A stretch of DNA of 64,000 nt, from contig NC_016027.1 of the NCBI RefSeq assembly GCF_000182745.2, positions 561,001 through 625,000 on the forward strand, written 5' to 3'. Positions 1 through 64,000 of the stretch are shown one piece after another. Within the stretch, counting starts at the first letter, position 1, and every line of letters starts with the position of its first letter. Under the pieces are notes generated by a model, which had not been told where the DNA came from, searched no databases, and saw only the letters and a program-made list of their open reading frames with translations. The DNA comes from Komagataeibacter medellinensis NBRC 3288. GTDB taxonomy: Bacteria > Pseudomonadota > Alphaproteobacteria > Acetobacterales > Acetobacteraceae. The translations under genes were made by a program, and so were the position numbers.

Positions 1-2
1 CG

Positions 3-680
3 CTTGCGCGCGCGCGTGCCCTCAAGCAGATGCGGGTGGCGGGCGCACCCGTGGCCTTCAGCGGGGCCGGGCTTTCGCTTATGGTGCGGATTGTCCAGTA
101 TTCCTACGATTACCAGCAAAAGGGCATCGTCATCCCCTACCGGCTGGTGCTGGAGCAGCCTAACCAGACCGCCACCAGTGGAGCAGGCACGTCCACGCTG
201 TCAGCACTCGTGGGGGCCGATGGTGCTTCCGCCCTGTCGGGCGTAAGCGGTGCACTAGCCAATGTCGCCACCATTGCGGGCAATATCGGGGGCCAGCTTG
301 CCACCGTGGCAGGACAGGTTACTCCCATTGCCGACATGGCGGGGGCGGGCGGGGTGTTTGCGGGCGTGCAGGACAACCTTGCGGTGGTCGGTGGCCTGTC
401 CGGGGCGGGGGTTAACCTTGCATCCCTGCCGCAGGGCGCGACAGGCCTGCTTTCCGGGCTGGAAGCATCTGGCACGGGGCTGGGCACTGCCATCAGCCAG
501 ACCGGTGCGAACCTTGAAGGCATCGACCTGACCAATACGGCCAGCCTGTCCACCCTGACCCAGAACGCACAGTTGCACAGCACATCCGTTACATCGGGCG
601 CGCTGGTTAACCGGGCTTATGCCAACACACTTACCGCCACCAGCGCAACACAGAACGGCCCGCTGGTTACGGCGCAATAA
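3..680 (+). CDS. Phage tail/baseplate-associated protein, 5' end outside window
   Basis: The frame is open from the left window edge, so the gene starts upstream and only the last 226 or so residues are seen. The visible N-terminal part (around GIVIPYRLVLEQP) resembles the beta-rich segment of contractile-tail baseplate or hub-associated proteins. The rest is a low-complexity Ala/Gly/Thr/Ser region with no motif. It is followed after 11 bases by a gpX-like gene and then a gpD-like hub gene, the order of Mu- and P2-type tail operons, so a role near the tail tube or baseplate is likely. The exact family is not recognised. It could be the DNA-circularisation/gp43-type protein that precedes the hub gene in Mu-like phages. 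Confidence 0.6.
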   Translation, partial: LARARALKQMRVAGAPVAFSGAGLSLMVRIVQYSYDYQQKGIVIPYRLVLEQPNQTATSGAGTSTLSALVGADGASALSGVSGALANVATIAGNIGGQLATVAGQVTPIADMAGAGGVFAGVQDNLAVVGGLSGAGVNLASLPQGATGLLSGLEASGTGLGTAISQTGANLEGIDLTNTASLSTLTQNAQLHSTSVTSGALVNRAYANTLTATSATQNGPLVTAQ

Positions 681-691
681 AGGGGGCATGC

Positions 692-901
692 ATGACAACC
701 ACGATCAGGGTCACGGCAGCGGACGGTACGCTCTACCACGTGGCCGCAACATGGCTGGGTGATGCCACGCAGTGGTGGCGCATCGCGCTGCTCAACAATC
801 TGGATGACCCCGACCTGTCTGGCCTTTGCGCCCCCGTGCCACTGGTGCTGCCCGCACCGGACGGCACACAGGGCAGCGGCGTGCCGGGGGTGGATGCATG
901 A
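692..901 (+). CDS. Phage tail protein X-like (LysM-type) small protein
   Basis: This 69-residue protein has the pattern of P2 gpX and related LysM-like tail proteins: a short beta-start, a central segment (WLGDATQWWRIALLN) and a Pro-rich end (VPLVLPAP) like the gpX ending in which the domain leads into the hub. gpX-like proteins link the tail terminus to the hub and bind peptidoglycan-like folds. A purine-rich Shine-Dalgarno (AAAGGGGG) precedes the ATG. The stop codon overlaps the start of the next gene (ATGA), so the two are probably translationally coupled. Confidence 0.7.
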   Translation: MTTTIRVTAADGTLYHVAATWLGDATQWWRIALLNNLDDPDLSGLCAPVPLVLPAPDGTQGSGVPGVDA

Positions 902-2058
902 GCACGGATATGACCGTAACCGCAACACAGCCCCCCACATGGCGCGCGCCGCGTGCCCGGCTGCTGGTGAACGGGGTGGAACAGGCACAGACCGGGCTGG
1001 AATCCTTCACGCTGGAGCGCACCCGCTACCGCCGTGCCGACACGCTGGAAATGACCCTGGCGCTGGACCGCACACAGCAGGCCACCAGCCTGTGGTTTGA
1101 CGTGGCGGACCCGGCAGGCGGCGGCGTGCCGCCCGACATCGACATCCAGCTCCAGATGCTTGACGCCGCACAGGACGGCGCGCAGTGGACTACCATGTTC
1201 CAGGGCATTGTGGACCATGTGGAATGGAGCCCGGCGGAAACATCCGTCCATGTCCAGTGCCGCGACTATCTGGCCAGACTGCTCGACATGCGCGTTCTGG
1301 ACGGATGGATGAACATGACCGGGGGCGATGTGGTCCGCGCCATGATAACGGCGGCCGGGCTGATCCCGGATGTGCACATGGGCGATGGCATGGTGGGCCA
1401 ATTCTGGCAGGTGGAGCACAAGCGCATGGCCGCCGCCAGCCATGGCCGCTTCCAGACGGCGTTTGACCTGGCCAGCACCCTTGCCACCCAGGGGGGGTGC
1501 GACCTGTACGCCACGGGCCGGACCGTGACCTGTGCGCCACCGGCCACCGCCAGCACGGCCAACACGCATGGGCTTGGTTATGCCGATACCAGCCCCACCG
1601 CGCCGCTTGCAATCGGCGCGAACGCCCTGCGCCTGAGCCGCGATTACCAGATCGCGCGCGGCATTGTGGTGCATGTGATGAGCTGGGACAGCCGCCAGCG
1701 CACGAAGGTGGATTATTACTACTCGGCCACCGGCGGGTCAGTCCGCCCACCCGGCGGTGGCGGCAGCGTGCACAGCTTCAGCCTGCCCGGCGCGCGGCTG
1801 GACGACCTGCAGCGGTACGCACGACAGAAATACAGCCAGATCGTGGCGCATGAACGTACCATTACCGCACAGATTCCCGGCCGCATCACGCTTGCGCCCC
1901 GCCAGTTCATGCAGGTCAGCGGCACCGGCACCACATGGGACGGCACGCTGGCCGTGGACAGCGTAGCCAGCCGCTTTTCATGGCAGGGCGGCTTTTCCCA
2001 GCAGGTTACGCTACGCCACCGCAATACCCTACAGGAAGGGGAGGATACAAATGACTGA
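898..2058 (+). CDS. Phage late control gpD-like tail hub protein
   Basis: The 386-residue protein fits the gpD/gp44 hub family, which forms the trimeric ring between tail tube and spike. Visible family traits are the N-terminal beta segment (RLLVNGVEQAQTGLESFTLE), the repeated beta-barrel part with FQGIVDHVEW, the central helical part (LASTLATQGGCDLYATGR) and a C-terminal domain rich in Thr and Gln. The ATG at 898 was chosen over upstream codons because it overlaps the previous stop as ATGA. The spike gene that follows overlaps this one by eight bases, as expected for partners made in fixed ratio. Confidence 0.8.
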   Translation: MSTDMTVTATQPPTWRAPRARLLVNGVEQAQTGLESFTLERTRYRRADTLEMTLALDRTQQATSLWFDVADPAGGGVPPDIDIQLQMLDAAQDGAQWTTMFQGIVDHVEWSPAETSVHVQCRDYLARLLDMRVLDGWMNMTGGDVVRAMITAAGLIPDVHMGDGMVGQFWQVEHKRMAAASHGRFQTAFDLASTLATQGGCDLYATGRTVTCAPPATASTANTHGLGYADTSPTAPLAIGANALRLSRDYQIARGIVVHVMSWDSRQRTKVDYYYSATGGSVRPPGGGGSVHSFSLPGARLDDLQRYARQKYSQIVAHERTITAQIPGRITLAPRQFMQVSGTGTTWDGTLAVDSVASRFSWQGGFSQQVTLRHRNTLQEGEDTND

Positions 2059-2731
2059 CCCCCGCATGCTTGCAGCCAACATGGCCAACGCGCAGGCGCA
2101 GCCCGGCTTCGGGCTGGTCAGCGCGGTGGACCCGGTCAACCACGCCGTAAAGGTCATGGCCCAGCCCGCAGGGGTGGAGACGGGCTGGCTGCCCTGTGCC
2201 GCCATGCAGGTAGGCAGCCTGCGTATCGCCTGCCCGCCCGACATTGGCGCGCATGTCCTGCTGGTGCGGCTGGAAGGGGATGGGGAACACGCGGTCTGCG
2301 CGTGCCCGGTCTATGATGCTGTGGTCATGCCCCCCGCATCGCCTGCGACCCGCCAGCCCGCCCAGCCGGGCGAGATGCTGATCGTGGCCGGGTGCGCCAC
2401 GCCACCCGCGACCGGCGGCACGACGCCCGGCAGTGCTACGGATAATGCCCCGTGGTGGCACATCACGAGGGATACGATCTACAGCGGGGCCGGAAACGCG
2501 ACCGAGACCCTGACCAACGGTTCCAGAGCGTGGAAGGTGGGCGGCGTGAGCATGGTTCTGGACGCGAATGGACTGGCCGTTACCGGCGGCCCGATCATGA
2601 CCGACAGGGACATGACCGCCCAGGGCACCGTTACCGGCAGGACGGACGTGCTGGCAGGCGGCACATCGGGCCACAGCCATACCCATAGCGGCGTGCAGCC
2701 CGGCAGCGGTATGACGGGAGCACCGCAATGA
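2051..2731 (+). CDS. Phage baseplate assembly protein V-like (tail spike)
   Basis: The protein of 226 residues matches the gpV/gp45 central spike family. An N-terminal OB-like half (GFGLVSAVDPVNHAVKVMAQ) is followed by a beta-helical region, and the C-terminus ends in GHSHTHSGVQPGSGMTGAPQ. This is the family's tip signature, in which the His-x-His pair of the trimer coordinates an iron ion that sharpens the membrane-piercing point. It overlaps both neighbours (ATGACTGA upstream, ATGA downstream), so it belongs to one tightly coupled operon with the hub and wedge genes. Confidence 0.85.
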   Translation: MTDPRMLAANMANAQAQPGFGLVSAVDPVNHAVKVMAQPAGVETGWLPCAAMQVGSLRIACPPDIGAHVLLVRLEGDGEHAVCACPVYDAVVMPPASPATRQPAQPGEMLIVAGCATPPATGGTTPGSATDNAPWWHITRDTIYSGAGNATETLTNGSRAWKVGGVSMVLDANGLAVTGGPIMTDRDMTAQGTVTGRTDVLAGGTSGHSHTHSGVQPGSGMTGAPQ

Positions 2732-2958
2732 GCACGGTCCGCATCCCGCTGCGCCTGACACGACCCACCCCCCGGCAGGCAAGGCTCACCATGCTGGATG
2801 ACCTGCGGCGCGCGGTGGAAAGCGGGGCCACCATCGGCCTGATGGCGCTGGCCGTGCGCCCCGGCGGGCAGTGCCGCACCACCAGCGCGGGAACCGTGGG
2901 CGTGCCGGAAATGAGAGACCTGCTGGCACGGAACACACAGCGCGGGGAACAGCCATGA
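2728..2958 (+). CDS. Small phage protein of unknown function
   Basis: This 76-residue basic protein lies between spike and wedge genes and overlaps both by four bases (ATGA on each side), which is the main reason to accept it as real. It has no membrane segment or recognisable domain. The sequence has one amphipathic stretch (ARLTMLDDLRRAVESGA). Mu-like phages often carry a small unassigned gene here. A role in baseplate assembly is inferred from position only. Confidence 0.6.
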   Translation: MSTVRIPLRLTRPTPRQARLTMLDDLRRAVESGATIGLMALAVRPGGQCRTTSAGTVGVPEMRDLLARNTQRGEQP

Positions 2959-3317
2959 GCGCGCTGTCGCATACCATGGGCGGGGACCTGGACCTGTCGG
3001 GCACGGGCGGCATTGCCGTGGTCACGGGCGCGCAGCAGACCCGGCAGACCCTGCTGCGCCGCCTGTGCACCAACGCGGGCGCTTACATCTGGCAGCCAGA
3101 CTACGGGGCCGGGCTGCCCGCGCGGGTTGGTGCCGTGATGGACGAAGCAGGCATCCGCGCCCTGGTGCTGGCGCAGGTGCAGGCCGAGGCCGGGGTGGAC
3201 CAGACGCAGCCGGTCACGGTTACAGTAACCAGCCCCAGAACTGGAGCCTACCTGCTGGCCATATCCTATACGGATGCCACCACGGGCGCGGTGCAGGAAC
3301 TGGCACTCACAGCCTGA
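2955..3317 (+). CDS. Phage baseplate wedge protein, GPW/gp25 family
   Basis: The 120-residue protein has the hallmarks of the gp25-like wedge family: a start with LDLSGTGGIAVVTGAQQTRQ, the arginine-rich helix (TLLRRLCTNAGAY), the conserved turn WQPDYGAGLP and a beta C-terminal half. gp25 lies at the sheath-baseplate junction and primes sheath assembly. The ATG at 2955 overlaps the preceding stop. In related phages gpJ follows directly. Here a 687-base stretch carrying a dead antisense gene separates them. Confidence 0.85.
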   Translation: MSALSHTMGGDLDLSGTGGIAVVTGAQQTRQTLLRRLCTNAGAYIWQPDYGAGLPARVGAVMDEAGIRALVLAQVQAEAGVDQTQPVTVTVTSPRTGAYLLAISYTDATTGAVQELALTA

Positions 3318-3906
3318 CACGCTTCATGCAGGCCAGTGCCGGGCTTTCCATGCCGCCACTCCGCCCGCGTCATTTCCCACTGCCGCGCCAGCATGCTCTG
3401 GCCACACACGAAATCCCGCCAGCGGGTACCGACCAGTCGCATGCCCGTCTTGCGCGAAATGGCAACACAGGTCGCATTGTCCGCCGCCTTTTCCTTACGG
3501 ATGACAGGGCAGTCCAGTATCAGGAACCAGTAATCGCCTGCCGCTTCCACCGCCCCGGTCATTAATCCCCGGCCCTGCCACTGTGGGACCGGCCAAAAAC
3601 CACGGTTTTCACCCTGGCCGGTGGCGGGCATGGCATCCCATCAGCAAAATCATGCCCATCAATGTATCCACCCCGTTGCAGGGGCGGATGGACCAGCGCC
3701 AGACCACACCCCATGGCGGGCAGGGCCACACCGCGCGGGAAGTTTTCGGCCGTATCCGGGTCATAGCGCCACTATACGCACGGGTTCAGGAAACGCCTGA
3801 CCTTCTATTGCACAAACAGCACCTGAATGGCTGGCGCATCAGCCAGTTCCAACGGTTCAAGCCGCAGGCGGGGCGTGTGCAGGGCGGAAAAGGGCGGGGC
3901 AGGCAT
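3266..3906 (-). pseudogene. Decayed GNAT (RimJ/RimL-type) N-acetyltransferase
   Basis: Read on the minus strand, the N-terminal piece starting at 3906 (MPAPPFSALHTPRLRLEPL) is the classic RimJ/RimL opening. It stops after about 33 codons at LFVQ. Another frame continues with a Trp-Pro-rich segment including VWRWSIRPC and LMGMILLMG and stops near 3645. A third frame (from 3631) resumes with NRGFWPVPQWQGRGLMTGA, the acetyl-CoA binding Q/R-x-x-G-x-G/A region, and TRWRDFVCGQ to the C-terminus. So one acetyltransferase gene is broken by at least two frameshifts. Its 3' end runs into the wedge gene, so the true end is uncertain. It is antisense to the baseplate operon and probably arrived as a cargo gene. 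Confidence 0.75.
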
Positions 3907-4004
3907 GGGCAGGGTCCGGCAATGCGCGATGATGGCGGCCCTGACCCCCGGACATTGCGGCGCAAAACACCAGAGATGTTCCACAACCATAACGGAGAGT
4001 CCGC

Positions 4005-5129
4005 GTGGCCATCACCTTCCAATCCTTCAAGACCACACTGGGCAACATGGTGGCGAGCGCGCAGGGCGCGTGCCCTTCGCTGCTGGACCTTGATGTCGGC
4101 TCTCCCGGTCGCGCCATGCTTGAAGCCGTGGCGGGGCTGGGGCTGTGGTTCCAGTTCATTGCCCTGCAAATCCTCTCACGCACGCGCCTTGCCACCTCAA
4201 TCGGTGCGGATGTGGACAGCTTCGTGCAGGATTTTGGCCTTACGCGCCTGGCGGGTACGCCTGCCACCGGCACCGTCACCTTCACATCGTTCACGCCCGC
4301 CAGCCAGTCCGCCACCATTGCGGTCGGTGCCACGGTCAAGACGGCCTCGAACCTGATCTATGACGTGGTGGAGGACAGCACGAACGCCGCCTGGTCGGCC
4401 GCCGACAATGCGTATATCCGCCCCGCTGGCACCGCGTCCATCACGGTTCCGGTCCAGTGCGAGACTACCGGCACCACCGGCAACGTGGCCGCAGGGGCCA
4501 TCTGCCTGCTCGGCACGGCGGTATCGGGCATTGATACGGTCACCAATACCGCAGCCCTGACCAATGGTAGCGATGGCGAGACGGACGCGGCGCTCCGCAC
4601 CCGGTTTATCGCCTACATCAACAGCCGGTCCAAGGCCACCATTGCCGCCATCGAGAACGCAGTAACCGATGTATCCGCCGATCTGGCCTATCAGGTGGTG
4701 GAAAACGTGGACACATCCGGCGCTTTCCTGCCCGGCAATGTGGTGGTGTATGTCGATGACGGATCGGGCGATGTGTCGGACGCTACGATCAACGCGGTGT
4801 ATGCCGCCGTGGACGATGTGCGCCCGGCCGCCGTGTCCATCATGGTGGTGCGACCCCATGTGGTGCGCCCCGCCGTGGCCATGACGGTCAGCGTGGACAG
4901 CACCGGCGACCTCGCTACGGTGCAGGCCACGATCAGTACCAATATTGCAGCGTACCTCAATGGTCTCGCCATCGGGGCGGCAGCCAGCTATTCGCGCCTG
5001 ATCCAGATTGCCTATGCCGCCAGCACCTCGGTAACCAACGTGACCGGCGTGACACTGGCAGGCGGCGTGGTGGACCTGCCTGCAACCATCGGCACGGCCT
5101 ACCGGGCCGGGGCGGTGGATTTTGGCTGA
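4005..5129 (+). CDS. Phage baseplate assembly protein J-like
   Basis: At 374 residues this matches the gpJ/gp47 (T4 gp6-like) wedge family. Visible features are the N-terminal helical part (VGSPGRAMLEAVAG, typical of the family's D-x-x-P-G-x-x-x-E pattern), two beta domains with many Thr/Val, the segment NGSDGETDAALRTRFIAYIN that is the best conserved piece of the family, and the ending VTLAGGVVDLP. The start is GTG with a GGAG ribosome site ten bases upstream. The stop overlaps the next gene. It forms the inner ring of the baseplate with gpI and gp25. Confidence 0.85.
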   Translation: MAITFQSFKTTLGNMVASAQGACPSLLDLDVGSPGRAMLEAVAGLGLWFQFIALQILSRTRLATSIGADVDSFVQDFGLTRLAGTPATGTVTFTSFTPASQSATIAVGATVKTASNLIYDVVEDSTNAAWSAADNAYIRPAGTASITVPVQCETTGTTGNVAAGAICLLGTAVSGIDTVTNTAALTNGSDGETDAALRTRFIAYINSRSKATIAAIENAVTDVSADLAYQVVENVDTSGAFLPGNVVVYVDDGSGDVSDATINAVYAAVDDVRPAAVSIMVVRPHVVRPAVAMTVSVDSTGDLATVQATISTNIAAYLNGLAIGAAASYSRLIQIAYAASTSVTNVTGVTLAGGVVDLPATIGTAYRAGAVDFG

Positions 5130-5748
5130 TACCACACAGAACGGCTTCGCCCTGCGCATCCGCCGCCTGCTGCCCACCGGCTGGTTTCCGCCCGCGCCTG
5201 CTACGGGGCAGGCGGAACAGGCCCCGGTGCTCAATGCCCTGCTACAGGGTTATGGCAGCGTGTTTGCATGGGTGTGGTCCACACTGGCGGGCACCGATGC
5301 CCAGACCCGTCTGGACACCATGACCGGCGCGTTCCTTGATATGTTCGCAGCCGACTTCTTTGGCACCATGCTGACCCGCAACCCCGGCGAGAGCGACGAC
5401 GCCTTCCGCACCCGCATAAAGGAATCTCTGTTCCCATCTCTCGGCACCCGGCCCGATGTGGTCAACACCATTACCGATGAAGTGGGACAGGCCGGGCGCG
5501 TGATCGAGCCACGCAATGCAACCGACTGCAAGGGGCTGGGCAGCCTTGCCAGCCCTGCCGTGGGCGGGGGCTATGGTTATGGCGTAGCAGCCCTGCGTTA
5601 CGGCTCACGCGGCGCACCGTTCCAGCTTTTTGCCCAACTCCCCACGGGTGACACGAACCCACCCGCAACACAGACCCTGACCCGTATCGCGGCGGTCATG
5701 CCTGCGGGCACCATCGCGTGGGTGCAGGATGTGGAGACCCTTGACTGA
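5122..5748 (+). CDS. Phage tail protein I-like (baseplate wedge/fibre connector)
   Basis: This 208-residue protein sits directly after gpJ and before the fibre gene, where gpI/gp48 (DUF2313-like) proteins are encoded. It begins with LLPTGWFPP and has a helical middle (TMTGAFLDMFAADFFG, DDAFRTRIKESLF) resembling the family. It probably starts at TTG 5122, overlapping the gpJ stop by eight bases; no ATG lies near. gpI-like proteins connect the wedge ring to the tail fibres. Its own stop overlaps the fibre start as TGATG. Confidence 0.7.
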   Translation: MADTTQNGFALRIRRLLPTGWFPPAPATGQAEQAPVLNALLQGYGSVFAWVWSTLAGTDAQTRLDTMTGAFLDMFAADFFGTMLTRNPGESDDAFRTRIKESLFPSLGTRPDVVNTITDEVGQAGRVIEPRNATDCKGLGSLASPAVGGGYGYGVAALRYGSRGAPFQLFAQLPTGDTNPPATQTLTRIAAVMPAGTIAWVQDVETLD

Positions 5749-7079
5749 TGGACAGACAGATCGTCTACCCCGCACAGATCCCGCTGGATAGTGACCAGCT
5801 CAACGCCCAGCGCAACGCTTATGTAGGGCTGGGCCAGCTTGCCGCCATGGCGTACGGCTGGTCCACGGTGGCCGCCAGCGGCTTTGCCTGCACGGCGGGC
5901 ACGGGGCTGGCTGTCACCATCGCGCCCGGCTCGCTGCTGGCCCCCGGCGTGGTGGATGCCACCGCCTATGGCACGCTGGCGGCAGTAGGCAGCGCGCTTG
6001 TGCGCCAGTATGTCAGCCGTGATCCGCTCACGCTGGCGGTGCCGGGGGGAGGGGGCACCTACACGGTGTATGCCACGCCCACAACGATAGACGGTGATGA
6101 TACCGTGCTACCGTTCTACAACGCAGCCGACCCGGCGGTAACCTATGCCGGGGCGGATAACAGCGGGAACACCGCGCCCACCGTGCGCCAGGACGTGGCG
6201 CAGATCGGCATTGGGGCATCGGTGCCCGCAGGCGCATACCCGCTGTGGGCCATAACCGTTCCCGCCGGGGCCACGTCCATCACGGCGGACATGATCGCGC
6301 AGTCCGATGTCGCGCCGTTTTACGATACCATTCCCCAACTACAGGCGGCCAAGCAGGATGCGCTGGGCTTCGTGCCGGTCAGCGGACAGTGGGCGATGGG
6401 CACGACGGCGTATCAGGTGCTGGGCCTGACCTACCTGATTAGCGCAGGGCGGCCGCAGTACTTCTATGAAGATGGCAGCGGCACCCAGTACGCTGGCGGC
6501 ACGCTGGCGCTGGAAAGTGATGTGACCAGTGAAGCATCTGCACGCGAAAGTGCCGATGCGGGCCTGCAGGGCAACATTAACGCCGAGGCGGCAGCACGCG
6601 CCAGTGCTGATGCCAAACTTGTATCCGGCGTGTGGGCGATAGACTCGACCGCGTATCAGATCACGGGCCTGACGCACCTGATCGCGGACGGGAGGCCGCA
6701 GTATTTCTACGAGGACAGCAGCGGCGGCCAGCGCACTGGTGGGGAACTGATGCTGCGGTCCGATGTGACCATGACCAAATTTTCCAACGGTTCGACCCGC
6801 TACACGAATTCATCTGCCGGGACGTATGTCGAACACTGGTTTAACGTGGCGGCGCAGGATCAGCAGGAAATTGGATTTCCCACCGCGCTGTCACGCGTTG
6901 ATAGCCTGCAACTGACAATTGATATGGGATACTCCAACACCTCGCCCAAATCCGTCGCGGCCAACTACGTGGAGGGCACGCTGACAGGCACCGGATTTAA
7001 GGCCAGCCTGAAAATCCCAGCCGAAAGCGACCAGGCAGCCGGTGGGATGCTGAATATCTATGTCGCTGGCTGGCTATAA
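5748..7079 (+). CDS. Phage tail fibre protein with an internal duplication
   Basis: The 443-residue protein has an N-terminal baseplate-attachment half (about residues 1-200) and a distal half with a duplicated unit. Residues about 215-260 (AYQVLGLTYL, GRPQYFYEDGSG, SDVT) are closely repeated at about 295-341 (AYQITGLTHL, GRPQYFYEDSSG, SDVT). Between them is an Ala/Glu/Asp-rich helical linker of the type that forms fibre coiled coils. The C-terminal 100 residues differ and would be the receptor-binding tip. The start overlaps the previous stop (TGATG), so this gene ends the coupled structural operon. Confidence 0.75.
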   Translation: MDRQIVYPAQIPLDSDQLNAQRNAYVGLGQLAAMAYGWSTVAASGFACTAGTGLAVTIAPGSLLAPGVVDATAYGTLAAVGSALVRQYVSRDPLTLAVPGGGGTYTVYATPTTIDGDDTVLPFYNAADPAVTYAGADNSGNTAPTVRQDVAQIGIGASVPAGAYPLWAITVPAGATSITADMIAQSDVAPFYDTIPQLQAAKQDALGFVPVSGQWAMGTTAYQVLGLTYLISAGRPQYFYEDGSGTQYAGGTLALESDVTSEASARESADAGLQGNINAEAAARASADAKLVSGVWAIDSTAYQITGLTHLIADGRPQYFYEDSSGGQRTGGELMLRSDVTMTKFSNGSTRYTNSSAGTYVEHWFNVAAQDQQEIGFPTALSRVDSLQLTIDMGYSNTSPKSVAANYVEGTLTGTGFKASLKIPAESDQAAGGMLNIYVAGWL

Positions 7080-7109
7080 CCCCGACACCCCTGACAGGAG
7101 AACGGCTAC

Positions 7110-7589
7110 ATGACTACGGACAGCAACACCCCGCAGAACTACATCCTATACCGAACCCGCGCTCTGGGCTGGCAGGCCGTCGGCTACGTTATCGTCGCCA
7201 TGCAGCTTACGGCGGAGCAGGCAACCGGTGCGCCCGCAGGCTTTGCCTATACGCTGGATACGGCAGGCGCATACCCGGATGGCAGCCTCTATCGCGTGCC
7301 GTCCACGGCCTATGCGCTGTCTGGTCCCGCCACGGCGGGGACGGCGCTGACGCTGGACCTGACGCCCGACAATTACGGGCCGAAAACCGAAACTCTGGTC
7401 ACGCTGTCCGATGGCGGAGCAGGGGGCACGTTCTCATCCGGCACGGTCACATTTGGCGCGGGTATCAAAACACCGCAGGCCGTGACCTACACGCCAAAAG
7501 CGGCCGGAACGGTCACGATCAGCGCGACGAACAATGGCGGCCTGACAGACCCGGCCAGCCTGAGTGTAACGGTTGCCGCCGCGTCCTGA
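7110..7589 (+). CDS. Ig-like/fibre-associated phage protein
   Basis: The protein of 159 residues follows the fibre gene with its own ribosome site (GACAGGAG). Residues about 75-155 look like one Ig-like or BIG2-type beta-sandwich (AGTALTLDLTPDNYGP, TYTPKAAGTVTISATNNGG), a module that phages add to fibres and tail surface proteins to bind carbohydrates. The first 70 residues are unlike anything recognised. A terminator hairpin follows 26 bases after the stop, so this is the last gene of the structural transcript. Confidence 0.65.
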   Translation: MTTDSNTPQNYILYRTRALGWQAVGYVIVAMQLTAEQATGAPAGFAYTLDTAGAYPDGSLYRVPSTAYALSGPATAGTALTLDLTPDNYGPKTETLVTLSDGGAGGTFSSGTVTFGAGIKTPQAVTYTPKAAGTVTISATNNGGLTDPASLSVTVAAAS

Positions 7590-7615
7590 CCGTCCCCTCA
7601 ATCCGCGCCTGCCCG

Positions 7616-7639
7616 ACCGCCCCCCCGGGCGGTTTTTTT
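7616..7639 (+). terminator. Rho-independent terminator after phage structural genes
   Basis: A seven-base-pair GC stem (ACCGCCC with GGGCGGT), a four-base loop of C and a run of seven T follow the Ig-like gene. It separates the tail operon from the lysis-type genes. Confidence 0.85.
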
Positions 7640-7651
7640 ATGAGAAGATGA

Positions 7652-8080
7652 ATGAGCGACATCACCACACTGACGCAGGGCGGCCCGGTCATGCCCCAGC
7701 GCTGCGCCACGGTCGAGGATCTGGCCCGCGTGCGCGAACGTCTGGCCAAGGTCGAGGGCGGGCACGACAACCTGCGCGACGGGCTGAATACCCTGTCGCA
7801 GCAGTTCTCCGACCTGCGCCGCGATCTGACGCAATCCGTAACCGATAATGCCGCCCGGACCCGGCGCGAAATCATGCAGCGCGTGGACGACATGACCGAC
7901 ACCGCCACTGCACGCGACAACGAAATATCAGGCCGACTGGCCCGCATCGAGGGCGGCCTGCGGCTGACCTCATGGATGACCATGACCTTCATCGTGCTGG
8001 CCACCGGCCTGCTGGGCTGGGGGCAGATTGGCGATGCGGCGTGGTCGTTCTGCAAGCGCGCATTCGGCTACGGGCCATGA
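7652..8080 (+). CDS. Coiled-coil protein with C-terminal membrane anchor (phage lysis region)
   Basis: The protein has 142 residues. Residues about 20-105 are highly charged and helical, with the heptad-like order expected of a coiled coil. They are followed by one hydrophobic segment (WMTMTFIVLATGLLGWG, about 107-123) and a short basic tail. This layout resembles phage spanin or holin-accessory proteins, and the next two genes look like an endolysin and a holin. No motif fixes the function. The stop overlaps the next start (ATGA). Confidence 0.6.
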   Translation: MSDITTLTQGGPVMPQRCATVEDLARVRERLAKVEGGHDNLRDGLNTLSQQFSDLRRDLTQSVTDNAARTRREIMQRVDDMTDTATARDNEISGRLARIEGGLRLTSWMTMTFIVLATGLLGWGQIGDAAWSFCKRAFGYGP

Positions 8081-8535
8081 CCAGCAACAGGAACCCTGAC
8101 ACCATGAACGCACTCATCCCGCGCGACATCCGCAACAACAATCCCGGCAATCTCGATTACGTGGGACAGGCGGGCGCGCATCTGGAAACCGGCGTGCCGC
8201 ATCCGCGCTTTGCCGCTTTCCCCACCATGGCTGATGGCATCCGCGCCCTGCGCGACCAGCTGCTGCGCTACGCCGAACGCGGCCTGACTACGGTTGCCTC
8301 CATCATATCCGTCTATGCCCCCGCCAGCGAGAATGCCACCGGGGCTTATATTTCCGGCCTGTGCCGGACCATGAGCGTGCAGCCTGACACGGTTCTGGAC
8401 CTGTGCGACCCGGCGACCATGCAGGCACTGATCGCAGGGATTGCGACAATGGAAAACGGGCCTGGCCACATCACCTCAACGCAGATCGAACAGGCACTTG
8501 CCAACCGGCCCGGACTAAATGGGGAATATACATGA
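8077..8535 (+). CDS. Phage virion/lysis protein, P5-like lytic transglycosylase
   Basis: The sequence has the signature start of P5-like virion-associated peptidoglycan hydrolases: DIRNNNPGNLDY, then FAAFPTMADGIRALRDQLLRY and the helix with IISVYAPASENATGAYI, in an overall length (152 residues) normal for the family. It should cut peptidoglycan during infection or release. The start at 8077 is chosen because it overlaps the upstream stop. ATG 8104 is an alternative and gives a 143-residue protein. Confidence 0.75.
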   Translation: MTSNRNPDTMNALIPRDIRNNNPGNLDYVGQAGAHLETGVPHPRFAAFPTMADGIRALRDQLLRYAERGLTTVASIISVYAPASENATGAYISGLCRTMSVQPDTVLDLCDPATMQALIAGIATMENGPGHITSTQIEQALANRPGLNGEYT

Positions 8536-8873
8536 ACACCACCGCAAAACTGGGCGGCCTCGGCGCTGTCATCGGGCTGCTTTTGACCGAGGTTCCAGAA
8601 CAGTATGCGCTTTATGTCGCCCTGTTCATCATTGCCTGTGGTGCAGTGACAGCGCTGGTGCCCCCACCGCATGCGGGCAGCCGGTGGGCCGTGGTCTGGC
8701 AACTCATAACCACCATCGGTCTGAACATCGGGTGGGCGGAAAATCACTTCAAGCCGGGGCAGAGTGGCGTGCGTGTGCCGGTGGCAGACAAGCCTGCGGC
8801 CAAGCAGGCGGTAGCCTCGGCTGGCATCCCGGTGCTGGACAAAAAGGGGAAGCCGGAAGCTCCGGCACAATAA
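8532..8873 (+). CDS. Holin-like small membrane protein
   Basis: At 113 residues with two predicted membrane segments (about 7-22 and 27-43) close to the N-terminus, a third weaker hydrophobic stretch (VVWQLITTIGLNIG) and a charged Ala/Lys/Pro-rich tail, the protein has the shape of a phage holin. It overlaps the lysozyme-like gene by four bases. Holin plus peptidoglycan hydrolase is the expected lysis cassette. No family-specific motif is visible. Confidence 0.6.
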   Translation: MNTTAKLGGLGAVIGLLLTEVPEQYALYVALFIIACGAVTALVPPPHAGSRWAVVWQLITTIGLNIGWAENHFKPGQSGVRVPVADKPAAKQAVASAGIPVLDKKGKPEAPAQ

Positions 8874-8984
8874 ACGGCAGTGACAGCCCCGGCGCGTAGG
8901 TGGATGGCCGATTTACCCCGAGGCTGCCCTCTGAAGGTTATGCAACTTTAAGGCGAAAGTATGTCTTGAATTGCGCCCGGTCAC

Positions 8985-9010
8985 AACCGCCTTCTGCAGG
9001 CGGTTTTTTT
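8985..9010 (+). terminator. Rho-independent terminator between holin-like and lipoprotein genes
   Basis: A stem of AACCGCC and GGCGGTT with a seven-base loop is followed by a T run. It lies 14 bases before the ATG of the next gene, so that gene needs its own promoter or arises by read-through. Confidence 0.8.
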
Positions 9011-9023
9011 AATGGAGGCCCCC

Positions 9024-9596
9024 ATGCACAATCCCACCCGCCGCGCCTTCCTGCGTGGCACATCCGCCCTTGCGACCGCCAGCCTTGCCGCCTGCACCGT
9101 GACCAGAAACGGCACAACCATCACGTTGGCCCTGAACGTGGCCGAGGTGGTGGATTATGGCAGCGCGATCCTGTCGTTTGCCAGCACGGCTATCGGCATT
9201 TCGTTTGTGTCTGCCGCGATGGGCACCACGAATGTCACGCTGGCTGATGCGGTGATTGCTGGCCTCAAGTCTGGCCTGACCGCATTCCAGACTGCCGCCG
9301 GGTCCAGCGCGTCCGTCAGCTACAGCACCGCCAGCGTAAAAGCGGCCTTCGACAGCATCCTGTCCGATGTGGAGAAGGTGAACACACTCATCATCGCCAC
9401 CATCACCGGTACGGCGGCCAACCTGTCCAGCATCGTGGTCACGCAGGCCAAGACGGCAGCGGGGGCGGCAGCAACCCTGATCGACCTGCTTAAGGCCATA
9501 ATGGACATGTCCGGGCCGCGCCTGGATAGTGTATCACCCCTGAACGAGAAGACGGCCATCGGGCAGATCGCCGTCTTCGCCGCGCAGTCGGCATGA
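9024..9596 (+). CDS. Predicted Tat-exported lipoprotein in the phage region
   Basis: The 190-residue protein begins MHNPTRRAFLRGTSALAT and continues to LAAC: a twin-arginine signal followed by a lipobox with the acceptor Cys near residue 24. The mature part is Ala/Thr/Ser-rich and largely helical with no recognised domain. The ATG at 9024 rather than 9012 is chosen because a GGAGG site lies at the right distance only for 9024. A Tat lipoprotein is unusual in a phage tail-lysis block and may be a lysogenic conversion gene or the first host gene. It overlaps the next small gene by four bases. Confidence 0.6.
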   Translation: MHNPTRRAFLRGTSALATASLAACTVTRNGTTITLALNVAEVVDYGSAILSFASTAIGISFVSAAMGTTNVTLADAVIAGLKSGLTAFQTAAGSSASVSYSTASVKAAFDSILSDVEKVNTLIIATITGTAANLSSIVVTQAKTAAGAAATLIDLLKAIMDMSGPRLDSVSPLNEKTAIGQIAVFAAQSA

Positions 9597-9715
9597 GTGC
9601 CTTTGCACAGGGCCTGATGACCGGGGCAGGGGGCATGGTGGTGCTGATCGGCCTGCTGGTGGCTATACCGCTATGGCTGCGGGCCATGCGGTTGCGGGCG
9701 CGTGGACTGGACTAG
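9593..9715 (+). CDS. 40-residue single-pass membrane protein
   Basis: This very short ORF begins with an ATGA overlap with the preceding stop and encodes MSAFAQGLMTGAGG, one membrane helix (MVVLIGLLVAIPLWL) and a basic tail ending RARGLD. The overlap and clean membrane topology support it being translated. Its function is unknown. It is the last gene of the phage-like block, eight bases before an 88-bp repeat. Confidence 0.5.
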   Translation: MSAFAQGLMTGAGGMVVLIGLLVAIPLWLRAMRLRARGLD

Positions 9716-9722
9716 GACAGAT

Positions 9723-9810
9723 CCTGTTTGAATGCGTGAATTCAAACAGGGGAAGGTACTCGCAAAAACACTAAATGCGTGCATTTTTACCGAACCGGTT
9801 TTTGGTGGAA
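9723..9810 (-). repeat. 88-bp dispersed repeat, copy 1
   Basis: The element starts with a perfect 11-bp inverted repeat (CCTGTTTGAAT, six-base loop, ATTCAAACAGG) at 9723-9750 and ends with a second imperfect palindrome around ACCGAACCGGTTTTTGGT. A copy of nearly the same sequence is at 13571-13657. Both lie at the 3' end of a minus-strand gene in the same orientation relative to it. Here the stop codon of the nitronate monooxygenase gene is inside the element. Confidence 0.85.
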
Positions 9811-10878
9811 ATACGCTGGCGCCTGCCGGGCTACCTGCAATTCTTCATTCAGTAGCCGCACAAGCTGCCGCGCGGGCATGGCGCGTGCGAGAGGCGCGCC
9901 CTGCCCGGCCCAGAAGGCGCCAAAACCGCTTTCATCATGCTTCCGGGCTGCTTTGTCCAGCGCCTTGCCCGCATCATACGCAATGGGATAATCGGGCGGT
10001 GGTGGCATGCCTGCACCGTGGTCAAGGGCGGTAAACCGGTTGGCAAGGCAGCGCGCGGGGCGGCCAGAAACAAGGCGGGTCATGCGTGTATGGAAGGCGG
10101 CCGGCCCCGCCAGGGCGTGCCGGTAGGCGGCATCGGCGCCACTTTCAGGGCAGGGAATGAAGGCCGTGCCCATCTGCGCGGCAACAGCCCCTAAAGCCAG
10201 CGCCGCTGCTATGCCCGCACCATCCATGATACCGCCAGCCGCAATGACCGGAATGCGGCAAGCACGGACAACAAGCCGCGTCAGGGCGCATGTTCCCAGC
10301 GCATCATCCGCATCGGCCGGATCAAAAATACCCCGGTGGCCGCCCGCCTCGATCCCCTGCGCCACGATGGCGTCCATCCCGACGGCCTCGGCGGCGCGGG
10401 CTTCATCCACGCTGGTTGCGGTTGCCAGCAAGATAATCCCGACCGCCTTCAGGGCCGCAATGGCCGGGCGCGATGGCAGGCCAAAATGAAAACTGACGAC
10501 AGGCGGCCGCATGTGCACGAGCATGGCAAGCATGTCCGGGTCATCATTGAAGCTGCGGTAGATCGGCTCCAGCCCGGCGGGCGGGGTTGCCCCGAAGCTG
10601 GCAAAAAGCGGCCTGAGCCATGCCAGCCATGCCTGTTCACGGGCAGGATCGATCTGGGGCGCGGCATGCACGAACAGGTTGACGTTGAAGGGAGCCGCGG
10701 TCTGCTGGCGTATCTGGCAGATCATCTCGCGCGCACGGACAGGCCCGGCAGCGCCCACGCCAATCGCACCCAGTGCTCCCGCCTGCGACACGGCTGCTGC
10801 AAGGGCTGACGTGGACACCCCGGCCATGGGGGCCTGGAGCAACGGCATCTCAAGGCCAATCCGTGCAAACCAGTCCAT
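9787..10878 (-). CDS. Nitronate monooxygenase family flavoprotein
   Basis: The 363-residue protein belongs to the NMO/2-nitropropane dioxygenase family, FMN enzymes with a TIM-barrel that oxidise alkyl nitronates and protect against propionate-3-nitronate-like toxins. Visible motifs are the start PLLQAPMAGVST, the loop VAQGIEAGGHRG, which carries the family's catalytic His region, PVIAAGGIMDG for FMN phosphate binding, and AAQMGTAFIPCPES. It is likely cytosolic. The C-terminal seven residues and stop are encoded inside the dispersed repeat, so the natural end may have been replaced when the repeat inserted. It is transcribed towards the phage block. Confidence 0.85.
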   Translation of the reverse strand: MDWFARIGLEMPLLQAPMAGVSTSALAAAVSQAGALGAIGVGAAGPVRAREMICQIRQQTAAPFNVNLFVHAAPQIDPAREQAWLAWLRPLFASFGATPPAGLEPIYRSFNDDPDMLAMLVHMRPPVVSFHFGLPSRPAIAALKAVGIILLATATSVDEARAAEAVGMDAIVAQGIEAGGHRGIFDPADADDALGTCALTRLVVRACRIPVIAAGGIMDGAGIAAALALGAVAAQMGTAFIPCPESGADAAYRHALAGPAAFHTRMTRLVSGRPARCLANRFTALDHGAGMPPPPDYPIAYDAGKALDKAARKHDESGFGAFWAGQGAPLARAMPARQLVRLLNEELQVARQAPAYFHQKPVR

Positions 10879-11055
10879 CGGCCTAATCCCCCGTTACAGC
10901 TTGGTTTTTACCATTCCTGACAATAAACCATCCGGCGCCGCGTGCCATTCAGGGTCATGTCATCACGTATGTGGCCTCTCCCCAGATGCCATATACCACT
11001 GTGGCATGCCGGCACCAGCACCCCACGCAACCGGGGCGGGGGCTGGGCTGTTATC

Positions 11056-11865
11056 ATGGTTATGACGGCATTGCCACATTTCATACATCCCGCCCCCGGC
11101 GAGGGCTGGCTCCAGCTTGGGGAACTGGCGCTGGCGTTCGGCCTGTCGGCGCTGGTAGGGCTGGAACGGGAATTCAGGCAAAAAAGCGCTGGCCTACGCA
11201 CCTACACGCTGGTGGGCGTGGCTTCGGCTCTGTTCATGCTCGTGTCGAAATACGGGTTTGACAACGTGCTTGATGAAGGGCGTGTGGTGCTCGACCCCTC
11301 GCGCATTGCAGCCCAGGTGGTCTCGGGCATCGGGTTCATCGGTGGCGGCGTGATCTTCATGCGGCGCGACGTGGTGCGGGGACTGACCACGGCGGCCTCG
11401 GTCTGGCTTACGGCGGCGCTGGGCATGGCCTGCGGGGCGGGACTGATCGCGCTGGCGGTCGCCACGACTATCGGGCATTTCATCATCATGCTTGGCTTCA
11501 GGCGGATCAGCCACCTGCTGCCCCGTGACCATGGGGCGCGTGCAGTGGGGCTGTACATCACCTACCGTGACGGGCGCGGCCTGCTGCGCACCATCCTGAA
11601 CCGCTGCACCCGGCTGCGCTTTACCATCCACCGCGTAAGGGTGGAGCAGGCTGCCCCACCCATCGATCCCGATACCCTGAACGACCTGCGTGACCGCCAC
11701 CACGACACCACCGCCATACCACCCGATGCCAGCACGCCCGGCATGGTCACGCTGTTCATAAAAGCGCGAGGCAGGCGGCCTGTCTCGCATCTTGTAACCG
11801 TGCTGTCCGCCATTGAAGGGGTAACGGGCGTGGAAACGGACGAGGCGGACAGCGACCCGGAATGA
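11056..11865 (+). CDS. MgtC/SapB family membrane protein
   Basis: This 269-residue protein matches the MgtC/SapB family: LALAFGLSALVGLEREF (first helix with the conserved Glu-Arg-Glu), an RTYTLVGVASALFML helix, the loop FIGGGVIFMRR and GLTTAASVWLTAALGMACG. About four membrane helices occupy residues 15-150, and the C-terminal 110 residues form a cytosolic ACT-like domain. MgtC members influence ATP synthase, magnesium stress and acid tolerance. ATG 11056 was chosen; 11062 is also possible. It is convergent with the DUF952 gene. Confidence 0.85.
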   Translation: MVMTALPHFIHPAPGEGWLQLGELALAFGLSALVGLEREFRQKSAGLRTYTLVGVASALFMLVSKYGFDNVLDEGRVVLDPSRIAAQVVSGIGFIGGGVIFMRRDVVRGLTTAASVWLTAALGMACGAGLIALAVATTIGHFIIMLGFRRISHLLPRDHGARAVGLYITYRDGRGLLRTILNRCTRLRFTIHRVRVEQAAPPIDPDTLNDLRDRHHDTTAIPPDASTPGMVTLFIKARGRRPVSHLVTVLSAIEGVTGVETDEADSDPE

Positions 11866-11887
11866 CCCGTCGTGCGAAGGCGGGCGG

Positions 11888-12277
11888 TTAATGGATGGTG
11901 AGGCCGGGTTCGCTGCCAGCGGCGGGGGCGGCGGGTTCGGGCAGCAGTACCTCACCAGATTCCGTAACAAAGGCGGGGGCGCTGCCAACCATGGCCGCAT
12001 GGGGCAGGGGCGCATACAGGTGAGGGAAAAGCTGGCCACCGCGTGCCGCCTCCCACCGCAGCGCTGCCGGTTCCAGTCGGTTCAGGTCCACCGTGACGAT
12101 CCACAGCCCGTCCTGCCCAGAAAAATGTTTGGCCAGCGTGCTGCTTACCTGTTCTGCGGTGGAAAGGTGGATGAACCCGTCGGCCACATCAGCGCGGGAG
12201 CCGGTAAACAGCTTCCTGTCCTCAAAATCCATATATTCATCCAGCGTCATGATCTTGTAGGCAAGGCGATGGCCCAT
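11888..12277 (-). CDS. DUF952 family protein
   Basis: The 129-residue protein shows the DUF952 pattern: an opening YKIMT, DGFIHLSTAEQVSSTLAKHF, then GLWIVTVDLNRL and GQLFPHLYAPLP. The family is structurally related to ADP-ribosyltransferase-like or RNA 2'-phosphotransferase folds, but no activity is established. It ends in a Pro/Ala-rich tail. Convergent with mgtC and separated from it by 22 bases. Confidence in the family is high, in any function low. Confidence 0.85.
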   Translation of the reverse strand: MGHRLAYKIMTLDEYMDFEDRKLFTGSRADVADGFIHLSTAEQVSSTLAKHFSGQDGLWIVTVDLNRLEPAALRWEAARGGQLFPHLYAPLPHAAMVGSAPAFVTESGEVLLPEPAAPAAGSEPGLTIH

Positions 12278-12672
12278 GGCGTGGTTTCCCGTGCTGTGTG
12301 CCCCCGATCATACAGGATATCAGCAGGGCCGCCAATCTCGCCCCCTCGGCGGGACGGCGGCCCATGCGCACCAGCACCACACCCTGCACTCCCGCTGCAA
12401 CACAGCGCCAGTGGCGATACCAGTACTGAAACCGGAGCAAGCGCGGGCACATGCGTGCCTGGCCCCCATACGCGGCCGGTACGACTGCATGACGCGGCAG
12501 CGCGCCGCTTTAGTGCCATGGCCATCGCATGGAAAGGGGGATCGTGTGCAATCAGGAAGGAGCAGGCAATTATGGGCTGGTCTTTAGAGGCCCGACACGT
12601 CACTTTAGGACATCATACCCCGATCCACCCGCGCAACCCGCGCGCGCCAGATAGACAAGGCTTTGCGTTACG
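12278..12672. other. Non-coding interval
   Basis: I see no supported gene here. It should contain the promoters of the divergent DUF952 and HTH-membrane genes. A short GC-poor patch lies near 12600-12620. Open frames crossing it have no family resemblance or ribosome sites. Confidence 0.4.
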
Positions 12673-13071
12673 ATGCGCCCCGATAACGACAATACCGGAC
12701 CGGCCATCCTGCATTTTCCCCGCAGGGCCATCCTTTCGCCGTCTGAGGCTTCGGCGTATCTGGGTATCCGCCCGCCGCTGCTGCACGTCATGCGGTATCT
12801 ACGCTGCGGGCCAAAAGCCATCACCATCAATCGCCGCGCGGTCTATACCGAAGAAGAACTGCGCAGTTTCCGCAACGCATTGACGAGCGCGGTGGGCGTG
12901 ACCGAAAACGGCGGCGCCTATCGTGAATTACTCCAGGGCAAGCCACGCACGGAAGCCGCCGATCCGCTCATGACCCTGCTGGCGCGCAATCTGGTCTGGC
13001 GCCGCGCCATCCTTGTCACGCTATGGGGCATGATGGCGCTGGGCATCGGGATCGACCTGATCCTGTTCTAG
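12673..13071 (+). CDS. HTH (excisionase-like) domain protein with C-terminal membrane helix
   Basis: The 132-residue protein has an N-terminal excisionase/MerR-like winged-helix segment (LSPSEASAYLGIRPPLLHVMRY, about residues 21-42, followed by the wing INRRAVYTEEELRSF) and a C-terminal hydrophobic helix (ILVTLWGMMALGIGIDLILF, the last 20 residues). A membrane-tethered DNA-binding protein is unusual. The gene stands alone, with a minus-strand terminator of the opposite gene just behind it. Target genes are unknown. Confidence 0.65.
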   Translation: MRPDNDNTGPAILHFPRRAILSPSEASAYLGIRPPLLHVMRYLRCGPKAITINRRAVYTEEELRSFRNALTSAVGVTENGGAYRELLQGKPRTEAADPLMTLLARNLVWRRAILVTLWGMMALGIGIDLILF

Positions 13072-13112
13072 CGGCCATGTTCGAGCACCGATGCGCGCCG
13101 GGTGCGGCGCAA

Positions 13113-13141
13113 TAAAAAAGGGCACCCCCGTGGGAGCGCCC
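13113..13141 (-). terminator. Terminator of the His/Glu-rich protein gene
   Basis: On the minus strand a GGGCGCTCC/GGGGTGCCC stem with a four-base loop is followed by six T. It lies 20 bases after the stop of the gene that ends at 13161. Confidence 0.8.
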
Positions 13142-13160
13142 TCTGCACGCCAGTTAGGAA

Positions 13161-13394
13161 TTACTGGTGGTCATGCTCTTCATGGTGGTCGCCATGCTCT
13201 TCGCCACCGTGCTCTTCGTGGTGTTCGTCACGGTGTTCGTCGCCACCCTCTTCACGGTGCTCGCCACCCTTGCGGTCGTGCTTGCCATGGTGGTGACCAT
13301 GCTCAGCATGGTGTTCGCCGTTATTGTCTTCAGCGTGGGCGACAACCGGCAGGGACAGACCAAGGGCAGCAGCAAACAGAAGTGCTTTTTTCAT
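13161..13394 (-). CDS. Exported His/Glu-rich metal-binding-type protein
   Basis: The protein starts MKKALLFAAALGLSLPVVAHA, a standard Sec signal peptide. The mature part is only 56 residues, of which 17 are His, 14 Glu and 6 Asp, mostly in HH, EEH and DEH clusters. Such composition suits a periplasmic buffer for nickel, zinc or copper, although no family can be named. Another in-frame ATG lies nine bases upstream at 13403; GAGGAA is close to that one and rather far from 13394, so the start may vary. A terminator follows. A small basic protein gene and a dispersed repeat lie upstream on the same strand. Confidence 0.75.
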   Translation of the reverse strand: MKKALLFAAALGLSLPVVAHAEDNNGEHHAEHGHHHGKHDRKGGEHREEGGDEHRDEHHEEHGGEEHGDHHEEHDHQ

Positions 13395-13570
13395 GTAAAT
13401 CATTTCCTCTTGATTAACTGATTCTTCCAAATCAGGATGATTTTTATATAAGCTCAACCTAACAGAAGGAAAGAGTGTACCAGCTTTTCATTTGTAACGG
13501 AATGCATCACACGAACCACAACCGTAACTGACGAGCAGGGAGGTGGGTTTGTAGGGCAGCTAGAGAAAAC

Positions 13571-13657
13571 CCTGTTTGAATACGTGCATTCAAACAGGTG
13601 AAGATACTTGTAAAAACAACAAACGGGGGCATTTTACCGAACCGGTTTTCGGTGGAA
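13571..13657 (-). repeat. 88-bp dispersed repeat, copy 2
   Basis: It has the same perfect 11-bp arms (CCTGTTTGAAT and ATTCAAACAGG) as copy 1 with a different six-base loop (ACGTGC), and the same end around ACCGAACCGGTTTTCGGTGG. It lies 12 bases beyond the stop codon of the small minus-strand gene at 13670. The middle of the two copies differs by scattered substitutions and one base of length. Confidence 0.85.
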
Positions 13658-13669
13658 CATCCCTAGCAC

Positions 13670-13831
13670 TCAGGCTTCATCGTGGCGGAAGGCTTCCTCC
13701 GCCGCCATGGAGGCCGCATCATGCTGGCGCAAATAGCCGCGCCGGTTTTTCCACGCATGAATCAGCGCCTCGCGCCATTCCTCATGCGGTTCCTTGCGGG
13801 GTCTGGGTGTGGAATCGGATGAAGCGTTCAT
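13670..13831 (-). CDS. Small charged protein of unknown function
   Basis: The 53-residue protein opens MNASSDSTPRPRKEPHEE and contains a helix rich in Trp, Arg and Ala (EWREALIHAWKNRRGYLRQH). A near-perfect AGGAGG lies about ten bases before the ATG at 13831, which is why this start is preferred over longer frames. No domain is recognised. It could be a conserved small protein of acetic acid bacteria, but that is a guess. Confidence 0.6.
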   Translation of the reverse strand: MNASSDSTPRPRKEPHEEWREALIHAWKNRRGYLRQHDAASMAAEEAFRHDEA

Positions 13832-14137
13832 GATCCGTAAACCTCCTGGAAAACCCGCACAAGCGCAGGCATACGTGCATACCAGATGCCCCTGCCGACA
13901 AGTGTGATGATTACATGAAGCCATGCTACCCGTTCGCACAATGCCGAGATGGACAGGAATGAATACCCAATATGCCGCCACCCTTTGCGCTCATGATTTA
14001 TTAATTATATACGATCAATCTGCCTGTATTTCATAATATTTATTTATAAATTTCTACTATTGTTTGTAAAATATTGGTAATTTACATTTCAGACTGTCAC
14101 GGACAACATAGCTCCTGTCAAACCTGAAGAAGACATC
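13832..14137. other. AT-rich non-coding interval
   Basis: From about 13990 to 14090 the sequence is conspicuously AT-rich, in contrast to the rest of the window. It must contain promoters for the two divergent small genes on its sides. I see no gene in it. Confidence 0.4.
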
Positions 14138-14266
14138 ATGAAACATTCAATCCTGCTTGCGCTGGCCTTTGGCGCCGCAATGCCGATGGGAGATCACGCA
14201 CAGTCCTTTGGTAACCACGAAGGTCGTCGTGACGAACGTGGCGGTGAGCACAATGACAGTTGGTAA
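14138..14266 (+). CDS. 42-residue exported peptide
   Basis: The ORF encodes a signal-peptide-like start (MKHSILLALAFGAAMPMG) followed by a short hydrophilic tail with several Arg, His, Glu and Asp (FGNHEGRRDERGGEHNDSW). An AAGAAG tract precedes the ATG, and an 11-bp hairpin follows 43 bases after the stop. Like the nearby 77-residue His/Glu-rich protein it would be a tiny charged periplasmic protein, so the two may be related in role. Unknown function. Confidence 0.5.
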   Translation: MKHSILLALAFGAAMPMGDHAQSFGNHEGRRDERGGEHNDSW

Positions 14267-14308
14267 GAACACCAGCCTGATCTGGTCCCGCCGTGGCGGA
14301 GTCAGGCA

Positions 14309-14338
14309 TGAAAGGCCCGCCCCATGCCGGGCCTTTCA
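14309..14338. terminator. Strong hairpin behind the small exported peptide
   Basis: A perfect 11-bp stem (TGAAAGGCCCG with CGGGCCTTTCA) and an eight-base loop. The T tract is weak on the plus side, so this may be a terminator or a processing/stability hairpin. Confidence 0.6.
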
Positions 14339-14374
14339 TCTATCTGGCCCCCATTCCACCAGGCCTGTGCGCCC

Positions 14375-15064
14375 TTATGGGGTGGCAAGGCCAGCGGAAA
14401 CGATCAGCGCATAATCCATGTGGTAGATCTGGCAGACGCGCGCAACCTGATCAGGGCGTAGCGCGGGCGCGTGATCCTTCGCGCTGCCCGCATTGGCATG
14501 CCCGATGGGGGTGGCGGTGTAGCGGGTAACAAAATTCCGCACGCGCTGCATGTCCTCCAGCCGGAACAGGTGATCAACCGCAACCATGCCATACCGGTCG
14601 GTTACGTACCATGCCTGCGGTCGGAAAATATGATCGGTGCCATAGGGTCATCCCGCGCGGTCAATATGGTCAAGCGCTTCATCAATCCCGCCAAGGCGCA
14701 TGTAGGTATCGCGAAAGCCACGGGCAACATGGCGCAGGTCGCTGCCACCGGCACGGGCGTAATGGTAGGCGGACAGGAAACGCCGCACCGGGTCGCGCAG
14801 TATGGCGAATGACGGCAAGCTACGGCATGCAGCGGCGGAAATAGCGGATGGTCTCGTGCTCCACATCCATGCCATAAAGCGCCCGCATCAGCGATGTGCC
14901 CGCGTTTTGGGGATATGAATGAACAGCACGCCCGTCCGGCGCACGTGCTCTAACCGCCGCTACCGCTTGGACCCGTAGGGATAGGGAACATGCAGTTCCG
15001 CCAGCCGCTCATGAACATCGCTGGACATTCTGACCCGCAGCACAGGCTGAAGCATCGTTTGCAT
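14375..15064 (-). pseudogene. Decayed sulfotransferase family 2 gene
   Basis: Starting at 15064 on the minus strand (MQTMLQPVLRVRMSSD) the reading runs through RLAELHVPYPYGSK, then across frame changes. One frame gives VLFIHIPK and the next frame gives NAGTSLMRALYGMD, which together form the HIPKNAGTS loop that binds the 5'-phosphosulfate of PAPS. Further on, FAILRDPVRRFLSAYHY is the 3'-phosphate motif, in yet another frame. The last frame begins VAVDHLFRLEDM and ends VSAGLATP. At least three breaks make it inactive. It would have sulfated a surface carbohydrate or similar target. Confidence 0.75.
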
Positions 15065-15195
15065 ATGCCATTAATCAGCCGGACAAATGCGTTTGTCTTG
15101 TCAATAAATGAAACAAAATGGTACCGTACCACCGTGGCGCGCCCCTGCCTGGCGCCCCGCACCCGCTACACCAGAAAATATGGAGAAGACACGAC

Positions 15196-15378
15196 ATGAT
15201 CAGGGATGATGAAGACGGTATCCAGACGGAACAGTCGGTGCTGATGAATGAAATCCGCTCCGACATGGAAAAGCTTGATACAATGCTGGAAGGGCAGGGA
15301 CCAATCACACCCGAACTGCGTACGCAGGCATCCATGATCGCGGACAAGCTTGACGCGCTATCCGACCTCATGCGCTGA
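15196..15378 (+). CDS. Small acidic helical protein, unknown function
   Basis: At 60 residues with many Asp and Glu, this protein looks all-helical (VLMNEIRSDMEKLDTMLEGQ, TQASMIADKLDALSDLMR). GGAG lies about ten bases before the ATG at 15196. No domain or signal is visible. It is a standalone gene between the sulfotransferase remnant and the SDR gene. Composition and length would fit a regulatory or anti-factor type protein, but nothing shows this. Confidence 0.55.
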   Translation: MIRDDEDGIQTEQSVLMNEIRSDMEKLDTMLEGQGPITPELRTQASMIADKLDALSDLMR

Positions 15379-15586
15379 AAGGCCGCTGGAGGCCCCGCGC
15401 CAGCTCTTTCACAATGGCTTGAACAGATCGCGTGCCCGCCACAGGCGGCAACTGCGCGTCCCACCCGTTATCGTGCTACATCCGCCCGCCATGCACGGGG
15501 GCGGGTAGGAGGCTGCACGGCTTGCCTGCCACGAGGCAGCGTGTACGATGCCGTCATCTGTGGAACCATTACGGAAAAGAGAAACC

Positions 15587-16375
15587 ATGCAGATCGACCT
15601 GACTGGCCGCACCGCCATTGTAACGGGCTCCACCGGGGGTATAGGGCTAGCCATTGCAAAGGGACTTGCCGCCAGTGGGGCGCAGGTCGTGGTCAATGGC
15701 CGGCACGAGGCAGCAGTGCACAAGGCCGTAAGCGCCCTGTCCGGTCTGGGCGGTGGTGGCGCCATGGGCTTTACCGGCGATCTGGGCACGGCAGAAGGCT
15801 GCGCCGCGCTGGTGGCCGCCCACCCGCAATGCGATATCCTGATCAACAACCTGGGTATTTTTGAGCCAAAAGACTTTTTTGATACGCCCGATGCTGACTG
15901 GTCCCGGTTTTTCGAGGTGAATGTCATGTCTGGCGTGCGGCTGTCACGTGCCTACCTGCCGGGCATGGAAAAGACGGGCTGGGGGCGGGTGGTCTTCATT
16001 TCCTCTGAATCCGCATTCAACATCCCCGTCGAGATGATCCATTACGGCTTCAGCAAGACCGCGCAGGTGACCGTGGCCCGCGGCTTGGCCGAGCGTATGG
16101 CGGGCACGGGGGTTACGGTCAATTCCGTGCTGCCGGGGCCGACCCTGTCGGAAGGGCTGGCGGACATGCTCAGGCCCGAGCAGGAAAAGACCGGCAGGCC
16201 GATGAAGGAACTAGCGGCGGCCTTCGTGATGGAACACCGACCTTCTTCCATCATCCGCCGTGCTGCTACAGTGGATGAAGTGGCGAACATGGTGGTCTAC
16301 CTGTCATCGCCGCAGGCATCGGCCACCACCGGGGCATCCGTCCGCGTGGATGGCGGGGTGCTGGGCACGATCTAG
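15587..16375 (+). CDS. SDR family NAD(P)-dependent oxidoreductase
   Basis: The 262-residue protein is a classical short-chain dehydrogenase: cofactor loop TGSTGGIG (residues about 14-21), NNLG at about 88, and active-site residues Ser in FISSESAF and Tyr-x-x-x-Lys in YGFSKTAQ. The C-terminal SVRVDGG is the typical end. Substrate is not predictable; the closest-looking members are described as general SDR or FabG-like enzymes. AGAGAAA lies before the ATG at 15587. Two strong hairpins follow the gene. Confidence 0.85.
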   Translation: MQIDLTGRTAIVTGSTGGIGLAIAKGLAASGAQVVVNGRHEAAVHKAVSALSGLGGGGAMGFTGDLGTAEGCAALVAAHPQCDILINNLGIFEPKDFFDTPDADWSRFFEVNVMSGVRLSRAYLPGMEKTGWGRVVFISSESAFNIPVEMIHYGFSKTAQVTVARGLAERMAGTGVTVNSVLPGPTLSEGLADMLRPEQEKTGRPMKELAAAFVMEHRPSSIIRRAATVDEVANMVVYLSSPQASATTGASVRVDGGVLGTI

Positions 16376-16466
16376 CATCAGGATCAGGTTGCGCGATTTG
16401 TGCCGGAACTATAATTTTCAGAATAATTATGAAATTGTTAGGAAAAATTTCCTTAAACCCATTCCG

Positions 16467-16542
16467 TCACGGCGTTTCTACAGATACGCCGTGATGGCAG
16501 CCCCGTTCCTGATCGACCATCCATCCTGAAGGAACGGGGCTG
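16467..16542 (+). terminator. Two tandem hairpins behind the SDR gene
   Basis: The first stem is TCACGGCGT/ACGCCGTGA (16467-16494). The second is a perfect 12-bp stem CAGCCCCGTTCC/GGAACGGGGCTG (16498-16542) with a 21-base loop. Neither has a long T tract. Termination or mRNA protection is possible. The rest of 16376-16806 shows no gene. Confidence 0.55.
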
Positions 16543-16806
16543 TCACCTGAGCCCATGACCGGCATGGTTGCACGGCGCAATGCGCCACGTTGGCGGAAAT
16601 CGGGAAAGGCAGGTTACTGACGAGGCTGTAAGTAACCATTTACTGTCCAGCCCGATAAATTAATGCGGCCCGGTCGCCACCAGAAGCTGAAAATTTTCTG
16701 ACTATTTTTTATAATGGCCCGTTGTAGCCCCTGCCGGACCATCATCAGGGGATGGAGGCCGGTGATGGCGCGGAATTGCGTACTCGGCAGCACAGGGGCG
16801 TGGGGA

Positions 16807-16841
16807 AGAGGTCAGGGGTCAGGGGTCAGGGGTCAGGGGTC
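16807..16841. repeat. 7-bp tandem repeat (AGGGGTC)n
   Basis: Four perfect units AGGGGTC lie at 16814-16841, preceded by one imperfect unit at 16807. The stop codon of the minus-strand NepR-like gene (16833-16835) is inside the array, so changes in copy number would alter its 3' end. Confidence 0.85.
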
Positions 16842-17006
16842 ATCCTGTCCAGATATGTCGTCCCGCCCGTACCCGGTATCGAGCAGGTGAAGCAGGCTTT
16901 CAGGCACATCTTCATTCAACACCTGCCCAAAACGGGATTGCAGGCCACGCTTTACCCAGTGGCCAAACATGTCCCCGCCATCACGGAAATCCGGGTTGTT
17001 ACTCAT
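16833..17006 (-). CDS. Small NepR-like protein (candidate anti-sigma factor)
   Basis: The 57-residue protein contains the segment VKRGLQSRFGQVLNEDVPES followed by LLHLLD. This matches the NepR core pattern, in which an amphipathic helix with L-x-x-x-F/Y, an E-x-VP turn and a second helix LL-x-LL hold the general stress sigma factor EcfG and are displaced by PhyR. No PhyR or EcfG gene is seen here. It follows a DUF2934 gene by 70 bases on the same strand, so both may be co-transcribed in a stress-related unit. The family call rests on one motif. Confidence 0.5.
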   Translation of the reverse strand: MSNNPDFRDGGDMFGHWVKRGLQSRFGQVLNEDVPESLLHLLDTGYGRDDISGQDDP

Positions 17007-17076
17007 TATGCACCCAGCCCCCTCTATCTATACCCCCACATTCTGGCCTGAAGCCGCCTCCCGCGCGCCCTGACTG

Positions 17077-17409
17077 TTACTGATTTTTCAGCGCGTCTTC
17101 TTCTTCCTGCCTTGTGGCAAACGGCACTTCACGCCTGTCGTCAAGTTCATCCTCGCTGCCACCGGGGTTGCCCAGGTTCTCTTCCAGCCATGCCTGCTCC
17201 ACCGGCTGGCCATTCGCATCCAGCGGTACGGGGGAGTCCACCGGCACCTGGCCCGCATCGGGGTTGCTTTCCATACCGATCAGTTCGGATGCCGCCTCGG
17301 TATAGGCCTGTGGCCCGCAGCCTGGCCTGCCATCGGCTTCCCACATTTCCTTCGCCTTGGCGGCAATGCGTGCCTGGGTCTGGGGGGTGGTTTCCAGTGG
17401 GTTGTCCAT
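17077..17409 (-). CDS. DUF2934 domain protein
   Basis: The N-terminal 45 residues (RIAAKAKEMWEADGRPGCGP, then AYTEAASELI) form the helical DUF2934 domain found in small stress-associated alphaproteobacterial proteins. The remaining 65 residues are acidic and Pro/Glu-rich, ending in DRREVPFATRQEEEDA, and look disordered. ATG 17409 is chosen because AAGGA sits seven bases upstream, whereas the in-frame ATG at 17415 is too near. It is probably the first gene of a two-gene unit with the NepR-like protein. Confidence 0.7.
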   Translation of the reverse strand: MDNPLETTPQTQARIAAKAKEMWEADGRPGCGPQAYTEAASELIGMESNPDAGQVPVDSPVPLDANGQPVEQAWLEENLGNPGGSEDELDDRREVPFATRQEEEDALKNQ

Positions 17410-17769
17410 CGTCATGTCCTTGCAACTCATCATGGGTGCACACCATACCCTGCCGGGTGTGGGGCACCTGCGTTTATTGACCGTCCACGCGGGGGCCGCA
17501 GTCCCTGCGTAGCAGTCTCCGCCTGCGTCAGTACACTCAGCTTAAAGCTTTCACGCATGTAAAGTTCGACTAGTTGCGCTGCGTATGGCTGATAGCGGGG
17601 TGATTATCCGCATTTTATTCAACCATTTGCCTGTCGGCTCATTAATTCCCTGCATGCACCCACCTACCAGCCAGCCCCCTGCCAGACGCACGGCGCGGAC
17701 AGCGGGCAAGTCCCGGCGCCATCACACGATGGTGCAACGGAACGGATGCACGACAGGGGAGAATACGAC
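17410..17769. other. Non-coding interval
   Basis: It lies upstream of the minus-strand DUF2934 gene and the plus-strand SDR remnant. AT-richer around 17530-17660, where promoters are likely. I see no supported gene. Confidence 0.4.
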
Positions 17770-18374
17770 ATGAACAGGACTATTCTCATTACCGGGGCGG
17801 GCACGGGCTTTGGCCAGGGGGATATGCCCTGCGACGGGCCGCACGCCCGGCGGGAAAGATCGTTTTCATGTCTTCCTGCGCCGGGTTGACGGTAGACCCG
17901 TTTACCGTGTCCTATTCGGCATCGAAACACGCAGTCGAGGTCATTACGAAGGCCATATCCAAGGAACCGCAGGAATCTGGCGTGGCGGCGATCACGATCA
18001 ATTCCGCTCCGTTCCTGACCGGGTTCAATGACCGGATTTTCGATTCATGGAAAAATTGAGGTACCGAGCCCACACGTAACCTGTTTGATTACGAACACAT
18101 GGCCTACCCTTACCGGCAGTTCGACATCAAACCAGTCATCAAGACGACGGTGAGCGTGATCGAGGGCACAATTGACTGCTACCGCACTGTCGAACTGCGG
18201 CAGAACATCGCAACGCCACGCCAACAGATGAACGAGACATGGACGCGCAGCTGCACCGGGAACCTGGGCAGGCAGAAACCTGCTACGAGACATGAAGCCC
18301 GGCACCCCGGTAGGCCAGCAGGATACCCAACGCACGGTGGAACTTGCGCGCTGATACCCCCGAAGACTGCCTGA
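17770..18374 (+). pseudogene. Internally deleted, frameshifted SDR gene
   Basis: The frame opens MNRTILITGAGTGFGQG, a clear SDR cofactor-binding start, and then leaves frame. A second frame from about 17846 gives GKIVFMSSCAGLTVDPF and the active-site piece VSYSASKHAVEVITKAIS, so about 90-100 codons between beta-1 and the catalytic Ser are missing. This frame stops at 18059; another continues with NLFDYEHMAYPYRQFD and VSVIEGTIDCYRTVE, which looks like the SDR C-terminus. The gene is therefore dead by deletion plus a frameshift. The exact 3' end is uncertain. Confidence 0.7.
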
Positions 18375-18416
18375 AAGCCACGCTTCGATAAGACATGACA
18401 GAAGTTGCCGGGGGGT

Positions 18417-18458
18417 GCCTTTTTTCAGAAAGGCCACGTCTTTCAAAGCTTTTTGAAA
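18417..18458. terminator. Paired hairpins between SDR remnant and lipase gene
   Basis: Two small stems (GCCTTT/AAAGGC at 18417-18434 and TTTCAAA/TTTGAAA at 18441-18458) with T and A tracts on both sides. They lie between convergent genes and could stop transcripts from either direction. Confidence 0.55.
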
Positions 18459-18524
18459 AAAGATTCACCAGAAGCGTTCTTATGATAACGCGTTATCTCC
18501 GACAGTACCTTTCCGGGCAGTCTC

Positions 18525-19754
18525 CTATTCCGGCATGGGTGTGCACTGCGGCGCAACAGGCCGTCCCGCCATAACAGCCTGCGTGAACACGGCTGAATCG
18601 GGCAGAGAGGCATTGACCGTCTGGCTGTGGTCCAGCCCCTTGTACACATGCGCCTGCACCACCGTGCCCGCCGCACATGCTGCCTTGACCAGCCCCAACT
18701 GGAGCGGCGGCGGCACGTCGCGGTCCAGTTCCCCCGTACCCATGAACAGCGGTTGCGCCAGTTTTAGCGTAGGGTATTCCATCGCCGCCAGTGCCGGGGC
18801 CAGGGCCGTAGCAAAACCGGGCTGTAGCGCGTTGCCCAGGTTCAGCCTGTCACGCTTCACCCGGTCCGTCAGTTCAGACACGCACAGGCTGGCGGCAGCA
18901 TCATAGGCGGGGATTGCTTTGGGGGTAAAGACATCCTCGGGGCGGAAGCCGGCCTGGTAGCTGGCCTGTCCCTGCGCCAGGTACAGCAGATAGACCACAA
19001 GCGGGTTGTACGATGCGCCCGGCGCGGTGGGAGCGGCCAGCATCTGCCGGATCAGGCCCGCAGTAATGTAGGGCGCACCCGTGGCTACCGTGCCCCGAAT
19101 GTCCAGTTCCGGCGCATAGGCCGGCGCAAACGCGGCCGAAGCAAAGGCCGCCCCGCCCCCCTGTGACTGCCCCACGATCATGATCCTGTTCTGCAACCCC
19201 GGCACCGACGCCAGTGCCGCACGCACGCCATCCAACACGCTGTAGGCTTCAACCCGCGTGTTCAGGTAAGCATGACCGCCCGGCGTGCCCAGCCCCTGGT
19301 AATCCGTGCCCACAATGGCAAAGCCGCGCTTCATCCATGCGCCAAGATAATGCCGGTTCCGCTCCGTCCAAGGGTTGCTGGAGGGCGCACAGTGGTCGGA
19401 CACTCCCACCGTGCCATGCGCCCATGCCACAATGGGCCAGCCCCCGGCAGGTGGCGGGCCGGGCGGCAGGATCACTTCCGCCGTAACGGGCACAAGCCCC
19501 GTGCCAGTCACGCCGTTGGTGGAAAGATAGGTAATGCGCAGCGCCTGTCCCGCATCGGGCAGACTGAGGGGTGCAGGCAGCGGGACGGAGGCAGTCAGCA
19601 TGCCCGCATGGGCCGCAGCCGTAGCGGCCGAGGCAGAGGCAGAGGCCGCAGGTGCCAGCGGGGCCGGGGCTGCGTGGGCATGGCTGCTCATGGCCATAAG
19701 GCAGGCCCCGGCAAGCAGGCGGGAAGTGATACGGATGGAACGGGGGAGACGCAC
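18525..19754 (-). CDS. Secreted lipase-type alpha/beta hydrolase
   Basis: The 409-residue protein belongs to the secretory lipase (LIP) family. Visible parts are a Sec signal peptide (RITSRLLAGACLMAMSSHAH), WPIVAWAHGTVG with the oxyanion region, the nucleophile elbow IVGQSQGGG, the acid loop GTGELDRDVP and the His region GLDHSQTVN. GTG 19754 is taken as start because AAGGA lies seven bases upstream and it gives a clean signal peptide. A paralogue of the same family is at 43551. Substrate (lipid or other ester) is not known. Confidence 0.8.
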   Translation of the reverse strand: MRLPRSIRITSRLLAGACLMAMSSHAHAAPAPLAPAASASASAATAAAHAGMLTASVPLPAPLSLPDAGQALRITYLSTNGVTGTGLVPVTAEVILPPGPPPAGGWPIVAWAHGTVGVSDHCAPSSNPWTERNRHYLGAWMKRGFAIVGTDYQGLGTPGGHAYLNTRVEAYSVLDGVRAALASVPGLQNRIMIVGQSQGGGAAFASAAFAPAYAPELDIRGTVATGAPYITAGLIRQMLAAPTAPGASYNPLVVYLLYLAQGQASYQAGFRPEDVFTPKAIPAYDAAASLCVSELTDRVKRDRLNLGNALQPGFATALAPALAAMEYPTLKLAQPLFMGTGELDRDVPPPLQLGLVKAACAAGTVVQAHVYKGLDHSQTVNASLPDSAVFTQAVMAGRPVAPQCTPMPE

Positions 19755-20006
19755 GCGATGTCCTTCTTCAGGGAGGCTGACCTGGTCCGGGCCATCATTC
19801 AGGTTTAAACTTAACAGTGTTAAGAACAATTCAATGCTCTGACGGCAAAGCGGATGTCAAGCAGTCATGACATTGCCCGTTTTTTCAGGGCAGGGTCAAC
19901 GTGTTGATTTTCACTGAGAACTCGGATCTTCCGCATGAGATTGAAAATACACGTGCCCTGATGAGTTCTAAGCCTGCTCTCCCGGACATGGTGCGCTTTA
20001 TCATCA

Positions 20007-20264
20007 TCAATCGACTGATCTGTCCCTCAACAGGGCTGGAACCAGACGGGAGAGCACGGTCTGCCTTCCGGCTTCCAGTAAAAGTCTGCGGTTGTCTTCT
20101 GATTTCCCGCAGAACAGATTTTTCATTTTCCTTACCCAACTGGTCGTTTTTTCCAGTTGGGGTTCTTCTGTAAGAAGTTCCCTGACAAACAGGGTCTGCT
20201 GATCGGCAAGTGTCTCGGTATCCGTCAATAACAGGCGTGCCAGTTTCCGCCATGAAACCCCGGC
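20007..20264 (-). pseudogene. Transposase remnant, ISL3-like
   Basis: An 85-residue open stretch with no start codon in context reads SWRKLARLLLTDTETLADQQ and continues with a Leu-rich helical segment up to LPVALLRD-like residues. The spacing W-x-L-L-x-D-x-x-x-L and F-V-x-x-L-L resembles the central region of ISL3-type transposases. Both ends are lost. Evidence is weak; it might also be a remnant of another helical protein. Confidence 0.35.
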
Positions 20265-20304
20265 TCAACAGCCTGTCATCATAACGGCCATGCCTGCCAC
20301 CACC

Positions 20305-21567
20305 CTACCGTATGGCAGGGTGCAGGCGCGCATTGGCCAAAGTCAGCCCCAACACCACCATGGCGGCAAGCCCCACACTCAGCATGAGCGGTATGGCCAG
20401 CCCGGTGCCCAGCATGGTGGCAAGGCTGGTCTGGATCAGCGCGTTGCTGGCCGCCAGCAGGTTACCGCACTGATAGGCCAGGCCCGGAAAGGTGGCGCGC
20501 GCCCATGGCGGCGAAAGCTCGCTCAGATAGGCAGGCACCACCCCCCATGCACCCTGTATGCAGAACTGGATGCACACCGCACCCACCGTAAGCCACACGG
20601 TAGAATGCGGCAGGGTCCATAACGGCAGCAGCGGCAGGGTGAGCAGGGCCGCCAGGGCAATGCTGTACTGCCGCCCGATGCGCTGCGAGAGCATGCCAAA
20701 GAACAGCCCGCCCGCAATGGCCGCAATATTGTACAGCACCACCACCAGTGTAATGGACGGATGTGAAAGCCCACGCTCAAGCCCAAGGAATATCTTGGGG
20801 TACAGGTCCTGTGAACCATGGCTCATAAAATTGAACGCAGCCATCAGGGTCACGGCAAACACACACAGCGCCGCGTTGCTGCGCACAAGCTGCCCCAGTC
20901 CCGGCGCACAGGGGCGGGCGGCGGCAGGGCCACGCCCTGCGTGCTGGGCCAGCCATTCCGGGCTTTCAGGCACACGCAACCATATATAAAGTGCGGAGAA
21001 CAGCGCACAGCCCCCCAGCACGAACAGCCCGCGCCACCCCATGACCGGCAGCAGCAGGAACACCAGCGATGCCAGCAGGTACCCCGCCGGGTATCCCGCC
21101 TGCAGGATACCCGATGCCATGCCCCGCCAGGAGGGCGGAACACTTTCCATGATAAGCGACGTACCCACGCCCCATTCCCCCCCAAGGGCCACGCCAAACA
21201 ACGCGCGCAGCAGCAGGAAAATGGACAGTGTGGGTGCAAAGGCGGACAGGACCTCGATTGCGGAATAGACCATGATGGTGGTGATCATGACCGGCTTGCG
21301 CCCGTAGCGATCCGCCGCCCGCCCGCACACAAAGGCCCCGATGGGGCGGGTGAGCAGGGTCAGGGTCGGGGCAAGGAGCACGGCCTGCAGCGCAACATTG
21401 AAGCTGCGCGCCACATCATCAAGCGTGAACAGCACGATAAAGAAATCGCACGCATCAAGCATCCATGCCAGAAACGAGGCCGTAACCACATGCCGCGCCG
21501 TGATCAGCGCTGGCCTGCCCAGTCCTGTGGCTGCCCCTTCGGCCAGAACATTCACGTTGCCATTCAT
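20305..21567 (-). CDS. MFS transporter, metabolite:H+ symporter-like
   Basis: The 420-residue protein has the 12-helix MFS layout with the loop-2 signature GRAADRYGRKPVM and the family trait GGEWGVGTSLIMESVPPSWR at helix 5, as in metabolite:proton symporters for carboxylates, sialate or shikimate. The second half carries SQRIGRQYSI and SELSPPWARATFPG. ATG 21567 is used. It is upstream of, on the same strand as, an OprB-type porin gene read before it (21701), 133 bases away, so outer- and inner-membrane steps for one solute may be encoded together. Confidence 0.8.
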   Translation of the reverse strand: MNGNVNVLAEGAATGLGRPALITARHVVTASFLAWMLDACDFFIVLFTLDDVARSFNVALQAVLLAPTLTLLTRPIGAFVCGRAADRYGRKPVMITTIMVYSAIEVLSAFAPTLSIFLLLRALFGVALGGEWGVGTSLIMESVPPSWRGMASGILQAGYPAGYLLASLVFLLLPVMGWRGLFVLGGCALFSALYIWLRVPESPEWLAQHAGRGPAAARPCAPGLGQLVRSNAALCVFAVTLMAAFNFMSHGSQDLYPKIFLGLERGLSHPSITLVVVLYNIAAIAGGLFFGMLSQRIGRQYSIALAALLTLPLLPLWTLPHSTVWLTVGAVCIQFCIQGAWGVVPAYLSELSPPWARATFPGLAYQCGNLLAASNALIQTSLATMLGTGLAIPLMLSVGLAAMVVLGLTLANARLHPAIR

Positions 21568-21700
21568 GGTCCGTAATATCCTTTTTTCCACGGATGTTAC
21601 ATGTTGCGGCCAGCACGGCCATGGCCCACGCGATCACGAAAGGGCTATGCCCCGAACGATTGCGTGAACCGGCACAGGGCAGGCCGCGCCCCGACATGGG

Positions 21701-23305
21701 CTACAGGTTTGCAATAACCTTCAGCCCCACCAGCATGGCGTTGGGGATGACCGATGTCTCGCCGGGGCGCATCACGTATTCGAACTCCGGCGTCAGGACC
21801 AGTCCGGGGGTGACGGGAATACCGTAATAGGCTTCCAGTATGGCGGAATGCGTCTGTGGCCCCGTAATGTAGGGGCCAAGCGGTAAGCCCGCCGCCTGGC
21901 GCAGACTCTGGCCATAGGTCAGGCGCGGACTCATCTGGTAATATGAATACATCACGCCAAAGCGGTCGAACGGCCGGTGGGGGATCAGACCCAGCAGGGA
22001 GGCGCCAAAATAGAATTCATCGGCAAAGTTGGAAATGCTGGGCGTGTTGTGAATGTAGCCCGCCAGCACGTAGCCGCCCGCCATCTGGTAGTCACCATGC
22101 CTGCGGTACACCATCTGGTCGGCTTCCACATAAAACGTGTCGCGTGGCTTTTCCCTATGCGCGCGGATGGCGGCGGCATAGGCGGCGGGCACAGGCCCGA
22201 TCAGGTCGGGATAGGGCGATGTGTCATGCCCGTAGCCCAGCTTGTAATGGCCGGGCAGCTTGCGTACGCCAAAAAACGGCTCCCATGTCAGTTCGACCGG
22301 GGTCTGGACGCCGGTTGTGCTCTCGCTGCCCCAGGCCCAGCCGGTATTGTCCTGCACCTTGGGGCCGATCTTGTATATGCCGGTGCGCAGCGTCAGGTCG
22401 CGCGTGGGACGAAAGCGCACCGTGCCACCCCACGATGTCTTGGGATAGACACTCCACCCCGCCGGCTCGCGTATCGCCATGGGGGCGGAGCATTGGGTCA
22501 TGAACGTGCACAGCAGCACCGATGTGGCATAGGTGTGGGTCAGGGCTATGCGGCCCATATTGATGTTGATGCGGTTGTGCAGGAACGATTTCTCGACATA
22601 CAGGTCCGCAAGCCGTGCCGCCGCCGGGCCGTGGATACTCCATACCTCGGTCAGTAGTACGTTGCGCTCGCCTACATGGTCCCAGCCGACCTGTCGGCCC
22701 TCGCGGTTCATGATGATACCGTGCAGGTACCACCCATCCAGCCCCATAAGCCGACCAAGGTCGAACAGCATGCTTACGCGCAGGTCATGCACATAATCCA
22801 TTCCCTTTGACACGCCACCCCCCACATTGGCCATGCCTTCGCCCTTGTAGGTCAACTCGAAAGAGAAGCCCCGGTTACTCAGCCAGTCCCGCCATGGCCT
22901 GATCTGAGGCACCAGGTTGCCAAATGCCTGCTCGGCCACGAAATAGCCCGCACTCAGGTCGCTCTGGCGCAGGGCATCATCATTATGGTTGAGCAGGGCG
23001 GAAATGCTCTCGGTATTAAACAGCGCATCCAATCGCGTCTCCACGATCGGGCGCTTGCGCCGCACGGGTGTCGTGCTGGCCACCATGGGTGCGCTACTGG
23101 GCGCGGGAATAGCAGAGGGCGTGCCCGGCCAGGACTGGGGGCGGTCCTGTGCCGCATGGGCGGCTGGCGATGCTACCGCGCAGGCCAGAGCCGCAGCCCC
23201 CCACAGCCTGCGCAGCCGGGATGCGGAAGGAAAGACGCCGCGCAGCGGGGCGGGACAGGATATGGAAGGATACGGACGTGCGGACACGCGGTGAAATGGG
23301 GGCAT
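21701..23305 (-). CDS. Carbohydrate porin, OprB family
   Basis: The protein (534 residues from ATG 23305) has a long N-terminal region with a signal peptide (LWGAAALACAVASPAAHA), a Pro/Ser/Ala-rich linker, and then the OprB barrel: WRDWLSNRGFSFELTYKGEG, the strand DLRVSMLFDLGRLMGLDGWY, VEKSFLHNRININMGRI and LTWEPFFGVRKLPGHYKLGY. OprB porins carry sugars across the outer membrane. Longer starts (23347 ATG, 23377 GTG) are possible; none has a convincing ribosome site. An MFS gene follows on the same strand. Confidence 0.85.
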   Translation of the reverse strand: MPPFHRVSARPYPSISCPAPLRGVFPSASRLRRLWGAAALACAVASPAAHAAQDRPQSWPGTPSAIPAPSSAPMVASTTPVRRKRPIVETRLDALFNTESISALLNHNDDALRQSDLSAGYFVAEQAFGNLVPQIRPWRDWLSNRGFSFELTYKGEGMANVGGGVSKGMDYVHDLRVSMLFDLGRLMGLDGWYLHGIIMNREGRQVGWDHVGERNVLLTEVWSIHGPAAARLADLYVEKSFLHNRININMGRIALTHTYATSVLLCTFMTQCSAPMAIREPAGWSVYPKTSWGGTVRFRPTRDLTLRTGIYKIGPKVQDNTGWAWGSESTTGVQTPVELTWEPFFGVRKLPGHYKLGYGHDTSPYPDLIGPVPAAYAAAIRAHREKPRDTFYVEADQMVYRRHGDYQMAGGYVLAGYIHNTPSISNFADEFYFGASLLGLIPHRPFDRFGVMYSYYQMSPRLTYGQSLRQAAGLPLGPYITGPQTHSAILEAYYGIPVTPGLVLTPEFEYVMRPGETSVIPNAMLVGLKVIANL

Positions 23306-23945
23306 GGTGGCAGGAGCATTTTTAAACTGGAAAAGGATATGTCCCATGTCATGACGACCGGAACGGGGCACGATCACACGCAGGGCCGTGCAGGATCAGG
23401 CTACCAGCACGGCCCTGCGCATGGCCTGCCGGGCCAGCATGGGCAATGCGGAGACCTCGGCAAATAATGCAAAATATTTCTGTTTCATTGCATATTATTT
23501 TTCATTTTGTGCGTACGTGACGCATTTCTTATTATTATGATTAACAAACACAGCATGCGGCCACCATCAGGGGTGGGCAAGTAAAAATCCTGTATAGCGG
23601 GACGAGACCATCGGGACCGGCCCACCCATTAGAATGCGCATCCGCTGCCCCGGCATCGGGTAATCGGGATTATGGGGTGGGGGGAGTATTTGCAAAGGCT
23701 GCACGGCAGGGACTGAATGCCGCGTCAGCGCCATGTGGAGGCCGTAGCCTGACAGCACCAGCGCGGGTCATGTATCCGACCCATGCTGGCGGGTAGATGA
23801 CCTGTGGGGACACGGGGCCTGACAGCCAACCGGTACGGGCGCGGAAGGCAACAAGGCCGCCGAAGGCAAGCCGGTGGCACGCACGCCCTGACCGGATCCG
23901 GGTTCAGGAAAAACGCGGATACACGACGGATGTGTCCGCCCTTTT
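23306..23945. other. Non-coding interval upstream of the porin gene
   Basis: Contains an AT-rich zone (about 23465-23545), the likely promoter of the porin and MFS unit. A short minus-strand open frame at 23567-23758 has no ribosome site or relatives I recognise. The remaining part up to 23945 is the 3' flank of the GGDEF/EAL gene. Confidence 0.4.
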
Positions 23946-26159
23946 CTACGCCCTGTCCGTACGCTGCATGGCGGGCATGAGCATGCGGGGCTGGCGCGCC
24001 CAGGCCGCAAGGTCGGTGGCGGACATCGGCCGGGCAAACAGGTAGCCCTGCAGCACATCGCAGTGCAGGCGCTCCAGCAGGTCATACTGGGCTTCGGTTT
24101 CCACGCCTTCGGTCACTACGGTCATGCCCAGCCGGTTGCCAATGCCAATCACCGCCGTGGTCACAGCCTGGGCATTGGGGTCATGATCAAGGTTCATGAT
24201 GAAGCTGCGGTCAATCTTGATCTCGGTCAGCGGCAGGCGGGTCAGGCGCGACAGGCTGGAAAAACCGGTACCGAAATCATCCATCGACAGGCCCACGCCC
24301 AGCTTGCGGATGTGGGAGAGGGCATTCATCGTCTCGTCGCTTTCCTCCATCATCACGCTCTCGGTTATCTCGACCGTCAGGCGCTCCGGGGCCAGTCCGT
24401 ATTTTTCCAGCAGTCCCGCGATCATGGGCACAAGGCTGCGGTTATGAAAATGCCCGGCGGACAGGTTGACCGATACGACCGGTATGTGCACGCCTTCGCG
24501 CTCCCACCGGGTGATCTGGCGGCAGGCTTCTTCCAGCGACCAGCGGCCGATCGCCTCGATCTGCCCGGTCTCTTCCGCCACGGCAATGAAGCGGGAGGGA
24601 AAAATGGTGCCAAGAGTAGGGTGGTTCCACCGTGCCAGCGCTTCCACGCCATATATCTCGCCCGTACGGGCTTCGATCTGGGGCTGGTAATGCAGGTTGA
24701 GCAGGCCCTTGGACAGGGATTCACGCAGCGCACTACTCAGCACCAGCCGGTCCTGTGCCTCCGTGCTATCAATCGCGCTGACCAGGCGGTAGCTGCCACG
24801 TGCTTCCTTCTTGGCCAGCCGCATGGCCATCTCGGCATGGCTGATCAGGGATTCCCCATCCGGCCCATTTTCGGGGAAAGTGGCAATGCCAATGCTGAAG
24901 GAGGCCGAAAGCTGATTGCCCGCCACATCAAGCGGTCGCTGCATGGCCGCGATCAGGGTTTTGGTAAAATCGACCGCCATGTCCTGCGTGGCATTGGGTA
25001 TGACGATGACAAAATCATCCCCGCCCGAACGGCTGACGATATAGTTGCTGCGGCACAGCGTTTTCAGCCGTTCGGCAATGACTTTCAGGAACGTATCGCC
25101 CTGTATGTGGCCCAGGGCATCATTGATGTCGCGGAAGCGGTCCAGATCGAGTAGCAGCACGGCAAAGTAGTTGTCACCGGGTTGGCTGATCATGGACCTG
25201 AGCATACGGTGCAGCGAGGAGCGGTTGAGAAAACCGGTCAGCGGGTCGTAATTGGCCAGTTGCGAGATGTGCTGCCGCGCCTCGTACTGCTCGATCACCA
25301 CCCCGCAGAACGGCACAGCCCCCGCCACAATCTTGCGTGGCCACTCGGCTACCTCGTGCTTGTTGCGCGAATACAGCGCCAGAATGCCCGCAATCCGCCC
25401 GTTGGGTGCCCGGATGGCCGAAGCCCAGCATTCATTCAGCCCGAGCGAGATGCCCAGCGAGCGGTAACTCTCCCACACCACCGAACTTGCTTCATCAAGG
25501 TCATTGGCCAGTGCCGTGATGTCGGCATCCGTCAGGGTCATGTTTTCCAGCGCCGTGGCAAAGCGGCGCGGCAGGCCGGCACCGGACAGGATCTGTAGCG
25601 TGCGGTCCGCCGTCAGCAGCATGAGTACGGCAACGGAATTGGGTACGAACTCCTCCACGCCCTGACAGACCAGATCGGCCACATCCTGTATCAGCATGTC
25701 GCCCGAAAGGGAGCGGAATACCGTGTTTTGCAGATCCAGCAGTTTCTTGCGGTGGCTCTCCTCGGTCACGCCTTTCATGAAGGCCATGTAGTACCGTTTC
25801 CTGTCCGGCCCGATCAATGCGGTTGAAATCGACATTTCAGCCGAAACATAATCTCCGCTTTTACTTTCAAATGTAATTTCACGCGACGTACCGACAATAC
25901 GGTTGATGCCCGTATTGCGGTTATGGGCAATAAAGCTGTCATGCTCAGCGCGATAGGCCATGGGCACAAGGCACTTGACGTTGCGGCCCATGACTTCGGC
26001 CTGCGTGTACCCCCACAGTTCCTGCGCCGCACGGTTGAAGAAGACAATGCAGTTGCGTTCGTCAATAATGATTACACCATCGCGCGCCTGCTCCAGCATG
26101 TCCATGCAGATATCCGAATTCACGTTTTCTGTCGTTACCGGAAATATTTCTTTGCTCAT
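23946..26159 (-). CDS. PAS-GAF-GGDEF-EAL c-di-GMP phosphodiesterase, probably O2/heme-responsive
   Basis: The 737-residue protein has PAS (about 20-130), GAF-like (140-290), GGDEF (300-460) and EAL (475-725) domains. The EAL domain keeps EAL (about 506-508), NLS, TES, DDFGTGFSSL, IKIDRSFI, EGVET and QGYLFARP, so c-di-GMP hydrolysis is expected. The GGDEF motif is SGGDDF and there is no RxxD I-site, so synthesis is doubtful. In the PAS domain, His at about residue 73 (AEHDSF) lines up with the heme ligand of DosP/PdeA1-type sensors, whereas the distal position is Thr. Such enzymes tune cellulose synthesis in acetic acid bacteria. Downstream on the same strand from a decayed paralogue. Confidence 0.85.
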   Translation of the reverse strand: MSKEIFPVTTENVNSDICMDMLEQARDGVIIIDERNCIVFFNRAAQELWGYTQAEVMGRNVKCLVPMAYRAEHDSFIAHNRNTGINRIVGTSREITFESKSGDYVSAEMSISTALIGPDRKRYYMAFMKGVTEESHRKKLLDLQNTVFRSLSGDMLIQDVADLVCQGVEEFVPNSVAVLMLLTADRTLQILSGAGLPRRFATALENMTLTDADITALANDLDEASSVVWESYRSLGISLGLNECWASAIRAPNGRIAGILALYSRNKHEVAEWPRKIVAGAVPFCGVVIEQYEARQHISQLANYDPLTGFLNRSSLHRMLRSMISQPGDNYFAVLLLDLDRFRDINDALGHIQGDTFLKVIAERLKTLCRSNYIVSRSGGDDFVIVIPNATQDMAVDFTKTLIAAMQRPLDVAGNQLSASFSIGIATFPENGPDGESLISHAEMAMRLAKKEARGSYRLVSAIDSTEAQDRLVLSSALRESLSKGLLNLHYQPQIEARTGEIYGVEALARWNHPTLGTIFPSRFIAVAEETGQIEAIGRWSLEEACRQITRWEREGVHIPVVSVNLSAGHFHNRSLVPMIAGLLEKYGLAPERLTVEITESVMMEESDETMNALSHIRKLGVGLSMDDFGTGFSSLSRLTRLPLTEIKIDRSFIMNLDHDPNAQAVTTAVIGIGNRLGMTVVTEGVETEAQYDLLERLHCDVLQGYLFARPMSATDLAAWARQPRMLMPAMQRTDRA

Positions 26160-26209
26160 GGCTGTATTCTTTTCTTTAAACAGATGCATCCAATACAGGT
26201 CGCGCCCCG

Positions 26210-27066
26210 TCAGCCTTTTTTTCTATCCGCCACCCATACCTCCAGTTCATCTGGGGGGAGGGGCCTGGAAAAAAGGTAGCCCTGCATCACATCACAGCGC
26301 AGTTGTTCGAGCAGGGCCTTCTGGGGCAGGGTTTCAACGCCTTCGGCTATGACCGTCATGCCCAGCATCACGCCCACACCACGTCGGTCGCCTGCGCAGA
26401 GTCACGTGCAAGGGTCGCGTCATCATGGGCGGACAGCGTAATGCCCTCCAGCGCCGTGGCGTAGCGCCCCGGCAAGCCCACACCGGACAGGATGTGCACC
26501 TGCCGCCTGTCATCAACCACAAGCAGCGTGGCGGTCATGTCAGGCAGGTAGGTTTCCAGTTCCCGGCACATGAAACCGGCAATGCTGACCACCGACATGT
26601 CGGACAACAGTGCGCGAAAGACCGTGTTCTGTAGGCCAGCCAGGGTATTCCTGTGGCTTTCCTCCGTCAGGCCCCTGATGGTAGCCTGATAGTATTTCCG
26701 CCCATCGGGGCTGATTTCAATCACGGAAAGGGAGAGTTCAGCCGCCACGGGTTCGCCCGCACGGTTTTCCAACGTGATGGGGCGCGACGTGCCAATGATG
26801 GTGTTGACGCCAGTACTACGGTTACGCTCGACAAAAGCGTCATGCCCGTCACGCAGGCTGGCGGGCAGAAGCATGCTGACGTTTTTCCCGATTACGTCGG
26901 CCTGTGTATATGCCCACAGCTTTTCCGCCATGGCATTGAAAAAGACGATCCGGTTATGCTCATCAATAACCACAATGCCTTCACCCGCGCCATGCAGGAC
27001 CTGCAACGCGACTTTTCCAGACAGGGCTTGAAGGGAGGGGGAGAGAGAAAGTCCGTTCTGTTTCAT
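26210..27066 (-). pseudogene. Truncated PAS-GAF-(GGDEF)-EAL paralogue
   Basis: Residues 1-232 (MKQNGLSLSP to ATDVVWA) match the PAS and first GAF half of the neighbouring protein position by position (WAYTQADVIGKNVSML, RSTGVNTIIGTSRPIT, GLTEESHRNTLAGLQNTVFR). The frame then stops near 26368, and another frame reads LGMTVIAEGVETLPQKALLE, RCDVMQGYLFSRPLPPDELE and stops at 26210. That is the end of an EAL domain. About 400-500 codons covering the rest of GAF, GGDEF and most of EAL are deleted and the junction is out of frame. The N-terminal PAS-GAF part could still be made as a sensor-only protein. Confidence 0.85.
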
Positions 27067-27578
27067 AACCCCGATACCATGAAATTGAAACAGGTAAGGA
27101 TTTATTTACTAATATCTATATGTATTTTACCTAATTCTTCTGCCGTATAGGAATGTATATACAATACAGAACTTCCATCATTACCTTTAATTAACTGACT
27201 GTTTTCAGCAGACAGATTACAGACATTGCCCCGCAACCTGATTACGGCCCACGCATTACAGTCCATTTCGGTTGCATCACCACTCAGCAGCCCGACCAGG
27301 GTAATGTCCATACACGAATCATACGTGGCACTCAGGCTCGCAACATCCCTGAACATGATGGAAAGATTGGCTTTTTCCTGATCTTCCTTCATGATGATAT
27401 CAACCAGAAGCAGGCCGGAATCAGCCTTTTTCGGCCCCAGGACCAGCCTGCTCTCACCGCTGCTCACGGCGATGCGTACCCACAGGACATGAAGGGCGCC
27501 ACTACTTTCAAATTCCATCGTGCCGCCACACAGCAGATAATCGCGCTGGCAGGTCCGGGCTATGTCAACCAGCGACGT

Positions 27579-28867
27579 GGAGGGATCGAAGAACCGTTGA
27601 TTGGCGCGCGTGGTTCCTGATTTCAGGCTTTTGTCGTGCTGATTGACGGTTCTTGGGGTGACTTTTGATCTGCGTCTTGAGCAGATCGGACGCTGTCGCC
27701 AATGGGATAGCTACGCGGCCGCGTTCAACCTCTCGAGGAAGAGGAAGCGGCGCATGTTGTAGACGATATTGGCCAAGCCAATCCTCATGGTGGCCCGGGT
27801 AATGCCCACGGTCCGGACGAACAATCCCGTCTGCGATTTCTGATCGGCAAAGACATGCTCGACGCGGGATCGGATGACGGACTTCCCTGCGTTAGAGCGC
27901 TGGATATGGCGAGGCATGGGCTTGAGATGCGGCTTTTTCCTGTGAACCTTCGAGACGAAACCCTCTTTGTCCATGAAGTCCTCATTGGCTTTCGAGCGAT
28001 ACGCGGTGTCGGCCCAAACGCTTGAGGCCGTATTGGTTTTATCGAGCAAGCCCTCGCGCAGCCTGGCACCATCACTGGCGGCGGCATCCGTCGCTTTCCA
28101 TTTCCGGATCAGTCGAAACTTTCGATCGATGGAAATATGCGATTTGTAGCCAAAGAACGGGATGGCGAGGTCCGTGGACGGGAGCGTCCCGTCCTCCTGC
28201 CGCTTTGCCTTCGTGAACTTCAGTGTCCATCGCGCATGGCGATCCTTGTGGGACAACTTGGCAGGCTTGTCCTGCCAGTCCTGCGGAATGCGGCCTTCCC
28301 GAAGATCAACTTTCTCCGCGTTGGTATTGCGCTGCTTTGGCGCCGCCACCAGCGTGGCATCCAGGATCTGGCCGGACATCGGCAGATACCCGGCGTTTCG
28401 CAGGGTGGCGTCAAAGCGCTCGAACAGCTTCTGGATGGCGCCAGCCTCGGTCAGCCGTTCACGGAACAGCCAGACCGTTTTGGCGTCAGGCACCCGGTCC
28501 GATAACGCCAGGCCGAGGAAGCGCATGAAGGACAGCCGGTCGTTGATCAGATACTCCGTTCGCTCGTCGGAGAGATTGTTCAGCGTCTGGATCACCAGGA
28601 TCTTGAACATCAGCACCGGATCAAACGGGGGACGGCCACCTTTACTTCCGTCCGCATAGGCCAGAGCCCTGTCCAGATCAGGACGGAACACCTCAAAATC
28701 CACAGTCCGAGAAAACGCTTCGAGCTGATCGCCAAGGCCACTCAAACGGGCTAGTCGCTCGTCCACATCAAAGAAGCCCGGCTGCTTCATGAGCCATTCC
28801 CTCAATCATCACAGAAGAGAGGGAATCACACACAGAGGGCCAGAACCAGGGGTTTTTCGAACCCTCC
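27579..28867 (-). mobile_element. IS5-family insertion sequence, complete
   Basis: The 1289-bp element carries one transposase gene and imperfect terminal inverted repeats: GGAGGGATCGAAGAACC at the left end and, on the opposite strand, GGAGGGTTCGAAAAACC at the right end. Both ends are flanked by ACGT (27575-27578 and 28868-28871), consistent with a four-base target duplication, though ACGT is palindromic and could be part of the repeats. The in-frame restoration of the host gene after removal supports the duplication. Confidence 0.85.
27711..28790 (-). CDS. IS5-family transposase
   Basis: This 359-residue protein starts MKQPGFFDVDERLARLSGLG, the usual opening of the IS5-type group, followed by the N-terminal helical domain (GRPPFDPVLMFKILVIQTLN). 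The catalytic DDE residues are seen in ILDATLVAAP, VWADTAYRSK and VIRSRVEHVFADQK, with the Y-x-x-R-x-x-x-E signature region present. ATG 28790 has GAGGGA about eight bases upstream. The frame is intact, so the element could still move. Confidence 0.9.
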   Translation of the reverse strand: MKQPGFFDVDERLARLSGLGDQLEAFSRTVDFEVFRPDLDRALAYADGSKGGRPPFDPVLMFKILVIQTLNNLSDERTEYLINDRLSFMRFLGLALSDRVPDAKTVWLFRERLTEAGAIQKLFERFDATLRNAGYLPMSGQILDATLVAAPKQRNTNAEKVDLREGRIPQDWQDKPAKLSHKDRHARWTLKFTKAKRQEDGTLPSTDLAIPFFGYKSHISIDRKFRLIRKWKATDAAASDGARLREGLLDKTNTASSVWADTAYRSKANEDFMDKEGFVSKVHRKKPHLKPMPRHIQRSNAGKSVIRSRVEHVFADQKSQTGLFVRTVGITRATMRIGLANIVYNMRRFLFLERLNAAA

Positions 28868-29237
28868 ACGTACAAACGCGCATACCCGGCCCGATAACGC
28901 GCCGTTGTGGGGCATGCCAGCTATCATCGAATATGGAAACATCCAGCGCGACCCCTACCAGGGCGCGCTGCAGGGCCAGGAAGCCACCCTGAATCTCTGG
29001 AACAGCTTGGATTTTGGTCAAACCAAGATGTCTGTCCGTATGGCGGCTCATCAACTGGCATCCCATTTCGCAAAAGTCTTAAAGTTTTGTTAACGGATGC
29101 AATACTGTTAATACATATGAAATGCAACATATTTTATCACACACATCTAAATGATTTTTATATTGAACGCTGGGAATATATTCCTTAAACTTTTAATTCT
29201 ATTCGGGAAAAGGTTACACGCCCTTGCGGAACCGTTT

Positions 29238-29252
29238 ATAACCTATGGTTAT
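29238..29252. promoter_or_regulatory. 15-bp palindrome upstream of serine recombinase gene
   Basis: The perfect palindrome ATAACCTATGGTTAT lies 57 bases before the recombinase start in an AT-rich leader. It may be a recombinase subsite or an operator; only the symmetry is seen. Confidence 0.5.
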
Positions 29253-29309
29253 CCCGATTTGTTGCGGCTATACTATCATGCTGAAATTTAATTCTGATTT
29301 GAAAAAAGA

Positions 29310-29885
29310 ATGTTGATCGGATACGCACGCGCAAGTAATGATGACTGCACACTTGACCTCCAAGTATGGCATTTGAATGACGCGGGCTGCGATGTGGTGT
29401 TTGAAGATGACCTTGTGGAAAAGGAAAGGGAGCGGCCAGCACTGACCCGCCTGCTGCATGAAGTCCGGCAGGGGGATGTTGTTGCCGTCTACCGTCTTGA
29501 CCGTCTGGCCCGCTCCACCCGACATCTTCTGGAAATAGCGGAAACCCTGCGCACGAAAGAGGCCGGGCTGCGCTCCATTACCGAACCCTGGGCCGACACG
29601 ACCTCGCCAGAGGGTCGCACCGTCATGACGGTCTTTGCCGGCATAGCCGATTTTGAACGCGCCCTGATCCGTGAACGTACGGCCGCCGGCCGCGTGCAGG
29701 CACGCAATCGCGGCACCCATATGGGGCGGCCTGCCAAATTCATCCCATCCGATGCCGAGCGGATATACACGATGGTCATGCAAGATGGGGTTTCGGTCGC
29801 GGAAGTCGCGGCCCGGTTCAATGTGCACAAGGCCACGGTCTACCGGACCATTTCCAGGTTCAGGGCCATAAAAGACCAGGCATAG
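29310..29885 (+). CDS. Serine recombinase (resolvase/invertase family)
   Basis: The 191-residue protein is a small serine recombinase: LIGYARASND with the nucleophilic Ser at residue 9, the conserved YRLDRLARSTRHLLEI helix, and the dimer helix (FAGIADFERALIRERTAAG), then a C-terminal DNA-binding HTH (VSVAEVAARFNVHKATVYRTI). Length and domain order are those of Hin/Tn3-resolvase types. A hallmark DRL-x-R segment is intact. No invertible segment is obvious nearby. It might be the remains of a transposon or plasmid together with the adjacent IS. Confidence 0.9.
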   Translation: MLIGYARASNDDCTLDLQVWHLNDAGCDVVFEDDLVEKERERPALTRLLHEVRQGDVVAVYRLDRLARSTRHLLEIAETLRTKEAGLRSITEPWADTTSPEGRTVMTVFAGIADFERALIRERTAAGRVQARNRGTHMGRPAKFIPSDAERIYTMVMQDGVSVAEVAARFNVHKATVYRTISRFRAIKDQA

Positions 29886-29986
29886 GCCGCCACCCGTCCG
29901 GGAACGGGCCTGTCGTGGCACTCGGACGCGGTTTTGTGATACGGTGCCGGTGCGCTATGTGAACAGACGCAACCCAAGGACAGGAC

Positions 29987-30646
29987 ATGCCTGACGCAGC
30001 ATCACGCCCCCAGCATACAGGTGGACGCCCAACACCCGAAATGTCAGCGCAGCTTGACCGGCAGATTCTTGAAGTCGCCACCGCGTTTTTTGTCGAACAG
30101 GGATACGCTGCCACCTCGCTGGAAAAAATCGCGCGCATGATAGGGTGCAGCAAGGCCACGCTCTACCGCCGCTATTCCTCCAAGGAAGACCTGTTCAAGG
30201 CTGTGGTGGCCGCACGAGGCCGGATGCTGCTTGAAGAGGCGGAAGCAGTTGAGGCTTCCTCCACAGATCCGCTGGTGGCCACACGGGAAATCGCGCTATT
30301 CTTCCTCGACTTCATGCTGCGACCCGAAACGCGTGAGGCTTATCGGATCGTGATTGGAGACGGGCACCGCATCCCCTTTATTGCCGATGAGATGATCACG
30401 ACCATCGGGGAACCCTTCGTGGCTACGATCAGCCGCCTCATCAGTGCCGCCGCCGCCGCCGGGCGCCTCCAGTCCACCGACCACGAGGAGACGACCCGTG
30501 TGCTCATGAGCCTTGTCACCGGCTGGCCGTTGCAAAACACCATGCTGGGCCAGAACTGCATGGACGATGCCGGTGCCCGCAGGCAGTTCTTTGACCGGGC
30601 ATGGGGGATATTCCTCTCTGGCGTGTGCCCCCGCAACAGCACCTGA
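29987..30646 (+). CDS. TetR/AcrR family transcriptional regulator
   Basis: The 219-residue protein has a typical TetR N-terminal domain, ILEVATAFFVEQGYAATSLE then KIARMIGCSKATLYRRYSSK and EDLFKAVV, at residues about 25-75, and an all-helical ligand domain afterwards, like the AefR/TetR_C group. The ligand and target are unknown. No efflux gene is adjacent; the closest downstream gene, 513 bases away, is the exported amidohydrolase. It may regulate that gene or itself. Confidence 0.85.
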   Translation: MPDAASRPQHTGGRPTPEMSAQLDRQILEVATAFFVEQGYAATSLEKIARMIGCSKATLYRRYSSKEDLFKAVVAARGRMLLEEAEAVEASSTDPLVATREIALFFLDFMLRPETREAYRIVIGDGHRIPFIADEMITTIGEPFVATISRLISAAAAAGRLQSTDHEETTRVLMSLVTGWPLQNTMLGQNCMDDAGARRQFFDRAWGIFLSGVCPRNST

Positions 30647-31159
30647 GCCACCACCCGGCAACGGACCACATCACCCATAAAGCAGGCGGCTTGGCCAGCC
30701 AATGCGGACAAACAGGCCATCGGGAGCACGGCTCGATTCAAAGATGGGTGTGCTGCGATCGGCGGCCTGTGTCGCGACGATGCGACGCAGCAGGACCGGC
30801 AATGCGCGGTAGGGGCGAAGCGCCAACAGCCAAAGCGGTCATCCTGCCGTAATGCGGGCAGAACCGGGCATTTATGTCAGGACTGACAAAAAGCGGCCAC
30901 TGACCGCCGAGCCATAATACCCGGTCGGATCGGGCACGCAGCATGCGCGGATGCGCCACGTTACCATGAATATCAGGAACGGCCCCGTGCTGACAGTCTG
31001 CCGATCCAGAATAAAAGTGTCCCGGTCCCGCCTTTTGGAAAAGCTTTCCCTGACACTTTCATAATTCCAGGATATTACTGAACCAACCTTTTCAAACAGC
31101 CTTCAGGCCGTAAAGAGGGCCGATACCCGTTCCTACATCCCGCAAATGGATCTCATGAC
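30647..31159. other. Non-coding interval before the amidohydrolase gene
   Basis: I find no supported gene. A minus-strand open frame at 30738-30959 has no recognised relative or ribosome site. The last 100 bases are AT-richer and likely hold the promoter of the amidohydrolase gene. Confidence 0.4.
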
Positions 31160-32602
31160 ATGAAACTGATCGCCGGAACGACCATCATGGCCGCCACGAT
31201 GCTGTGCCTGACGCCACGCGCGCATGCGGATGCCGCCAATAGGCAGGAATCGTTACTTGTAAAGAACGCCTACATCTTTTCCATGGCCGACAAATACCGC
31301 AAACCGTTTACCGGCTACATGCTCATTGATGCCAGCGGCACCATCACCGCCATCGCACCGGGCGCGCCGGGCCGGCGCATTCATGCCACGACCACGCTCG
31401 ATGCGCACGGCCACTGGGTCATGCCCGGCTTCATTTCCGCCCACAGTCACCTATGGCAGGCCGCCTATCGTGGCCTGGCACAGGACAGCACGCTACTAGG
31501 ATGGCTTGACGCCTTGTATGACAAGACCGCCAGCCATGCCCGACCCGAGGATTTCTACTGGTTCACGCTCGATGGCGCGCTTGACCATCTGCAGCATGGC
31601 ATCACCACCGCCTACAACTTCAATTACGGCAACCACTGGGGGCAGCCGGCCACCGAGGCCGATAACGTGGACCACCAGCAGTTCCGTGCCGAGATGGATT
31701 CTGGCCTGCGCTTCGTGCACGGTATCAACCCCACGGCGGATACGGTCGACCATTCGCTGGCTGGCGCGCGCCAGCACCTGCGCGGCTTCATTGACTGGAC
31801 ACAGGCCCAGCCCGCCAGCACAGCGTTCCTTTCCATCATGCTCAACGGCACTGCCGCCTTTCAGGGAACACCGGCCCGCGCGCTGGATGAGGCGATGCTG
31901 GAGGGAAGCCTGATGAAAGAGTTCGGGTTAGGCAACCAGACGCATTACCTTGAACCCCCCGACCATGTTGCCGCCCAGCAGGCAATCTTTCCCTATTTTG
32001 CCCAGAGCGGCATGATGGGGCCGAAGCTGATCTTCGGGCACTTCATCCACACCACACCCGAAATCCTGGCACAAACGGGCCGGGCAGGGGCCGCCATGTC
32101 ATGGAACCCGCTTTCCAACGGACGGCTGGCTTCGGGCACGGCGGATATTCCCACCTACCTGAAAAATGGCATCAGGGTCGGCATGGGTGAGGACGGGGAG
32201 GCCAGCGCCGACCTGGCCGACCCGTTCGAAAACATGCGCACGGGGCTGTACGCCATCCGTGACAGATACCAGAGTGCCAGCATCATGAGTCCATACGACG
32301 TGCTGCGCCTGCATACGGTGGGCAGTGCGGCGGTACTGCAGGCATCGGACCGTCTGGGCAGTCTTGAGCGGGGCAAATACGCGGATTTCCTGATCATTGA
32401 CCCCACGCACCTTGCCCACGTGTTCGACCCTTACGCCACCCTTGTGCTGGCCGCATCCATGCGGGATCTGGAACAGGTGTATGTGGGCGGCCATCTGGTG
32501 GTGGACCACGGCCGGGTGCTGACACGCGACATCAATACGGTAGAGGCACAGGCCGACCAGCGCGTGGCGGCATCGCTGCCGGGCCATGACCGCCACCATT
32601 AG
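31160..32602 (+). CDS. Exported amidohydrolase (TRZ/ATZ-type deaminase-like)
   Basis: The 480-residue protein begins with a Sec signal (MKLIAGTTIMAATMLCLTPRA) and belongs to the amidohydrolase superfamily subgroup with chlorohydrolases, guanine deaminase and related nucleobase deaminases. Metal residues are the HxH in FISAHSHLWQA (His 95 and 97), a His in LIFGHFIHTT and the Asp in GMGEDGEAS. SWNPLSNGRLASGTADIPTY is the strongest subgroup marker. Its periplasmic location is unusual. It opens the purine-related stretch, so a nucleobase or nucleoside substrate is plausible, but only by context. Confidence 0.75.
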   Translation: MKLIAGTTIMAATMLCLTPRAHADAANRQESLLVKNAYIFSMADKYRKPFTGYMLIDASGTITAIAPGAPGRRIHATTTLDAHGHWVMPGFISAHSHLWQAAYRGLAQDSTLLGWLDALYDKTASHARPEDFYWFTLDGALDHLQHGITTAYNFNYGNHWGQPATEADNVDHQQFRAEMDSGLRFVHGINPTADTVDHSLAGARQHLRGFIDWTQAQPASTAFLSIMLNGTAAFQGTPARALDEAMLEGSLMKEFGLGNQTHYLEPPDHVAAQQAIFPYFAQSGMMGPKLIFGHFIHTTPEILAQTGRAGAAMSWNPLSNGRLASGTADIPTYLKNGIRVGMGEDGEASADLADPFENMRTGLYAIRDRYQSASIMSPYDVLRLHTVGSAAVLQASDRLGSLERGKYADFLIIDPTHLAHVFDPYATLVLAASMRDLEQVYVGGHLVVDHGRVLTRDINTVEAQADQRVAASLPGHDRHH

Positions 32603-32981
32603 ACCCGACCTGTTCAGTCGGTTCTGTTGAACGCGGGACGTGCAGCATTTCATGACCCTGCATGAAAAGGCTGCACGCCGTTTGCAACGGCCAGCGCCAT
32701 CTATACGCGGCATACCGGTACGCGACATTACGCGCAATGTGCGGTTATCGAGACCGGTTGCCGCAGATCCCACCCCACGAGGATCGATACGACCCCGTGT
32801 CAATTAAAAGGCAACAGCGTGTGGCTTTCTTTCTATTTGGCGCCATACAGTCCCGTCGCTAACCTTCATTCATCCCTTTGGCACAGGGTCCGCTCATGCG
32901 GGAAGAAAAACGACCCTGCCGCGCCCGGAACCAACGCGTTCCATGGCGGATGTGACATGAAAATGACAATGGAAGTATTTG
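32603..32981. other. Non-coding interval
   Basis: Between the amidohydrolase and NUP genes I see no supported ORF. The final 30 bases provide the ribosome site (GGAAG) for the NUP gene. Confidence 0.4.
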
Positions 32982-34064
32982 ATGGCTGACCAGAGGCGAA
33001 GCAGGTTCCCTGCCGGTATTGTTACATCTGTCCTGCTTGCGGGAGCGGCCTGCCTGCCCATGGCCGCGCAGGCGGCTCCACCGGTGCAGGAGGTGCGCTT
33101 CGTTGTCGTGACCAACTGGGAAAATGGGGCCGATAGTGGTGACGCCCCCGGTGAATACCAGAACTGGGTAGAACGCGAACACCTTGATGAAAAGGTACCC
33201 GTGCGCGGCGCGCCCGATGTGGTCCGGCGCAGCAAGGCAGGGCTGTACGGCATGGTGCTGCGCCACGGGGTAACCGACCTTGCAGCCTTCGTGCTCGATC
33301 CACGGTTTGATTTCCATCATACCTACTGGCTGTTTACCGGCATCTCGGGCGTGGACCCCAACGTCGCCTCGGTTGGCAGTGTGGCGTGGGCGCGCTGGGT
33401 TGTCGATGGCGATGCGCTGCGTGAGATCGATGACCGCACCATTCCCAAAGACTGGCCCTACGGCCTGTATGCCATTGGCGCCTCCCGCCCCAACACCCTG
33501 CCCGATGCACCGGACCATTATGGCTCAGTCACCGATGTGGCGGAACTGACGCGGGCCTATCCGCTCAACCAGGGTCTGGCGCGCTGGGCGTTTGCACTGA
33601 GCCAGAAGGCCAACCTGGCCGATGATCCCGCCATAGCCATCAGGCGCCAGGCATGGACAGGCTTTGACCAGGCGCGCAAGCCACCCTTCATCCTGATGGG
33701 CGAGACACTGGGGGCCGAGCGCTACTGGCATGGCGCGCCGCGCAACCGCTGGGCACAGGACTGGGTCCGGCTCTGGACACACGGACAGGGCCAGTTTGTC
33801 ATGACGAATGAGGAAAGCCAGACTTATCAGCGCGAAATGCGCACGCTGGCAACACTCGGCTTTGTCGATCCCGACCGGATCATGGTACTGCGCTCGGGTA
33901 GCAATTTCTCGCTCCCGCCACCGGGCGTTGCGGTTACGCAGTCAATGGGGGATGAAGCACCAGGCCAGTCACTGGCCTTTGACAACAATGAACGCGCGGG
34001 CGCGCCGGTTATCGAGGCCATTCTGGCAAACTGGCAGAAATACCGTAACCATATCCCTTCGTAG
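32982..34064 (+). CDS. Exported NUP-family protein (purine nucleoside permease/phosphorylase-like)
   Basis: The 360-residue protein has a signal peptide (GIVTSVLLAGAACLPMAAQA) and the pattern of the NUP family: VVVTNWENGADSGDAPGEYQ, then NWVEREHL, WARWVVDGD and WARDWVRLW-like helices. NUP was named for a Candida purine nucleoside permease, but bacterial members are soluble secreted proteins and are placed near the nucleoside phosphorylase fold, so a periplasmic nucleosidase or nucleoside-binding role is likely. ATG 32982 is preferred to the TTG just before it. The neighbouring RNase T2 and phosphatase genes fit nucleotide breakdown. Confidence 0.75.
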   Translation: MADQRRSRFPAGIVTSVLLAGAACLPMAAQAAPPVQEVRFVVVTNWENGADSGDAPGEYQNWVEREHLDEKVPVRGAPDVVRRSKAGLYGMVLRHGVTDLAAFVLDPRFDFHHTYWLFTGISGVDPNVASVGSVAWARWVVDGDALREIDDRTIPKDWPYGLYAIGASRPNTLPDAPDHYGSVTDVAELTRAYPLNQGLARWAFALSQKANLADDPAIAIRRQAWTGFDQARKPPFILMGETLGAERYWHGAPRNRWAQDWVRLWTHGQGQFVMTNEESQTYQREMRTLATLGFVDPDRIMVLRSGSNFSLPPPGVAVTQSMGDEAPGQSLAFDNNERAGAPVIEAILANWQKYRNHIPS

Positions 34065-34407
34065 GCACCTATTCCCCCCGCCCGGCGGGACAGAGCACTT
34101 TCGTGGCAGCCATGATGAACCATACTTCCACCGCTCACGCATGCGGGCACAGGGCCAGCACACTGGTGGCCTGATGCATTGGCGCGATGCAGCGCGGATA
34201 CGACCCCGCTCTGCCTGCCTGCGGGGTTGATGCCGCCGCGCACACGATTGTCACGCAGCGGCTGGAAAAGGCCGGGTACGGCTGGCCTTTGTCCTTGACC
34301 GGGATCTGGCAGGCATTGACCCGAAACCCGGCCGGTAAGGGAAAGCATTTTTTACAGGGCAGTCCCTTATGCCGCGCCGTGCCACACTACGGCACGGCCT
34401 GCGGCCA
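34065..34407. other. Non-coding interval between convergent genes
   Basis: It lies between the plus-strand NUP gene and the minus-strand RNase T2 gene. AAGGGA and TCCCTT near 34335-34369 may form a weak hairpin that ends both transcripts. No supported gene. Confidence 0.35.
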
Positions 34408-35223
34408 TTAGCCTGCCTGTGTCGTGGCGGGCCATGCGGGCACATGGAAGCGGGCCGGGCAATTATCCTGCACATCGGGCGAGGGCAGGAATCCCGAAGC
34501 GGCGGGGAAGCGGCCAAGACCACGCGGATCGAGCGTGAACCACAGCTGTGCCAGCACCGTCTGACCCTGCGCGTCGGTATTGCAACGGAACTGCAATCCG
34601 CGCTGCGGCAGGGGGCCATATGCCTTTTCAAATGATGCCAGCACATCAGCCTTGCTGATCTCCTGCCCGGCATCATGTTCAAGGTCGCGGCCCACAGGGC
34701 CTGCGGCAAAGCGGTCGCGCAGCGTGCTGGCCACCGTGAAAAAGCGTTCGGCATTCATGCCAAAGCACTGCACATGTTTGGTGTATTCATGCGTGACAAG
34801 GCTGGAACGGGTATGGGCCACGGTCATCGAAAGCCGTTTTGCCAGCACGGGGGAAAGCCGGGGTGGCGTGTCATCATGGTTGTAGATGTCACACCCCTTG
34901 TTCCACCACATGGTTACGGGCAGGCCATCATGCACCAGATCGGAGGGCAGGGAAGCCCATAACCCGTGCAGTCCGATCACCGGCGTGTGCGGCTGGTCGG
35001 GCTGGCAGCTCGGCCCGTGGCGGTCGGTACAGAAGCCGGGCTGCCAGGTCAGCGCCAGTGTGTAATGGTCGAAATCACCATGCTGCGCTACGGGGATCGA
35101 CAGCGCATCGGAGCGGGCAGCGGGCGGCGTATGGGCGCATCCGGCCATAAGGGACAGGGTAGGGACAAGCACGGCCAGCGCCGGGCGCAGGCCACGAAGG
35201 GCGGTAAGGGCGCGTTGCAGCAT
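34408..35223 (-). CDS. Ribonuclease T2 family lipoprotein
   Basis: The 271-residue protein has a lipoprotein signal (ALAVLVPTLSLMAGC, Cys 29) and both RNase T2 active-site motifs: CAS I in VIGLHGLWASLP (His 86) and CAS II in VTHEYTKHVQCF (His 145, Glu 146, Lys 149, His 150). HYTLALTWQPGFC is the usual first strand. RNase T2 cuts single-stranded RNA to 3'-nucleotides through 2',3'-cyclic intermediates. A membrane anchor would keep the products near the cell. A phosphatase gene is just upstream on the same strand, six bases apart, indicating one operon. Confidence 0.9.
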   Translation of the reverse strand: MLQRALTALRGLRPALAVLVPTLSLMAGCAHTPPAARSDALSIPVAQHGDFDHYTLALTWQPGFCTDRHGPSCQPDQPHTPVIGLHGLWASLPSDLVHDGLPVTMWWNKGCDIYNHDDTPPRLSPVLAKRLSMTVAHTRSSLVTHEYTKHVQCFGMNAERFFTVASTLRDRFAAGPVGRDLEHDAGQEISKADVLASFEKAYGPLPQRGLQFRCNTDAQGQTVLAQLWFTLDPRGLGRFPAASGFLPSPDVQDNCPARFHVPAWPATTQAG

Positions 35224-35229
35224 GACGGG

Positions 35230-36825
35230 TTATTTCCCTGCGGAATTCAGGTTTAAGGCATTCGTCAGATCACCAAGCGGCTGGCCGGTCGCCGCCTGTA
35301 TGGCGCGATCACGCACCACCACCCCGTCAAGCGGACGCAGGTGGTAGCGCTCGGTCAGGAATTTCAGGATCGAGGTCGTATCCTGCACCGTATGGTCCAC
35401 ATAACCACGCCGGGCATAGGGGGAGACAATAATGGCGGGAATACGCGATCCCGGCCCCCACCTGTCCCCTCTGGGCGGGGCAACGTGGTCCCACAGGCCG
35501 CCATTTTCGTCATAGGTCACGATGACCAGCATGTGTGGCCACTGTGGGCTTTTCTCCAGATGCGCGATCAGGTCGGCAATGTGCTGGTCGCCCGAGCGGA
35601 TATCGGCATAGCCGGAATGTTCGTTCAGATTGCCCTGCGGTTTGTAGAACGCAACCTGCGGCAGGGTACCGTGGTCAATGGCATCAATGAAGCGCGTGCC
35701 CGCAAGCCCGCCATCAAGCAGGTGCGCCGCGCGTGCCGGGGTGCCGGGGGCGTAGTTCAGGTAATAGTTGTAGGGTTGGTGATGGTACTGGAAATCGGGG
35801 GCCGGGTAGTGGTTTCCATGCTCCAGCACGTCCTGCCATGCGCCTGAATACCATGCCCATGTAATGTTACGCTCGCTCAGCCGGTCACCAATTGTGGCGC
35901 CGGTCTGCGGTGGCAGGGTCGTGGGCTGGGTCGGGTCAGCAAAGCGGGTATCCTGCCCGGCGGCAGGCGGGTTGCCGCTGGGCTGGTAGGCGGGCTGCAT
36001 GGTGTTCACGGCATGGAAATCGGGGGTCAGGTTGCCATCACGCACGAATTTGGGCACCCCCTCCAGCGCGGAACGGGGAGAATTGGGGGCCACCACCAGC
36101 GCCTTTCCCGATGCGTCGACCACCGAGATGACCGGATGCGCGGGGCTGGTATCAGCCTGCGGGTAATACGGCGCGCAGGCACAGGCCAGCCACTGGTGGT
36201 TGAGGAATGACCCGCCAAAGGCCCCCATGAAGAAGCGGTCCGCCATGGCATAGCGGCGCGCGACCTGCCACATCTGCATGGCCGAGCCGTTCCAGTAGCT
36301 CATGGGCATGGCACCGGAATCCGCCCATGCCACGAACATGTCGTTACGGCCGCCATTGATCTGCATCTGGTTTTCGTAAAAGCGGTGCCACAGGTCATGG
36401 GTCAGGGTGCTGAGCGCGACATTGAAGCCCTGCGGGTCGTCCACGCGGAAGGGCTGGTTGGGCAGGTGCGCGCTCATGGCCTGTGTCACCCCGTTGCGCA
36501 CGCCGCGCCCGGTCAGCCCGCCCCACACCGGGGGGAGTTCGCTCAGGATGGTGCCATCACGGTCACGCTGGGCAAAAAGGGCAGGGGGCTGGCCCGCAAA
36601 CGTGTCCGCACCGGGGAAGCCGTTGTACAGGTTATCGAAGGAGCGGTTCTCGGCAAAGATGACCACTACAGTCCTGACCTGCTCCATCTGTCGGGCGGAG
36701 GCGGCCTGCAACGGCCCTGCGGGCAGGACGGCTGCAATCGCACCGGCCAGCACGCCCGCGCGCCACACTCGCCCCCGGCCACGCGCAATGAAACGGGAGT
36801 GTCCTGAAGGGGGGCGTCGTGGCAT
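35230..36825 (-). CDS. Exported AcpA/phospholipase C family phosphoesterase
   Basis: The 531-residue protein has a signal peptide (VLAGAIAAVLPAGPLQAAS) and matches the phosphoesterase family of AcpA acid phosphatases and phospholipases C. Marks are VVVIFAENRSFDNLYNGFPG near the N-terminus, SFLNHQWLACACAPYYPQA, TYDENGGLWDHVAPP and GSRIPAIIVSPYARRGYVDH near the C-terminus. Such enzymes remove phosphate from many monoesters, including nucleotides. Being six bases upstream of RNase T2 on the same strand suggests that it dephosphorylates released nucleotides. Divergent from a GntR regulator. Confidence 0.85.
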   Translation of the reverse strand: MPRRPPSGHSRFIARGRGRVWRAGVLAGAIAAVLPAGPLQAASARQMEQVRTVVVIFAENRSFDNLYNGFPGADTFAGQPPALFAQRDRDGTILSELPPVWGGLTGRGVRNGVTQAMSAHLPNQPFRVDDPQGFNVALSTLTHDLWHRFYENQMQINGGRNDMFVAWADSGAMPMSYWNGSAMQMWQVARRYAMADRFFMGAFGGSFLNHQWLACACAPYYPQADTSPAHPVISVVDASGKALVVAPNSPRSALEGVPKFVRDGNLTPDFHAVNTMQPAYQPSGNPPAAGQDTRFADPTQPTTLPPQTGATIGDRLSERNITWAWYSGAWQDVLEHGNHYPAPDFQYHHQPYNYYLNYAPGTPARAAHLLDGGLAGTRFIDAIDHGTLPQVAFYKPQGNLNEHSGYADIRSGDQHIADLIAHLEKSPQWPHMLVIVTYDENGGLWDHVAPPRGDRWGPGSRIPAIIVSPYARRGYVDHTVQDTTSILKFLTERYHLRPLDGVVVRDRAIQAATGQPLGDLTNALNLNSAGK

Positions 36826-37031
36826 GAGGGGCTGACCTGCTGATATGGATGATGGCGTCAAGTCATGGACCATAAGGGCAAAACCGCCGGTAGCGCAATC
36901 CGGTGGAAAACCGTAACAATTCCCCCCTACGGGCAGGCTTGTCGCGCATTCTGTTTGCAGGCCACCCGTGCCATGCTAACGCCACGGGCACGTTTCACCC
37001 AAAACCTCTCTCGCAGGGATTGCCCCGGTTC

Positions 37032-37823
37032 ATGCACACGCTGTCAGATCCCCGCTCATCGCGCGCGCTGCACCACCAGATCGCCGAGGACCTGACCGGC
37101 CGGATCGGGCGCGAAGCGGAGTATTGCGACAGGCTACCCTCGGAGGCGGCATTATGCCGGATCTATAATGTCAGCCGCGTGACCATCCGCCATGCACTCC
37201 GGCACCTTGAAAATGCGGGACTGGTCTGCCGCCGGCAGGGCCGGGGCACGTTTGTCGTGCCATCCCAGCAGCGCCCACCCCCCGCACCCGCCCATCCGGT
37301 GGTCGGGCTGAGTGACATCCTGCACGCACACGGCATGGCGGTAGAGACGGAACTACTGGCGTTCAGCCTGGCACCAGCACCCGGGGACGTGATGGCCGCG
37401 CTGGGACTGGAAGGCCCGCAGGCCCTGCTGCTGCGGCGGCGTTACCTGATCGACCATGTGCCGGTGGCCGTGACGGAAGTGTACTATCCACCTGCCTTCC
37501 GGGGGTTCATTTCGGCACATGATGCCCGCCTCCATCCCTCCGCCACACTCATGACCGAGCATGTTGGCCTCCAGCTTGGCCGCACCCATATTACGGTGGA
37601 CGTGACGGGCGCACACCCTGGCCTTGCGGGCGAACTGGACATGGAACCGGGCAGCCCCATCATGGTCATGCGCCGCATTACCTGTGATGACGCGGGGAGT
37701 GCGTGTGAACACAGTACATTGCTGGCCCGGCCGGGCATTACCCGCTTTTCCATCACCGCGCATGGCGGCAGCCTGCCCGATACCGACTTCATCCCCCAAA
37801 ATCCATGGCCACCCGCCCAATAA
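37032..37823 (+). CDS. GntR family regulator with UTRA domain (HutC/FarR-like)
   Basis: The 263-residue protein has a winged-helix domain (LPSEAALCRIYNVSRVTIRH, then LENAGLVCRRQGRGTFV; residues about 25-85) and a UTRA effector domain (about 95-255, with LRRRYLIDHVPVAVTEVYYP). HutC/FarR types bind small metabolites. It lies divergent to the phosphatase/RNase unit and 87 bases ahead of the purine permease and adenine deaminase genes, so it probably controls one or both sides in response to a purine or nucleoside. Start at ATG 37032 is taken because upstream frame lacks domain similarity. Confidence 0.85.
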   Translation: MHTLSDPRSSRALHHQIAEDLTGRIGREAEYCDRLPSEAALCRIYNVSRVTIRHALRHLENAGLVCRRQGRGTFVVPSQQRPPPAPAHPVVGLSDILHAHGMAVETELLAFSLAPAPGDVMAALGLEGPQALLLRRRYLIDHVPVAVTEVYYPPAFRGFISAHDARLHPSATLMTEHVGLQLGRTHITVDVTGAHPGLAGELDMEPGSPIMVMRRITCDDAGSACEHSTLLARPGITRFSITAHGGSLPDTDFIPQNPWPPAQ

Positions 37824-37836
37824 GCGGCCATTGATT

Positions 37837-37848
37837 GTTTCCCGAAAC
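37837..37848. promoter_or_regulatory. Small inverted repeat ahead of permease gene
   Basis: GTTTCCCGAAAC, with five-base arms, lies in the 87-base gap between the GntR gene and the permease. It could be an operator of the regulator. Short, so chance is not excluded. Confidence 0.3.
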
Positions 37849-37910
37849 GAATATAAGACAAGTTAATACAACCCGCGCACCATCACGGCGCGCCATGGGC
37901 GGGAGCGTCG

Positions 37911-39254
37911 ATGAAGCCAAATCTGCTGGAACGCCTGTTCCACCTGCGGGCCGCAGGCACCACGCCCGGCCGGGAGGTTGTGGCCGGCCTGGGCACGTTT
38001 GCGGCCATGGTCTACTGTGTTGCGGTCAACCCCGCCATCATGGCCAATGCGGGCATGGACCGCGCCAGTGAGCTTACGGCAACCTGCCTGATCGCCATTA
38101 TCGCCTCCGCCACCATGGGGCTGCTGGCCAACCTGCCGCTGGGGCTGGCGCCCGCCATCGGCTCCAACGTGGTGTTTGCCGTGGTGATGGTCCAGCAGAT
38201 GGGCGTGCCATGGCCGGCAGCGCTGGCCATCGTTTGCCTTACGGGCATCGTGTTCATGGTGCTGACGGTTACGAAGGTGCGCGAACGCATGGCCGACGGC
38301 ATGCCCGACTGCCTGCGGGTGGGCATACAGATCGCAGTGGGTCTGACCATCATGTTCATCGGGCTGCGCAATGCCGGCTTTGTGGTGGGCAACCACACAA
38401 CGCTTGTCACCATGGGTTCACTGTCCAGCCCCGCCGTCATGCTGACGTTTGCAGGGCTGGTCCTGACCCCGGCACTTGTGGCGGCAGGCGTGCCCGGCGC
38501 GCTCATCATCTCGATCATGGTGCTGACCGTCATCGGTCTGTTCGTGCCCGACGGACATGGGGGCATGATCACCCACTGGCCCACGCGGCTGTTCGCCATG
38601 CCGGTCTGGCCATCGGCCACGGCATTCCACCTTGATCCGGGCTACATCTTCCGCAATTTCTTCTATGTCCTGCCTGTCATCATTTTCTTCCTGTGCACGG
38701 AACTGTTCGGCACGCTGGCCAACCTGCTGGGCATTGCCAGCGCGGGCGGCATGCTGCGCCGTGATGGCTCGATCCCCAACGCCACGCGCGCCTTTGCGGC
38801 GGATGCGGCGGGTACGATCGTGGGGCCGGTGCTGGGCACCGCAGTCGTGGCGGTTTACCTGGAATCCGTGATCGGCGTGCAGATGGGCGGGCGCACAGGA
38901 CTTACGGCCGTGGTCATAGCGCTGGGGTTCGTGGCCGCCCTGTTCCTGTGGCCCCTGTTCATGATCATCCCGCCGCAGGCGACAACGCCTGCGCTGGTCA
39001 TGGTGGGGATCCTGATGTTTGGCGCCATATCGCGGCTGGACCTTACGGACATGACCCAGTCCGTGCCCGCGATCATGACCTTCATGTTCGCGGTGCTGAC
39101 GGGCAACCTGCTCAATGGCATGGCCTTTGGCACGTTCGCCTACATTGTCATGAACATTGCCGCCCGGCGCTGGCGCAGCGTGACCCCTACGGCATGGGGG
39201 CTGGGCGCGGTGATGGCCGTCTTCTTCATCGTCAGCATGAGCATGCGCCACTAG
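37911..39254 (+). CDS. AzgA-type NCS2 purine base permease
   Basis: The 447-residue protein has about 12 membrane helices and NCS2/AzgA family marks: GREVVAGLGTFAAMVYCVAVN-like first helix, GLLANLPLGLAPAIGSNVVF with the family's G-x-N region, RVGIQIAVGLTIMFIGLRNAG and VIGVQMGGRTGLTAVVIALG. The group imports adenine, hypoxanthine, guanine or xanthine with protons. It is followed at 39305 by adenine deaminase, whose probable ribosome site overlaps the stop codon, so uptake and deamination are coupled. Confidence 0.9.
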   Translation: MKPNLLERLFHLRAAGTTPGREVVAGLGTFAAMVYCVAVNPAIMANAGMDRASELTATCLIAIIASATMGLLANLPLGLAPAIGSNVVFAVVMVQQMGVPWPAALAIVCLTGIVFMVLTVTKVRERMADGMPDCLRVGIQIAVGLTIMFIGLRNAGFVVGNHTTLVTMGSLSSPAVMLTFAGLVLTPALVAAGVPGALIISIMVLTVIGLFVPDGHGGMITHWPTRLFAMPVWPSATAFHLDPGYIFRNFFYVLPVIIFFLCTELFGTLANLLGIASAGGMLRRDGSIPNATRAFAADAAGTIVGPVLGTAVVAVYLESVIGVQMGGRTGLTAVVIALGFVAALFLWPLFMIIPPQATTPALVMVGILMFGAISRLDLTDMTQSVPAIMTFMFAVLTGNLLNGMAFGTFAYIVMNIAARRWRSVTPTAWGLGAVMAVFFIVSMSMRH

Positions 39255-39304
39255 GAGCAGCCATGCGGGGCACCATCCTTATCCAGCATGAAAGAACAGG
39301 ACCA

Positions 39305-41071
39305 ATGAGTTCACCCTATCCCGACCTGAATGATCCTGCGCTGCGCGACAGGGCCGTGCGCGCAGCACAGGGGCAGGAAGCGTTTGACACGCTGCTGGTC
39401 AACGGCCGGGTGGCCGATGTGGCAACAGGCGAGGTCCGGGAGGCCGATGTGGGGCTGGTCGGCGCGCTGATCGCCAGCGTGCACCCGCGTGGCACCTTTC
39501 ACGAGGCGGGCGAGGTCATTGACCTTGGCGGGCGTATTGTTGCCCCTGGGCTGATTGACTCCCACCTCCATATCGAAAGCTCCATGGTCACGCCGCGCAC
39601 CTATGCTGGCGTGGTGGTGCCACAGGGCACAACCACCATCTGCTGGGACCCGCATGAAGTGGGCAATGTCGGCGGGCTGGAAGCGGTGCGCTGGGCCATT
39701 GCCGCATCACGCGGGCTGCCGCTGCGCATTATCGTGCTCGCCCCCTCCTGCGTGCCATCAGCGCCGGGGCTGGAGCGTTCGGGCGCTGTGTTTGATGGCA
39801 ATGCCATGGAGGAGATGCTCTCCTGGCCGGAAGTGGGCGGTGTTGCCGAGATCATGGACATGCGCGGCGTGCTGGCGCGCAGCCCGCTCATGCGCAGCAT
39901 CACACAGGCAGGCCTGGAAAGCGGCAAGCTGGTCTGCGGCCATGCACGCGACCTGGCGGGCAGGGGGCTACAGGGCTTTCTGGCCGCAGGCATTGAGTCC
40001 GACCACGAGATTACCAGCGAGGCCGACCTGCTGGAAAAGATCCGCGCGGGCATGACGATCGAACTGCGTGTCTCACACGAGGACATCCTGCCGCAGGCGG
40101 TAGCACTGTTTGGCAGACTGGGCCATGTACCGCAGACCGTGACGCTGTGCACGGACGATATCTTCCCCGATGACCTCGTCAGCCGTGGCGGCATGGCCTA
40201 CATGCTGCGTCGGCTTGTGCAGATCGGGCTGGACCCGGTTCAGGCGCTGCGGGCGGCAACGCTCAACACCGCCATGCGGCTGCAACGCCGCGACCTTGGT
40301 CTTGTGGCGCCGGGGCGGCGGGCCGACCTTGTGGTGTTTGATGACCTGACCGAATTCAGGGCGCACCATGTCTTCGCATCCGGCCGCCATGTGGCGGAGA
40401 ACGGTGAACTGTGCGAAGCCCTGCGCCCCGACCCCGTAACGGCACCCACCGAGACCATGAAGCTGGCGCTGACCACCGAGCAGTCCTTCCATATCCCCGC
40501 AACCGGCACCCATGCCCGCGTGCGCACCGTGGCCATACCCCGCACCACGCGCTGGGGTGAGCGTGACGTGGCGGTCAGGGACGGCCATGTCGTCATTCCG
40601 CACGATGCGGCGCTCATGGCCGTGTTCAACCGCTATGGCGCGTCCAGCGTGCCGGGCCTTGGCATTCTGGAAGGCTGGGGCGAATGGTCGGGTGCGGTCG
40701 CGACCACCGTGCTGCATGACAGCCACAACCTTGCCGTGATTGGCCGGGGGGAGGCGGACATGATGCTGGCCGCCAATACCCTGATCCGCTCAGGCGGCGG
40801 CATGGTGGCAGTCCGTGATGGCAAGGTGCTGGCGCATCTGGAACTGCCGGTGTGCGGCCTGTTGTCGGCCGCCCCCCCCACGGAAGTTGCCCGCCAGTTC
40901 AACGCCGTGCGGGAAGCCTGCGCATCCGTTACCACATGGAATGGTCAGACTGCGGTGATCAAGCTGATGATCGGCGCAAGCCTGGCCTGCAATCCCGGCC
41001 CGCATGTGACCGACATGGGCATTACCTCGGGCATGACCGGGGAAGTGGTGACGGACTGCGTGCTGGCCTGA
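39305..41071 (+). CDS. ade: Adenine deaminase
   Basis: The 588-residue cytosolic enzyme converts adenine to hypoxanthine and ammonia. It shows metal-binding GLIDSHLHIESSMVTP, the typical TTTICWDPHEVGNVGG, HARDLAGRGLQGFLAAG, ELRVSHEDILPQAV with SDHE just before, LCTDDIFPDDLV and the C-terminal adenine deaminase part (LGILEGWGEWSGAVATTVLH, HNLAVIG). Another ATG at 39263 has AGGAG overlapping the permease stop and would add 14 residues; both starts are possible. It forms an operon with the permease. Confidence 0.9.
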   Translation: MSSPYPDLNDPALRDRAVRAAQGQEAFDTLLVNGRVADVATGEVREADVGLVGALIASVHPRGTFHEAGEVIDLGGRIVAPGLIDSHLHIESSMVTPRTYAGVVVPQGTTTICWDPHEVGNVGGLEAVRWAIAASRGLPLRIIVLAPSCVPSAPGLERSGAVFDGNAMEEMLSWPEVGGVAEIMDMRGVLARSPLMRSITQAGLESGKLVCGHARDLAGRGLQGFLAAGIESDHEITSEADLLEKIRAGMTIELRVSHEDILPQAVALFGRLGHVPQTVTLCTDDIFPDDLVSRGGMAYMLRRLVQIGLDPVQALRAATLNTAMRLQRRDLGLVAPGRRADLVVFDDLTEFRAHHVFASGRHVAENGELCEALRPDPVTAPTETMKLALTTEQSFHIPATGTHARVRTVAIPRTTRWGERDVAVRDGHVVIPHDAALMAVFNRYGASSVPGLGILEGWGEWSGAVATTVLHDSHNLAVIGRGEADMMLAANTLIRSGGGMVAVRDGKVLAHLELPVCGLLSAAPPTEVARQFNAVREACASVTTWNGQTAVIKLMIGASLACNPGPHVTDMGITSGMTGEVVTDCVLA

Positions 41072-41251
41072 ACCAGCCAAAGCCCCGGTCCCGCGTATCA
41101 ACACCGATGCGCGGGCATGGCCGCCCGGATGTTCCGGCCGTACCAGCCTGCGCGTAAAATGCACAGGCGCGTGGCATCATGGCTTCACTGTCCGTAGCAG
41201 TGCAGGGCACGCCTGCCGGGCGTGCCGCGCGTGGGACAGACCCCCGTAACC

Positions 41252-41995
41252 CTACAGGGCAGTGGCAATGTAGCGGGCGCATTTGTGCAGGTTGGGCACA
41301 ATGACATCATGCAGATGGTCGATGTCGTACTGTCCGTTCGGGTAGACGATACCCAGCGCGCCGACCGCATCTTGCGTTTTCAGCCCGAAGGCGGGCACCG
41401 CAATCGCGTGGAACGCCTTTCCATTCACATCAGGAACATGGGCAAAACCCTGCGCTTTAATGGTGTCAAGCGCCTGTTCCAGTGCCTGTTGGTCGGGCGC
41501 GGGCAGGTCGGGCGGCAGAAGGGCTATGGCGCCCGCTCTGCTGCGGAAAGCAAGCGTTGCCAGCCCCATGGCGGTCTTTACAAGCGGCAGGCTGCTGCCT
41601 GTGGTGTAGCCTGCCATCTCGATCTTGGCAGCAGTCGGGACATGGACGACATAGACCAGCTCGTTGCCCGACAGCAGCGCCAGTGAAACCGGTTCCCCCA
41701 CCACAAGCGATTCCTCATGCAGGACCGGGCTGACCAACTGGCCGATCGAACGGCTGTGCAAGAAGCCCAGACCAAGCTTGAGGGTAAGCGGCGTGGGCAT
41801 ATAACGCGTGCCATCGGCCGTGACATAACCCAGCATTTCCAGTGTGCGCACCAAGCGCCGTGTGGTGGCGCGGGTCTGGCCCACCTCACGGGCCAGCTCG
41901 GCTACCGTCATGCCCTCCTTTCCCTTACCAAATGCGCGCAGCACGGCTAACCCCTTGACGAAGGTGAGAGATATTTCGGAATCAGCTTCGGTCAT
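41252..41995 (-). CDS. IclR family transcriptional regulator
   Basis: The 247-residue protein has the IclR winged helix (FVKGLAVLRAFG, MTVAELAREVGQTRATTRRL) and the C-terminal effector domain with SLALLSGNELVYVVHVPT and the common PLVKTAMGLATLA. The PcaR/PobR subgroup starts similarly. Strong palindromes lie about 120 bases upstream of its start and suit an IclR operator, so autoregulation is likely. The gene is convergent with adenine deaminase and divergent from the folate-type gene. Its ligand is not known. Confidence 0.9.
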   Translation of the reverse strand: MTEADSEISLTFVKGLAVLRAFGKGKEGMTVAELAREVGQTRATTRRLVRTLEMLGYVTADGTRYMPTPLTLKLGLGFLHSRSIGQLVSPVLHEESLVVGEPVSLALLSGNELVYVVHVPTAAKIEMAGYTTGSSLPLVKTAMGLATLAFRSRAGAIALLPPDLPAPDQQALEQALDTIKAQGFAHVPDVNGKAFHAIAVPAFGLKTQDAVGALGIVYPNGQYDIDHLHDVIVPNLHKCARYIATAL

Positions 41996-42574
41996 TTTAT
42001 CCAGTCCTGCCTAAAATATGATTGAAAGCGCCCCCAAGAAGCCGCATCGACCATACGACTTCGGAATAATTTCTTGCCCTACAAAATCATATTCGGCTAA
42101 CATAAATCAATAACGAACTAAAGTTCGCTTATCGAACATGTTCTGTCCCGTCATGTGTAAAGGGCCGCCCATGCAATTCCATGTCATCCATGTCATTTCC
42201 CCTGCGCACTACCGGAACATGGCACAGCATGAACCGACAGGTGCAGCCAGATGACCTGTCACTGCACACCACAGCGGCCCCACGCACCTGCTTCATGGTG
42301 CGGAACCAGACCATGCCCAATGACTGGCCACACGGAAATGGCGGCACGACAATGGCTCTTTCCTTCAACCTAGATCTGGCCACAACACGCTTTATGCACA
42401 GCGCCCCGCAGCGCGCAGTCATATTGGCGCACCGGGGCCTGCAACCAGCCTGTGCGCCGCTCAGCGTGGGGATTGACGCGTCAATACGCCTGCATATGGC
42501 ACCTAGGCCGGAAAACTGCCGTAATGCGGGCCTCCATGCCAATTGGCACGACGTGCCTGCTGTGGCCACCACCG
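41996..42574. other. Regulatory interval upstream of IclR gene
   Basis: AT-rich from about 42050 to 42130, followed by overlapping palindromes. Open frames to 42574 are GC-rich with no recognised family, so I do not call a gene. It is long enough to carry an unrecognised small gene or RNA. Confidence 0.4.
42114..42143. promoter_or_regulatory. Overlapping palindromes, candidate IclR operator
   Basis: Three overlapping inverted repeats: CGAACTAAAGTTCG (42114-42127), GTTCGCTTATCGAAC (42123-42137) and GAACATGTTC (42134-42143). The middle one has the GTTCG-N5-CGAAC form known for PcaR-type IclR proteins. It is about 120 bases from the IclR start. Confidence 0.6.
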
Positions 42575-43483
42575 ATGCCTGATGTCCAGGCCCGCGCGGC
42601 TGTGTCCCGCACCGCCCGGCGCCTGGTGCATGAGAGTACCCTGGAAATGACGCCCGCCTATGTCAGCGCGGCACGGCAGCGACCCGATGCCCTGCCGCAG
42701 GGCACGACCATTTTCATAACCTGGCTTACGGGCTTTGCATTTGGGCAGACACTGACAGCCTGCCGCAAGGTAAGGGAGTGGGGGTGCCAGCCCGTGCCAC
42801 ACCTGCCCGCGCGCGCTATGGCCGACCTGCCCATGCTGCGGATGATCGGGCAGGCCGTGACACAAGAGTTGCATACCGATACGGTCCTGCTCATAGCGGG
42901 CGATAAGGCAAAGCCCGCCGGCTGCCTTGCCGATACGCTGGCCCTGCTCCAGACAGGTACATTGCAGGAAAGCGGCATACGCAACATATACGTGGCCGGA
43001 CACCCCGAAGGCTCGCCGGTCATGCAGCAACCAGGGCAGGCCCTGTCGGTGCTACGCCAGAAGCAGGAAATTGGCCAGCGGGATGGACTGGACATCCGTA
43101 TCGTAAGCCAGTTGTGCCTTGACCCCGCTCCGCTACTGCAATGGGAGCGGCATCTGCGCGCCAACGGCATTACCCTGCCGGTGCATGTGGGGCTGCCCGG
43201 CCCGGTCCCGCCACGCATGATGATGCGCTACGGGATGAGATGCGGCGTTGGACCGGTGCTGCCGTTCCTGAAAGCACAGCGCGCCCTGATGCATCGCTGG
43301 TCATGCACCAGCACGCCCGAACAGGTAATCCGGCCGGTGGCACAGGTCATGACCACTACGCCCGGAACCCTGTTTCGCGGGTTGCATTTCTTTCCCTGCG
43401 GGGCCGTGGCGCGCACGCTGGGCTGGCGGGAAGCCGGCGGTATGCCCCGACAGGCCTATGCCAAGGGGTTGATGAACGCATAG
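42575..43483 (+). CDS. Methylenetetrahydrofolate reductase-like protein
   Basis: The 302-residue protein resembles the MetF family in its flavin barrel: TLEMTPAYVSAARQ, FITWLTGF, VPHLPARAMADL, DTVLLIAGDKAKPAG, SGIRNIYVAGHPEGSP and RIVSQLCLDP. These cover strand pattern and FAD-binding regions of MTHFR. It is divergent within this paralogous subgroup, which is found in one-carbon and demethylation clusters. Why it sits among purine genes is unclear; formate-level carbon from purine or methyl group metabolism is one idea. Start at ATG 42575 by similarity. Confidence 0.7.
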   Translation: MPDVQARAAVSRTARRLVHESTLEMTPAYVSAARQRPDALPQGTTIFITWLTGFAFGQTLTACRKVREWGCQPVPHLPARAMADLPMLRMIGQAVTQELHTDTVLLIAGDKAKPAGCLADTLALLQTGTLQESGIRNIYVAGHPEGSPVMQQPGQALSVLRQKQEIGQRDGLDIRIVSQLCLDPAPLLQWERHLRANGITLPVHVGLPGPVPPRMMMRYGMRCGVGPVLPFLKAQRALMHRWSCTSTPEQVIRPVAQVMTTTPGTLFRGLHFFPCGAVARTLGWREAGGMPRQAYAKGLMNA

Positions 43484-43550
43484 TTCGTTGTCAATACGGT
43501 GTGTTATCATCGCAATCACGTCCACCAACCATTTAGCCGGGATAGGTCCC

Positions 43551-44846
43551 ATGCTCGATACACGCCTGTTTTTTCCATCCTTTCTGGCATGCTGTATCCT
43601 TATGGTGGCAATACAGACCAAGGCCGCATCCCTACCGCAGGCGGACAGTCCGTACGGTGACGGAGGTACGAGCGCCTTCTATACACCCGACGGGGCACTC
43701 CCCACTCCCGGCACCATGATCCGCACCGAGGCGTTCAGCACGCCCCACCTGCCAGATGGCACCGCGCGCGCCATCCGCACACTGTATAGCGCAACGGACG
43801 GGGTCGAGGACAACGGCACAGCCATTGCCGTCTCGGGCCAGATCCTACTGCCGCCGGGCAAGCCCCCCCGGCATGGCTGGCCCATTGTTGCGTGGGAACA
43901 CGGCACAACCGGCATCGCCGATATATGCGCGCCCTCGTGGCGGGGCTACTCACCACGCGACCGGGTCTATCTGGCCCATTGGCTTGCCGCCGGTTTTGCC
44001 ATTGTTGCTACGGATTATCAGGGGCTGGGTACACCGGGGCCGCACCCGTACCTGCTTTACCGGCCCGAAGGCTACAGCGTGCTGGATGGCCTGAGCGCGG
44101 CGTTGAAACAATTCCCCACGCTGCTGCGCAACCAGATCGTGCTGGTCGGGCAGTCCCAGGGATCGGGGGCGGCACTGGGAGCAGCATGGCTTGCGCCGAC
44201 CCATGCGCCTGCATTGCATATCCTGGGCGTGGTGGCGACGGGCGTGGTGGCGGACTTCCACATTACCGCCCCCGCGCGGCACACCGCCATTCCGGCTGTC
44301 TATACCGACCCGGCACAGATGGATGCAGCCTTTGCCATACTGCGGGTAGAAGGTACGGATCAGAGCCTGAACCCGACACGCAATGCGGACACCGTGCTGA
44401 CACCCGCAGGCCGCGACTACGCACGTCAGGCCCGGACATCATGCCTGCATGACCTGTTCACCTATGCGGACAGGACGCATGTTTCCGCGTCCACGCTGTT
44501 CAACGCGGGGCTGGCCGATTACGAAAAACGTCATGACGCAGCCTTCCAGATTCCCGACGGGCATATCGGTGTACCCGTCTTTGTCGGCACCGGTCTTGCC
44601 GATGGGGAAGCAGGAACAGCGGGGCAGTACAATGCCGTGGCCGCAATGTGCGATGCGGGCACGCGGGTCGAGTGGCATGAATATCCGGGGCTGACCCATA
44701 ACGGGGCGGTCAATGCATCGGTACAGGATTCCCTGCCCTTCGTGAAACGGCTGATCAGGAACAGACCCGTGGCCAGCACCTGCGCCACCCTGATCCAGCC
44801 CGGCCCGATCCAGCAGGCGACGCCAGGCATCCGCTGGAACAACTGA
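43551..44846 (+). CDS. Secreted lipase-type alpha/beta hydrolase (paralogue)
   Basis: The 431-residue protein has a signal peptide (FFPSFLACCILMVAIQTKAA) and the same family core as the gene at 18525: WPIVAWEHGTTGIADICAPS, FAIVATDYQGLGTPGPHPYL, the elbow VLVGQSQGSGAAL, GTGLADGEAG and the His region GLTHNGAVNASVQ. So the catalytic Ser, Asp and His are present. Some secretory lipase family members act on acyl esters; in this context an esterase on nucleoside or polysaccharide esters is imaginable but unsupported. Starts at ATG 43551. Confidence 0.8.
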   Translation: MLDTRLFFPSFLACCILMVAIQTKAASLPQADSPYGDGGTSAFYTPDGALPTPGTMIRTEAFSTPHLPDGTARAIRTLYSATDGVEDNGTAIAVSGQILLPPGKPPRHGWPIVAWEHGTTGIADICAPSWRGYSPRDRVYLAHWLAAGFAIVATDYQGLGTPGPHPYLLYRPEGYSVLDGLSAALKQFPTLLRNQIVLVGQSQGSGAALGAAWLAPTHAPALHILGVVATGVVADFHITAPARHTAIPAVYTDPAQMDAAFAILRVEGTDQSLNPTRNADTVLTPAGRDYARQARTSCLHDLFTYADRTHVSASTLFNAGLADYEKRHDAAFQIPDGHIGVPVFVGTGLADGEAGTAGQYNAVAAMCDAGTRVEWHEYPGLTHNGAVNASVQDSLPFVKRLIRNRPVASTCATLIQPGPIQQATPGIRWNN

Positions 44847-45434
44847 CAGGGGCACTGCGCCCCATGACAGAGCGTTCACAACCGGCGCGATACGGTAGCT
44901 CCCGCAGTGCGCCATGGGGCTGCTACCGGTCCTGACGGATAGCAGCAGCAATGCGCCGCACCATGTCAGACACTATGGGGCAGTCCATCCCGGTCCCATC
45001 CGTCGGGGTGCCTTCGCCCGGTTCCATTATGGCATGGACTGGTCATGTCGCACCTGCCGCCATTGCCCTGCCGTTGCTGACTGAGCGTGCCCTGCGCAGG
45101 GCCGGGAAGAACGCGCAGGCCCAACCTGTATGCCCAGATGGCAGGGCGTCTTGTTCATTCCATTAACATACTCGATGTACAATATTTTTCCGTGCACTTC
45201 GCGCGCGGGAATACAGAACCGATGCCTGTAAAAAACGATAGGGTGCACGGTTATTATTCATTTATATGACCAATTTTTAGGCATTTTTTATTTTTAATAT
45301 CATGACTTTTTCTCACCTTTGATTTACTATTGCATAAAAAGCAACATCGCGTTGTCTGCATTCCCAATTGGAAACAAGCGGTATGCATGGCATATCATCA
45401 GCCTACAACAACGCCCTGGAAATCTGGATATTCA
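44847..45434. other. Non-coding interval, partly AT-rich
   Basis: The first 320 bases are GC-rich without a supportable gene. From about 45170 to 45340 it is strongly AT-rich and likely holds the promoter of the following nucleoside hydrolase-like gene. Confidence 0.4.
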
Positions 45435-46556
45435 ATGTCTTTTCTTTCGTCACGCAACGCCCGCCACCGTCTTTGCGGCGTGCTTGTGGCCCTGGCGTGC
45501 AGCGTGCCGGCATATTCCGGGTTCGCAGCGGAAAACCGCAAGGTCATCATTGATGATGACGATAGCCTGTCACTGGCGGAGGCAACGCTGCTGAAAGCAC
45601 CGGGGGTGGATGTCCTGGGCATTACCGTTGCCAGCGGCAACCGGTGGCGTGATGATGAAATCAACCGCATGCTGCGCGGGCTGGAAATCCTGCACCGGAC
45701 CGATGTGCCCGTAGTGCCGGGGGCGATCTACCCGCTGATCAATTCAGAAAAGCTGACGGAGAAGTGGGAAAGCCTGTACGGCAGGTTGATCTGGAAAGGT
45801 GCGTGGATGAAGCAGTGGGTGGAACCTACCAACCAGCCCGAACCCAACTACCACGCGCCCGATGTCGTACCCACACCGGCGGATGGCAATGCAACCACAA
45901 AGCCGGCAAAGGAAATTGCAGCCAACTTCCTGATCCGCATGGTACACGCCTATCCGGGGCAGGTCACGATCGTGGCGGCAGGGGCCATGACCAACCTTGC
46001 CCTGGCCCAGCGGCTTGATCCTGAATTCGCCTCTCTCGCCAGGGAACTGGTCTATATGGGCGGCAGCCTGAACCCGCACCAGCAGCTTTCCACCGTGGCG
46101 GCAGGGCAGTATGCGCGTGAGTTCATCAATTCACCGCGGCGCGAATTCAACCTGCGTTTCGACCCGGAAGCCGCCAGCATTGTCATGCACGCCCCGTGGC
46201 ACAAGATGACCATGGTGCCGTCCGATCCCGCCACAGCCACGGAACTCAGCGCGGATTTCCTGCATCGCATCGCATCGCGCAATGCCGATATCAGCAAACT
46301 CGTCGCGCACTGGCAGCCTGGTTCACCCATGTGGGATGAAATTGCGGCAACCGTCTGGCTCAATCCGCAGATCGTAACCCGGTCCGCCACGCTCTATGTT
46401 GATATCAACACGCAGTTTGGCGCCGGTTACGGGGATACACTTTCGTGGTCGCCCGGTTACCAGCCCGATCTGGACGAACAGAAAGAAACCGTGATCGAAG
46501 CCATCAACCCACAGGCGCTTCTGGCTACGATGGAACAGGTCCTGGCACGCCCGTAA
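45435..46556 (+). CDS. Exported nucleoside hydrolase-like protein with altered metal motif
   Basis: The 373-residue protein has a Sec signal (RLCGVLVALACSVPAYSGFA) and the nucleoside hydrolase fold pattern: KVIIDDDDSLSLAEA, VDVLGITVASGNRWRDDEIN, VTIVAAGAMTNLALAQRLDP, ELVYMGGSLN and WDEIAATVWLNP. Canonical enzymes have D-x-D-P-G-x-D-D. Here residues 40-47 are D-D-D-D-S-L-S-L, so the last two Asp that bind ribose and calcium are Ser and Leu. Either the active site is reorganised for another substrate or the protein is a binding protein. A Tat-exported canonical homologue is at 49588. Start at ATG 45435 gives a clean signal peptide. Confidence 0.8.
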   Translation: MSFLSSRNARHRLCGVLVALACSVPAYSGFAAENRKVIIDDDDSLSLAEATLLKAPGVDVLGITVASGNRWRDDEINRMLRGLEILHRTDVPVVPGAIYPLINSEKLTEKWESLYGRLIWKGAWMKQWVEPTNQPEPNYHAPDVVPTPADGNATTKPAKEIAANFLIRMVHAYPGQVTIVAAGAMTNLALAQRLDPEFASLARELVYMGGSLNPHQQLSTVAAGQYAREFINSPRREFNLRFDPEAASIVMHAPWHKMTMVPSDPATATELSADFLHRIASRNADISKLVAHWQPGSPMWDEIAATVWLNPQIVTRSATLYVDINTQFGAGYGDTLSWSPGYQPDLDEQKETVIEAINPQALLATMEQVLARP

Positions 46557-47031
46557 CAGGATCGGGTAGCATACAGAATGTGTTAAAAAAGGCACAGTGT
46601 TGCTATTTTTTCACTAATAATACTTACATATTTATCGACATGTTTGGAATAATATATATTGTAATAGGTGGATACTTATAAAAATATACTGCGAAATCCC
46701 TATGGTCATCAAAATATAATCCGATAATTTTACTGTTAATCGTGGAAAATGCATTAATCTGAATTATGTTGTAAATATGACACAGTAAGTAATTAAATAT
46801 AGGCTGAGTTATATTATTTAATTTTATTTTTTTACGAATAAAAATAACGTTTATTTTTTATATTATCGTAATACTATATGTTTTACTTTCCGTTCGTCTC
46901 TGGACATCAGAAGGTGTTTGCACGAAAATAATGACATGAAGTGCACCCGTGCGATTGTGGGGTGTGTGAATATCCGATCGTCTGGCAAGCCGGGTATCGG
47001 ATCCGTTTCCCGGGGGGGGGAGGAAATTGAT
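46557..47031. other. Very AT-rich leader of the TonB receptor gene
   Basis: From about 46580 to 46900 the sequence is extremely AT-rich, with many T and A tracts, unlike the surrounding GC-rich coding DNA. It contains no supportable gene. A nine-G tract (47012-47020) sits directly before the ribosome site of the receptor gene. The first bases after 46556 might include the end of the nucleoside hydrolase transcript. Confidence 0.6.
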
Positions 47032-49449
47032 ATGAGAAGCTACATCCACGGTAACAGGACACTGTTTGCCATGTCGTGTCTGGTCACGACGTTCCTGACA
47101 ACGCTGGGCCCGGCCTCCCGGTCCATGGCGGCAACGGGCACTACAATCCAGCAGGGCAGTGGCCATGCGGGCCACACGGGCAGCCACACCACCGCAGCCA
47201 AGGCCACAGCACCTGCAAAACCGCAGTCGGTCGTGGCCACCGCAACGCCGGAAGTCATCCGCGTTGGCCACAGCCGTAGTGCGCGTGATGGCGGCGGTGG
47301 CATGATGCGCCTGGAAACCGCGCCGCATAGCGTACAGAGCGTGGGCAAGCAGTATATCGACATGAAAAGCCCGACCAATACGGCGCTCGACCTAATCAAG
47401 AACCTGCCCAGCATCAGTGTTTCCACGTCCGATACATCCGGTATACAGGGCGGCAGCATCATCAGCCGCAGCCTGACCGATGCCGACATGGGCCTGCTGG
47501 TTGACGGCGCACCCGCTGCCAGCGCCACCTACCTGTCCGAAGATGTGGATTCCGAAGACCTGGAAGCCGTGAATGTTACCCCCGGCAGTTCCGCAATCGA
47601 TATTCCCACCACCTCCGCCGCCGCAGGCGTGATAGATGAGCGTACCCACACGGCCAGCCATAAATTTGGTGGCATGATGGATTTCTCATACGGCACGAAC
47701 AACATGTCGCGTGAGTTCATCCGCCTGGAATCCGGTGATATAGGCAAGACTGGCATCCGGTCGTATTTCTCGTTCTCCAACACGCATGCACGTTCGTGGA
47801 TGGGTGCGGGTATCAACAGCCGCAAGCACATCGACTTCGGTCTACAAAAAGACTGGCAGAACGGGTCTTTTGCGAAGTTCTTCATCTCCTGGAGCTATGA
47901 AGATTTCACGATCGACAACTATTCCAATGCCGCCGAATTCTACCGGTACAAGCATACAGGCCAGGGCTTTGGCCGTAGCGCCGATCCATCGAGCAACAAC
48001 TACTGGGGCAACAACATTGACCATTGGAACCAGATCTTTCTGACGGCTCCGGTGCATATTGTCCTGCCCGCCAGGTTCAAGTTTGATATCACCCCGTATT
48101 TCAACTTTGGCCAGGGCTGGGATGGTTCACCCGGCAGACAGGCAACCGTGGGTACGAATACCGCCGATACGACATACAACAACTACACGTACGGCAACGG
48201 CACGGCCGTGGCCGCCGGCACAAACTTGACCAACTACTTCCTGGAAGATTATGCCATGGAGGTAGGCGTGACCGCCAAGCTTGGCTATGACATTGACCGT
48301 CATAACCATGCCTATGTCGGCTACTGGTACCAGAATCAAGATTACCTGACACACTTCCCCGTCAGCGCGCAAATGAGCAACGGCTTCAACCCGAGCCCGA
48401 ACAACAGCGCCTACCAGATGTACCAGAACGGCCAGCGCATGTTTCCCGGTAATGATGCTGGCTTTGAAGTCCACTCCATCTTCATTGGCGACAGCGCGAA
48501 ATACCTGCATGACAGGCTGACCATTGATGCCGGTTTCAAGTATGTCATGACCAATTACTGGTACAAGTCATTTGGCACCACCGGAACACTGAGTGGCCGG
48601 TATGGCGAAAACAACACAACACCGCTACCGCACCTGTCGATTGGCTATACCTTCAACAACCACCACCAGATCTATGTAAATGCCGAAGGTGACTTCCGTC
48701 AGCCTGCCCCCAGCGCCATCGCCAACAGCGGTATTGCAGGCGGCATGCCCAAGAACCAGTATTCCATCAAGGAAGAACTGGGCTACCGCTACCATGACAA
48801 GTACATTATGTTTGACTTGTCATTCTTCAACTACAACATCACCAACCGCCTGCTCAGCACCTATATCGGTGGTGGCCAGTCCGGCGTGGTGAACGGGGGC
48901 AACCAGACAGCGCGCGGCTTTGATGCCATGATCTCGAGCCGTCCGTTCCACGGTTTCAGCCCTTATGCATCGGTTGAATACCTGAACGCCCGCATGGATT
49001 CCAACATCGCAGCCCTGGCGGCAGATGGTACGACCAAAAGCTACTTCGCCACGGCAGGGCGCCAGGCCCCGCAGGCACCGCATGTCATGGCCAATTTCGG
49101 CCTGACCTACCAGAAGTACGGCTTCTTCGGTAACGCAACGCTGCACTATACCGGCTCGCAGTCCGTAACCCTTGCGGGTGATGAGCGGATCCCCGGCTAT
49201 GTTACGGATACACTTTCGCTTGGCTATCACTTCAAGCCGTTCATGTATGCCAAGTCGCCCACCTTCCGCCTTAACTTCACCAACCTTACCGGCGCTATTG
49301 TGCGCACCGGTGTCAGGGGTATCGGGACCAGCGGCGAACAGGTCCGTCTGATGAACGGCATGATGTCCTCTGCCAAGGCGGCCAACGGTGCCAGCTTCTA
49401 TGTCGAACCCCGCTTCAGCATGACGGGCACAATCTCCACCTCTTTCTGA
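47032..49449 (+). CDS. TonB-dependent outer membrane receptor
   Basis: The 805-residue protein has a signal peptide (residues 1-34), an extension rich in His/Gly/Thr, a stretch PEVIRVGHSRS that may serve as TonB box, a plug domain (NTALDLIKNLPSISVSTSDT, LTDADMGLLVDGAPAASATY, then DVDSEDLEAVNVTPGSSAID) and a 22-strand barrel ending in Phe (MTGTISTSF). AGGAAA is eight bases before the ATG at 47032. It lies between two exported nucleoside hydrolase family genes on the same strand, so nucleosides, nucleotides or short oligonucleotides are candidate cargo. That is inference. Confidence 0.9.
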   Translation: MRSYIHGNRTLFAMSCLVTTFLTTLGPASRSMAATGTTIQQGSGHAGHTGSHTTAAKATAPAKPQSVVATATPEVIRVGHSRSARDGGGGMMRLETAPHSVQSVGKQYIDMKSPTNTALDLIKNLPSISVSTSDTSGIQGGSIISRSLTDADMGLLVDGAPAASATYLSEDVDSEDLEAVNVTPGSSAIDIPTTSAAAGVIDERTHTASHKFGGMMDFSYGTNNMSREFIRLESGDIGKTGIRSYFSFSNTHARSWMGAGINSRKHIDFGLQKDWQNGSFAKFFISWSYEDFTIDNYSNAAEFYRYKHTGQGFGRSADPSSNNYWGNNIDHWNQIFLTAPVHIVLPARFKFDITPYFNFGQGWDGSPGRQATVGTNTADTTYNNYTYGNGTAVAAGTNLTNYFLEDYAMEVGVTAKLGYDIDRHNHAYVGYWYQNQDYLTHFPVSAQMSNGFNPSPNNSAYQMYQNGQRMFPGNDAGFEVHSIFIGDSAKYLHDRLTIDAGFKYVMTNYWYKSFGTTGTLSGRYGENNTTPLPHLSIGYTFNNHHQIYVNAEGDFRQPAPSAIANSGIAGGMPKNQYSIKEELGYRYHDKYIMFDLSFFNYNITNRLLSTYIGGGQSGVVNGGNQTARGFDAMISSRPFHGFSPYASVEYLNARMDSNIAALAADGTTKSYFATAGRQAPQAPHVMANFGLTYQKYGFFGNATLHYTGSQSVTLAGDERIPGYVTDTLSLGYHFKPFMYAKSPTFRLNFTNLTGAIVRTGVRGIGTSGEQVRLMNGMMSSAKAANGASFYVEPRFSMTGTISTSF

Positions 49450-49587
49450 TCGGCATACTGCCGTATCGGTTTATGGATGAATGCGGCTCTCCCACACGGG
49501 AGGGCCGTAGTTTCATGTAAACTGCATTCAGCGTATCGGGGCAGGCTGGCGTGCAGCCACATGCCCATTATTGAACAGGAACACATC

Positions 49588-50637
49588 ATGACGGATCTGC
49601 TCTCCAGACGTCATTTCCTTGCCGCTACGGGCGGACTGGTTGCAGGTGGCCTTGTGCGGCCCGTGCGCGCCGCCACCACGCCACGCAAGGTAATCGTGGA
49701 TGCCGATATTGGCGTGGATGATACCATGGCACTGCTGATGGTGCATTTTGCACCAGAGGTGGAGATCGTAGGCATCACCACCGTCAACGGCAATGGCACG
49801 CTGGCCAACACCACGCGCAATGCCCTGTTTCTGGCGGAAAAGTTCGGGATCAACGCCCCCGTGGCGAAGGGGGCGGGGATATCCCTCGATAACCGCAGCG
49901 AGACGGCGCCCACCTTCATCCATGGTGATAACGCCATGGGTAACATAGTATTACCCACCCACATCAACCGCACGGTAGATGCACGCCCGGCGTGGCGGAT
50001 GATCGTGGACATGGTCCGCGCCCACCCGCACGAGATCACGATCCTCGGGCTTGGCAGGCTGACCAACCTTGCGCTGGCCCTGCGGCATGATCCCGCCATT
50101 GCCGACCTGACGAAAGAAGTAATCGTGATGGGGGGTGGCTTTGGCCTGCATGGGGATCTGGGCAATGTCACACCTGCGGCCGAAGCCAATTTCAAAGGCG
50201 ACCCGCTGGCGGCCGACATCGCCTGTGGCGCATCTTGGCCCATGACCATCGTGGGCGTGGACGTAACATTCCAGACAACCATGAACGATGCCTACCTGCG
50301 CACCATACGCGACCAGGGCGGGGCGGGCAGTGGGCTGATATGGGATGTAACACGGTTCTACATGGCATTTCACAAACAGCGTCTGGGACTGGATTCCATG
50401 TACGTGAACGATGCTTCGGCCAGTGCCTACCTACTCAGGCCCGACCTGTTCAAGACCCGCAGGGGAGCCGTGCGGGTAGTCTGTGGCGGGGTGGCGGATG
50501 GGGAATCAATCCTCAAACCCGCCGGCAAGCACTTCCCCGCCAGTGCGTGGGACAACCGGCCCGAACAGGCCATCTGCGGCGATGTGGATGCAGACGGCGT
50601 GCGCACCCTGTTCGCCCAGGTCATGCGTGGCCACTAG
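49588..50637 (+). CDS. Tat-exported nucleoside hydrolase
   Basis: The 349-residue protein carries a twin-arginine signal (LLSRRHFLAATGGLVAGG) and a complete nucleoside hydrolase motif KVIVDADIGVDDTMALL (Asp 38, 40, 44, 45). Further marks are VEIVGITTVNGNGTLANTTR, ITILGLGRLTNLALAL and the central Met-Gly-Gly-Gly (VIVMGGGFGLHGD), with an Asp in the C-terminal region DVTRFYM. It should release ribose from nucleosides in the periplasm; purine or pyrimidine preference cannot be told. AGGA lies seven bases before the ATG at 49588. The next sequence, two bases after the stop, is an IS remnant. Confidence 0.9.
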   Translation: MTDLLSRRHFLAATGGLVAGGLVRPVRAATTPRKVIVDADIGVDDTMALLMVHFAPEVEIVGITTVNGNGTLANTTRNALFLAEKFGINAPVAKGAGISLDNRSETAPTFIHGDNAMGNIVLPTHINRTVDARPAWRMIVDMVRAHPHEITILGLGRLTNLALALRHDPAIADLTKEVIVMGGGFGLHGDLGNVTPAAEANFKGDPLAADIACGASWPMTIVGVDVTFQTTMNDAYLRTIRDQGGAGSGLIWDVTRFYMAFHKQRLGLDSMYVNDASASAYLLRPDLFKTRRGAVRVVCGGVADGESILKPAGKHFPASAWDNRPEQAICGDVDADGVRTLFAQVMRGH

Positions 50638-50638
50638 A

Positions 50639-51081
50639 TGTTTAGTCCCAGGATTTGATGGTGCGGATTTTGTATAAACTGTGATGGTTTTTTCCCACTA
50701 TTGGCAAATAAATTCATATGGGGCGAGCCCGCGCAGGGTCTTGAGGCTACGACGAAATCGGTGAGGTGTTGACGCAGGTGGTCATGCGTTTTCGTAATAG
50801 AAGCGCCTGGCCATCGCTTCCTTGATCGTCCGGTTCATGCGTTCGACCTGGCCATTCGTCCACGAATGTCGAGGTTTTGTCAGGCGATGCTCGATATCGA
50901 GGTCGGCACATGCTGCTTCGAATGAATGGCAACGAAACAGCATCCCTTCGGCCCGCATGGCCTTGACGTCCTGCGGTGTCCATCCGTCGCCGGTCGGATC
51001 GGTGAAATGCGTGCCGTTGTCGGTCAGCACGAAAAGAGAGAAGCGCCCTGGCGGACGCTTGGTGATTTTTTTTATTTTCAA
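50639..51081 (-). mobile_element. IS481-type insertion sequence remnant
   Basis: The minus-strand piece (51081-50782) encodes the C-terminal integrase core of an IS481-like transposase: FVLTDNGTHFTDP, then DIEHRLTKPRHSWTNGQVER with MNRTIKEAMARRFYYE. Further on, LKTLRGLAPYEFIC appears in another frame, so the end is frameshifted. The sequence at 50639-50668 (TTTAGTCCCAGGATTTGATG) has the look of an IS481 terminal repeat. The N-terminal half and the other end are missing, cut next to the tRNA gene. Confidence 0.75.
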
Positions 51082-51087
51082 GAAGAT

Positions 51088-51180
51088 TGGCGGAGGGGAA
51101 GAGATTCGAACTCTCGATACGGCTTAACACCGTATAACGGTTTAGCAAACCGCCGCCTTCAGCCACTCGGCCACCCCTCC
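51088..51180 (-). tRNA. tRNA-Ser (GCT anticodon)
   Basis: Read on the minus strand, the acceptor arm GGAGGGG pairs with CCCCTCC, with discriminator G and an encoded CCA. The D arm GCCGAGTGGCTGAAGGC, an anticodon loop TTGCTAA with anticodon GCT, a long class II variable arm and the T arm with GTTCGAATC are all present. It should read AGC and AGT codons. An IS481 remnant abuts its 3' end. Confidence 0.95.
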
Positions 51181-51280
51181 GCCGAAGAGCGCGCATTATC
51201 AAGTAACACGGCGTTTGCAGGGCTGCTTCTAGCGCGAAGCCGTAGCCCTGCATAGTCTTAAAATGCGCTGAAGCCCATTT

Positions 51281-52729
51281 TTACAAAACTTTTTTCAAGG
51301 CCTCGTTCACCATGGCCGGATTGGCCTTGCCCGCCATGGCTTTCATCACCTGCCCCACGAAAAATCCGAACAGCCGGTCCTTGCCGCTATGGTACTCCGC
51401 AACCTTGTCCGCATTGCGCGCCAGCACGTCGGCCACCACAGCATCGATCGCGCCGGTGTCAGTCACCTGCTTCAGGCCCTTGCGCTCCACGATGTCGGCA
51501 GCACTATCGCCAGTTTCCAGCATGTCTTCAAAGACTTCCTTGGCAATCTTGCCATTGATGGTCTTGTCTGACACCAGATCCAGCATGCCACCCAGCGCCT
51601 GGGCCGAAATCGGGCTATCGGCAATGGTACGGCCCGTCCGGTTCAGCGCGCCGAACAGGTCACCCGTAACCCAGTTGGCGGCAAGGCGGGCATCACGGCC
51701 CTTCGCCACGTCTTCGTAGTAGTCAGCGATGGCCTGCTCGGCCACCAGCACGCTCGCATCGTAGCGGGGGATGCCATACTCCTTGACGAAGCGGTCCCGT
51801 TTGTCATCGGGCAATTCGGGCAGGCCACGTTCCAGTTCATCCACCCATGCCTGCTCCACCACCAGTGGCAGCAGGTCGGGATCGGGAAAATAGCGGTAAT
51901 CGTGCGCATCTTCCTTGCTACGCAGGGAACGGGTTTCGTTGCGCGACGGGTCAAACAGGCGGGTTTCCTGATCGACCTCGCCACCATTTTCCCACACCTC
52001 GATCTGGCGCGTAGCCTCGACCTCAATGGCATGCATGACGTAGCGGATGGAGTTGACGTTCTTGATCTCGCAGCGCGTACGGAACGGCTGCCCCGCCTTA
52101 CGCACCGACACGTTCACGTCGGCACGCATGGACCCTTCCTCCATATTGCCATCGCATGTGCCAAGGTAGCGCAGGATCTGGCGCAGCTTACGCAGGTATG
52201 CACCGGCTTCCTCGGGGCTGCGGATATCGGGTTCGCTCACGATTTCCATCAGCGCAACACCGGCCCGGTTCAGGTCGATGAAGGAACGCGCCGGGTCCTG
52301 ATCATGCATGGACTTGCCTGCATCCTGCTCCATATGCAGGCGCGTGATGCCAATATGGCGCACCGTACCATCAGCCAGTTCGATCTCTACCGTGCCTTCG
52401 CCCACAATGGGGTGGGTGAACTGGCTGATCTGATAACCGGTAGGCAGGTCGGCATAGAAGTAATTCTTGCGGTCAAACCGGCTTTCCAGATTGATACGCG
52501 CGCGCAGTCCCAGACCGGTGCGGATGGCCTGCGCCACACATTCCTGGTTCAGGACCGGCAGCATGCCGGGAAAGCCCGCGTCAACAAGACTGACATGGGT
52601 ATTGGGTTCCCCACCGTAGGATGCGGATGCGCCGGAAAACAGCTTGGAATGGCTGATGACCTGCGCATGGACTTCTAGACCCACCACGATTTCCCATGTG
52701 CCGGTCTTGCCTTCGAGTGTGTAGCTCAT
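51281..52729 (-). CDS. gatB: Asp/Glu-tRNA amidotransferase subunit B
   Basis: The 482-residue GatB is the kinase/tRNA-binding subunit of the transamidosome that turns Glu-tRNA(Gln) and Asp-tRNA(Asn) into the amide forms, as acetic acid bacteria lack glutaminyl-tRNA synthetase. Motifs are [64 protein letters not shown] and the YqeY-like C-terminal domain ([39 protein letters not shown]). It overlaps the gatA stop by ATGA, in the order gatC-gatA-gatB. Confidence 0.98.
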
Positions 52730-54210
52730 TTCGCGCCCTCCGCACGGATGGCAGGCCGGTGGGTGAAGCCTGCGGCACTTTCCAGCGCGCTGCCCGCAGC
52801 CAGAATCGTTTCCTCGTCAAACGGGCGGCCGATCAGTTGCAGGCCAAGCGGCAGGCCGGTCGTTCCCAACCCCACAGGCACGGACATGGCGGGCATGCCC
52901 GCCATGGAGGCCGGCACGGTGAAGATATCGTTCAGGTACATCTGGACCGGGTCATCGCTCTGTTCACCCTGCGCGAAGGCAGGTGTGGGGGCCGTGGGCG
53001 TCAGCAGCACATCAACCTGCTGGAAACTTTCGGTAAAGTCACGACGGATCAGGCTGCGGACTTTCTGCGCTTTCAGGTAATAGGCATCGTAGTAGCCTGC
53101 TGAAAGCACATAGGTTCCCATCATGATGCGGCGGCGTACTTCGGGGCCGAAACCCGCGCGGCGGGTGGCTTCGTACATACCATCCAGCGTATCGCCCGGC
53201 ACACGCTCGCCAAAGCGCAGGCCATCATAGCGCGCCAGATTGGAGGAGCACTCGGCAGGGGCCACGATATAATATGTGGCAAGGCCATATTTCGTGTGGG
53301 GCAGGGAGACATCCACGATCTCGCAGCCTGCCGCCTTCAGCCAGTTGATACCCTGCTGCCATGCCGCCTCGATCTCGGCGGACAGACCCTCGGCACGGTA
53401 TTCGGCGGGAATGCCCACCTTCAGCCCTTTCAGGCTACGGCCGATAGCGGCGGAATAATCCGGCACGTCACGGTTCACACTGGTGCTGTCGCGCGCATCG
53501 AACCCCGCCATGGACTGAAGCAGGATGGCACAGTCACGCACGCTACGCGCCATGGGACCAGCCTGGTCCAGCGATGAGGCATAAGCAATGGTGCCAAACC
53601 GGCTGCACCGGCCATAGGTGGGCTTAAGCCCCACAATGCCACAATAGGCGGCGGGCTGGCGGATGGAGCCGCCGGTATCGGTGCCGGTTGCCCCCATGGC
53701 AAGCCCAGCCGCCACGGCAGCGGCCGACCCGCCCGACGAGCCGCCAGGCACGAGGGCCGCGTCATCGCCCTTGCGCTTCCACGGGTTTTCCACCGTGCCA
53801 AAGGCGGATGTGATGTTGGCCGACCCCATGGCGAATTCGTCAAGGTTGGTCTTGCCCACGAATACCGCACCATCACGCAGCAGGTTGGCCGTAACCGTAC
53901 TTTCATAGGGGGGTACGAAGTTCTTCAGGATGTTGCTGGCCGCCGTGGTCCGCACGCCCCTGGTGCAGAACAGGTCCTTGATGCCCAGCGGGATACCGGT
54001 GAGGGATTTTGCCTCGCCCTTGCCCAGCGCTTCATCCGCAACGACTGCCGCCTGCATCGCCGCCTCGGTCGTGGTGGTGATGTAGGCGTTCAGGCGCGGG
54101 TTCAGCGCATCAATGGCGTCGGTATGCGCGCGCACCAGTTCGGCTGCGCTGAATTTGCGCGCACGCAGGCCCGCTGCCGCATCGGCAATTGTCAGTTCGG
54201 TCAGGCTCAT
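52726..54210 (-). CDS. gatA: Asp/Glu-tRNA amidotransferase subunit A
   Basis: The 494-residue amidase subunit supplies ammonia from glutamine. The Ser-cisSer-Lys triad is visible: [10 protein letters not shown] (Lys), [11 protein letters not shown] (Ser) and [13 protein letters not shown] (Ser). [20 protein letters not shown] and [11 protein letters not shown] are standard. ATG 54210 ([11 protein letters not shown]) is the family-type start; upstream codons are not part of it. It overlaps gatC stop and gatB start, giving coupled synthesis. Confidence 0.98.
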
Positions 54211-54211
54211 C

Positions 54212-54499
54212 TTATTCAACAACCTTGGGCACGGTATAAAAGGGACCAACGGCATCAGGCGCGTTGGACAGCACGGCCTCGCGGCAGTTGCCATCGGTCA
54301 CTACGTCCGGCCGTGTGCGCAGTGCTGCATGGCCGGTGCCGACCATGGGGGTCACGCCCTCGACATCGACCTCGTTCAACTGCTCGACCCAGCCGAGGAT
54401 CCCGTTAAGCTCCCCTTGCAGGGCGGGAACATCAGACTCGTCAATACCAATCCGTGCCAGTCTGGCAATGCGGCGGACGGTCGCGGGATCAAGCGACAT
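54212..54499 (-). CDS. gatC: Asp/Glu-tRNA amidotransferase subunit C
   Basis: The 95-residue GatC stabilises the GatA/GatB pair. It shows [20 protein letters not shown], then [20 protein letters not shown] and the final [13 protein letters not shown], all typical. ATG 54499 is used; an ATG six codons upstream (54517) is possible. The stop is close to the gatA start. It diverges from ruvX at 54578. Confidence 0.95.
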
Positions 54500-54577
54500 G
54501 AAGCAATAACTTTCCATCGTAACAGGGGAAGAATATCCTGCGGCGCAGGACGACCGCCAAGGAACATACCCCCGACC

Positions 54578-55069
54578 ATGCCCCTGTTCAACATATCCGA
54601 TCTCCGCACCCATCTGCGCCGCAACCAGCGCCTGCTTGGCCTTGACCCCGGAAAGAAGACGATCGGCGTCGCCCTGTCGGATGTGGGGCTGATGCTGGCT
54701 TCCCCCCATACGGGGCTGAAGCGTGGGAAACTGTCGGTCAATGCCGCGGAAATCGGCAAAATCGCCCGTATGCAGGACGTGGGCGGGCTGGTGGTGGGCC
54801 TGCCGCTCTCGCTGGATGGCAGCTTCGGCCCTGCCGCCCAGGCGGCGCGTGACTGGACGCTCAACCTGTCCGACCTGACCGGCCTGCCAGCGGCGATGTG
54901 GGATGAACGGCTTTCATCTTCCGCCGTGAACCGCTTTCTCATTTCAGAGGCCGACATGACCCGCCAGCGCCGGGGGGAAGTGGTGGACCAGATGGCGGCA
55001 GCCTACATATTGCAGGCCGCCCTTGATGCCTCGATCCCGTCCGGGGAAGGGGGGATTGCGGATTCGTGA
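54578..55069 (+). CDS. ruvX: Holliday junction resolvase-like RuvX/YqgF
   Basis: The 163-residue protein has the RNase H-like YqgF fold: LLGLDPGKKTIGVALSD (catalytic Asp), KIARMQDVGGLVVGLPLSLD, MWDERLSSSAVNRFL with Asp-Glu and the final DQMAAAYILQ with Asp. RuvX is thought to act on pre-16S rRNA 5' processing and/or branched DNA. The GatCAB-ruvX divergent pair is common in alphaproteobacteria. ATG 54578 has a GGAA site upstream. Confidence 0.95.
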   Translation: MPLFNISDLRTHLRRNQRLLGLDPGKKTIGVALSDVGLMLASPHTGLKRGKLSVNAAEIGKIARMQDVGGLVVGLPLSLDGSFGPAAQAARDWTLNLSDLTGLPAAMWDERLSSSAVNRFLISEADMTRQRRGEVVDQMAAAYILQAALDASIPSGEGGIADS

Positions 55070-55209
55070 TGGCATGACTGGATTGTTCTAAAACCGGACC
55101 CCGATGGTGCGGAGACTGTTATGGTCGCCCCTCCACCGGCCCGCACCGGGAGGCATTCCCCCCCAGCATCATTCCGCCGGACCCGTACACACGAACGAGG
55201 ATACCGGTC

Positions 55210-56139
55210 ATGCGCCTGCCACACCTGCACCTGCCCTACCTGCATATCCATGTGCATGACCGCCCGCTGGCAGGCGACCCGCACCCGCATAACCCTTTCC
55301 ACTGGAAACTGTATTTCTGCGAGGCGATCGCTACCGCCATTCTCATGATCCTTGGCCTGAGCGGTGTCATCGTGCTGACAGCGCCGGGCAGCCCGCTGTC
55401 GCACCCGCTGCTGCCGCACCCCTATGTCCAGACCGCGCTGTGCGGACTGGTATTCGGGCTGTCGGGCACGGCGGCGGCCATGACACCGTTCGGCAAGGTC
55501 AGCGGGGCGCATATCAACCCTTCGGTTACACTTGCCTTTTCGCTGGCAAAACGCATCGGGGGGGTGGATGCCCTCAACTACATGATCGCGCAGGTGGTCG
55601 GCGCTTTTGTGGGCACGGGACTGGTCTATGAAGCCGGGCGGCTGTTTACATGGTGGGGCAGCATGGCGGTTGCCGTGCGCTACGGGGCCACGGTGCCTTA
55701 TGGCCATATCTCGATCTGGTGGGCCATGTGGTCGGAAATGTTCGTAACCGCAGCACTGATCGCCATGCTGTACTGGCTGGCGGCCCACCCGCGGTGGAAG
55801 TTCATCACGCCCTGGTCGGGCGGCCTGTTCTTCCTGATCATGAACCCGTTAACAGCATGGCTTTCGGGCAACAGCGTCAATTTTGCGCGAACGCTGGCCC
55901 CGGCCCTGTTTTCAGGGCAGTGGACGGGACTGTGGGTTTACGTGGTGGGGCCGTTTGCCGGGGCCTCGCTTGCTGTCATGGCCATCCGCATGAACCTGCT
56001 GGGCAAACTGCACCTGCTGGAGGCCCGGCTGGTCAATTTTGGCCATCATGGCCGTGTTCCGGGGCTGGATGACCCGCACCGAAAGCTCAACCATCCCGAT
56101 GATCCCGACCACATCCCCCCCGGTGCGGGCCCGGCCTGA
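55210..56139 (+). CDS. MIP family channel (aquaporin-like) with altered NPA motifs
   Basis: The 309-residue protein begins with a His/Pro-rich cytosolic region (HLHLPYLHIHVHD), followed by six membrane helices and two half-helices. The first signature box is SGAHINPSVTLAF (NPS in place of NPA) and the second is GNSVNFARTLAPAL (NFA in place of NPA). The tail is His/Asp/Pro-rich. MIP channels carry water, glycerol or small solutes; altered NPA motifs are known in some family members and change selectivity. The next gene, dihydroxyacetone kinase, suggests glycerol or dihydroxyacetone as a permeant. Confidence 0.8.
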   Translation: MRLPHLHLPYLHIHVHDRPLAGDPHPHNPFHWKLYFCEAIATAILMILGLSGVIVLTAPGSPLSHPLLPHPYVQTALCGLVFGLSGTAAAMTPFGKVSGAHINPSVTLAFSLAKRIGGVDALNYMIAQVVGAFVGTGLVYEAGRLFTWWGSMAVAVRYGATVPYGHISIWWAMWSEMFVTAALIAMLYWLAAHPRWKFITPWSGGLFFLIMNPLTAWLSGNSVNFARTLAPALFSGQWTGLWVYVVGPFAGASLAVMAIRMNLLGKLHLLEARLVNFGHHGRVPGLDDPHRKLNHPDDPDHIPPGAGPA

Positions 56140-56273
56140 AACGTCGCGTCCGGCCTGTGCCCCGCATCTGGCGCAACCCACGCCTGCCATATTCCGTTGT
56201 TCTGTCTGACAAAGATAAGCGGCAATAGTCACGGTGGCACCATGGCCAGCCATGGGCCGGCAAGGGAGACAGC

Positions 56274-57914
56274 ATGATAATGAAGCGTTTTTTCAACACG
56301 CGGGAAACGATTGTAACCGAGGCGCTGGACGGGTTCCTGCGCTCTGCGGCGGGTCAGCATCTGTGCCGGCTTGATGGTTATCCCGATACCTGCGTGATCA
56401 TGCAGCGCGAACCGGATCGGGGGCAGGTCTCGGTCATTTCCGGTGGCGGATCTGGGCATGAACCTGCCCATGCCGGTTTTGTCGGGCGCGGCATGCTGAC
56501 TGCGGCCGTGTGTGGCGCCCTGTTTGCTTCCCCCTGTGTGGATGCGGTTGTAGCCGCTATCCTTGCCACAACGGGGGAGGCGGGGTGCCTGCTGGTGGTC
56601 AAGAACTATACCGGTGACCGGCTGAACTTCGGCCTTGCCGCCGAGCGGGCGCGCGCCTTGGGCAAGCAGGTGGAAATGGTGATCGTCGGAGATGACATCG
56701 CCCTGCCGGATTCAGCAACCCCGCGCGGCGTGGCGGGCACGGTACTGGCGCACAAGCTGGCAGGTTACGGTGCTACACAGGGCTGGCCGCTTGCGCGCGT
56801 GGCCGAATTCGTACGCGACGGGGCAGGGCGCATGCGTACGCTGGGCATGGCGCTGGAGGACTGCAACCCGTACGAGGCAGGCCGTATCAGCAGGCTGGCG
56901 GCCGATGAAGCCGAGCTTGGCCTTGGTATTCATGGGGAACCAGGCGCACAGCGCATTGCTCTTGCCACCGCCAGCGACCTCATGCGCAGGGTAGCCGACG
57001 CGCTGGAGGCCAACCTGCCCGCCACCGTGCGCAACACCCGCTTCGCCGTGGTTCTCAACAACCTTGGCTGCGTTCCGGAAGTGGAAATGGCGCTGCTGCT
57101 TGAAGCCTTCAGCCACACGCCGCTAGCCCGCCGCGCCTCGTATGTAATCGGCCCGGCACCGCTCATGACCGCGTTGGACATGAATGGCTTCTCGCTGACC
57201 CTGATCGAACTGGACGAGGCCATAACCCAGGCGTTGCAGGCCCCGGTCCAGCCGCGTGCATGGCCCGGTATGGCACCGCGGCACAGTCCTGCCGTCGCCC
57301 CCATGCCCACCATGCCCAGTGCCTTTCCATACCCCGCCAGCGCGAACCCTGCCGTAAAGACGCTGCTGGAGCAGGGAGCAAAGATCCTGATTGCCAACGA
57401 AGCCCCACTTAACGAACTGGATGGCAGGATTGGCGATGGCGATGCCGGGTCCACCTTTGCCGGGGCCGCGCGTGAGATTACGGCGGCATTGGACCGCCTG
57501 CCCATGGCAGACCCGCATCAACTCATGACCACGCTCAGCAACATCCTGACCCAGCATGCCGGCGGGTCGAGCGGGGTGCTGTTCGCCATCATGTTCGCCG
57601 CAGCAGGCCGCAGCACGGCACCATGGCGCGACGCCCTGTGCGAGGGGCTGGAGCACATGATGGCCTGTGGTGGGGCAAAGCCCGGTGACCGCACCATGAT
57701 TGATGCCCTCCATCCCGCGCTGGAAGCTCTGGCCCGTACTGGCAGCCTGCATGATGCCGCCCGTGCCGCGCGCACAGGTGCCGATGCCACCACCACGATG
57801 GAAACCGCGCGGGCGGGGCGTGCGGCTTATGTGCCGAGCGAACACGTCCGCAACGTGCCTGACCCCGGCGCCGAAGCCGTGGCCCGCCTGCTTGAAGGAC
57901 TGGCTGGTAAATAG
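56274..57914 (+). CDS. Dihydroxyacetone kinase (DhaK-DhaL fusion)
   Basis: The 546-residue protein is an ATP-type single-chain Dha kinase. The K domain (residues 1-335) has VISGGGSGHEPAHAGFVGRG and LGLGIHGEPGAQR, where the His covalently binds the substrate. The L domain (350-546) has DGRIGDGDAGSTFAGAA, which carries the ATP-Mg binding Asp residues, and GGSSGVLFAIMFAAAG. It phosphorylates dihydroxyacetone, a central product of acetic acid bacterial glycerol oxidation. GGGAGA precedes the ATG at 56274. It lies 134 bases behind the MIP channel on the same strand. Confidence 0.9.
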   Translation: MIMKRFFNTRETIVTEALDGFLRSAAGQHLCRLDGYPDTCVIMQREPDRGQVSVISGGGSGHEPAHAGFVGRGMLTAAVCGALFASPCVDAVVAAILATTGEAGCLLVVKNYTGDRLNFGLAAERARALGKQVEMVIVGDDIALPDSATPRGVAGTVLAHKLAGYGATQGWPLARVAEFVRDGAGRMRTLGMALEDCNPYEAGRISRLAADEAELGLGIHGEPGAQRIALATASDLMRRVADALEANLPATVRNTRFAVVLNNLGCVPEVEMALLLEAFSHTPLARRASYVIGPAPLMTALDMNGFSLTLIELDEAITQALQAPVQPRAWPGMAPRHSPAVAPMPTMPSAFPYPASANPAVKTLLEQGAKILIANEAPLNELDGRIGDGDAGSTFAGAAREITAALDRLPMADPHQLMTTLSNILTQHAGGSSGVLFAIMFAAAGRSTAPWRDALCEGLEHMMACGGAKPGDRTMIDALHPALEALARTGSLHDAARAARTGADATTTMETARAGRAAYVPSEHVRNVPDPGAEAVARLLEGLAGK

Positions 57915-57958
57915 AAACAACCTGCCCACCTGCGGGTAACGCGGGTGGGCAGGGGTGA

Positions 57959-58309
57959 TCAGGCTTTGCGGACAAATTCGGATTTGAGGTTGATTGCCCC
58001 TACGCCCGCAATCTTGCAGGCGATGTTGTGGCCATCCGTGCCATCAACCAGCCGGATGCCCCTTACCTTGGTGCCACCCTTGATCACGGATGAAGCTCCC
58101 TTGATCTTGAGATCCCTGGTCACGGTCACGCTGTCCCCATCGGCCAGCACGTTACCGTTGGCATCACGGATTTCAACCGGGCCATCCGTCTCCTCCGCGC
58201 CCGCAGTGGCAGGATTCCATTCATGCCCGCATTCAGGGCATATCCACAGGCTGCCATCGGGGTAGGTGTGGGTGCAGCCACATACGGGGCATTGGGGGTC
58301 GGTGCTCAT
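57959..58309 (-). CDS. PhnA/YjdM family zinc-ribbon protein
   Basis: The 116-residue protein has an N-terminal zinc ribbon, CPVCGCTHTYPDGSLWICPEC, with four Cys in the CxxC-x17-CxxC layout, and then the SH3-like C-terminal PhnA domain (VLADGDSVTVTRDLKIKGAS, SSVIKGGTKVRGIRLVDGTD). PhnA of E. coli sits near the phosphonate operon but has no proven role there. GAGGA lies six bases before ATG 58309. Convergent with the dihydroxyacetone kinase gene. Confidence 0.9.
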   Translation of the reverse strand: MSTDPQCPVCGCTHTYPDGSLWICPECGHEWNPATAGAEETDGPVEIRDANGNVLADGDSVTVTRDLKIKGASSVIKGGTKVRGIRLVDGTDGHNIACKIAGVGAINLKSEFVRKA

Positions 58310-58758
58310 TTTGGTCCTCGCTGGTTGTGCGCTGCTCTTAAAACACACACCAGCCCATGCAAAGGACATGGATCATGCGCAGCCTTGGCGGGCCATGGTC
58401 GGAAATGGCCCGGCCGACATCCGTCCGCGCGTACCGCCATGGGTGCTGACACCGGGCCCACCAGCGCCATTTGACCCGCCACCATCGGGCCTGGACCTGT
58501 CACACTCGGCAAGACAGCTTGCAATGGCTATCACACGCATCATCCGCGTAATGTTTTACACCGGTTTTCTGCCCGCCAGGAATTCTGGCCTTCCAGGGGG
58601 GTAAGCCGTCTGACCGCGCCACGATTGCGTACCAAAACGGGGCAGCGGCGTACAAGCAGGCTTACACACGCCATTTCACGCATGCGTGCACAGCAGCGAT
58701 GACGATGCTGGAAGGCCGGATATTCCATGTGCCTGGTATCCCTGTTCCACGTCCGGCC
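58310..58758. other. Non-coding interval
   Basis: No supported gene. A GC-rich plus-strand frame extends through 58266-58604 but has no ribosome site or family resemblance. It lies upstream of the PhnA gene and behind the tiny membrane peptide gene. Confidence 0.35.
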
Positions 58759-58860
58759 CTAACGGACCGCCTGTTTTCGGAAAAAGCGCTCGATCGCCAG
58801 CATGAAAAGCAGCAGCGCGACCCCGAAACCCTCACGCATATGACCGATGAGGTACCGCAT
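58759..58860 (-). CDS. 33-residue single-pass membrane peptide
   Basis: The short minus-strand ORF reads MRYLIGHMREGFGVALLLFM and then LAIERFFRKQAVR: one membrane helix with charged ends. A perfect GAGGAGG ribosome site lies five bases before the ATG, a strong sign of translation. It has no known family. The neighbours are the PhnA gene and a phosphodiesterase gene, both on the same strand. Confidence 0.6.
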   Translation of the reverse strand: MRYLIGHMREGFGVALLLFMLAIERFFRKQAVR

Positions 58861-59046
58861 GACGACCTCCTCTTCATGATTACCGGGGCTTATGGTGACG
58901 CATCATGCCTGTAATCGGAAACAAAAACGCATCCTGCGCCCTTCACAATCACACGGCGCACCGTGAGATGAACGGGGTAGGCCAAGGCATGGTTCCAGCC
59001 CGCGCGTAAAGATGGCGTGGGCGTATCATACCACCGGTATCCTGCC

Positions 59047-60057
59047 CTATTTGTGCCACTGCAGGCGCATGCCCTGTTCGGGTACGATGAAGTTCACGCC
59101 CATGGCGTTGCCCCGGCGCAGTGCCTCGGGGATGAGCGCAACCGGGTCGGCACCCTTACGCAGCGATGGTTTGATATGCGCCACAAGCACCGGCAGGCCG
59201 CGTAACGGCGTGCCGGCGATACCCTGCAACGCCGCCAGTTCATTCAGAAGCAAATGCGGAGAAAGATGGCCCCATAGCTGGCTGTCTGGCCTGCTGTCAT
59301 CATACGAGCATTCAATGATGATCCCCCGCAACCGGTGCCTGCGCACCAGCGGGGCCACCGCCTGCCACAGGGCATGCAGGCGGGTACCGTGTTCTACCGC
59401 GTCCGCCCCCGTATCACCCATATAGAGCATGGCATCGGAACCGGACTGGAGCAGGAATGCCGTTGATTCCACATTACCGTGGCTGAGCGGATAGGCGGTA
59501 ACACGCAACCCCGTATGCGCAAGCGCAACCGCATGGCCCGGAACAAGATCCTGATACTGGTACAGCCCCAGCAGCGGGGGCGCGCCCCGGTCGCCCATAT
59601 TGGGCCATACGGCCCCATTGAACAGATCGCGCGAGAGGACCCTGTTGACCGAAGGCAGGGCATAGATGGGCGTAGGACTATCATCAGGCGAAACCAGCAC
59701 CAGACCCGCCACATGATCTATATGCGCGTGACTGACCAGATAAGCCTGGATGGCATGGTGCAGCACAAAGCCCGGACGGGTTTCCACCGCATTCGCCGGC
59801 ATACGGATATCATCCAGCGCGCCATGCTGGTCCGCCACCTGCAATCCGTGCAGCACGGTGCCCGCATCACACAGGACTGCGCGCGAATCTCCTATGGGGT
59901 GAACCATGTAGGCACTCAGGTTGCCATCTTCCAGCCCGCCACGCGCCCCCAACACCGTAATATCGAAACCCGCGGCCATGGCCCGCAGCGGGCAGGCACC
60001 AACCACAAGGGCCACAAAAATTTTCAGGCATGAACGTATTACGGAGCATAGTGGCAC
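59047..60057 (-). CDS. Exported class II 3',5'-cyclic nucleotide phosphodiesterase
   Basis: The 336-residue protein has a signal peptide (KIFVALVVGACPLRAMAAG) and the metallo-beta-lactamase-like class II PDE pattern: FDITVLGARGGLEDGNLSAY, metal motif VSHAHIDHVAGLVL (H-x-H-x-D-H), AYPLSHGNVESTAFLL, MGDTGADAVEHG, and IIIECSYDDS. The family contains yeast PDE1 and the secreted CpdP of Vibrio. Periplasmic location means it would cleave external cAMP. The start is taken as GTG 60057, seven bases after AAGGA; upstream residues lack family likeness. Confidence 0.85.
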   Translation of the reverse strand: MPLCSVIRSCLKIFVALVVGACPLRAMAAGFDITVLGARGGLEDGNLSAYMVHPIGDSRAVLCDAGTVLHGLQVADQHGALDDIRMPANAVETRPGFVLHHAIQAYLVSHAHIDHVAGLVLVSPDDSPTPIYALPSVNRVLSRDLFNGAVWPNMGDRGAPPLLGLYQYQDLVPGHAVALAHTGLRVTAYPLSHGNVESTAFLLQSGSDAMLYMGDTGADAVEHGTRLHALWQAVAPLVRRHRLRGIIIECSYDDSRPDSQLWGHLSPHLLLNELAALQGIAGTPLRGLPVLVAHIKPSLRKGADPVALIPEALRRGNAMGVNFIVPEQGMRLQWHK

Positions 60058-60252
60058 GGGATGGTCCTTCCTGCGGCATGGAGGCTGACAGTATCGTTGC
60101 GACAAAAAATATACCCACACCACAAACTTGCCAGCAGACTGTGTATCGGCATAGGACGGGGGCATGTCAGCGTGCCCATACCCATCCACGCCCGGTCTCC
60201 GCGCCACAGGTTACCTGTCCGTCCGCACCCGCCAACAGGGAAGGGCCGCGCC

Positions 60253-60747
60253 ATGACCCGCATCTTCATTGATGCCGATGCCTGCCCCGTGCGTGACGAG
60301 ACCTATCGTGTTGCCCTGCGCTACAGGCTGCACACCTTTGTCGTATCCAACAGCATGATGGCCATACCCGACACGCCCCTGATCGAACGCGTGGTAGTAA
60401 CCCAGGGCATGGACGTAGCCGATGACTGGATTGCCGACAATGTGGCCGCGCATGACATTGTGATTTCCGCCGATATTCCGCTGGCCGCGCGCTGTGTCGC
60501 GCAGGGTGCGTGCGTGCTCGACCCACGCGGGCGCATATTGGATGAAAACGCCATCGGCATGGCGCTGGCGGTGCGCAACCTCATGACCGACCTGCGCGAT
60601 ACCGGGGCCATCACCCAGGGCAGTCGCGGCTTTACCCGCGCGGACCGTTCAACTTTCCTCTCAGCCCTTGATACCGCCGTGGTGCGCGCACGCAGGCAGG
60701 CGGCAGGACTGGGGCGCAAACTGCCTTTCATTCCGCCCACCCCATAA
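60253..60747 (+). CDS. YaiI/YqxD family protein (DUF188)
   Basis: The 164-residue protein has the DUF188 marks TRIFIDADACPVRDETYRVA, VVVTQGMDVADDWIADN, DIVISADIPLAARCV and GRILDENAIGMALAVRNLM. The family belongs to the PIN-like fold, with conserved acidic residues suggesting a nuclease, but no role is established. It ends at a terminator shared with pgm, which is convergent. Confidence 0.95.
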   Translation: MTRIFIDADACPVRDETYRVALRYRLHTFVVSNSMMAIPDTPLIERVVVTQGMDVADDWIADNVAAHDIVISADIPLAARCVAQGACVLDPRGRILDENAIGMALAVRNLMTDLRDTGAITQGSRGFTRADRSTFLSALDTAVVRARRQAAGLGRKLPFIPPTP

Positions 60748-60752
60748 AAAAA

Positions 60753-60785
60753 CGCTGCCTGCCCCAATAAAAGGGACAGGCAGCG
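60753..60785. terminator. Bidirectional terminator between YaiI and pgm
   Basis: A nine-base-pair stem (CGCTGCCTG/CAGGCAGCG) with further CCC/GGG pairing in the loop. An A run before it gives a T run on the minus strand, so it fits the end of pgm as well as that of the plus gene. Confidence 0.85.
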
Positions 60786-60818
60786 CCTCATGCTTCATAT
60801 CGTAGGGGGCAGGAGCGA

Positions 60819-62489
60819 TCAGCCCACCTTTTTCGCTGCGTCCGCCTTGGCGAACAGGGCGGAAATGGCATCCTGCGCTTCGGTCTGGATAGCCTTGAGA
60901 TGGGCGGCGCTCTTAAAGCTCTCGGCATAGATCTTATAGACATTTTCCGTGCCGGAGGGGCGTGCGGCAAACCAGCCATCCTTTGCCGAAACCTTGAGCC
61001 CACCAATGGCCGCCCCGTTGCCCGGAGCATTGGTCAGCGTACTCTCGATCGGCTCGCCAGCCAGTTCGGTCATGCCGATCTGCTCGGGTGAGAGCGCCTT
61101 GAGCAGCGCCTTCTGCTCCGGGTTGGCCGGGGCGTCGATGCGCGCGTAATACGGTGTGCCAAGCCGCTGGGTCATGGCTTCATACGCGGCACCGGGGGTC
61201 TTGCCAGTGCGTGCAGTGATCTCGGCTGCCAGCAGGCCAAGGATGATGCCATCCTTGTCCGTGCTCCATACCGTGCCATTACGGCGCAGGAAGGACGCAC
61301 CGGCGCTTTCCTCACCGCCAAAGCCCAACGTGCCGTTGTACAGTCCGTCAACAAACCACTTGAAGCCCACCGGCACTTCCACCAGCTTGCGGCCGATTTC
61401 CTTCGCCACGCGGTCGATCATGCTGCTGCTGACCACCGTCTTGCCCACACCGGCGACGGGGTTCCAGACATCACGGTTGTTGAACAGGTACTCAATGGCG
61501 GTGGCAAGGTAGTGGTTGGGGTTCATCAGCCCGAATTTTCCCGACACGATGCCATGACGGTCCGCATCGGTATCATTGGCAAACGCGATGTCGAAGCGGT
61601 CCTTCATGCTGACCAGTCGCGCCATGGCGTAGGGCGAAGAACAGTCCATGCGGATCTGACCATCCCAGTCAGCGGTCATGAAACGGAAGGTGGGGTCCAC
61701 TTCCTTGCTGACGATGGTAGCGTTGATGCCGTATTTGTCGATGATCGGCTGCCAGTAATCCACCGCAGCCCCACCCAGCGGGTCGATCCCGATGGAAATG
61801 CCGGACTGGCGGATGATCTCCATGTCCACCACCGCACCCAGGTCATCCACGTACGGGGTGATATAGTCATGGCGCTTCGTGGTGGGGGCCTTGAGCGCAT
61901 CCTCGAAGGAGATGCGGTTCACGCCTGCCATCTTCTTGCTGATGAAATCATTCGCCGCTGCCTCAACCACCTTGGTGATGTCGGTATCGGCCGGGCCGCC
62001 ATGGGGGGGATTGTACTTGAAGCCCCCGTCCTCGGGCGGGTTGTGCGATGGCGTGATCACCACGCCATCGGCCAGATCCGTGCTGCGGTCACGGTTATAG
62101 GTCAGGATGGCATGCGAGATGACGGGGGTTGGCGTATAACCATCCTTCGCATCAATACGCACTTCCAGCCCGGCTGCGGCAAACACTTCCAGCGCGGATT
62201 TCAGCGCAGGGCGGGAGAGGGCATGCGTATCGATGCCGATGAACAGCGGACCGGTGATGCCCGCGTTCTTCCGGTAATCGACAATCGCCTGGCTGATGGC
62301 CAGGATATGCTCTTCATTGAAGCTGGTGCTCAGCGAGGAACCCCGATGTCCCGATGTGCCAAAGGCCACCCGCTGCGTGGCGATGGTGGGGTCAGGCTTG
62401 CGGGTATAATATGCATCAAGCAGGGCATCGATATTGACAAGGCGGTCCGGATCGACCGGCTTCCCGGCAAACGGGCTTATGCTGGGCAT
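60819..62489 (-). CDS. pgm: Phosphoglucomutase (alpha-D-glucose phosphate specific)
   Basis: The 556-residue enzyme interconverts glucose 1- and 6-phosphate and feeds UDP-glucose and cellulose formation. It shows RVAFGTSGHRGSSLSTSF, the phosphoserine loop VVITPSHNPPEDGG, the metal loop FANDTDADRHG, the sugar loop GFGGEESAGASF and the phosphate loop ARPSGTENVYKIY. Length matches the acetic acid bacterial CelB-type enzyme. Start ATG 62489 opens MPSISPFAGKPVD. Confidence 0.97.
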   Translation of the reverse strand: MPSISPFAGKPVDPDRLVNIDALLDAYYTRKPDPTIATQRVAFGTSGHRGSSLSTSFNEEHILAISQAIVDYRKNAGITGPLFIGIDTHALSRPALKSALEVFAAAGLEVRIDAKDGYTPTPVISHAILTYNRDRSTDLADGVVITPSHNPPEDGGFKYNPPHGGPADTDITKVVEAAANDFISKKMAGVNRISFEDALKAPTTKRHDYITPYVDDLGAVVDMEIIRQSGISIGIDPLGGAAVDYWQPIIDKYGINATIVSKEVDPTFRFMTADWDGQIRMDCSSPYAMARLVSMKDRFDIAFANDTDADRHGIVSGKFGLMNPNHYLATAIEYLFNNRDVWNPVAGVGKTVVSSSMIDRVAKEIGRKLVEVPVGFKWFVDGLYNGTLGFGGEESAGASFLRRNGTVWSTDKDGIILGLLAAEITARTGKTPGAAYEAMTQRLGTPYYARIDAPANPEQKALLKALSPEQIGMTELAGEPIESTLTNAPGNGAAIGGLKVSAKDGWFAARPSGTENVYKIYAESFKSAAHLKAIQTEAQDAISALFAKADAAKKVG

Positions 62490-62764
62490 TGAGTGCTCCC
62501 GAAATGTAATAATGAAAAAGCGCGTATTCCGACAAATTTCCTTACAGGCCAGAAAATCGACCGTCCAGCTACAAACTACGGTTGCACGCCGCCGGAGCCG
62601 TCCCACGAGTCAGGAAGGAAAAAGCATCATACCCGGACACTGGCGCGCGGATCAGGGTAATGGCATTGAACTATATCAAGTTCGGCACCTTTTTCATAAG
62701 CCAGCCCCACCCGCACCTGACACCCCGGTTGCGGCAGGCCGGATGCAATACCTACCATACGGGA

Positions 62765-63112
62765 ATGGATATGTTGCCAGCACCTTCCACGGCTTCAGAC
62801 AACAGCGCCGAGCACATGCGCCGCAGGCGGCTTGAGCGACTGCTCAGGCGGCTACCCGCGCGCGGCGAGCAGGCCATGCGCTGGCTACTCCAACCCGGCA
62901 GGGCAGGGCTGCGCCTTGTGCTGGGCTGCCTGCTGATGATCGGCGGCGTATTGAGTTTCCTGCCCATACTGGGGCTGTGGATGCTGCCGCTGGGCATCAT
63001 CTTGCTGGCGGAGGACGTTCCGCTGCTGCGCCGGCTGAGCGAGCGCATGCTGGAATGGATCGAACGCCGCCACCCGAACTGGCTGGCACCCGAAACCGGG
63101 CACACGCCCTGA
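62765..63112 (+). CDS. Small membrane protein, PGPGW-type
   Basis: The 115-residue protein has an Arg-rich N-terminal half (MRRRRLERLLRRLPARGEQ), then two closely spaced hydrophobic segments (LVLGCLLMIGGVLSFLPILG, LWMLPLGIILLAEDVP) and a final ERRHPNW. This pattern resembles PGPGW/Trp-rich two-helix membrane proteins of unknown function. The start is uncertain (62765, 62771 or 62816 ATG); none has a strong ribosome site. Confidence 0.65.
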   Translation: MDMLPAPSTASDNSAEHMRRRRLERLLRRLPARGEQAMRWLLQPGRAGLRLVLGCLLMIGGVLSFLPILGLWMLPLGIILLAEDVPLLRRLSERMLEWIERRHPNWLAPETGHTP

Positions 63113-63130
63113 ACGCGCAGCCTGTCCGCC

Positions 63131-63586
63131 TTACTCGCGTTGGCCGCTCTTTGCCTTGGGGCGCCCCACAACGGAAAGCCGGGTGGTGACCAGGTCGTAA
63201 CCCATCTGGCGCACGATTCCCGCCAGCAGGGAATCCAGTTCGGTATTCTCGAACTCGATCACCTTGCCGCTATCGGCATCAATCAGGTGATAGTGATCGC
63301 CATGGTCGCCATCGGCCACTTCATAACGGGCACGGCCGCCACCAAAGTCACGACGCTGGAGGATTCCGTTTTCCTCGAACAGGCGCACGGTACGGTACAC
63401 GGTGGCGATCGAAATGCGTGGGTCCACTTCCACCGCGCGGCGGTAGAGTTCCTCCACATCCGGGTGGTCATCGCTATCAGACAGGACAAAGGCAATTGTC
63501 CGGCGCTGGCCGGTCAGTTTCAGGCCGCGCTGGCGGCACAGTTCCGCCAGCGGGGAATCGGGGGAATTCGGCTCTTTCATCGTCAT
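63131..63586 (-). CDS. fur: Fur family iron-responsive regulator
   Basis: The 151-residue protein has the Fur winged helix (LKLTGQRRTIAFVLSDSDDH, RISIATVYRTVRLFEENGIL) and the C-terminal metal site region DHGDHYHLIDADSGKVIEFE. The Cys-x-x-Cys pair of E. coli-type Fur is absent (DADS at that position), as in alphaproteobacterial Fur/Mur proteins. The regulator would bind iron or manganese. A Fur box lies about 70-95 bases upstream in the shared promoter region with the next gene. Its start is ATG 63586; 63580 is also possible. Confidence 0.9.
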   Translation of the reverse strand: MTMKEPNSPDSPLAELCRQRGLKLTGQRRTIAFVLSDSDDHPDVEELYRRAVEVDPRISIATVYRTVRLFEENGILQRRDFGGGRARYEVADGDHGDHYHLIDADSGKVIEFENTELDSLLAGIVRQMGYDLVTTRLSVVGRPKAKSGQRE

Positions 63587-63654
63587 GCAACGTAAGCCAG
63601 ACAGACCGCCGCGGTCCAGTAGGGAAGATGTGCCCTGTCGTGCGATTTTAGTTG

Positions 63655-63679
63655 CAAATGATAATCTTTCTCATTAATA
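63655..63679. promoter_or_regulatory. Fur box between fur and the next gene
   Basis: TGCAAATGATAATCTTTCTC followed by ATTAA resembles the Fur consensus GATAATGATAATCATTATC. It is 48 bases before the plus-strand ATG at 63727 and 69 bases from the fur start, suiting iron control of that gene, of fur, or both. Confidence 0.65.
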
Positions 63680-63726
63680 AGGAATGACCGACACAACAGG
63701 AGCGGGCCACGCCACGGCCCGAGCGG

Positions 63727-64000
63727 ATGATGACCGACACGACCGTTTTCATGAATGATCTTTCGTGCAGCGAACGCCTGCTGGTCTGGTGCGTGCGCCG
63801 CCTTAACGGCGGTGACAGTACGGGCGCAGGCATGCCCGGACTGGCGCTGCCGTGCTTCAGGGCGGATTTCGCCGCCGTGGTCGAGGCCTTCCACATGGCG
63901 CTGGCCCGACTGCGCGCCTACCAGCGTGAGCCGGTGGATGTAGGCATATGCAGCGCAACCCGCCTGACCGGCACCGAAAACCGTTTCCTCCTCGCCGCCA
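63727..64000 (+). CDS. Unknown protein, 3' end outside window, behind a Fur box
   Basis: The frame from ATG 63727 is open to the right edge (91 residues). It reads MMTDTTVFMNDLSCSERLLV, WCVRRLNGGDST, a CFRADFAAVVEAFHMALARL helix and a VDVGICSATRLTG segment. Two Cys in the first half and one later are notable, but no family is recognised. The Fur box suggests iron-dependent expression. Confidence 0.6.
   Translation, partial: MMTDTTVFMNDLSCSERLLVWCVRRLNGGDSTGAGMPGLALPCFRADFAAVVEAFHMALARLRAYQREPVDVGICSATRLTGTENRFLLAA

Follow-up and report, generated by a model that had tools for sequence, protein, structure and literature searches.

In the rus (ribose/nucleoside utilization) locus of Bacteroides thetaiotaomicron, a SusC/D uptake pair stands together with nucleoside hydrolases. 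Here we analyse an island at positions 31160-50637 of a 64,000-nucleotide stretch of DNA (the window) from Komagataeibacter medellinensis NBRC 3288, a cellulose-making acetic acid bacterium, in which TonB-type outer-membrane uptake is likewise joined to nucleoside hydrolases. However, rus is aimed at ribose via its SusC/D pair, and we know of no RNase T2, NUP or deaminase set in it. The island also resembles the Escherichia coli route, where a periplasmic RNase T2-family enzyme and phosphatase (RNase I and AphA) supply nucleosides; there, however, the genes are dispersed, nucleosides enter via a porin (Tsx) and cleavage is cytoplasmic. With the purine operons of Sphingobium, Novosphingobium and Sphingomonas it shares an orthologue of one of its nucleoside hydrolase family proteins (NH1), NUP, amidohydrolases, a purine permease and a TonB receptor. 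Unlike the island, these operons carry xanthine dehydrogenase, and no RNase T2 or phosphatase match was found in them at E 1e-8.

Lysosomal nucleic acid digestion uses RNase T2 and PLD3/PLD4 (PMC12439944, PMC8497607). The island has an RNase T2 and an acid phosphatase, and its relatives add a PLD3-like protein; yet the setting is a bacterial periplasm, the analogy is one of parts only and the PLD protein is a putative nuclease. A study of Asaia tabulates released proteins, with separate entries for a nucleoside hydrolase, a ribonuclease I, acid phosphatases and TonB-dependent receptors (PMC12502724). The titles and abstract openings of the literature searched, an open-access subset, contain no description of this locus. 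We propose, with a probability of about 0.68, that the island is a partly eroded, TonB-assisted system that scavenges extracytoplasmic nucleic acid, in which RNA would be taken to purine in the periplasm.

Gene content of the island

Pfam and NCBIfam profiles confirmed all of the named genes, including the RNase T2, phosphatase, NUP protein, amidohydrolase, two nucleoside hydrolase family proteins and TonB receptor read by the initial annotation. The features are as follows.

31160..32602, plus strand: exported amidohydrolase, candidate purine-base deaminase (Amidohydro_1; orthologues in relatives)
32982 (start as read)..34064, plus: NUP-family exported protein (PF06516; predicted phosphorylase/nucleosidase fold)
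34215..34310, plus: 96-base remnant of an S1/P1 nuclease gene, from its 3′ end (blastn against three relatives)
34408..35223, minus: RNase T2 family lipoprotein (Ribonuclease_T2; motifs)
35230..36873, minus: exported acid phosphatase, AcpA-like (TIGR03397)
36903..37823 (ORF; start perhaps 37032), plus: GntR/UTRA regulator (Pfam), divergent from the phosphatase gene
37850..37871, plus: 22-nt element, candidate operator or promoter, near-identical in four aligned genomes
37911..39254, plus: nucleobase permease (Xan_ur_permease)
39305 (start perhaps here)..41071, plus: adenine deaminase-like protein, Ade (Adenine_deam_C plus Amidohydro_1)
41252..41995, minus: IclR regulator (Pfam IclR)
42452..43483: ORF without a Pfam match
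43488..44846, plus: lipase (LIP)
45390..46556, plus: NH1, predicted to be exported, with a nucleoside-hydrolase fold and a non-canonical motif near the N-terminus (IU_nuc_hydro)
47032..49449, plus: TonB-dependent receptor, of a clade often beside nucleoside/nucleobase genes
49561..50637, plus: NH2, predicted Tat-exported nucleoside hydrolase (IU_nuc_hydro; VDADIGVDD)

A single operon was rejected, as the stretch comprises several transcription units on both strands. Read by eye, the N-termini are of export type, with a lipobox (MAGC) on the RNase T2, a Tat motif (SRRHFLA) on NH2 and Sec-like signals on the other proteins predicted to be exported. A tRNA was the sole match of an Rfam scan at gathering threshold (29900-51300). 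The 3′ end of this tRNA-Ser has no second copy in the window, and none of the three direct-repeat families detected in 10000-53000 touches it. At a distance of 26 kb from the island there is a phage baseplate gene.

The RNase T2 scores 40.6 bits (cut-off 26) and retains the motifs LHGLW and HEYTKH, whose His/Glu/Lys/His we take to be the catalytic residues. The phosphatase reaches 796 bits against TIGR03397 (curated cut-off 363). The six-base gap originally noted between these genes is correct (ends at 35223 and 35230), and the two are probably co-transcribed.

The two nucleoside hydrolase family proteins do flank the TonB receptor, as had been claimed, and both exceed the IU_nuc_hydro cut-off of 34 bits (NH1 164.5, NH2 254). 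NH2 has VDADIGVDD, an N-terminal Asp cluster of the form DxDxGxDD, and GVDVTFQT with the conserved C-terminal Asp, both presumably functional in nucleoside hydrolases. NH1 reads DDDDSLSL, where 8 of the 9 other nucleoside hydrolase proteins compared have DTDPGQDD. The complete DxDPGxDD metal/ribose motif is absent from NH1, and the second DD is missing in all 38 NH1-like rows (some genomes appearing twice). Nevertheless, the fold predicted for NH1 is that of a nucleoside hydrolase: the best 50 Foldseek matches listed all belong to this family (top E 3e-20). No NH1 at ≥60% identity was found among 233 plasmid records.

The NUP protein was considered as a permease, a multi-span membrane protein, or other transporter and rejected as such, since its predicted model is alpha/beta (mean pLDDT 74). 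The best 50 Foldseek matches listed are enzymes of the phosphorylase/nucleosidase superfamily, with rough superposition (rmsd 5.6-10.8), and a search by sequence found no solved relative. NUP is thus predicted to fold like nucleoside phosphorylases and nucleosidases rather than a permease.

The exported amidohydrolase retains HSH, H and D motifs and lies below the cut-off of all 25 NCBIfam models listed (the best 25 of 35); from its sequence it is a candidate for deaminating a purine base. Its orthologues are 85-88% identical in three relatives, and a 61% orthologue shares a 20-kb stretch with an NH1 orthologue at one further locus (L051). The permease, called AzgA-like by the initial annotation, belongs to Xan_ur_permease (orthologues 93-95% in relatives). 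Ade (95-96%) meets Pfam Adenine_deam_C and falls short of the NCBIfam TIGR01178 'ade' equivalog cut-off (362 vs 472.5 bits).

Upstream of the permease gene, the 22-nt element is present once in the window, belongs to no Rfam family and differs at one base in one of the four genomes aligned. The adjacent GntR protein may control the system. None of the five GTNTANAC sites in the window, which we take to be of HutC type, is close to its gene, and we found no regulatory motif common to the island's units. Both regulators first named, GntR and IclR, were confirmed as to family, but a place for the IclR gene in the purine regulon was rejected. Its nearest profile is PcaR/PcaU, below cut-off, and in relatives it neighbours two FolD-family genes and a flavodoxin-fold gene; therefore it probably lies outside the system. 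The whole 41.2-44.9 kb segment (IclR, ORF without a family and lipase) is probably unrelated to the island.

Conservation and reduction within Komagataeibacter

The whole set is present in conserved order in 3 of 18 other genomes of the genus (K. rhaeticus, K. oboediens and K. intermedius), spread over two contigs in each, and was not seen in the other 15. NUP is split into two ORFs in K. oboediens. These three relatives carry additional genes for an S1/P1 nuclease, a PLD3-like protein and an exported adenosine-deaminase-family protein, and two of them a phospholipase C. RNase T2 and the PLD3-like gene were found in an identical subset of the genus, 4 of 19 genomes. Between NUP and RNase T2, where the relatives have S1/P1 genes matching PF02265, K. 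medellinensis keeps the 96-base relic in the same order and strand (blastn E 1e-13 to 2e-16, 77-79% identity) with broken reading frames. The island copy has therefore been reduced, which suggests, judging from the relatives, a trimmed remnant of a larger cluster. The initial claim of a candidate for each step from RNA to imported base accordingly fits the relatives better, as no S1/P1 profile match and no adenosine-deaminase-family match were found in the K. medellinensis genome.

An unlikely reading, though one worth weighing, is that two adjacent systems are present. One block would scavenge phosphorus and comprise RNase T2 and the acid phosphatase, joined in relatives by phospholipase C, the S1/P1 nuclease and the PLD protein; the other would handle purines and nucleosides and comprise the amidohydrolase, NUP, permease, Ade, NH1, TonB and NH2. 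The blocks occupy different strands and transcription units, and the top structure match of the PLD protein carries the name phospholipase (E 2e-65), with PLD3 structures ranking lower (E 5e-50). Moreover, of seven RNase T2 loci fetched (L061-L066, L068), five, from other genera, were compared, and in two of these a phospholipase C shares a 20-kb stretch with RNase T2 without nucleoside hydrolase genes (the RNase is uncalled in another). However, genes of the two blocks alternate along the island (amidohydrolase-NUP, RNase-phosphatase, permease-Ade, NH1-TonB-NH2), and Acetobacter orientalis groups RNase T2, NH1 and phosphatase within 5 kb. Ten genus genomes have the phosphatase without the set, and in all four loci fetched from them (L126-L129) it lies ≤1.6 kb from a canonical nucleoside hydrolase. 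Nor was a pho box (CTGTCAT direct repeat, ≤3 mismatches, a consensus that may not suit this group) found upstream of the phosphatase.

Distribution beyond the genus and the TonB receptor

Across 150 Acetobacteraceae genomes, NH1, NUP, RNase T2 and members of the TonB clade are found together more often than chance predicts. Nine have a strong NH1 orthologue; NUP is present in all nine (1.5 expected) and RNase T2 in eight (1.1 expected). Within 41 genomes the association is weaker and some pairs are not significant (RNase T2-TonB, P 0.25; NUP-TonB, P 0.08). The expected co-conservation is thus borne out as co-occurrence, but the set was not seen as a single unit outside the four Komagataeibacter genomes. 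In one single-contig genome (G149) the genes are scattered (NH1 at 0.53, TonB 0.88, RNase T2 1.81 and NUP 2.37/2.81 Mb), and 7 of 8 strong NH1 loci of other family genomes, plus that of A. musti, show none of the 23 other reference genes (one locus spanning 8.7 kb only). Outside the family, 18 of 22 NH1 loci have xanthine dehydrogenase and/or deaminase genes close by, and in 14 a TonB receptor is followed by NUP. The sphingomonad operons independently group NH1, NUP and deaminases with an unrelated TonB receptor; orthology was rejected, as the two checked gave no blastp match to the window's receptor at E 1e-15.

These comparisons make it very improbable that rearrangement merely brought unrelated genes together: the order is common to four species, with added nuclease-family genes, and other genera have independent clusters. 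What chance assembly would explain is the missing unit in most relatives, the probably unrelated module inside the island and the phage gene 26 kb away.

The receptor has no solved relative (phmmer, E 0.001). A nucleoside/nucleobase marker, such as NCS2 permease, NUP, xanthine dehydrogenase or nucleoside hydrolase, occurs within three genes at 8 of 20 other loci of its clade, compared with 2 of 20 in a hand-picked sister sample (Fisher P 0.065, the marker list having been composed after some loci had been viewed). Locus L048 was excluded from the TonB tree by length, the neighbour sets omit a 110-aa ORF (L030:10758-11090) and a TonB-like neighbour (L073:13575-16067), and the Pfam tallies for clade and sister sample cover the 25 commonest families. 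From this gene context, nucleosides or related compounds are the most likely substrates for the receptor to move through the outer membrane. Service of NAD-type precursors (nicotinamide riboside, NMN) by the receptor and nucleosidases, in place of purine nucleosides, seems remote. It would account for the 5 of 20 clade loci that follow nadA-nadB-nadC and for NMN_transporter among the sister-sample neighbours (3 of 114). However, those five loci appear syntenic, and so the adjacency perhaps reflects one event; no NAD gene was recognised in the island, and clade members elsewhere have the markers listed above within three genes.

Proposed route and its meaning

Under the scavenging model, the RNase T2 lipoprotein would cut RNA to nucleotides, from which the exported acid phosphatase would yield nucleosides, and the TonB receptor would bring nucleosides or related compounds to the periplasmic enzymes. 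NH2, the phosphorylase-fold protein NUP and probably NH1 would then release bases, one of which the exported amidohydrolase may deaminate, and import would be through the inner-membrane permease, after which the cytoplasmic Ade could convert adenine to hypoxanthine and ammonia. The main gain may be phosphate, nitrogen or purines. More tentatively, at somewhat under even odds, the island in its full form, that of K. oboediens and relatives, may constitute complete TonB-fed periplasmic nucleic acid digestion, comprising S1/P1 nuclease, PLD3-like 5′ exonuclease, RNase T2, acid phosphatase, exported adenosine deaminase, non-canonical NH1, phosphorylase-fold NUP and a nucleoside-specific TonB receptor of alphaproteobacterial type.

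The kind of arrangement is understood, namely catabolic clustering; it is the parts that are bold. If correct, the model would place a nucleoside TonB receptor outside the Bacteroidetes and define a family of nucleoside hydrolases that lacks the usual motif (NH1), both of which would correct annotations in many genomes, where 'purine nucleoside permease' proteins would also be re-assigned as exported nucleosidase-like enzymes. The full form, if so read, would be the counterpart, in an acid-loving bacterium, of nucleic acid breakdown in lysosomes. Acetic acid bacteria inhabit plant sap and ferments, and the island offers a direct test of how they could use RNA and DNA from dead cells.

Gene content and layout of the island

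The initial annotation had proposed, from sequence alone, a 19.5-kb island for extracellular nucleic acid and purine use in the window (G000:C3:561001-625000 of the 3.5-Mb genome). The gene families it assigned were borne out by Pfam and NCBIfam, and the observation itself was confirmed. The features are as follows.

31160-32602, plus strand: amidohydrolase
32982-34064, plus strand: NUP
34408-35223, minus strand: RNase T2
35230-36873, minus strand: acid phosphatase
37850-37871: 22-nt element 5′ of the permease gene, almost invariant across four Komagataeibacter genomes, with variable flanks
45390-46556, plus strand: NH1, putatively exported nucleoside-hydrolase-family protein
47032-49449, plus strand: TonB receptor
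49561-50637, plus strand: NH2, putatively exported nucleoside-hydrolase-family protein

On the minus strand the phosphatase is followed, 6 bases on, by RNase T2, whilst the plus strand carries the amidohydrolase and NUP, then GntR, the permease and Ade (adenine deaminase-like), and lastly NH1, TonB and NH2. Gaps of 475 bases between NH1 and TonB and about 110 bases between TonB and NH2 argue for several transcription units. The IclR protein was rejected as regulator of the purine island: its best profile was PcaR/PcaU, at a score below the cut-off, and in relatives it keeps FolD-family company, with a pair of such genes next to a flavodoxin-fold gene and an ORF that drew no Pfam match and that we read as MetF-like. 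This ORF and a lipase are both retained in the window, where 41.2-44.9 kb probably represents a one-carbon module that does not belong to the island.

Elsewhere in the window, a Baseplate_J family gene lies at 4005-5129, and therefore phage or phage-tail genes occupy part of its first portion. A piece at 50634-51031, beside tRNA-Ser (51088-51180), recurs in several genus genomes; it gave no match in a Pfam search and looks like an IS fragment.

The island in Komagataeibacter

A 19,951-base DNA query was searched in 19 genus genomes including our own. Among the matches listed, which cover the weak pieces incompletely, the whole set was recovered in 3 of the 18 others (K. intermedius G152, K. 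oboediens G156 and K. rhaeticus G157), split in each over two contigs and comprising the RNase T2-to-Ade block (84% identity), amidohydrolase, NUP, NH1 (92-93% identical as protein), a close TonB gene (81-84%) and NH2. At least 10 further genomes carry phosphatase DNA without the remainder of the set among the matches listed, and in all four loci fetched from other genus genomes a canonical nucleoside hydrolase lies within 1.6 kb of the phosphatase. By profile search, RNase T2 occurs in 4/19 genomes, namely our own and the three relatives.

The relatives hold additional genes; except for the ABC permease and ATPase, each was assigned by Pfam from one or more of its copies rather than from every copy. 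Upstream of the island are an NMT1-type ABC transporter, a creatininase-family protein and an amidohydrolase; between NUP and RNase T2 are an S1/P1 nuclease (PF02265), a PLD-domain protein and a carboxylesterase, to which K. oboediens and K. intermedius add another amidohydrolase as well as a phospholipase C; and between TonB and NH2 is an adenosine-deaminase-family protein (PF00962) whose N-terminus is compatible with export. The NUP of K. oboediens reads as two ORFs. Against structures, the PLD protein matches PLD3 (E 5e-50) and PLD4 (E 1e-40), the top match being an entry named phospholipase (E 2e-65). S1/P1 is limited to the three relatives (3/19), the PLD3-like gene is found in the same four genomes as RNase T2, and the adenosine-deaminase family, present in 9/19, gave no match in our own genome. 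There the PLD3-like gene lies outside the island (C3:257801-258976), 3′ of another TonB receptor, 31% identical to the window's, in locus L130 (G000:C3:254860-258976); its counterparts in the relatives are within the island. In two other genera (L064, L061) RNase T2 lies near a TonB receptor and a phospholipase C that shares about 60% identity with the one in the K. oboediens island.

In the window, NUP and RNase T2 are separated by 343 bases. Within them, 34215-34310 aligns at 77-79% identity (E 1e-13 to 2e-16) with the final part of the S1/P1 gene of each of the three relatives; gene order and strand agree, and the frames are broken. Two of the relatives also gave a weaker match (E 7e-4 and 2e-5) at about 44909-45017, which lies in the gene after the lipase; the K. 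rhaeticus counterpart of that gene is MFS-family. A search of the window for a deaminase relic found none. Because the 3′ end of S1/P1 persists in place, the window's island is best read as a reduced copy.

Co-occurrence in and beyond the family

Amongst 150 Acetobacteraceae genomes, strong NH1 orthologues (E under 1e-120) occur in 9, NUP in 25, RNase T2 in 19 and the close TonB clade in 19, with all four present in six. NH1 and NUP co-occur in 9 genomes against 1.5 expected (P 2.5e-8; by genus 9e-7), and NH1 and RNase T2 in 8 against 1.1 (P 1e-7; by genus 1e-5), these P values coming from related and hence non-independent genomes. Within the 41 genomes having any listed TonB match, P was 5e-4 for NH1-NUP, 2e-4 for NH1-RNase T2, 0.08 for NUP-TonB and 0.25 for RNase T2-TonB. 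The co-conservation offered as a check on the proposal is seen in the three relatives and as family-wide co-occurrence, but outside Komagataeibacter the four genes were scattered, co-location not being found in the loci seen. In the one-contig relative G149, NH1, TonB, RNase T2 and NUP lie at 0.53, 0.88, 1.81 and 2.37/2.81 Mb. Of the eight other NH1 loci of the family sample, seven showed no match to any of the 23 remaining reference genes. The exception, L051 of G048, carries an amidohydrolase sharing 61% identity with that of the window, together with creatininase, NMT1 proteins and DUF2165, neighbours that resemble the K. rhaeticus region. In A. orientalis (L094), RNase T2, NH1 and the phosphatase fall within 5 kb.

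Beyond the family we collected 22 NH1 loci (21 sphingomonads, 1 Granulicella; families checked on examples). Xanthine dehydrogenase and/or deaminase genes lie nearby in at least 18, and a TonB receptor followed by NUP in at least 14, both minima since the loci end at 10 kb. Two of these receptors gave no blastp match to the window's at E 1e-15, which suggests separate recruitment.

Predicted functions and the TonB receptor

The NUP AlphaFold model (mean pLDDT 74, pTM 0.79) resembles AMP nucleosidase, MTAN and purine nucleoside phosphorylase in fold, each matched at E about 1e-7 and probability 1.00 with loose superposition (TM 0.3-0.7). From these fold matches and a Sec-like signal, NUP is best read as a putative exported nucleoside phosphorylase or nucleosidase. 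The model of NH1 (pLDDT 76) finds its matches among nucleoside hydrolases (E 3e-20), but in 38/38 NH1-like rows the usual motif has lost its second Asp pair; an acidic triplet and the distal Asp are retained. NH2 has the standard Asp pattern.

We considered 20 other loci from the clade of the window's receptor (52-64% identity). A nucleoside or nucleobase marker lies within three genes in 8 of them (NCS2 permease 4, nucleoside hydrolase 2, NUP 1, xanthine dehydrogenase 1), compared with 2 in a sister sample of 20 hand-picked loci (Fisher P 0.065), using a marker list drawn up after some loci had been viewed. Three of the NCS2 loci, two from Komagataeibacter, share one exbB-exbD context and are therefore not independent. 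Another of the eight is our own genome's second clade locus, L037 (G000:C3:440001-460000), at 452 kb. It holds two canonical nucleoside hydrolases, an NCS1 permease, a CNT-type nucleoside transporter and a receptor 58% identical to the window's, together with Indigoidine_A and PfkB genes suggestive of pseudouridine catabolism. Our best guess for the substrate of the window's receptor is a nucleoside or nucleobase. Five clade loci, in five genomes (L038, L040, L042, L043, L044), have nadA-nadB-nadC upstream, and their receptors are possibly NAD-precursor receptors. NMN_transporter is among the neighbours in the sister sample.

In summary, the proposed interpretation holds in outline, with the regulator and the role of NUP changed and NH1 doubtful. 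The island falls under TonB-linked catabolic clustering, which is already known. The full system resides in the relatives, and the emphasis shifts to them from the window copy.
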